From positions 1 through 23,771 of IMG/VR virus record IMGVR_UViG_3300012012_000677: DNA of 23,771 bases, one strand, 5' to 3'. The translations under genes and the position numbers were made by a program. This DNA is from a virus. The notes under the pieces were generated by a model, which was given only the letters and a program-made list of their open reading frames with translations, did not search any database and was not told the DNA's origin. Of the stretch, positions 1 through 23,771 are shown piece by piece (the stretch's first letter is position 1; the number at the start of each line of letters is the position of its first letter).

Positions 1-1
1 A

Positions 2-115
2 TATAGTAGTGTATGGTTATCTAAGGTTCTTCGTAAAAATGGTTATCCAATAAGTCCAAGTACTATACAACGACACGTTAACAAGGAGTGCTCCTGTGAA
101 CAACCTGCTCAATGA
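2..115 (+). CDS. C-terminal end of a helix-turn-helix protein (5' truncated by window edge)
   Basis: The frame starting at base 2 is open from the window edge to a TGA at 113-115, giving about 37 residues. It contains the segments WLSKVLRKNGYPIS and PSTIQRHVNKECSC. The spacing of hydrophobic residues, then Ser-x-Ser-Thr-Ile-x-x-His, resembles the recognition-helix end of a helix-turn-helix domain. It is followed by a Cys-x-Cys tail often seen in phage proteins that lie near terminase genes. It overlaps the GTG start of the next gene by 20 bases, which suggests translational coupling. It could be a small terminase subunit or a regulator; the visible part is too short to decide. The reading frame is convincing, the function is inference. 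Confidence 0.55.
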   Translation, partial: YSSVWLSKVLRKNGYPISPSTIQRHVNKECSCEQPAQ

Positions 116-449
116 TTTAAATCAACCACCTAAAAATACTAAAGTTCTTGGTAAGTTACTTGAGTTATTGGAACGAAAAAACATAGACATTGAAGATATT
201 GGAGACGTAAAACGTGTTTCTATATATCAGTCTCTAACTAAAAACGAAGATGGCGAGGCAGAAGTTCACGACCTTGCTGCAATTCAATTTTCTCCTGCTT
301 GGGAAAGTGGTCCTAAATGGCCTGTTGTTCAACAAGGACCAGCAATCAAACTAGTTCCTAAAAAACCAATTCTCAAAACTAAGAGTAAATATAAAAAATG
401 CGTAATAGTTCCAGACGCTCAAATTGGTTATTACAGGGGACGAGACTGA
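96..449 (+). CDS. Metallophosphoesterase, N-terminal part (motif I), ended by an in-frame TGA
   Basis: This 117-residue frame starts at GTG 96, with AAGGAG at 83-88 at ideal spacing. Residues 1-95 are a charged N-terminal region with no recognised fold. Residues 103-113 (VIVPDAQIGYY) match metal-binding motif I of calcineurin-like phosphoesterases, with D107 and Q109 in the D-x-H/Q pattern. Translation stops four codons later at TGA 447-449. The same frame stays open beyond the stop and carries motifs II to V, so this is the front of one enzyme of about 383 residues. On its own the fragment would hold only one metal ligand set. It may be a nonsense-broken gene, a leaky stop, or a sequencing error in an intact gene. 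Substrate unknown; phage members of the family act on nucleic acids or phosphoproteins. Confidence 0.75.
   Translation: MNNLLNDLNQPPKNTKVLGKLLELLERKNIDIEDIGDVKRVSIYQSLTKNEDGEAEVHDLAAIQFSPAWESGPKWPVVQQGPAIKLVPKKPILKTKSKYKKCVIVPDAQIGYYRGRD
447..449 (+). other. In-frame TGA inside the metallophosphoesterase reading frame
   Basis: The codons around the stop read GAC TGA CAA, followed by ten sense codons to the next ATG at 480. Reading through would give R-D-x-Q-L-E-P-T-H-D-E, which continues naturally from motif I into the region before motif II. A single G-to-T change from GGA (Gly) would create this stop. The base after TGA is C, a context generally associated with weaker termination. No ribosome binding site precedes ATG 480. 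Confidence 0.7.
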
Positions 450-479
450 CAACTTGAACCAACACATGATGAAAAAGCA

Positions 480-1247
480 ATGCAAATTGCAATTGAACTA
501 ATAAAAGAAGTAAAGCCACAAACAGTTGTATGCGTTGGTGACAACTTAGATTTTCCTGAACTAGGTAAGTATTTAACTACTCCTGCATATCAACAAACTA
601 CTCAAGCGGCTATTGACCGTGCGACTAAGTTTTGTGCAGAACTTCGTGACGCTGCACCATCGGCAAAGATTATATGGCTTGCTGGTAATCACGAAGAGCG
701 AATGCCAAAGTATCTACTTATGAATGCAACTGCAGCATATGGATTGAGAAAAGGAAACACTCCTGAATCTTGGCCAGTTTTAACGGTTCCATATCTTTGC
801 CGAATGGAAGATTTTAAAGTTGAATACCGACCAGGTTATCCAGCATCTGATTTTTGGATAAATGAAAAACTTCGTGTTATTCACGGAGACAGAGTTAAAT
901 CAGGTGGCTCTACTGCAAACGTATATTTAAATCAAGAAAAAACATCTGTGGTTTATGGACACATTCACCGAATTGAAACTGCGTTTAAGACTAGGGAGGA
1001 TTTTGATGGTCCTCGCACAATCATGGCAGCGTCTCCTGGTTGTCTTGCTAGGATTGATGGTGCGGTTCCATCTACTAGAGGCGGTGTAGACCTTGATGGA
1101 CGACCACTTGTTAGGTACGAAAACTGGCAGCAAGGAATGGCAGTTGTTACTTATGAAGATAAGGGTGACCACAAGTTTTCATATGAAGTTATGCCAATCT
1201 ATAACGGTTGGGCTATTTATCAAGATAAAGAATTTGTTGTTAAATAA
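480..1247 (+). CDS. Metallophosphoesterase, C-terminal catalytic part (motifs II-V)
   Basis: This 255-residue frame is in the same phase as the fragment before it. It shows motif II GDNLD (residues 20-24), motif III GNHE (69-72), an HGDR segment near residue 135 and the final GHIH (160-163). These are the canonical metal and phosphate ligands of the calcineurin-like superfamily. Motif I (D-x-Q) lies upstream of the TGA at 447-449. The ATG at 480 has no Shine-Dalgarno sequence and falls mid-domain, so it is probably an internal Met of a longer protein, not a real start. If only this part is made, the enzyme lacks a key metal ligand and is likely inactive. The gene ends two bases before the next start (1250). 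Family call confident; whether the product is functional is open. Confidence 0.75.
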   Translation: MQIAIELIKEVKPQTVVCVGDNLDFPELGKYLTTPAYQQTTQAAIDRATKFCAELRDAAPSAKIIWLAGNHEERMPKYLLMNATAAYGLRKGNTPESWPVLTVPYLCRMEDFKVEYRPGYPASDFWINEKLRVIHGDRVKSGGSTANVYLNQEKTSVVYGHIHRIETAFKTREDFDGPRTIMAASPGCLARIDGAVPSTRGGVDLDGRPLVRYENWQQGMAVVTYEDKGDHKFSYEVMPIYNGWAIYQDKEFVVK

Positions 1248-1249
1248 GC

Positions 1250-1879
1250 ATGACTACTATTATTGGAATTCAAGGAGATGGTTTTGCGGTTATTTGTGCA
1301 GATTCCCGTGTATCTACTTTTGGTGACAACTTTTCTCAAATAGGAACGCTTAGAGAAGGTTCTAGTAAAGTGTCTCAAAACGGAAAATACCTTATAGGTG
1401 CGGCTGGGGATGTTCGTGCAATTAACATTCTTCAGCATGTTTTTCAACCACCTACGCCTCCAATAAATGCTAATAAAAAAACATTAGACCAGTTTTTTAC
1501 CGTTAAGTTTATTCCAGCATTACGAGAGTGCTTTGAGACGCAAGGATACGCTGTACCTGAAAAAGAAGACAAAGAACACATCGCAGAACAAGGTTCATCA
1601 GTTATAGTTGCTGTTAATAGCAATATATATGTTGTTGAAAGCGATTATTCATGGTCCTCTGAATCTACTGGATTATATGCTTTGGGTTCAGGTTCTTCAT
1701 ATGCTTTAGGAGCATTGCAAGTATTAGTTCGTAACAAAAAAGTAAACAGTCAGTTAGCAAGAAACTATGCTCTTCGCGCTTTGGCTATCGCTTCAAAATA
1801 TGACCCCAACACTGGTTCTCCATATCATTCATTTGTACAGGGAGAAAAGGTAAGCGCTAAACGACGTAAAAAGGTATAA
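1250..1879 (+). CDS. HslV / 20S proteasome beta-like Ntn hydrolase
   Basis: This 209-residue protein begins Met-Thr-Thr-Ile-Ile, like E. coli HslV (Met-Thr-Thr-Ile-Val). Removal of Met would expose Thr2 as the N-terminal nucleophile with no propeptide. D18 falls at the position of Asp17 of the proteasome beta subunit. K40 is the best candidate for the catalytic Lys33, after a short insertion. The IGAAGD segment matches the conserved Ala-Gly turn, and GSG at 146-148 followed by SYALGAL matches the HslV Gly-Ser-Gly-x-x-Tyr-Ala segment. The basic C-terminal tail (AKRRKK) is extra; HslV is about 175 residues. No HslU-type ATPase partner is seen. Its place just before portal, scaffold and capsid genes, with no other head protease visible, suggests a role in head maturation, but that is inference. 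Fold call confident. Confidence 0.8.
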   Translation: MTTIIGIQGDGFAVICADSRVSTFGDNFSQIGTLREGSSKVSQNGKYLIGAAGDVRAINILQHVFQPPTPPINANKKTLDQFFTVKFIPALRECFETQGYAVPEKEDKEHIAEQGSSVIVAVNSNIYVVESDYSWSSESTGLYALGSGSSYALGALQVLVRNKKVNSQLARNYALRALAIASKYDPNTGSPYHSFVQGEKVSAKRRKKV

Positions 1880-1896
1880 TTAAACCACAACCAATC
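1878..1896 (+). repeat. Copy 1 of a duplicated leader motif upstream of a start codon
   Basis: The 19 bases AATTAAACCACAACCAATC start in the TAA stop of the protease gene and lead into AAGGAG and ATG 1910. Nearly the same string, with two single-base deletions, occurs at 4771-4787 in front of the capsid gene. It could be an mRNA leader or promoter-linked element. No clear -10/-35 pair is visible. Confidence 0.4.
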
Positions 1897-1909
1897 AAGG
1901 AGATTAAGT

Positions 1910-2215
1910 ATGTCTAAGAAAATTAACGTGTCTGATATTAAAGATGTTGCAACTAAAGGTGGGGCAGTTGGTGTTGTTTCATACCTCATGTCAACATGGG
2001 AAGTTGACCCTGCTCTTAACATTGTAATTTTACCTGCTATTCTGTATGTACTAAACGTACTTAGCACTAAAATTGGAGACCCTCAAATTGCTAACTTCTT
2101 TATTAAACAAAGTAAAGTTGTTGAGGCTGCAGTACAAGAAACAGTCGCACGACCAACTTCAGTTGCTAAAATCCCTGCAGTTAAGAAAGCCACTCCAAAG
2201 AATAAAAAGAAGTAA
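1910..2215 (+). CDS. Small membrane protein with a Lys-rich tail, holin-like
   Basis: A 101-residue protein preceded by AAGGAG at good spacing. It has a weakly hydrophobic segment around residues 17-29 (GAVGVVSYLM) and a stronger one around 36-53 (ALNIVILPAILYVLNVL). These are followed by a helical stretch and a C-terminal tail ending in many Lys residues (KKATPKNKKK). Two short hydrophobic helices plus a charged C-terminus is the general plan of small phage holins. Its location between a protease and the portal is unusual for a lysis gene, though. It could also be a membrane anchor for head assembly. I do not recognise a specific family. Confidence 0.6.
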   Translation: MSKKINVSDIKDVATKGGAVGVVSYLMSTWEVDPALNIVILPAILYVLNVLSTKIGDPQIANFFIKQSKVVEAAVQETVARPTSVAKIPAVKKATPKNKKK

Positions 2216-2223
2216 GTTACTAA

Positions 2224-3906
2224 ATGGCAATTGACTTTTGGTCACCCTCTTATCGCGCTGCTGCTAGTGACTTAACAGTTGCTATTAGCCCTTTAGGGCT
2301 TGTAGAGTTAGCCGACGAAGAATTTGAAGTCCATGGTCCGCGTCTAAACAGGTACTCATCTGCTTGGGCGTGGTACTTAGGACACCATTGGTCATATCGC
2401 CGTGAGATGGGTGAATCTCAATTTTACATGAACTATGTCCGAACAATGTCGGACTATATTACAAACTTTTGTTTTGGTAAAGGGATTCAATTTAAAGTTC
2501 CAGAACAAAACAACGCTATCATTCCTCACCTTTTAGATGATGTGTGGAATACTCACAATAACAAACATAAAGTTTTGTGGGAAATGGGACAACTGGCTGG
2601 AGTTACAGGAGATTGTTTTGTAAAGGTAGCCTTTGAAGAACCTTTTGTAGACTCCGTTGGCGTTCCGCATGAAGGTCGTATTAGGGTTATACCACTTAAC
2701 CCAGCACATTGTTTTCCTGAGTATCATCCACATGACCGTGACCGCATTATTAGATTTAAACTTAAATATCGTTTTTGGGGAACTTCGGCTGAAGGAACTC
2801 GTCAAGTTTATACGTTTACGGAAATACTAACTGATGAAAATGTTCAACAGTTTATTAATGATGAGTTAATTGACGAATATCCAAATGCAATTGGAAGTGT
2901 TCCAATTGTGCATATTACTAACGTAAGTATTTCATCCTCTCCTTGGGGTCAGTCTGATATTTGGGATATTATTCCACTAAATCGTGAACTTAATGAAAAA
3001 ATGACTGAAGTATCAGACATCATTAACTACCACGCAGCACCCGTAACTATCATTACTGGGGCAAAAGCCAGTCAATTAGAACGAGGTCCTAAAAAGGTGT
3101 GGGCTGGTCTTCCAAAAGATGCGAACGTTTTTAACCTTGAATCTCGCGGTGAGATGTCTGGTGCTTTAGAATATATTCAGTTTATTAAAAGAACAATGCA
3201 TGAAATTACAGGCATTCCTGAAGCAGCATTAGGACAATTTCAACCAGTTTCAAACACTTCTGGCGTTGCTTTGGCTATTCAATATCAGCCTTTAATGAAC
3301 CGTTACGCAATGAAAAAGATACATTTTTCAAAAGGTCTTGAGCGAATTAACGAACTTGTCATTCGTACTGCGGCTATGTTCAAACCAGAAATGTTAATTT
3401 ATAACCCTCAAAAAGCGGCTAAACCAGAGAGGGATAACTTACTAGAACTTGACCCTCTTGACCCTGTTACCTACAAAACAACATGTCATTGGCCTGACCC
3501 ACTGCCCGTAGATGTTCTTATTAAACTCAATGAGGTTCAAGCAAAGATGTCGTTGGGCTTAGAGTCTAAGCGTGGCGCCTTGCGTACTTTGGGTGAAGAG
3601 TTCCCGAACGAAAAGATGGAAGAAATCTTTGAAGAACTCATGGATGATGCTATTGACCAAGGCGCTTTAACAATGCTTACATCTCAAATACAAGCCGCAA
3701 TTATGATGGCAACAGGAATGTTGCCTAACAATGAAGGTCCCGTTACAGCGTCAGCAGGAGGGGCTGACGTGTCATCGGCAGGAAATTCTCAAGGTTCTAT
3801 GCCTGGAACGGCTGTAAACCCTGTAGAATCAGACCTGATGAATCAATTGGTTAGTAAGGCTTATGGTGCTAGGTTCGCCCAGCGTCGTAATCCAGATGCA
3901 GAATAA
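2224..3906 (+). CDS. Portal protein
   Basis: A 560-residue protein that would form the dodecameric ring at the head vertex through which DNA is packaged and to which the neck attaches. The N-terminal part shows portal-type features: an aromatic/charged helix (WAWYLGHHWSYR), then NFCFGKGIQFKVP near residues 81-93, then LWEMGQLAGVTGDCFVKV around 120-137. The middle contains a long helix with ITGIPEAALGQF, typical of portal stem/clip regions. The C-terminal 60 residues are Gly/Ser/Ala-rich and probably disordered. Length is normal for a portal. The start has only a weak AAGAAG-like site in the end of the previous gene, so translation may be coupled. It is followed directly by scaffold and capsid genes. 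Confident from sequence pattern and position. Confidence 0.88.
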   Translation: MAIDFWSPSYRAAASDLTVAISPLGLVELADEEFEVHGPRLNRYSSAWAWYLGHHWSYRREMGESQFYMNYVRTMSDYITNFCFGKGIQFKVPEQNNAIIPHLLDDVWNTHNNKHKVLWEMGQLAGVTGDCFVKVAFEEPFVDSVGVPHEGRIRVIPLNPAHCFPEYHPHDRDRIIRFKLKYRFWGTSAEGTRQVYTFTEILTDENVQQFINDELIDEYPNAIGSVPIVHITNVSISSSPWGQSDIWDIIPLNRELNEKMTEVSDIINYHAAPVTIITGAKASQLERGPKKVWAGLPKDANVFNLESRGEMSGALEYIQFIKRTMHEITGIPEAALGQFQPVSNTSGVALAIQYQPLMNRYAMKKIHFSKGLERINELVIRTAAMFKPEMLIYNPQKAAKPERDNLLELDPLDPVTYKTTCHWPDPLPVDVLIKLNEVQAKMSLGLESKRGALRTLGEEFPNEKMEEIFEELMDDAIDQGALTMLTSQIQAAIMMATGMLPNNEGPVTASAGGADVSSAGNSQGSMPGTAVNPVESDLMNQLVSKAYGARFAQRRNPDAE

Positions 3907-3955
3907 ACTGTTTATTACTTAAGTCAATATAAGCCCAACTAGAGAGGTATTACCT

Positions 3956-4750
3956 ATGGCAAAGCAAGAAGAAGACGCCGTAACAATTATGGCAGAAGCA
4001 ACAGCAGCAATGTTAGACGAGTCATCTAAAGTTACAGGTCAAAAAAACAAAACTTTTACTGAAGATGACGTTGAAGGCATCCGTAAACAAGAAAAAGACA
4101 AGATGTACAAACGTCTTGAGGAGTCGGATACCCGAACAAAAGTTCTTGAGGAACAGTTAAAAATCATCTCTGGAGAGCGCGAAGCGTCTATTAAAAAAGC
4201 CGAGGAAGCCTCTGCCAAAGAAGAAGCCATTCGCAAACAACGTGAGTTTGAAGAATTGAGCGCAAAAGAACTGCTTTTGAAACAAGAGACAGAGTTTACA
4301 AAGAAAATTAATGACGTTGAAAACGAGTGGAAAGGCCGTTTAGAAGAAATTGAACGTGACCGTCAGGCTCAGGCAGCCCTTTTGGAAAAAGAACGACGCC
4401 ACCAAGAACTTCAAAACTATATTTCTCGTCGTATGCAAGAGGAGCAAGAGTACATTATTCCACAACTCCTGCCTTTAATTAGCGGTTCTTCGGAAGAAGA
4501 AATTGAGTTGCAAATTAACAAGTACAAAGATGCAAGTTCTGCTATTCTAGAAAATGTCCAAAGAGTGAATGCGGAATCCCAAACTCGCTTTAAGGCAGTA
4601 GGTGTCACAGCACCTCCTGTTGGACCAATGGAAACTCAGATGGAACAGCAAACGTTATCTGCGGAGGATATCCGCAACATGTCAATGGAACAGTATCAAA
4701 AAATGCGTGAGAAACTTTTAAACGCACGTTCTTCAAAGGGTCGTTTTTAA
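3956..4750 (+). CDS. Capsid scaffolding protein
   Basis: A 264-residue, strongly charged protein dominated by coiled coil from about residue 40 to 170 (many Glu, Lys, Arg and Gln in heptad-like order). The C-terminal end is basic (LLNARSSKGRF). Its position between portal and major capsid protein, its size and its composition fit an internal scaffold that guides head assembly and is then removed. No Ser/His/Asp or other protease motif is visible, so this is not a protease-scaffold fusion. If the scaffold is digested, the HslV-like enzyme at 1250 is the only protease candidate in the window. AGAGAGG precedes the ATG. The assignment rests on context and coiled coil, not on a specific motif. Confidence 0.78.
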   Translation: MAKQEEDAVTIMAEATAAMLDESSKVTGQKNKTFTEDDVEGIRKQEKDKMYKRLEESDTRTKVLEEQLKIISGEREASIKKAEEASAKEEAIRKQREFEELSAKELLLKQETEFTKKINDVENEWKGRLEEIERDRQAQAALLEKERRHQELQNYISRRMQEEQEYIIPQLLPLISGSSEEEIELQINKYKDASSAILENVQRVNAESQTRFKAVGVTAPPVGPMETQMEQQTLSAEDIRNMSMEQYQKMREKLLNARSSKGRF

Positions 4751-4770
4751 CGAACTTTTAAAGAACTGTA

Positions 4771-4787
4771 AATTAACCACAACAATC
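4771..4787 (+). repeat. Copy 2 of the duplicated leader motif, upstream of the capsid gene
   Basis: AATTAACCACAACAATC matches the string at 1878-1896 apart from two missing bases. It lies in the 56-base gap between the scaffold and capsid genes, just ahead of the AAAGGA ribosome binding site of the capsid gene. Confidence 0.4.
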
Positions 4788-4806
4788 TAACAAAGGAATT
4801 TTTTAT

Positions 4807-5901
4807 ATGGCATATCCAGGTCCAGTAGGTGGTGCAGTCACAGGCGCAAATCTTGGTTCAATTACCACGACAGGCTACTCAAGTGATGCAACACTTTCAC
4901 CAGCAATTCAAGAGATTTGGTCAAAAGAGATTTTGTTCCAAGCAATGCCTGTTCTTCGTTTTGAACAGTTCGCAGTAAAGAAGACAGAACTTGGCGTAAT
5001 GCCTGGTTTGACAGTTAACTTTATGCGTTACACCAACCTTACAACTGACGACTACGCAGGCGCAGAATTGGTTGAAGGCGTTCGCATGGAACCAAGTGCT
5101 CTTTCGGCAAGTCAGATTCAAATCACCGTAAAGGAACAAGGCAAGTCAGTTGCTGTCACCGAGTTGTTGCTTAACGCAGCCTTTGATGACGTAATGGCAT
5201 CAGCCTCACGTCTCCTTGGTCGTCACATGGCACAATCCATGGACATTCAAGCACGTAACACGCTTTACAGCGCTGGTGTTCCATTTGCTGGAGGTGCTGC
5301 AGTTGCTCCAAGCGTAGTGTTTGGTCGCAACACCAATGGTTCAACACGTGGTTCAATTGCTCCTTACGAGTACTCATCGGCTGGGTCGGCTTCGGCTCCA
5401 GGTTACCTTTCACCTGCAACAGTTAAAGATGCAGTTGAAGTACTTGCTGGTCAAAACATCCCACGTCTTGGCGACACATACGTGTGCTTCGTTCACCCAT
5501 CACAAAGCCGTTCGCTTCGTGACTGGCCTGAATTTATTGAAGTCACTAAGTACGCTGCTCCAGGAAACTTCATGCTTGGTGAAATTGGTCGTATCTACGA
5601 CGTAGTATTCATTGAGACAACTCAAGTGCTTCAAGGTCAGGCAACAACAGATGTTGTTGACCTTAGCCCAGGAGTTGCAGGTAACCTAGACCCAATTAGC
5701 ACATCGTACAACGCAATGATGATTGGTGATAACGCCTTTGGTCAAGCGATTGCATTGCCAGTAGAACTGCGAGACGGTGGAGTCATTGACTTTGGTCGTG
5801 AGCATGGTCTTGCTTGGTACGCAATTTGGGGCTTTGGTGTAATTACACACGAGTCACGAGTGCTTATCAACACAAAGGGTGGCGCAATCGGCGCTTCCTG
5901 A
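4807..5901 (+). CDS. Major capsid protein (HK97 fold, N4-gp56-like)
   Basis: A 364-residue protein that would form the icosahedral shell. The pattern follows the N4-gp56-type capsid family: SPAIQEIWSKEILFQAMPVL near residues 27-46, then GLTVNFMRYTNL, a GAELVEGV loop, KEQGKSVAVTELLLNAAFDD, and SASRLLGRHMAQSMDIQAR. There is no long N-terminal delta domain, so cleavage of the capsid protein itself may not be needed. Asn and Tyr are encoded almost wholly by AAC and TAC, unlike the AAT/TAT-rich neighbours, which fits very high expression. AAAGGA lies upstream of the ATG, and a strong terminator-like hairpin follows the TGA stop. High confidence. Confidence 0.9.
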   Translation: MAYPGPVGGAVTGANLGSITTTGYSSDATLSPAIQEIWSKEILFQAMPVLRFEQFAVKKTELGVMPGLTVNFMRYTNLTTDDYAGAELVEGVRMEPSALSASQIQITVKEQGKSVAVTELLLNAAFDDVMASASRLLGRHMAQSMDIQARNTLYSAGVPFAGGAAVAPSVVFGRNTNGSTRGSIAPYEYSSAGSASAPGYLSPATVKDAVEVLAGQNIPRLGDTYVCFVHPSQSRSLRDWPEFIEVTKYAAPGNFMLGEIGRIYDVVFIETTQVLQGQATTDVVDLSPGVAGNLDPISTSYNAMMIGDNAFGQAIALPVELRDGGVIDFGREHGLAWYAIWGFGVITHESRVLINTKGGAIGAS

Positions 5902-5919
5902 TAATCGCAAGTAATTAGT

Positions 5920-5954
5920 TAAAGGGCCAGTGGGGTTTACCTACTGGCCCTTTA
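5920..5954 (+). terminator. Rho-independent terminator-like hairpin after the capsid gene
   Basis: AAAGGGCCAGT at 5921-5931 pairs perfectly with ACTGGCCCTTT at 5943-5953. An outer T-A pair and three inner pairs (one G-T) extend it to about 15 bp, with a 5-base loop (GTTTA). The U-run after the stem is short (the TTT lies in the stem, then TAT). It may therefore be a partial terminator or an RNA-stabilising 3' structure behind the most highly expressed gene. Confidence 0.75.
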
Positions 5955-5986
5955 TACTTATAAGTGTCCAACTATAAGGAGAAAAC

Positions 5987-6217
5987 ATGGTACGTAAAAC
6001 ACAACAATTTGCTGAAGCAGTTGAAAATACTGAAACTGAAATTGCAATTCCTGTTCCTGCAGAGGGAAGTAATTTAATTCAAGCCCGTGTCAAAGGAACT
6101 TGGAAAATGTACTATGGTCAAGAAGTGTATAATTTTGTAGATGGAAAACGATACAACCTCTCAAAAGATATGTATGACTACTTGCGTAAGAGTGGAAATA
6201 TTTACGACACATTGTAA
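5987..6217 (+). CDS. Small conserved-looking head-associated protein, unknown function
   Basis: A 76-residue protein with AAGGAG well placed before ATG. The first 30 residues are polar and probably flexible. The second half (GTWKMYYGQEVYNFVDGKRY, then LSKDMYDYLRKSGNIYDTL) is aromatic-rich and looks like a compact domain. I do not recognise a named family. Its position directly after the capsid gene and its terminator, before the neck genes, fits a minor head, decoration or vertex protein. Real coding is supported by the ribosome binding site, the tight spacing to the next gene (9 bases) and composition. The role is inferred from context only. Confidence 0.7.
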   Translation: MVRKTQQFAEAVENTETEIAIPVPAEGSNLIQARVKGTWKMYYGQEVYNFVDGKRYNLSKDMYDYLRKSGNIYDTL

Positions 6218-6226
6218 AGGATACTA

Positions 6227-6859
6227 ATGGCGGGTTTTACAATCCCCAATGCACCAGATACCGATAAATCAACACTGGACCAATCAGAGCCAGACCGCGT
6301 TGATTTTGAGATTCTAGGTAATCGCAGAAAAGGCGTTGTTTCTGGTGCTGCAGTAACTGTAGTTTCTGGCAACGTTGTTGCCGTTGCTTCTGGAAGCATT
6401 GCGTATGAGGGAACTGATTATTCTCTTTCTTCTAATGGTTCATACTCACTATCAAGCGCTCCTTCTTCTGGAAACCGTTTTGATTTGGTTGTGGCTCGGT
6501 ATGCAACTTCTGCAGTAACTATTCAAACAATTACAGGAACTGTTAGTTCTACAAACCCAGTGTTTCCAGCACTACCTGCTGCCGATATAGTTCTTGCGGC
6601 AGTTTTGCGTCGTGCTAATGAATCAATTGTTGCAAATGACATTATTGACAAACGGGCTTTTTGTTTAGCATCTACTCCATCAACTATTACTTTAGGAACA
6701 AATACAACTGGTGATTATGTAGCGTCACTTGTTGCTGGAACTGGTATTACATTAACTAATAATAGCGGTGAAGGTGCTACACCTACAATTGAAGTAAGCA
6801 GTGTTCCATTATCTGGTGATGATGACCAAATCGTTCTTGGCACTCAAGTATTTGGTTAA
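6227..6859 (+). CDS. Fibre- or decoration-like virion protein
   Basis: A 210-residue, Ser/Thr/Val/Ala-rich and mostly beta-predicted protein. Residues 1-30 contain TLDQSEPDRVDFEILGNRR. The middle (about 60-150) includes GNRFDLVVARY and ADIVLAAVLRR, a pattern common in phage proteins that bind or describe fibre attachment. Near the C-terminus, GTGITLTNNSGEGATPTIEV is the repeat style common in trimeric tail and head fibres. AAAGGA precedes ATG. A location next to the capsid gene favours a head fibre or decoration protein, but a tail-fibre-related role is possible. No chaperone or receptor-binding domain is identified. Confidence 0.6.
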   Translation: MAGFTIPNAPDTDKSTLDQSEPDRVDFEILGNRRKGVVSGAAVTVVSGNVVAVASGSIAYEGTDYSLSSNGSYSLSSAPSSGNRFDLVVARYATSAVTIQTITGTVSSTNPVFPALPAADIVLAAVLRRANESIVANDIIDKRAFCLASTPSTITLGTNTTGDYVASLVAGTGITLTNNSGEGATPTIEVSSVPLSGDDDQIVLGTQVFG

Positions 6860-6867
6860 CGGTCATA

Positions 6868-7020
6868 ATGACCGAAAGAATAATCCCTAAACCTACTGGA
6901 ACGGTACAAGACGCAACTCGTATTCGCAGAATGATGGTCCATCGTCAACGAGAAACATACCCAGCAATTAATTATCCAGACCAAGATACTATTCCTGGTC
7001 CTGATTCAGGGGATGAATAA
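6868..7020 (+). CDS. 50-residue hypothetical protein
   Basis: A short gene filling the gap between the fibre-like protein and the next neck gene. ATG 6868-6870 opens a frame to TAA 7018-7020. The product is basic in the middle (TRIRRMMVHRQRETYP) and Pro/Asp-rich at the end (NYPDQDTIPGPDSGDE). The start lies 8 bases after the preceding stop with only a weak upstream site, so translation is probably coupled. The next gene starts 2 bases after its stop. The tight fit on both sides and sensible amino-acid use support it being real. No family recognised; a small head or neck accessory protein is possible. Confidence 0.55.
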   Translation: MTERIIPKPTGTVQDATRIRRMMVHRQRETYPAINYPDQDTIPGPDSGDE

Positions 7021-7022
7021 AC

Positions 7023-7838
7023 ATGCCTCATTCTTATTTTAGTCCTAGCGTTATTGCAAATATTTCAAATATTGCACGCACCTATTTGCGTGATTTTCCT
7101 AAATTCTTTCAAACTTCTTTTGAAGCAACAACACGTACTTACGAATTAGGACATCCAAACATAGATATAGATAGTTTATATATTGCAACATACACATCTA
7201 ATACACCTACGGAACTGTCTGCTTCTGCATTTTCCTTAGACGCTAGAAACGGTATTTTAAGGCTTGCAAGCACACCAGCAGCAAACAGTAGTTTAATGGT
7301 TGAAGGCTACCACTATGAATGGATTTTGCCTGCAGACCTTGATTTTTACACAACTCATGCTATTGAAGAACACGCATATAATTTGTCTACTCCTGTAGAA
7401 AACATGTCCGCAATTGTTATTGACACTATTGGAATGGCTGCAATTGTTAACTCTTTGTGGGCTTTGTTAAGTGAGTACAGTCGTGATATTGACGTAATGA
7501 CTTCTGAATCGGTTCACATTCCTGGAAGTCAGCGTTTTAGAATGGTTCAAAGTCTTCTTGAATACTGGCAAGCACAGTACGAGAAACAAGCACGTGCTCT
7601 TAATATCGGCGTTAATCGTATTGAGGTAATGACTCTTAGTCGTATTTCTCGCATTACAAATCGTTATGTTCCAATTTATCGTGGTCGTGAACTTGGTGAT
7701 TACGGTCCAATTGAACGAGTGTTTCCAGAACGCGATAAGGGAACTATTGAGATTGAAGATAAGGGAGACGACCTAAGAGAGGATGTATTTGTAGACACGA
7801 ATCCTCCTAGCAGTTTGTATAACACTGGATTCTTTTAA
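7023..7838 (+). CDS. Putative head-tail adaptor (neck) protein
   Basis: A 271-residue protein with an acidic/polar C-terminus and no membrane segments. Features are FSPSVIANISNIARTYLRDF at the N-terminus, a beta-type middle (LDARNGILRLAS), YHYEWILPADLDFY around residue 100, then a helical region with LLEYWQAQYEKQARAL. This is the place in the order (after capsid, before head closure and sheath) where myoviruses encode the adaptor that binds the portal ring. Its stop overlaps the next ATG by one base (TAATG). The specific family is not recognised; the role comes from gene order. Confidence 0.55.
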   Translation: MPHSYFSPSVIANISNIARTYLRDFPKFFQTSFEATTRTYELGHPNIDIDSLYIATYTSNTPTELSASAFSLDARNGILRLASTPAANSSLMVEGYHYEWILPADLDFYTTHAIEEHAYNLSTPVENMSAIVIDTIGMAAIVNSLWALLSEYSRDIDVMTSESVHIPGSQRFRMVQSLLEYWQAQYEKQARALNIGVNRIEVMTLSRISRITNRYVPIYRGRELGDYGPIERVFPERDKGTIEIEDKGDDLREDVFVDTNPPSSLYNTGFF

Positions 7839-8377
7839 TGGATTCCCGAACTGAATTAGGGCTTATCCGAAAACGATACCGAGAGTATTCTCGGTTAGTC
7901 GGTGAGTCTATTATTTATTACGAGTTTACTCCATTTGGTAATGCTGCTAGTTCTACTGGTTCTTACTATGATGACGTTTACAATGAAGGTGTAAGTGGAA
8001 CTGGAGGTCGTAAATATAAAAACGGGATTATTTTGCCTGTTTTAATGATTACGGAAACTGAGGACCAAAAGCGTTCAATTCCAGAAGGTCGTCAGCCAAT
8101 TGAAGTTGTTAATTTTGTAGCCTCGGTAGAAGACTTTAGAGTGGCTGGAATAACCAATGTTTGGGAATATAAAACACACCTTAATGATTTGTTTGCATAT
8201 GACGGTAGGTACTTTACTGTAACTTCATACAAAGTTCGTGGTAGAGCCAAAGACGACATTATTGTGGTTGTTGAAGGTCTAGAGGTTTATATGAATCAAG
8301 AATACCCATTTGACCCTTTAACTACGTTTACCAATATTAGTAACCTTCCTTGGCCTTCCACACTTCCTAGTATCTGA
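7838..8377 (+). CDS. Putative head-closure (stopper) protein
   Basis: A 179-residue protein, largely beta by pattern, starting in a TAATG overlap with the adaptor gene. Notable parts are DDVYNEG near residue 46, then KYKNGIILPVLMITETEDQ and FAYDGRYFTVTSYKVRGRA. The D-x-V-Y-x-E-G loop and the mid-domain beta strands ending in a Y-F-x-V-x-x-x-x-x-R-G segment are common in phage head-closure proteins that seal the portal after packaging. No enzyme motif is visible. Position between the adaptor and the gp10-like protein supports this. Role inferred. Confidence 0.55.
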   Translation: MDSRTELGLIRKRYREYSRLVGESIIYYEFTPFGNAASSTGSYYDDVYNEGVSGTGGRKYKNGIILPVLMITETEDQKRSIPEGRQPIEVVNFVASVEDFRVAGITNVWEYKTHLNDLFAYDGRYFTVTSYKVRGRAKDDIIVVVEGLEVYMNQEYPFDPLTTFTNISNLPWPSTLPSI

Positions 8378-8391
8378 TAAACTTGATTTAA

Positions 8392-8409
8392 CTTTAGCGA
8401 GCGCTAAAG
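8392..8409. repeat. Perfect short palindrome between neck genes
   Basis: CTTTAGCG at 8392-8399 is the exact reverse complement of CGCTAAAG at 8402-8409, with two bases (AG) between. It sits in the 71-base gap between two neck genes. As RNA it would give a 7-bp stem with a 4-base loop and no U-tract. It may be a weak terminator, an RNA stability element or a protein-binding site. Confidence 0.4.
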
Positions 8410-8448
8410 GGTACAACTGCCTAGAAGAATTGGAGTGCATCAACAAGC

Positions 8449-8862
8449 ATGTCGTCTGCCGTACGTTCTTCTAGACCTTCTTTTATTTCTGGTGAATTTG
8501 AAGTTGTACGATATGCAGAATTTTTGGCTAAAGAATACGCGGGTGCTTTGGCTCAAGCCATTAACGAAAGCACCAAAGAAGAAACTCAACTATTAAAAGA
8601 AAAAGCCAAAAACTCTAAGACTGATTGGGTTAAAGTTTCAGATAGTTTAGAAGTTAATTACAATGAAAACACTGGAACTATTGATTACGGTATAACTGGA
8701 AATGATGAAAAGGCACGTCTTGCTACAGACCTTGAATATGGAGTTCCAACAAAAAATGCCCCACAACCTCTTCTTCGCTCACAAGTTTTAGGAAATCAAA
8801 CAGAACTTAGCAATAAAATTGCTAATAAAGTTCACGCTAAATTAACGGCAAAATACCGATGA
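8449..8862 (+). CDS. HK97 gp10-like neck / tail-completion protein
   Basis: A 137-residue protein with a helical, charged first half (residues 20-55) and a beta part. The segment DLEYGVPTKNAPQPLLRSQ near residues 95-113 matches the L-E-Y-G ... A-P ... L-R signature of HK97 gp10-like proteins. These sit at the head-tail junction or help complete the tail. It ends in an ATGA overlap with the next gene, so the two are likely translated together. The sequence GGAG upstream of ATG 8449 is more distant than usual (about 14 bases), so the start is less certain; an internal ATG is not obvious. Good family match, moderate certainty on exact role. Confidence 0.65.
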   Translation: MSSAVRSSRPSFISGEFEVVRYAEFLAKEYAGALAQAINESTKEETQLLKEKAKNSKTDWVKVSDSLEVNYNENTGTIDYGITGNDEKARLATDLEYGVPTKNAPQPLLRSQVLGNQTELSNKIANKVHAKLTAKYR

Positions 8863-9587
8863 GTAGAGTTGGTTTTCTCCTTGCCGAAGATGAGGCTCTT
8901 AAAAGCCTATTTAATGGTCTAACAGTTCCCGACGACAGAGACAATGAGCGTCCAGTAGAAACGTTCTTTAGATATCCAGAAGGTGAAACCGAGCGTTCAT
9001 ATCCATTTGTTACTTTAGAACATATTGATATCATCCATGCTAGAAATAGACAACATTCAGAATCAGATATTTACTACAGAACTGGTGCGGGTGCCGCACC
9101 TGCTATTGAAGCAGGTTCTGCAAATCGCATGGATTATTGGCCTAGTGTGTCTACTAACTTTAGTTTTAAAACAAACAAAAACAGTTATGCTTATTTAGAG
9201 GCTAACGAACATGTCCCTGTTGATTTGCTTTATCAAATTTCTACGTTTACACGAACAGCCTTACACGATAGGTATTTAACTGCCAAAATTTTAACTGAAA
9301 TATTCCCTTGGAGAAAAGGGTTTATTGACATTGGCGCAGACGGAACCATTAGGCGTTTAGACCTATTGGATTGGACCACAGCAGACCTTCTTGACCCAGA
9401 GGCTGGCTATCGCAAACGTATTTTCCGAAAAGTTTACACCGTACAAATGACCGCCGAGATTCCGTCATCTCGGATTTTGGGCGTTAAAGCGGTTACTACA
9501 GTTGTTGGCAATGTTGAGCGAATCAACAGCGTCAATGGAAGCGTATACAATATGAGTAGTAACTCTGAAGAACAATTTCCCGATTAG
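8859..9587 (+). CDS. Putative tail-terminator / tail-completion protein
   Basis: A 242-residue soluble protein starting in an ATGA overlap. The N-terminal third includes ETERSYPFVTLEHIDI, a pattern common in neck or tail-completion proteins. The middle has VDLLYQISTFTRTALHDRYL, a helix often found in phage terminator-type folds (short beta strand, then long helix). The C-terminal region contains FRKVYTVQMTAEIP. It is the last gene before the tail sheath, the usual place for the protein capping the tail at the neck. No catalytic motif is visible. Function from order and general pattern. Confidence 0.55.
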   Translation: MSRVGFLLAEDEALKSLFNGLTVPDDRDNERPVETFFRYPEGETERSYPFVTLEHIDIIHARNRQHSESDIYYRTGAGAAPAIEAGSANRMDYWPSVSTNFSFKTNKNSYAYLEANEHVPVDLLYQISTFTRTALHDRYLTAKILTEIFPWRKGFIDIGADGTIRRLDLLDWTTADLLDPEAGYRKRIFRKVYTVQMTAEIPSSRILGVKAVTTVVGNVERINSVNGSVYNMSSNSEEQFPD

Positions 9588-9614
9588 TAATGTGTATAGT
9601 CCCAATATCTAAGG

Positions 9615-9620
9615 TATACT
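9615..9620 (+). promoter_or_regulatory. Possible -10 element upstream of the sheath gene
   Basis: TATACT lies in the 54-base gap before the sheath gene, 21 bases ahead of ATG 9642. A similar TATACT occurs at 5953-5958 after the capsid terminator. No convincing TTGACA-like -35 element stands at the proper distance for either. A sheath promoter is plausible but weakly supported. Confidence 0.2.
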
Positions 9621-9641
9621 TTCTGTAAGGAGTAATCCACA

Positions 9642-11129
9642 ATGGCATTTCAAAGACCTGGCGTTCATGTATCAGAAGGCGCCTTTACAACAACATCCAA
9701 CTCTGGCACCGATACTGTTGCTGCTGGCTTCATTGCGACTGCACCACGTGGTCCAATTGTTCCAACAAAAGTAACGTCATGGACAGCGTATAAAGCGCTG
9801 TACGGCGACATTGAAGATGCGTACGACCTTCCTTATGCGGTATATCATTTTTTTGCAAACGGTGGTCGTAGTACATATGTTTCTCGTGTATATGATTCAT
9901 CTGCCGCTCTTTCTGCTTCAGTAGCCGTTGCAGGAACAGTAAACGGTGGGGGTTCGTCAACTGTGTTTACAGCACGTGCTGCAAACCCTGGTGCTTGGGG
10001 AAATAGCCTTACAGTGAGTGTTACTGCTGGATTGGTTACTGGCAATGAGCCAACATTTAATTTAATTGTTAAATTGAGTGGCACAGAAGTTGAGCGTTGG
10101 AACGAAGTAAGTCTTGATTTGAATTCAAATCGTTACTTAGGAACGGTAGTAAACACTTACTCTACCTACATCACTGTTGTATCTATTGCTACATACACAT
10201 CTGCGTTTACTGTTACTGCGGTATCTAACTCTGCTTTGGCAAGTGGTTCCGATGGGTCAACGCTAATTAACGGAGATTACGAAGACGCAATTGATGGATT
10301 TGACTCAGTTACAGAAGAGTTGCTTCTTAACGTTGTTGATAATACAACTGCTGCTATTGTTAACTACGCATTAGCATATGCTGAAACTCGTGGAGATTGT
10401 TTTGTAGTAATTGACCCTGCAACTGTTACTTCTGGAGCCGATGCAGTTTCTGCTATTTCTGGATATACCGCTTCTTCTTATGGTGCTGTATATTATCCAA
10501 AACTTAAAATGATTGACCCATCAAAAACAGGTGCTTCTGCAATTCGCGATACTGCACCTGGTGGGGCTATTCTTGGATTGTACTCACGAGTTGATTCAGA
10601 ACGAACAGTTGCAAAAGCACCTGCTGGTTTTAGTTATGACGTTCGCAATGCTTTTGGTCTTGTAATCTCGTTTACCGAAGCAGAACAAGGAACTATGTAT
10701 GATGCTCACGTAAACACTATGAAAGCAATTCCTGGTGCTGGAGTAATTATTAATGGTGCTCGTACTTTGAAGAAAACAGATATCACAAAGTACGTTCCAA
10801 CGCGCCGAAGCCTTAACTATGTTAAAGCCCAATCACGACGCCTTACAGAGTTTGCGGTATTTGAACCTAACAATGAGCGTCTGTGGACAAACATTCAAGT
10901 TCGTCTTTCTAAATTTCTTGCTGAGTTTTGGAGTGCAGGAGGTCTTAAAGGTCGTAATACAAGTGAAGCGTTTTATGTGTTGTGCGATTCAACAAACAAT
11001 ACAACAAACTCAATTGAAAATGGTGAAGTTCGTGTAGAGGTCGGGGTTGCATTGCAAACTCCCGCCGAATTTATTGTCATTGAAGTTAGCCAATTTGTTG
11101 GCGGCTCAAATCTAAACGAAACTGTTTAA
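9642..11129 (+). CDS. Contractile tail sheath protein
   Basis: A 495-residue protein that would assemble around the tail tube and contract to drive it through the cell envelope. The N-terminus (RPGVHVSE near residues 5-12, then VAAGFIATAPRGPIVPTKVT) is the standard start of phage sheath proteins. Residues 60-85 (LPYAVYHFFANGGRSTYVSR) are the typical A-V-x-x-F-F-x-N-G-G motif. The C-terminal part (INGARTLKKTDITKYVPTRR, then FAVFEPNNERLWTNIQ) carries the conserved sheath core. The central Ser/Thr/Val-rich part (about 85-230) is the variable outer domain. AAGGAG precedes ATG. Followed 10 bases later by the tube gene, as in most myoviruses. High confidence. Confidence 0.93.
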   Translation: MAFQRPGVHVSEGAFTTTSNSGTDTVAAGFIATAPRGPIVPTKVTSWTAYKALYGDIEDAYDLPYAVYHFFANGGRSTYVSRVYDSSAALSASVAVAGTVNGGGSSTVFTARAANPGAWGNSLTVSVTAGLVTGNEPTFNLIVKLSGTEVERWNEVSLDLNSNRYLGTVVNTYSTYITVVSIATYTSAFTVTAVSNSALASGSDGSTLINGDYEDAIDGFDSVTEELLLNVVDNTTAAIVNYALAYAETRGDCFVVIDPATVTSGADAVSAISGYTASSYGAVYYPKLKMIDPSKTGASAIRDTAPGGAILGLYSRVDSERTVAKAPAGFSYDVRNAFGLVISFTEAEQGTMYDAHVNTMKAIPGAGVIINGARTLKKTDITKYVPTRRSLNYVKAQSRRLTEFAVFEPNNERLWTNIQVRLSKFLAEFWSAGGLKGRNTSEAFYVLCDSTNNTTNSIENGEVRVEVGVALQTPAEFIVIEVSQFVGGSNLNETV

Positions 11130-11139
11130 GGAGAAAAAA

Positions 11140-11784
11140 ATGGCTATTTCACAACGTACTGACCCGCTTAGAAACTTTAAGTTTCAAATTCAAATTGTGG
11201 GCGGAACCGATTTGGCAAGTCACACTTCGTCAGGAACTGGAACAGGACTTGATGGTCTTGGTTTTGCAGAAATGTCTGGTTTAAGCGTAACTAACGAATT
11301 GATTGCTTATCGTGAGGGTGGTATGAACACTCATCCACACAAGATGGTAGGACAATCGGATTTCCCACCAGTTTCATTTAGTCGTGGTGTGTTTTCTAAT
11401 CAAGCACAGATGTGGAAATGGCAAACATTTATCCACTCGTGGCAACAAGGAACAGCCGCTACAGGAAGCACTGGTTTGTTAAAATCAGGTGGTAGTAACG
11501 ACTATCGTTGTGACATTGTTGTTCGTGTATACGACCACCCATATACTCGCAATGATGGTGTTGGTGGTTCGTATCAAGCAACTGACCTTCCAGATGGTTC
11601 AACTAAACCAGGTAAGGTTCAATTAGCATTTAAATTGTTTAACTGTTGGCCTGGAGTTTTTGCAATGAACGGTCTTAACGCTGGTGATAACGGTATCCTC
11701 ATTCAACAAATGACGGTCCACCATGAAGGCTTCTATGTTGCATTTACTGAAAATGAAATCAACTCAATTGGAACAACTCGTTAA
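11140..11784 (+). CDS. Tail tube protein (T4 gp19-like)
   Basis: A 214-residue protein forming the hollow inner tube. The N-terminus (RTDPLRNFKFQIQI) and the following LGFAEMSGLSV match the phage tail-tube family, in which an N-F-x-F-x-V/I strand precedes a G-F-x-E-x-S-G-L loop. Further matches are YREGGMNTHPHKMVGQ and a C-terminal strand region with VQLAFKLFNCWPGVF. GGAG precedes ATG by a few bases and the sheath stop lies 10 bases upstream. Length is a little above the common 150-170 residues because of an extra loop region around 110-150. High confidence. Confidence 0.9.
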   Translation: MAISQRTDPLRNFKFQIQIVGGTDLASHTSSGTGTGLDGLGFAEMSGLSVTNELIAYREGGMNTHPHKMVGQSDFPPVSFSRGVFSNQAQMWKWQTFIHSWQQGTAATGSTGLLKSGGSNDYRCDIVVRVYDHPYTRNDGVGGSYQATDLPDGSTKPGKVQLAFKLFNCWPGVFAMNGLNAGDNGILIQQMTVHHEGFYVAFTENEINSIGTTR

Positions 11785-11818
11785 TAATTTTTAATATTTA
11801 CAATTTAAGGAGCACTAT

Positions 11819-12619
11819 ATGTCTACTGAACTTTCGTCTGATGCCGCGGCTGTAAACCAAGCCCTTCAAGACCCAGCACCAAAAGTAGACCTTCCAACAA
11901 GTTTAAAAGTTGACCTGTATCGTGGTCTGTATATACCCGCATCAGACGAGTGGTATACCACTGCAACTGTTCGTGAACTTAACGGAGAAGACGAGGAAGC
12001 CCTTTCTGCTTTTGACGTTCAAAAAAACGTTACCTATTCAGAGTACATGACACACCTTTTAAAACGTGGTGTTGTATCAATTGGAGACCTTGAAGTAAAA
12101 GGAAAAGCAGAAGTTATTGACGATTTAATTGTTGGTGACAGAGACGCTTTGTTTTTAGGAGTATTAAAAGCAACCTATGGTCGTTATCGTGAGTTCCAAG
12201 TAACTTGCCGAGAATGTGGTGGTGATAACGACATTACTATGGATTTAGATAAAGACTTTACATCTAAAAAAATAGATGTAGACCTTCATAAACCTATTGA
12301 AGTAAAATTAAAAAATAACAGTGTAATTAAATTACAGTATCCAACTGGTGGGGATAGCCAAGTTGCTGGAAAGCGTGGTAAAACTACGGCTGAACAAAAC
12401 ACTATTATTTTGTCACGATGTGTATTATTAGACGGTAAAACTACTGCTGAAAAAGAGGCGTGGGCTAGGGGGTTGTCATTGGCTGACCGTAACAAGTTGG
12501 TTAAAGCCCTCTTCTCGGCGCAACCAGGGCCTCGTATGGAAGAGGTGGAAACCCAATGCTCCCACTGTAATGCTAAGATAGTACTAGCACTAGATTGGGT
12601 CGCACTTTTATTTGGCTAA
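11819..12619 (+). CDS. Tail assembly chaperone / T4 gp26-like baseplate assembly protein with split zinc-ribbon
   Basis: A 266-residue soluble protein between tube and tape measure, the position of tail assembly chaperones. It has an acidic N-terminus, then TATVRELNGEDEEAL near residues 46-60, common in gp26-like and chaperone proteins. Two Cys pairs are visible: CREC (C130, C133) and CSHC (C247, C250). Together they could bind one zinc ion as a ribbon with an inserted domain of about 115 residues. The stop TAA 12617-12619 is overlapped by a short ORF in the +1 frame, which may be an independent gene or a frameshifted extension. AAGGAG precedes ATG. Chaperone role from position; zinc binding from the Cys pairs; homology to gp26 is suggestive only. 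Confidence 0.65.
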   Translation: MSTELSSDAAAVNQALQDPAPKVDLPTSLKVDLYRGLYIPASDEWYTTATVRELNGEDEEALSAFDVQKNVTYSEYMTHLLKRGVVSIGDLEVKGKAEVIDDLIVGDRDALFLGVLKATYGRYREFQVTCRECGGDNDITMDLDKDFTSKKIDVDLHKPIEVKLKNNSVIKLQYPTGGDSQVAGKRGKTTAEQNTIILSRCVLLDGKTTAEKEAWARGLSLADRNKLVKALFSAQPGPRMEEVETQCSHCNAKIVLALDWVALLFG

Positions 12620-12764
12620 TCTAGTCAGAGTTTATTGGGAGTACGAAGCGATTGCCTCTACGTATAGGGGTTTTGGTCTAAAAGACCTTAAAACTATGAC
12701 GGTAAGACAACGAGCATTCTGGTTCAGGATGTCTAGTTGGCGAAACTCCAGTGGAGGCAATTAA
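12612..12764 (+). CDS. Short overlapping tail-chaperone ORF (+1 frame or TTG start)
   Basis: The +1 frame relative to the preceding gene is open from 12594 to TAA 12762-12764. From TTG 12612 it encodes 50 residues with segments NLVRVYWEYEAIASTYRGFG and LKDLKTMTVRQRAFWFRM. This amphipathic, aromatic and basic pattern looks like genuine protein and resembles the short second product made between tube and tape-measure genes in many phages. Two routes are possible: coupled initiation at TTG, inside the end of the previous gene, or +1 slippage near CTT-T at 12605-12608 giving a fused longer protein. No Shine-Dalgarno sequence precedes the TTG. Coding is likely; the expression mechanism is unknown. 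Confidence 0.6.
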   Translation: MANLVRVYWEYEAIASTYRGFGLKDLKTMTVRQRAFWFRMSSWRNSSGGN

Positions 12765-12767
12765 ATA

Positions 12768-15536
12768 ATGGAAGAACCAAATCTTGGTGGAGGCTTAGGC
12801 GGCAGTGCTGCTGAGGGCAATGCCGCAAGTTCAATGGGTAATTCTGTTGTTAACTCACGCCTTAGCGTTGACCTTAAAATGTTGGAAGGTCTTAACAAAG
12901 AACTTAACACCTTAAACGAAAATACTAAAAAGATTAAATCTAATTTTAAAGATTTAATTAGTAACACTAAAACTTTAACCGCAGAGTTAAACAAAGCCGC
13001 TACTGCAATGGGCAAGGTCAGTGGTAAGTCTGGTTCTGGTTACATGGACATGAGCAAAGGTATGCCTGATGCTGCGGCTGCTGGTCGCCAACAGCAACTG
13101 GCTGACGTTGAACGCATCTTAGGAGCGCTTGGTAAAGGTGGTGGGCTTCCTGGAGGCGGTGGAGGAGGAGGCGGTGGCGGAAAGATTCTTGGTGGTTTAA
13201 AGGCTTTTGGAAACAACCCTTACGTTCAAGCGGCTTCACAATTTGGACAAGCAGCAATAGGCGCAATTGATGACCGTGTTGACCGTAACAAGGGTTACGC
13301 ACTCCCAGCAGACAAATTAAGCGTACAACTGCAACAGCAGTATGGCATGAGCCAAATGGACGTAATGAATGATTTGCGTGGACCTCTGCGTAGTCGTCGT
13401 TTAGGAATGGGTGGAATTAACGAACTACTTTCAATGCAATCGCGAACAGGTATCAATGCAGCCAATCAAGCAAGTTCTGTTGAGGGCATGCGAACTCTTA
13501 TGGGTTACGGTTACAGTGCAGGAGATGCAACTAACTACATTGAAAGTATGGGTCAAGCAGACACCGTAAACAGAATGTTTATGATGACTGGAACAAGTCT
13601 TTATGGTATTGGTGGTCAACAAAAATCAGCACAACAAGTAAACCAAGATTTAATTGGAAGACTTGGTTTAAACAATCGTGAAATTATTAATGCTGGTCGT
13701 CAAGATGGTTCTATGGTTCGTCAACGTTTGCAAATGTCTGGACTTGACCAAGGTGCTCAAGACTTATTACTTCAATACGCAGAATCAAACGTTAGTTTTA
13801 CTGAAAAAGGTGGCAAAGGCTTTTACGACCCTTCTAAAAAATCTGACCGTGAAAGAATGGGTATTGAAGGAAACTATGCCACACAGCAAGAAGAAACTAC
13901 ACGAACAGAAGTAAACCGTGAAGAGCAGATGTATAAGCGTCAAGCGGATAATTACGCTCAAATGGAAAAGAATTTACAAAACGTAAACAAAGCATTAGGT
14001 GCATTTGAGGACAAATTATCGGGCATTACTGGGGCAAGAACAAGCACTCGTGGATTTGGTCAACTGTTAAGCCCAGCACTTGGAATTGCTGGAGCAATTG
14101 TTGGTGGCATTGCAACTGGTAACCCTCTGGGAGCAATGGCTGGTTATTCAATAGGTTCAGGAATAGGTACTGCTGTTGGAGACGCTACTGGAGGAGGAGC
14201 AGCAAATCCTGGGCGTATTGCTGCGGAAAACCCTACCAAAAAACCAAACAACAGTGCTGGTCTTTCTCAACTAAAGCCAATTTTACGTGAACCTCTTGCA
14301 AAACTTATGGCAGACCGTCCTGGAATTTCTATTGGTCAAAGTTACCGTAGTCCAGAAGCCCAGAAAAAGATGTTCTTGGAACGCTATTACCGAACAGATG
14401 AAGAAACTAATACATACTATGACGGTTCATATTGGATGAAAAAACCAGGTGTTGCAATGGCAGCACCTCCAGGATTGTCATATCACGAAATTGGTTTGGC
14501 GGCTGACCTTGTATTTTCTAATCCAACCGACATTCAATGGTTGCAAGCAAACGCCAGCAAATATGGCCTTGATGAATTTTCACGACACGGAGAACCGTGG
14601 CACGTGCAATCAAAAGCCTACCCAGCAAGCCGTAGACAATACGAAGAAAGTGGGGCATCATACGGAACAGAAACTGAGCCTGAATATAAATATGTTGCAG
14701 ACACTACTGGTGTAATAACTGAAACAGGTCCAATGGGACAAACTGGTATGGGAATGGATACAGACGCAACAATTAAACAACAATTGAGCATGTCTGAGTC
14801 AGTGGCTTCGTTTTCTTCAATGGGAGTTGGTGGAACTATCGGTGGACGTTCTAAACAAAGAACATCAAAAGGTGGCAGGGACAGAGGAGGTTCAGAAAAA
14901 ACAAAAATAGATTCTGCTCCTGGTGCTTTTGACCCGTACGAAATGGCTCGCATTCTTGAACGAAGAAAATTTAAAAAAGAAGATATTTGGAAAATGATTG
15001 CTATATCTCATCGTGAATCTAGATGGAACCCAAATGCCTACAATGGAAATCGCGCAACAGGAGACGATTCATATGGTTTGTTTCAAATCAATATGCTTGG
15101 GGACATGGGTCCAAAACGCGCTAAGGATTTTGGGATTACAGATTACAAACAATTGCTTGACCCAATAACAAACATAAAGGCAGCGCGTATTATGTACGGC
15201 GGTGGGAACTTGTCACCGTGGAATAAAAATGGAAACCCATTAGGTAATATCCCTAATTCAACAATTAACGCAAGTAAAGAAATTGCTGGAAGTTTTGGTT
15301 ATCCAACAGGTGACCCATCAGATAAAGGGTATACCCCTCAAAGACAAGGAAACAATTCTTCATCTGGTTCCACCAACATTAAAACTGGGGAAACTACAAA
15401 CAACACTTTTAATGTTAACCCTACGATAAACCTTACTAGCACTGGTTCTGTTCCTATGGACGCTGCTAAATTGGCAAAAGAAGTAACTAAACTTATTGAC
15501 CGCGAATTAAGAATGAATATGGTAAGGAGTTCGTAA
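12768..15536 (+). CDS. Tape-measure protein with M15 peptidase and lytic transglycosylase domains
   Basis: A 922-residue protein preceded by TGGAGG. Residues 30-85 form a coiled coil, followed by a run of Gly near 130-140, helical central regions, and a hydrophobic Gly/Ala-rich stretch around 437-472 that could cross or disturb a membrane. Residues about 500-630 are an M15/VanY-type zinc peptidase: SYRSPEAQ, the S-x-H-x-x-G-x-A-x-D motif (S571, H573, D580) and E-P-W-H (E609, H612). Residues about 720-835 are a lysozyme-like transglycosylase: SHRESRWNP with E750 as the likely acid, then DSYGLFQIN. The protein would set tail length and cut peptide and glycan bonds of peptidoglycan at entry. It follows the chaperone genes. 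Domain calls are strong; the tape-measure role rests on position and coiled coil. Confidence 0.85.
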   Translation: MEEPNLGGGLGGSAAEGNAASSMGNSVVNSRLSVDLKMLEGLNKELNTLNENTKKIKSNFKDLISNTKTLTAELNKAATAMGKVSGKSGSGYMDMSKGMPDAAAAGRQQQLADVERILGALGKGGGLPGGGGGGGGGGKILGGLKAFGNNPYVQAASQFGQAAIGAIDDRVDRNKGYALPADKLSVQLQQQYGMSQMDVMNDLRGPLRSRRLGMGGINELLSMQSRTGINAANQASSVEGMRTLMGYGYSAGDATNYIESMGQADTVNRMFMMTGTSLYGIGGQQKSAQQVNQDLIGRLGLNNREIINAGRQDGSMVRQRLQMSGLDQGAQDLLLQYAESNVSFTEKGGKGFYDPSKKSDRERMGIEGNYATQQEETTRTEVNREEQMYKRQADNYAQMEKNLQNVNKALGAFEDKLSGITGARTSTRGFGQLLSPALGIAGAIVGGIATGNPLGAMAGYSIGSGIGTAVGDATGGGAANPGRIAAENPTKKPNNSAGLSQLKPILREPLAKLMADRPGISIGQSYRSPEAQKKMFLERYYRTDEETNTYYDGSYWMKKPGVAMAAPPGLSYHEIGLAADLVFSNPTDIQWLQANASKYGLDEFSRHGEPWHVQSKAYPASRRQYEESGASYGTETEPEYKYVADTTGVITETGPMGQTGMGMDTDATIKQQLSMSESVASFSSMGVGGTIGGRSKQRTSKGGRDRGGSEKTKIDSAPGAFDPYEMARILERRKFKKEDIWKMIAISHRESRWNPNAYNGNRATGDDSYGLFQINMLGDMGPKRAKDFGITDYKQLLDPITNIKAARIMYGGGNLSPWNKNGNPLGNIPNSTINASKEIAGSFGYPTGDPSDKGYTPQRQGNNSSSGSTNIKTGETTNNTFNVNPTINLTSTGSVPMDAAKLAKEVTKLIDRELRMNMVRSS

Positions 15537-15537
15537 T

Positions 15538-17340
15538 ATGGCTGATTTTGAAAAACTTGAATGGACTTTAGCAGAAGCAGAAAACGATAATTTTACTAAT
15601 TATTCAAAATTAGGAGAGGCAAGAAACCCAAGTAGGGAAAACAAGCCTTTTGCTTTTCCAGGCCCATTTTCTAGAAATATTGCTGGAACAAACGTAAATC
15701 AAAAAATGAAACGCGGTTTTATGCGTAGCATTATCATGGACCAAAGCATTGCAGGTGCTTTTAAAACAAATAGTCCAGGAAACCTTCGTCTTAATTTTCA
15801 ATTTAATCCTGAATATATTGAACGTAACGTGTCACAAAGTCCAGGGGCCGTAAACCCTCTGTTGCAAAATCCAGCAAACCTTACTCAAGCAGTTCCAGGA
15901 ACTGCTCAATTTGATTTTACAATGATGTTTAATCGTGAGGCAGAAGTAGCGCAAAGAGAAAGAGACCTTGTGTTAAATGGCATTGGCATTGCTGATGATT
16001 CATTTGAAAGGCAAGCAAGGGCACAAGGATTTGACATTGATGGTGGTCTAGCAAGTAGCGCAATGACAGACCCTGGTCAAGTTGGAGTAATGCATGACCT
16101 TGCCATCTTTGACAGCATTATTGGACAAGGTATTACATCCGAATTAGTTGATGTTATTACATCGTATACAAGACAACAAGTTGTTGCGATAACCAATGAC
16201 CCAGACAGTAGTGAAGATACAGAAATTCCTACTTTTGACGATTCAAAATTTAAAACATCAGTTGAATCAAACTTTGGCAACTCTGCTTTTTTAAATCCAA
16301 TGCCTGTTCGCATTGTATTTTCAGATTTGTTTATGGTTGAAGGTTTGGTAGTTGGTTCTGCTGTTGCTTTTCAAAAATTTAGCCAAACCATGATTCCAAC
16401 ACTTTGTCAAGTTAATTGCAAAATTTATGCACTGTATGTTGGATTCGCAAAGAAAAAAGCGTTTTTAACAGACAATCTTACGTCTTGGGCAACTGATACA
16501 GTAAAAGCAGATAAAGCGGCTGCAGCCGAAGTTACTAAAGAAACTAAAGTATTACAACAAAGTCTTCGTACACTACACCTTGCTGTTAATGTTTCTGATG
16601 GAGACAAACTAACTGTCCCAACACATAATACTACTGCTATGAAAGTGTTTGTACCAACTAATACTGGTAAGTTTTTAGAATCCGCTTCTTATTATTCAGG
16701 AAATGGTACTACTGGTGCAACAAGTTGGGTAACACTACCTCAATACTTTAATGCGTTTGCTGCAAGTGGGGCGGGAGTAGGAATAATGAGAAATACCGCA
16801 AATACACAATTTGTTGGTGGACAAGTTATTGGTGGTTTTAATGGTAATACGCTTCCAATAAGTTTATATCTTGAAACCACAGATAAAGAATTTAATAATG
16901 TTTCATCTACATTTACAGCAAGCATTATTGACAATACTACTGGTCAAACTAAAAGTACTGTTACTTCTAAAAACGATGGTAAGTGGGTTGCAGTTAGGCA
17001 AGGTGAGATGGGTTTTAGTATAGAAAACACTAAAAAAGTTCCAACAACTTACATGTTTAAAAACACTTTTTATATTGACCCAGTAGATGTAACTAGTGTA
17101 AAACAAACAATTAGTAACGACTCAAAATCTCAATTAAAGATAGGGATTAAATTTAATAAAACGTTGTCAAACGGAACTCTGGCTACTCACAGTATTGAAC
17201 AAAGTTTTAATTACAATGGAACTGACCCGTTTTTTTACGAAAATGACCTTGGAAATAGTGGAAGCAATGCTTTATTAGTTAATAAACACAAAGTTAACCT
17301 TAAGCGCTCAGGTGCTGGCATTGTCGTGAGGACATCGTGA
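15538..17340 (+). CDS. Baseplate protein of the CIS-tube / gp54-like type, enlarged
   Basis: A 600-residue protein. Near residues 82-95, LRLNFQFNPEYIERNV is the F-Q-F-N-P-E signature of contractile-injection-system tube/hub-connecting proteins. Residues 255-305 (MPVRIVFSDLFMVEGLVV, then FSQTMIPTLCQVNCKIYALY) carry the second conserved part of that fold. Residues about 350-600 are an additional Ser/Thr/Asn-rich, beta-rich region with no recognised family, making the protein roughly twice the usual size. It would link the tube to the hub. The next gene is a LysM-type protein overlapping by four bases (GTGA), as these proteins usually pair. Family call moderate to good; C-terminal part unknown. 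Confidence 0.7.
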   Translation: MADFEKLEWTLAEAENDNFTNYSKLGEARNPSRENKPFAFPGPFSRNIAGTNVNQKMKRGFMRSIIMDQSIAGAFKTNSPGNLRLNFQFNPEYIERNVSQSPGAVNPLLQNPANLTQAVPGTAQFDFTMMFNREAEVAQRERDLVLNGIGIADDSFERQARAQGFDIDGGLASSAMTDPGQVGVMHDLAIFDSIIGQGITSELVDVITSYTRQQVVAITNDPDSSEDTEIPTFDDSKFKTSVESNFGNSAFLNPMPVRIVFSDLFMVEGLVVGSAVAFQKFSQTMIPTLCQVNCKIYALYVGFAKKKAFLTDNLTSWATDTVKADKAAAAEVTKETKVLQQSLRTLHLAVNVSDGDKLTVPTHNTTAMKVFVPTNTGKFLESASYYSGNGTTGATSWVTLPQYFNAFAASGAGVGIMRNTANTQFVGGQVIGGFNGNTLPISLYLETTDKEFNNVSSTFTASIIDNTTGQTKSTVTSKNDGKWVAVRQGEMGFSIENTKKVPTTYMFKNTFYIDPVDVTSVKQTISNDSKSQLKIGIKFNKTLSNGTLATHSIEQSFNYNGTDPFFYENDLGNSGSNALLVNKHKVNLKRSGAGIVVRTS

Positions 17341-17600
17341 TTAACTCTAAATCTTCTCGTTATTCTTCTTTATTTTACAATGATAAAAACAAAGAAGCAA
17401 GAACCATAGCAGAACGTGTTATTACCAAATCTCAGCCATACTTTACACACGTAACTGAATCAAACGAATCGTTTGCTTCTTTAGCAACAAAGTATTTAAA
17501 CAACGAAAAACTATATTGGTATATTGCTGACCAAAATCCGCAAGTTCGTTTTCCTGATTTAATTCCTGTTGGAACTATTATTCGTATACCTTTGGCATGA
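17337..17600 (+). CDS. LysM / gp53-like baseplate protein
   Basis: An 87-residue protein starting at GTG 17337 inside a GTGA overlap. Residues 33-87 (HVTESNESFASLATKYLNNE, then LYWYIADQNPQ and IPVGTIIRIPL) form one LysM-type fold: a beta strand, two helices with the W-x-x-I-A-D/E-x-N-P pattern, and a final P-x-G-x-x-I-x-I-P strand. In contractile tails such proteins stabilise the hub-wedge junction (T4 gp53-like role) and do not bind the cell wall. It ends in an ATGA overlap with the hub gene, so the three genes are translated as a block. Confident on the LysM fold, good on the role. Confidence 0.78.
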   Translation: MINSKSSRYSSLFYNDKNKEARTIAERVITKSQPYFTHVTESNESFASLATKYLNNEKLYWYIADQNPQVRFPDLIPVGTIIRIPLA

Positions 17601-18769
17601 TTACCACTAACTTATCACCTCTTGGCATTAATTGGAATATTGCGATTGATGGAGTTCCGTTTAACAAACAAACGGTTCAACGTGTTTTAACTTCATTTGT
17701 TGAAAACCAACATGACTACATGGTTGTAGAATTAGTTGGAGTTCCTTCTTCGTATGTATCTACATATGTAGACCGTCCTATTACAGCATATGTAAGGATT
17801 AACGGAGGCAAATCGTTTACGTTTTATGGTTATGTAACTCAGATTGAAGGCACTTCGGTTACAAATGAAGGAACAGTAAACAACAGTCCTTTTCAGATTA
17901 TTAAACTTATTTGCCTTGGCTCGTCACACTTGCTTCGCAGTAATAACACATTGGTGTGGGAAAATGTTACGTTAGAAAACATTGTCTCTGATATTGCAAA
18001 TGATTTTAGATTGGGCTATTCAATGCCTGTGGACAATTACGTTTTTAAACGAATTGTACAATCAGAAGAATCGTTGTGGAAACTACTTGTAAAAGCGTGC
18101 GACCAATTAGGTTATGTAATAACTCTTACTAACTCTCACATACATATTTGGGACAAAAACAAATCTTTAGCGCGTCAACCGTCATACACTATTTTGCGCG
18201 GAATAAAAGTTAAGAGAGAAAACTACAACCCTCTTCCAGGAGACATTGTTAACATAGAATCAACATTAGGAACTGCTGACGTTTCACAACAAGCAGGTGA
18301 CAAAACAATTACATACGTTGATGAACGTGGTGTGTTTGTAACTGTTGACAGTTCTCAATTAAACGGATTAAACAGTTTTGGAACTCCTCCAGAAAGCAGG
18401 TTCTACAACAAGTTGGCAGTCAGTGTTGATTCTTTTGAAAAAGCATCTCGTTACATTGAATCTAAAATTAAAAAAGCATATCCATATATGGCAGACGCCT
18501 TAGTATATGGAGACCCTTCTATTGTTCCAGGTGGAGTTGTAAAAATTGAAGGTTACGGAGGAGACTTTGATGGATACTGGTACGTCAATTCGGTAACTCA
18601 CACATTGTCAACTGACACTTTAACATCATTTTTAAAATTAGAAAAAGATGGAACATACAACATTCTTCCAAAGTTTCCAATTGTTCAGCGTTACCAAGAG
18701 CCACCTTTGCCAACATTAATCAAAGATAAATGGGTAATGAAAAAAGAGTATGTAAATGTATACAACTAA
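17597..18769 (+). CDS. Baseplate hub protein (gp27 / gpD-like)
   Basis: A 390-residue protein of the hub family (T4 gp27, P2 gpD, VgrG N-terminal part), which forms the trimeric adaptor between spike and tube. It has beta-rich N-terminal strands (WNIAIDGVPF; DYMVVELVG; FYGYVTQIE), then LICLGSSHLL, and NIVSDIANDF with RIVQSEESLWKLLVKACDQL around residues 154-173. That last segment is the classic helix followed by LGYVITLTNSHIHIWD. The C-terminal part (GDPSIVPGGVVKIEGYGGDF, then WYVNSVTHTLS) matches late-control-type proteins. It begins in an ATGA overlap and overlaps the next gene by 14 bases. High confidence on family. Confidence 0.82.
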   Translation: MITTNLSPLGINWNIAIDGVPFNKQTVQRVLTSFVENQHDYMVVELVGVPSSYVSTYVDRPITAYVRINGGKSFTFYGYVTQIEGTSVTNEGTVNNSPFQIIKLICLGSSHLLRSNNTLVWENVTLENIVSDIANDFRLGYSMPVDNYVFKRIVQSEESLWKLLVKACDQLGYVITLTNSHIHIWDKNKSLARQPSYTILRGIKVKRENYNPLPGDIVNIESTLGTADVSQQAGDKTITYVDERGVFVTVDSSQLNGLNSFGTPPESRFYNKLAVSVDSFEKASRYIESKIKKAYPYMADALVYGDPSIVPGGVVKIEGYGGDFDGYWYVNSVTHTLSTDTLTSFLKLEKDGTYNILPKFPIVQRYQEPPLPTLIKDKWVMKKEYVNVYN

Positions 18770-19082
18770 AAGCATTCATACAGTTGTGTCTGGAGGACCA
18801 CACCGAGCAGTAGTAACCTATTCTAATAACAGTAGTGGAGAAATACGAGTTCGCATACCTGCTGTACTAGGTTCGTCAGAAATAACTATCTCACTAATTG
18901 GCAGACATCCTGATTCTAATGGTTGGTCTGTTCCTAGTGTTGGAGACCAAATAATTGTTGGAACAGATGATAGTACTTTTACAAATGTGTTCTGGATTCA
19001 AAGCGATGGAACGTCTAAACTTAAAGAACGAATTGTTGAGTTAGAAACACAGGTAGCATCTATTTTGGAGGCGTTGTCATGA
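18756..19082 (+). CDS. Spike-base OB-fold protein (gp5 N-terminal / gpV-like), short
   Basis: A 108-residue protein. Residues 15-85 have the OB-fold pattern of baseplate assembly protein V and gp5: GEIRVRIPAVLG, then WSVPSVGDQIIVGTDD and VFWIQSDG. Residues 86-108 are a short heptad-like helix (LKERIVELETQVASILEAL) that could trimerise. It lacks both the lysozyme domain of T4 gp5 and any beta-helix spike, so the piercing tip must be supplied by another protein. It starts within the hub gene and ends in an ATGA overlap with the gp25-like gene. Good family match by pattern and position. Confidence 0.75.
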   Translation: MYTTKSIHTVVSGGPHRAVVTYSNNSSGEIRVRIPAVLGSSEITISLIGRHPDSNGWSVPSVGDQIIVGTDDSTFTNVFWIQSDGTSKLKERIVELETQVASILEALS

Positions 19083-19477
19083 AGTCTATTAGAATACCTT
19101 TTAGTTTTGAAGAAGGCAGCGTATCTAGTACAAATAATATAGATACTATTGTTAGTCAAGAAATAGTTAATTACTTTATGACAATTGATGGAGAAAGGGT
19201 TATGAACTCATCATATGGAGGTGGTTTGCCTAGATTGTCATTTGAAATTAATGACCCTTTAGTTTTGGCTGATTATAAACTAGATGTTATTACTGAGGCT
19301 AATTCAAACCTATCTTTTGGTAAAGTGTTAGACCTTTTAGTATTAGACAATGCTAATAACACGTTTTATGAAGACAATGTGGCTACGGTGCTGATTCGTT
19401 ATGCTGTATCACCAAGAACCATATCTACTGTAAAATTAGTAGTAACAAACACGTTTAATGAAGAAAGCGACATCTAA
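19079..19477 (+). CDS. Baseplate wedge protein (gp25 / gpW-like)
   Basis: A 132-residue protein of the gp25/gpW family, which nucleates sheath attachment on the baseplate. Segments are IRIPFSFEEGSV, then IDTIVSQEIVNYFMTIDGER followed by an N-S-x-Y-G-G-G-L-P stretch near residues 44-52. This corresponds to the family pattern of a short helix, an R-x-x-N-P/S-x-x-G-x-x-L loop and beta strands ending in VLIRYAV. Size is typical (120-140). It begins in an ATGA overlap and ends in a TAATG overlap, so wedge genes are tightly coupled. Confident. Confidence 0.82.
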   Translation: MKSIRIPFSFEEGSVSSTNNIDTIVSQEIVNYFMTIDGERVMNSSYGGGLPRLSFEINDPLVLADYKLDVITEANSNLSFGKVLDLLVLDNANNTFYEDNVATVLIRYAVSPRTISTVKLVVTNTFNEESDI

Positions 19478-20925
19478 TGACAACTATTGATTACTCTAAT
19501 CGCGATTACGACTCTATTCGCGCTGACTTACTATCTCGTGCAACAGAAATAGTTCCCGAATGGACTGCAAGAAACTCGTCTGATTTTGGAGTTCTGTTCG
19601 TTGACCTTTGGTCATACTTTGCTGACGTATTACATTATTACATTGACCGCGCTGCTGGTGAAGCCTTTATTAATACAGCAACACAACGAGAATCTTTATT
19701 GGCTCTTGCCAGTTTGTTTGATTACAACCCACAACTTCAAACATCTTCAACTGCTACAGTAACAGTAGTTGGTACAAATATCCCTGCAGGACAAACTGTA
19801 ACAATTAACAGTGGGACTACGTTTGTTGCTCCCGCAACTTCAGAACGTCCTATTATTTATTTTACATCAACACAAAGTGCTTCTGCCTCCGCTTCTGCAA
19901 ATGCTGTTATACCAGTTGTTGAAGGGTTACAAATTAGTGACGAAACTGTTGGAACTTCAAACGGTTCAGCAAATCAACGATTTTCTTTGTTTTACAATGG
20001 AGTAATTGGTAATAGTGTAGAAGTGTTTGTAAAAGAAGGAGTAGTAGTTGATGGTGTTCCTTCTAACGTAGAGTATCAATTTGTTAATAAGTTGTTAGAT
20101 TCTACGGCAAATGACAAAGTATTCACATTACTAGCAACGGCATCTAACGAAATTGAAATTGTTTTTGGAAATGGTATTAATGGAAAGGTTCCAAACACTG
20201 GTCAAAGTGTTGTGGTAAATTACCGCAAAGGTGTTGGTTCTCGTGGAAACATTTCAGCAAACTCAATTACTCAAATTCAAAACTCTCCAAGTGTGTACAT
20301 TTCTGAAATTTTGTCTAGTGCTGCTACTGGAGGAGCAAACGTTGAATCTATTGAATCATTAAGAAACAACATTCCAAACTCATTTGCAACACAAGACCGA
20401 GCAGTATCCTTGGACGATTATAAAGCACTTGTTTTACAAGTTGCTGGAGTTGCTAAAGGAACTGCTGCGTATTCAAATGGAGCAGTTACTGTTTACGCTG
20501 CCCCATTTACTGAAGATTATTTAACTTATGCAACTTCTACATTATCAGTAGATAATAATTTACAAACTAACATTATTGAGTATTATGAACCTCGTCAAAT
20601 GGTTGGGGCAAGCGTTTCTGCAGCAAGTGCGATTAACCTAACTGCGGTAAATATTACTGCAACTGTAAATGTGTTATCTGGATACATTGCAAGCAAAGTT
20701 GCTGAATCGGTTGAGTCTGCATTAGATGTGTTGTTTGAATTTGAAAATGTTTTTTTTAATCAAACATTGTCAAAAGGTCAAATTTATAGAACTATCTTAG
20801 ATGTTCCTGGTGTTGATTACGTAACTATTTCGTTACCTAGCACTGAAACTGTAACATCTGGTGCATATGGATTATTAAAAAAAGGCACGTATACAATTTC
20901 AACTGTTGGTGGAGTCACTGGTTAA
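19477..20925 (+). CDS. Baseplate wedge protein J (gpJ / gp6-like)
   Basis: A 482-residue protein of the baseplate J family. The N-terminal helices are characteristic: DYDSIRADLLSRA, then SDFGVLFVDLWSYFADVLHY and ATQRESLLALASLFDY (residues 8-85). A beta-rich middle follows, with FGNGINGKVP near 230-240 (F-G-D/N-G-x-x-G-x-x-P is a family hallmark) and YRKGVGSRGNISANSI. The C-terminal half has TQDRAVSLDDYKALVLQVAG, a conserved family motif, and a domain ending near DVPGVDYVTI. It would form the wedge ring that opens during contraction. It abuts the next gene directly. High confidence. Confidence 0.9.
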   Translation: MTTIDYSNRDYDSIRADLLSRATEIVPEWTARNSSDFGVLFVDLWSYFADVLHYYIDRAAGEAFINTATQRESLLALASLFDYNPQLQTSSTATVTVVGTNIPAGQTVTINSGTTFVAPATSERPIIYFTSTQSASASASANAVIPVVEGLQISDETVGTSNGSANQRFSLFYNGVIGNSVEVFVKEGVVVDGVPSNVEYQFVNKLLDSTANDKVFTLLATASNEIEIVFGNGINGKVPNTGQSVVVNYRKGVGSRGNISANSITQIQNSPSVYISEILSSAATGGANVESIESLRNNIPNSFATQDRAVSLDDYKALVLQVAGVAKGTAAYSNGAVTVYAAPFTEDYLTYATSTLSVDNNLQTNIIEYYEPRQMVGASVSAASAINLTAVNITATVNVLSGYIASKVAESVESALDVLFEFENVFFNQTLSKGQIYRTILDVPGVDYVTISLPSTETVTSGAYGLLKKGTYTISTVGGVTG

Positions 20926-22890
20926 ATGGCATTAGTATCATTTCGCTTACGACGTACGGATGACGTTGGTTCATATGTTCGCGAAGAAGGCCGTTTAGAT
21001 TCAGCACTTCGTAGTGATTCATATGTAACTCCAACAGACAGTTTTGGTTTTTCGTCATTTAGTGCAACTGTTATGAATGTTGAAGAACTAACAATTGTAG
21101 ACACAGCACGACCAGGCGGACAATACATTGCGTATGAGTATGATGTTTTAACAGAGTGGACATTAACAGAAGAATTAGTATCTGCTCCAACAATAGTTTC
21201 CCCAACTGAAATCCACATAGTGGTTAATCAATATGGAGAACCTTTAACGGTTGAAGATGGCACCACCGTTTTTACATGTAACAGTGAATCTTTTGTAAAC
21301 ACTTTTCGTCATGTCAGTTCTTTGTATAAACCTGGCACTTGGTTGTACTATGGATATTTTATTAAATATGCTGATGCGTCAACGTCATGGTTTGAACGTG
21401 TTGCAAATATAACTGTTCAACTGCCACAGTATTATCAATCTGTTGAAGATTTGTGGCAAAGAATTCCTGAGTACTACAGAGCAGCAGATTATGGTGCAGG
21501 AAATGGTCACCTTAAAAAGTACTTATCGTTGTTTGGATGGGAACTTGACAAAACACGAAGTTTAATTGACAGTTTAATAACTATTAACGACCCTTTAACT
21601 TCTCCAACAAATACTCTGGACTCTATTGCTAATCAATTAGGGTTGCCATTAACTTCGTTGGACATTGGAACAGCAAGACTTAGAAGCGTTCTTTTAAACA
21701 TTTTTAATCTTCGCCAACGTAAAGGAACAATTGGCGGAACAACTTCTTTTATTTCCGCAATGTCTGGTTGTCAATCTCGTTTTGATTCTGATACAAATAC
21801 TTTTTATGTTTATTCACAACGAGTTAATCTTTTATCAGACCCTAAGTTTAGGCAACAAGATGTTTCTTTTTATTTAGGAACACCGTCTGTAATTGATAGA
21901 ACACCGTTTACACTTCGTAGTGAAACAGGTGGTTCTGCACTACGAAACCCAGATAGTAATGATGACGCAATTAGAAACTATAATTCAAATCCTTTATCAG
22001 TAGGAGAGTTAGCAGAATACACAACGACACTTACTACCAATACTGCGGCTTCTGTAGGTTGGGGTGTGTATACATACGGAAGCGCTTTTTTAGCATCTGC
22101 ATCTGTTCCCGTTGTTAATACTATTGTTTATGATGGAGAAGAAACAGCAGGTGCATCCGTATCTGTTGTTTACTCTAACGGAGATGGTATTAAAATTGAA
22201 ATTCCAAATGACGCAACTGGTTCTCAAGTAGTTGTTGTTTATGGGCGCAAACCTTTTTACTACCGAAATGGTAATACTTACTACACTTCGTTTAACTGTA
22301 ATCTTGCAGGAGCGTCATTTGTTAACTTTCGTTTTATAACTAACGATAACATTAATAGTTACGTAGAAATTGACCCACCCGATTCTGTTGGTGAAGACCT
22401 GTTCTATGATTCATGGAACACAGAAAGTGCCGCAAATCAAGACATCTTTTTGTATGGAAACACAGCATATTACAACGCCAGCGCTCCTGGGTTGGCTACC
22501 GTTGGTCGCTTTAGTTTACAACATCCAGAAACTCCAGATATTGATAATGTTGAGCAAGCCGTGGTTCCAGCATTGGTATTTTTTGCGAACCCTGGAGATT
22601 CAATAATTGTGTCTAAATGGTTGGTTGAACCAAACGCCGTAGGTCGTTATTTTGATGGAGATGATATTTATGGCGGTTTTATTAAACAAGCAAATCAACC
22701 AACTGTTGTAGGGGTTGCTGACTACAGGTGGGGACCAGATGGCGGAGATGATAATGAGAACTTTTCTTACTACACTTTAGATTACGCACGTATTACAAAT
22801 GCTGTAGAACGCATTGTGGAAAACACACTGATACCTGTTAATATGATTGGCGATTACACAATTGAATGGAACACTATCCCAGGAGACTAA
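20926..22890 (+). CDS. Tail protein I-like (gpI) baseplate protein with large extra domains
   Basis: A 654-residue protein. A gpI-like core lies at about residues 165-280: VEDLWQRIPEYYRAAD, then LKKYLSLFGWELDKTRSLID, ANQLGLPLTSLDIG and RSVLLNIFNLRQRKGTIGG. This is the usual pattern of the P2 gpI family that joins wedges and fibres. Typical gpI proteins are about 200 residues. Here an N-terminal beta domain (1-165, with FN3-like strands) and a long C-terminal beta-rich part (290-654, with repeated Tyr/Asn/Asp loops) are added. The C-terminal part may bind fibres or carbohydrate. It starts one base after the gpJ stop, with no separate ribosome binding site evident. Core call good; extra domains unassigned. 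Confidence 0.75.
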   Translation: MALVSFRLRRTDDVGSYVREEGRLDSALRSDSYVTPTDSFGFSSFSATVMNVEELTIVDTARPGGQYIAYEYDVLTEWTLTEELVSAPTIVSPTEIHIVVNQYGEPLTVEDGTTVFTCNSESFVNTFRHVSSLYKPGTWLYYGYFIKYADASTSWFERVANITVQLPQYYQSVEDLWQRIPEYYRAADYGAGNGHLKKYLSLFGWELDKTRSLIDSLITINDPLTSPTNTLDSIANQLGLPLTSLDIGTARLRSVLLNIFNLRQRKGTIGGTTSFISAMSGCQSRFDSDTNTFYVYSQRVNLLSDPKFRQQDVSFYLGTPSVIDRTPFTLRSETGGSALRNPDSNDDAIRNYNSNPLSVGELAEYTTTLTTNTAASVGWGVYTYGSAFLASASVPVVNTIVYDGEETAGASVSVVYSNGDGIKIEIPNDATGSQVVVVYGRKPFYYRNGNTYYTSFNCNLAGASFVNFRFITNDNINSYVEIDPPDSVGEDLFYDSWNTESAANQDIFLYGNTAYYNASAPGLATVGRFSLQHPETPDIDNVEQAVVPALVFFANPGDSIIVSKWLVEPNAVGRYFDGDDIYGGFIKQANQPTVVGVADYRWGPDGGDDNENFSYYTLDYARITNAVERIVENTLIPVNMIGDYTIEWNTIPGD

Positions 22891-23144
22891 TGGATTTATT
22901 ATTCGCAGCACTAGCAGTTTACAAAGTTGTACAAATTTTAGATTTATTCTTAACAAAAGAACCAATGCCTTGGGTTAAAGTACTTACTACTTTGGTCATG
23001 TCATATGTAGCAGTTCTTGTTTTATGGACTGAAGTTATTTGGTTGCATGGATTAGTGGTTGCAACTATTGCTGGAATAGTGCATAGTCTAATTCGCATGA
23101 TTACACTCATGGGAGACATGGCAAGAGCAAAGTCGTTGCGTTAA
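22890..23144 (+). CDS. Small membrane protein, holin-like
   Basis: The preferred start is ATG 22890, which overlaps the previous stop as TAATG and has AGGAGA at 22881-22886. This gives an 84-residue protein. A longer version from ATG 22866 lies inside the previous gene with no site of its own. Three hydrophobic segments are seen: about residues 3-21 (LLFAALAVYKVVQILDLFL), 30-46 (VLTTLVMSYVAVLVLW) and 51-70 (WLHGLVVATIAGIVHSLIRM), with basic residues at the end (ARAKSLR). It could be a holin or another small inner-membrane protein; no endolysin is next to it in the window. Membrane character is clear, function unproven. Confidence 0.65.
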   Translation: MDLLFAALAVYKVVQILDLFLTKEPMPWVKVLTTLVMSYVAVLVLWTEVIWLHGLVVATIAGIVHSLIRMITLMGDMARAKSLR

Positions 23145-23155
23145 AGGAGAACAAC

Positions 23156-23771
23156 ATGAATCATTTTGTAATACTTGGAAAAGGTAACACATCTGAAAAC
23201 ATCATAGAAGATTGTTTATTTGATTTACCAAAAGACAGCACATTTTATACTTATGCATACCGAACAAATCTAGAAGGTGTATGCCGAGTTTATGATTGGT
23301 TGCTAGACAACAAAGCACAGTATGTTGCTTATCACAACAATGAATCTCCACCAATTTTAACTAACTCTGCAACTAAGGTAGTTGAGGCATCCGTTGAAGA
23401 AATGATAGATGTAGCGCGTAACTTAAAGGCCACAGTGCTTTATCTATGGGACGACAAAAATGAAGCAGAGTCAGAAAAGCAAGTGACTAGTTTGATTGAC
23501 AGTGGTATTCGCGTTCTTGATTTAACTCAAGGTCTTACTCCCTTTTTAATTGTAGACAACAAAAAAGAAGTAAACACTACGGTTGACTCTCTTAAACCAA
23601 TCACTCGCGAAGAGTATGAAGAAATGCCATTGGCTTCTTTAAAACAACAAGCAGCAGCACACGGTGTAGAAAAAAGTAAATCTACATCAAAAGAAAACAT
23701 AATTAACGAATTGACTAGTCCTGCACCAAAAGAAAAATATGGGACTAAACCAACAGCAACCGTAGTAATTG
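23156..23771 (+). CDS. Unknown protein with C-terminal SAP/HeH-like motif (3' truncated by window end)
   Basis: ATG 23156 follows AAAGGAGA at good spacing and opens a frame of at least 205 residues that runs off the window. The N-terminal 135 residues alternate strands and helices (FVILGKGNTSENIIEDCLF, then VYDWLLDNKAQYVAYHN, ATVLYLWDDKN and GIRVLDLTQG), suggesting a Rossmann-like alpha/beta fold. Residues about 153-185 (YEEMPLASLKQQAAAHGV, then KENIINEL) resemble SAP/HeH or Rho-N-type helix-extension-helix motifs, which bind nucleic acid in other proteins. A Pro/Lys-rich linker follows. I do not recognise the protein; DNA binding is a guess from the small motif. Confidence 0.6.
   Translation, partial: MNHFVILGKGNTSENIIEDCLFDLPKDSTFYTYAYRTNLEGVCRVYDWLLDNKAQYVAYHNNESPPILTNSATKVVEASVEEMIDVARNLKATVLYLWDDKNEAESEKQVTSLIDSGIRVLDLTQGLTPFLIVDNKKEVNTTVDSLKPITREEYEEMPLASLKQQAAAHGVEKSKSTSKENIINELTSPAPKEKYGTKPTATVVI

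Follow-up and report, generated by a model that had tools for sequence, protein, structure and literature searches.

How can several short palindromic words come to be missing from the DNA of a virus? This question is raised by a stretch of 23,771 nucleotides, positions 1 to 23,771 (one strand) of the IMG/VR virus record IMGVR_UViG_3300012012_000677, referred to below in its entirety as the window. An initial annotation claimed that GATC, AGCT, TCGA and CCGG are absent from it and attributed this to strong selection against Type II restriction sites, which could fingerprint the host. As judged by matches to PHROG families, the window represents a myovirus structural module with the following predicted genes, the major head protein being the query with which relatives were found:

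480..1247, + strand, metallo-phosphoesterase (PHROG 20266, E 6e-67)
1250..1879, + strand, HslV-family peptidase (PHROG 1040, E 5e-25)
2224..3906, + strand, portal protein (PHROG 64, E 2e-43)
4807..5901, + strand, major head protein (PHROG 1357, E 2e-61)
9642..11129, + strand, tail sheath protein of a contractile tail, myovirus (PHROG 17610 and 23)
11140..11784, + strand, tail tube protein (PHROG 4542, E 2e-18)
12768..15536, + strand, tail tape measure protein (PHROG 16823, E 1e-17)
17597..18769, + strand, tail protein / baseplate hub (PHROG 52, 196)
19477..20925, + strand, baseplate wedge subunit (PHROG 219, E 8e-42)

Missing Words in the Window

The claimed absence was found to be exact. The Markov-corrected count that the initial annotation had proposed, run on the window with a maximal-order model, gave 0 copies over all 23,771 bases for AGCT (70.2 expected), GATC (46.9), TCGA (38.6) and CCGG (18.9). 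Base composition alone predicts 84.3 copies of each of AGCT, GATC and TCGA and 35.7 of CCGG, at a GC content of 39%, which agrees with the earlier estimates (about 80 each, 30-40 and, by eye, near 40% GC). No other 4-mer is at zero in the window, so the similar absence of non-palindromic tetramers that had been named as a possible objection is not seen, and the sole further 4-mer with fewer than eight copies is CCCC (6). The remaining 12 palindromic 4-mers all occur, as had been noted for eight of them; the lowest observed-to-expected ratio among them belongs to GGCC (16 copies versus 29 expected), and GCGC is at expectation. Among longer words, YGGCCR is present in one copy versus 9.4 expected, and GRGCYC in none versus 4.3 expected, the latter deficit being weak.

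The contribution of coding constraints was controlled with 500 synonymous shuffles of 25 reading frames (22,740 coding bases), in which the proteins and codon usage were kept. The mean counts were 93 for AGCT, 59 for GATC, 50 for TCGA and 17.5 for CCGG, with minima of 70, 42, 33 and 7, and zero was never reached. GTAC (55 versus a shuffle minimum of 68) and GGCC (14 versus 16) also fell under every shuffle, yet both are far above zero. The codon rule proposed earlier for aspartate holds throughout the window: GAC is used in 75 of 75 cases when the next codon starts with C, including both Asp-Pro pairs of the portal gene near 3449-3465 (gaccct, GAC CCT), and GAT in 75 of 97 cases before a codon starting with T.

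Missing Words in Related Genomes

Among 18 long relatives from IMG/VR (49-99 kb), AGCT is at zero in 14 and present as a single copy in one more, and zero counts were also obtained for TCGA (11 relatives), CGCG (9), CCGG (9), GATC (4) and ACGT (4), the expectations behind these zeros being 68-357 for each word. All six words are missing from G018. An exhaustive scan of symmetric words in the same genomes revealed further zeros, including CCWGG, CGWCG, GCWGC, GRGCYC, YGGCCR and CTGCAG. The forms of the missing words are the grammar of Type II restriction sites, and the enzymes fitting them are presumably AluI, TaqI, HpaII, MboI, EcoRII, Hpy99I, BanII, EaeI, PstI and similar ones.

The scale of the avoidance had been understated in the initial annotation, 5-bp and degenerate 6-bp sites being likewise avoided in the relatives. 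GGCC was rejected as a seventh avoided 4-mer, its flanks in the long relatives tracing much of the deficit to YGGCCR, GGGCCC and AGGCCT. Similarly, the apparently asymmetric words GAGCCC, CCAGG, CGACG and GCAGC resolve into GRGCYC, CCWGG, CGWCG and GCWGC. The asymmetric words absent in the long relatives are CGTCTC (3 of 18) and GCGGAC, GACGCC and CCGCTC (1 of 18 each).

Over 121 loci of at least 12 kb, AGCT is strictly all-or-none: 110 loci have no copy, and the other 11 have 0.6-1.0 of the expected number. For TCGA, 96 of these loci are at zero and five rows lie between 0 and 0.6 of expectation; such intermediate rows number 15 for CGCG, 16 for CCGG, 15 for GATC and 30 for ACGT. When loci of at least 8 kb were compared, four or more palindromes were missing from 97 of 159 clade loci versus 2 of 62 background loci, and no non-palindromic 4-mer was missing in any of 19,080 cells of the clade.

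Mutational or compositional bias, or an artefact of assembly or library, is hardly credible as the source of this pattern. CpG is contained in several of the words, which would suit a mutational bias, but AGCT and GATC do not contain it and GCGC is unaffected in the window; composition is excluded by the codon shuffles and Markov models. The relatives' contigs were drawn from many IMG datasets, and none of the sixteen palindromic 4-mers is missing from G005 and G006, which argues against an artefact.

Turnover along Lineages

The sets of missing words differ by lineage and shift repeatedly on the tree. The minimum number of changes on a tree of 84 rows is 3 for AGCT, 7 for TCGA, 4 for CGCG, 6 for CCGG, 4 for GATC and 3 for ACGT. 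None of the window's 23 CGCG words in aligned codons is retained in G014, a CGCG avoider; 18 of them differ there synonymously, 17 by one base. Taken alone, the 0 of 23 is weak, as L083, which contains CGCG, shares no more than 3 of 11 such words with the window.

WhiB Genes and the Probable Host

The window itself has no WhiB gene, but 30 WhiB-like proteins were found in 16 of the 18 long relatives; the two in which no WhiB was seen, G015 and G018, are fragments. The two copies in G014 match the Pfam Whib model (E 4e-14 and 2e-15). The WhiB genes of the relatives suggest that the hosts are probably Actinobacteria. AGCT is also at zero in 18 of 35 WhiB-pattern loci sharing less than 10% with the clade at GC below 0.6, and in 1 of 37 of all WhiB-pattern loci at GC of at least 0.6. 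The loss of AGCT in WhiB phages with so little of their sequence in common with the clade points to the host rather than to the phage.

In one genome scan, a head-protein relative turned up in a single genome bin, which was labelled Chloroflexi. WhiB was found in 0 of 40 genomes of that order (the bin and 39 others), PF00145 was not found in the bin, and AGCT is near normal in stretches of seven of its contigs (214 versus 244 expected). With no WhiB in these 40 genomes and near-normal AGCT, we judge this bin to be misbinned and do not regard it as the host.

According to the available text of Hiraoka et al. 2019 (PMC6329791), methylated motifs and methyltransferases were both at zero in seven of seven actinobacterial drafts from Lake Biwa, three of which are hgcI (acI). 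This would suit a host nuclease that has escaped detection or acts independently of methylation, or a factor binding the sites, with the host shielded by absence of the words or by another mark. We consider such an agent quite unlikely: the words fit ordinary Type II site forms, degenerate ones included, and, as the same text states, the drafts are 17-77% complete and the SMRT data have an acknowledged low sensitivity to m5C. If the hosts are lake Actinobacteria, the missing words conflict with the undetected methyltransferases of these drafts, which offers a direct test. CRISPR spacers for phage linkage are reportedly missing in acI Actinobacteria, as described in the accessible part of PMC10202952.

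Possible Phage-Encoded Enzymes

Another possibility is that the phages encode site-specific endonucleases against host DNA and protect themselves by having purged the sites from their DNA, not by methylation. Chlorella viruses possess endonucleases to degrade host DNA. The DNA methyltransferase families PF00145, PF01555 and PF02086 were each matched in 0 of 30 related records, so self-protection from such an enzyme would need the loss of sites; G016 contains a generic Methyltransf_11 domain (E 1.6e-7), and G018 a weak MTase_II match (E 0.007). A PDDEXK_15/Mrr_cat nuclease gene is present among the relatives and many accessory ORFs have no family, which leaves room for an endonuclease, but the PDDEXK gene is also carried by G004, G005 and G006, none of which is free of AGCT.

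Family scans covered the accessory proteins of two genomes (73 of 155 ORFs in G016; 77 of 109 in G018, 45 of them again), and three accessory scans list the best 25 of 30, 71 and 80 families. No Type II endonuclease family appeared among the 73 accessory proteins of G016 (25 of 30 Pfam families listed) or among the 45 of G018 (all 24 Pfam families), which counts against a phage enzyme.

Gene presence was also correlated with each avoided word in the long relatives. A KTSC-domain cluster tracks AGCT, being present in 14 of 15 avoiders (G009 counted) and 0 of 3 non-avoiders; CGCG is tracked by a DUF932 cluster, present in 9 of 11 avoiders and 0 of 7 others. Neither fit is contradicted in the long relatives, and both would suit a phage endonuclease. 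Neither KTSC nor DUF932 is known to be a site-specific nuclease, and in our judgement both matches probably reflect shared descent. Moreover, no member of the KTSC cluster matches any of 120 WhiB-pattern loci, which are fragments, and the loss of AGCT in WhiB phages with little common sequence is likewise at odds with a phage enzyme. A phage methyltransferase or endonuclease was thus searched for in the related records and accessory scans with nothing convincing found, and we regard this cause as quite unlikely.

Probable Origin and Meaning of the Missing Words

The pattern very likely stems from selection exerted by several Type II restriction systems of the hosts, which are probably Actinobacteria. 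Phage DNA free of sites would escape cutting by such systems and, there being nothing to cut, the phage could do without a methyltransferase of its own and without modified bases. In the lineage of the window, the avoided words would be AGCT, GATC, TCGA and CCGG; YGGCCR comes close to joining them, and GRGCYC may do so. Host endonucleases as the selecting agents, Actinobacteria as their setting and the identity of the enzymes are all inferred. The selection against Type II sites claimed initially stands as a pattern specific to symmetric words and dependent on lineage, from which host enzymes of these specificities are predicted. The same specificity and lineage differences make the pattern usable as a fingerprint of whichever restriction systems the phages met; going by the relatives' WhiB, the host would be actinobacterial. 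The intermediate rows, the few asymmetric absences, the KTSC and DUF932 matches, the Lake Biwa drafts and the Chloroflexi bin count against this explanation.

The hosts of most environmental phages are not known, and missing words offer a testable fingerprint of host and defence. The genomes of the clade would list the Type II specificities met by each lineage, and the relatives' own word sets look like a record of host defences. Because the sets differ even between close relatives, they allow changes in restriction pressure to be followed across short distances. More tentatively, low- and middle-GC Actinobacteria hosting WhiB phages may hold a large, fast-changing repertoire of site-specific nucleases, Type II or independent of methylation and not yet described, in which an AGCT cutter would be very common and which could be read from the phages' missing words.

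Comparison with Known Systems

A non-temperate lifestyle is a reported trend in phage restriction-site avoidance. In the consulted portion of Rusinov et al. 2018 (PMC6286503), orthodox Type II sites are lost non-randomly in prokaryotic viruses, and about one tenth of viral genomes show complete or almost complete elimination of sites. Type II sites are lost both there and here, but here this concerns most of the clade; G018, one 70-kb contig, is without six 4-bp words as well as CGWCG, YGGCCR, GRGCYC and CTGCAG, and the word sets are lineage-specific and change on the tree. The viruses described there have known hosts, whereas those here have putative ones. Among the open-access literature matches listed, no title or opening of an abstract dealt with AGCT avoidance in freshwater actinophages.

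The best-ranked isolate by the sheath protein is Streptomyces phage BRock (Borockvirus), with 34.9% identity over 94% and a similar order of the portal, head and sheath genes. In the 41.9 kb of BRock sequence analysed, 4-mers are near expectation (observed/expected: AGCT 183/225, TCGA 123/122, CCGG 153/154, GATC 188/198), and this stretch is also without CTGCAG (0 versus 12.6) and AGGCCT (0 versus 8.2). BRock has tRNA genes, whereas no tRNA gene was detected with ARAGORN in G001, G014 or G016. According to the accessible text of PMC10202952, the Planktophila phages E7 and F5 are freshwater actinophages with WhiB, like the relatives, and E7 encodes an ArdA homologue, an ArdA match also being present in G016; their genomes are 39 kb, versus 49-99 kb in the long relatives. 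Site avoidance as such is already known, and it is the multiplicity of avoided sites and their mosaic among lineages that are extreme here.

Absence of four palindromic words from the window

The initial annotation, made by reading the sequence alone, had claimed that AGCT, GATC, TCGA and CCGG are completely absent from the window, that other four-base palindromes are present, and that aspartate ahead of a C-starting codon is written GAC. A count over all 23,771 bases confirmed the claim: each of the four words has 0 copies against a substantial Markov expectation (Table), all 12 other four-base palindromes were found, and GAC is the aspartate codon in 75 of 75 such cases. When synonymous codons were shuffled 500 times across 25 reading frames, each of the four words always kept some copies. 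The words are truly missing, and this is a feature of the DNA that the encoded proteins do not account for. Of eight other palindromes in this control, CGCG, GCGC and CTAG were close to the shuffled means, CATG lay above its mean and ACGT and TGCA below theirs, while GTAC (55 copies, shuffle minimum 68) and GGCC (14, minimum 16) fell under every shuffle. GRGCYC has 0 copies, but only 4.3 are expected; YGGCCR occurs once against 9.4 expected.

The record is a virus fragment, not a full genome. The + strand carries its larger reading frames, which make up a myovirus structural module, including a portal, an HslV-like peptidase, a head protein, sheath, tube, tape measure and baseplate, with PHROG matches for nine of the ten proteins scanned. 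The gene of the phage HslV-family (proteasome-like) peptidase is located at 1250-1879, upstream of the portal gene. No close DNA match to the window was found in the phage collection, and the best-ranked isolates by sheath protein were Streptomyces phages of the BRock group (33-35% identity).

Missing words in related phages

The head and portal proteins were used as queries, and the best 80 IMG/VR loci were taken for each, the contigs being partly shared. Eighteen long relatives of 49-99 kb (G-handles) were compared, two of them over the first 60,000 bases only.

Table. Missing words in the window, its relatives and the tree. Columns: word; Markov expectation in the window; minimum in 500 codon shuffles; long relatives with 0 copies (of 18); loci with 0 copies (of 121); loci above 0 and below 0.6 of expected (of 121); fewest changes on the tree.
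AGCT; 70.2; 70; 14; 110; none; 3
TCGA; 38.6; 33; 11; 96; 5; 7
CGCG; present in window; -; 9; 87; 15; 4
CCGG; 18.9; 7; 9; 81; 16; 6
GATC; 46.9; 42; 4; 40; 15; 4
ACGT; present in window; -; 4; 13; 30; 3

Besides the 14 relatives without AGCT, G009 has 1 copy against 208 expected, and the word is found in G004 (112 versus 196 expected), G005 (312 versus 376) and G006 (342 versus 413). G015 retains 2 copies of TCGA and 10 of GATC (125 expected), and CGCG occurs once in each of two further relatives. Six words are simultaneously missing from G018; G005 and G006 contain every four-base palindrome, their six-base zeros being CCGCGG in the former and GCCGGC and CGGCCG in the latter. Among 121 loci of at least 12 kb, a set in which some loci overlap on one contig and which also counts the contig L234 from a metagenome-assembled genome (MAG), AGCT was all-or-none, with an observed/expected ratio of 0 in 110 and of 0.6-1.0 in 11. 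Of the 60 kb of G015 that were read (L203-L205), the first 15 kb hold 8 of the 10 GATC and both TCGA, as if a stretch had been recently imported.

An exhaustive scan of degenerate symmetric words, discounting those that contain a shorter missing word, revealed further zeros in the 18 relatives: CCWGG (4 genomes), CGWCG (2), GCWGC (1), GRGCYC (14), YGGCCR (9), CTGCAG (9), AGGCCT (4) and CTTAAG (3), with a tail of additional six-base words in 1-3 genomes apiece. The missing four-, five- and main six-base words have the forms of Type II recognition sites. Several asymmetric zeros are halves of degenerate symmetric words; those not so explained are CGTCTC (3 genomes) and GCGGAC, GACGCC and CCGCTC (1 each).

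Turnover on the phylogenetic tree

The tree of head, portal and sheath proteins comprised 84 rows, 4 of 88 records having been left out with too few genes; it came from a quick search, with 47 of 74 inner branches starred. CGCG is present in the window's own five-row clade and absent from the seven-row sister clade containing G014; locus L014 is intermediate and L122 has the word. This indicates that CGCG was lost or regained near the window's clade, the root not being inferred. An adjoining seven-row clade, which keeps a few GATC (G015, and L012 with 2 versus 42 expected), may be in transition. Aligned codons reveal how the words were altered: none of the window's 23 CGCG words is kept in G014, where 18 differ synonymously (17 by a single base) and the other 5 change an amino acid, but the codons are widely diverged anyway (2,657 of 7,134 identical), and L083, itself containing CGCG, keeps 3 of 11.

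Controls and background

Loci of at least 8 kb were compared, 159 from the clade and 62 background loci drawn by an arbitrary 15-mer. At least four palindromes were missing from 97 of 159 clade loci versus 2 of 62 background loci; the clade loci are mutually related and some overlap, so the 97 should not be taken as independent events. Non-palindromic tetramers were missing from 0 of 19,080 eligible cells in the clade (1 of 7,239 in the background). At least one palindrome was missing from 22 of 62 background loci, and therefore avoidance as such is common in environmental viral contigs. Nor is the clade unique in extent, since the low-GC background locus L502 (10.5 kb, contig IMGVR_UViG_3300030099_004531) lacks eight four-base palindromes, each expected at least 12 times. 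L502 also lacks CCGG, CGCG and GCGC, at lower expectation, and encodes a DNA primase-like protein. Another locus, L512 (7.6 kb, contig IMGVR_UViG_3300021963_000006), with primase- and helicase-like genes, lacks AATT, AGCT, CATG, CTAG, GCGC, GTAC and TGCA.

Phage-encoded candidates

The methyltransferase families PF00145, PF01555 and PF02086 each had 0 matches in 30 related phage records. Among the matches listed, accessory proteins of G016 include ArdA, DUF932, glycosyltransferases and a generic Methyltransf_11 domain, and those of G018 include glycosyltransferases, a PDDEXK_15/Mrr_cat nuclease and a Cas4-like match; for neither phage do they include a Type II endonuclease family. G018 gave weak PADLOC matches to MTase_II (E 0.007) and mREase_IV (E 0.009). 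The cluster of the PDDEXK gene (L206:6951-7328) occurs in 16 of the 18 long relatives, including G004-G006, and so does not track avoidance. Two clusters do fit single words. A KTSC-domain cluster fits AGCT, being found in 14 of 15 avoiders if G009 is counted (the exception is the partial G019) and in none of G004-G006; a DUF932 cluster fits CGCG, being found in 9 of 11 avoiders (the exceptions are the partial G015 and G018) and in none of the 7 others. Our reading is that both fits are due to shared descent.

WhiB phages and the host

Sixteen of the 18 long relatives have WhiB genes, encoding 30 proteins altogether, two of which were confirmed by Pfam. In the part of PMC10202952 drawn on here, whiB is called exclusive to Actinobacteria, and we infer on that ground that the hosts belong there. 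A scan with a conserved WhiB peptide yielded at least 120 loci. Among the matches listed of at least 4 kb, AGCT was absent from 46 of 73 loci with GC below 0.6 versus 1 of 37 with GC of 0.6 or above, and from 18 of 35 in the former class sharing less than 10% with the clade. The 46 AGCT-free loci listed that passed the expectation filter (45 with GC below 0.6, and L415) formed tblastx-linked groups of 22, 18 and 6. Clade proteins cover 0-18% of the locus in the group of 18 and 3-13% in the group of 6, although both groups have similar WhiB genes; the group of 6 also has the PDDEXK gene. That phages with little sequence in common have lost the same word favours selection imposed by the host. 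The WhiB phages L359, L418, L360, L397 and L368 have other missing sets, for example AGCT, ATAT, CGCG and TGCA (with AATT 1 or 0), or AGCT, CATG, CCGG and GATC.

The sole genome-bin match, a contig of a Chloroflexi MAG (L234, PCAM01000041.1), holds a phage relative with 0 AGCT versus 43 expected; it was set aside as evidence of the host, being probably misbinned. For Lake Biwa, the sections of Hiraoka et al. 2019 (PMC6329791) drawn on here give 0 methylated motifs and 0 methyltransferases in 7 of 7 actinobacterial drafts, three of them hgcI. These drafts are 17-77% complete and the m5C signal is weak, which may explain the zeros; alternatively, they could reflect an unusual defence, or other hosts. 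The same sections report AGCT with m4C in a thaumarchaeon and GCWGC in Chloroflexi.

Comparison with known phages

In a 41.9 kb stretch of phage BRock, four-base words are close to expected, but CTGCAG (0 versus 12.6 expected) and AGGCCT (0 versus 8.2) are missing. The phenomenon is of the same kind as that in the portion of Rusinov et al. 2018 (PMC6286503) used for comparison, and here it is extreme, clade-wide and modular.
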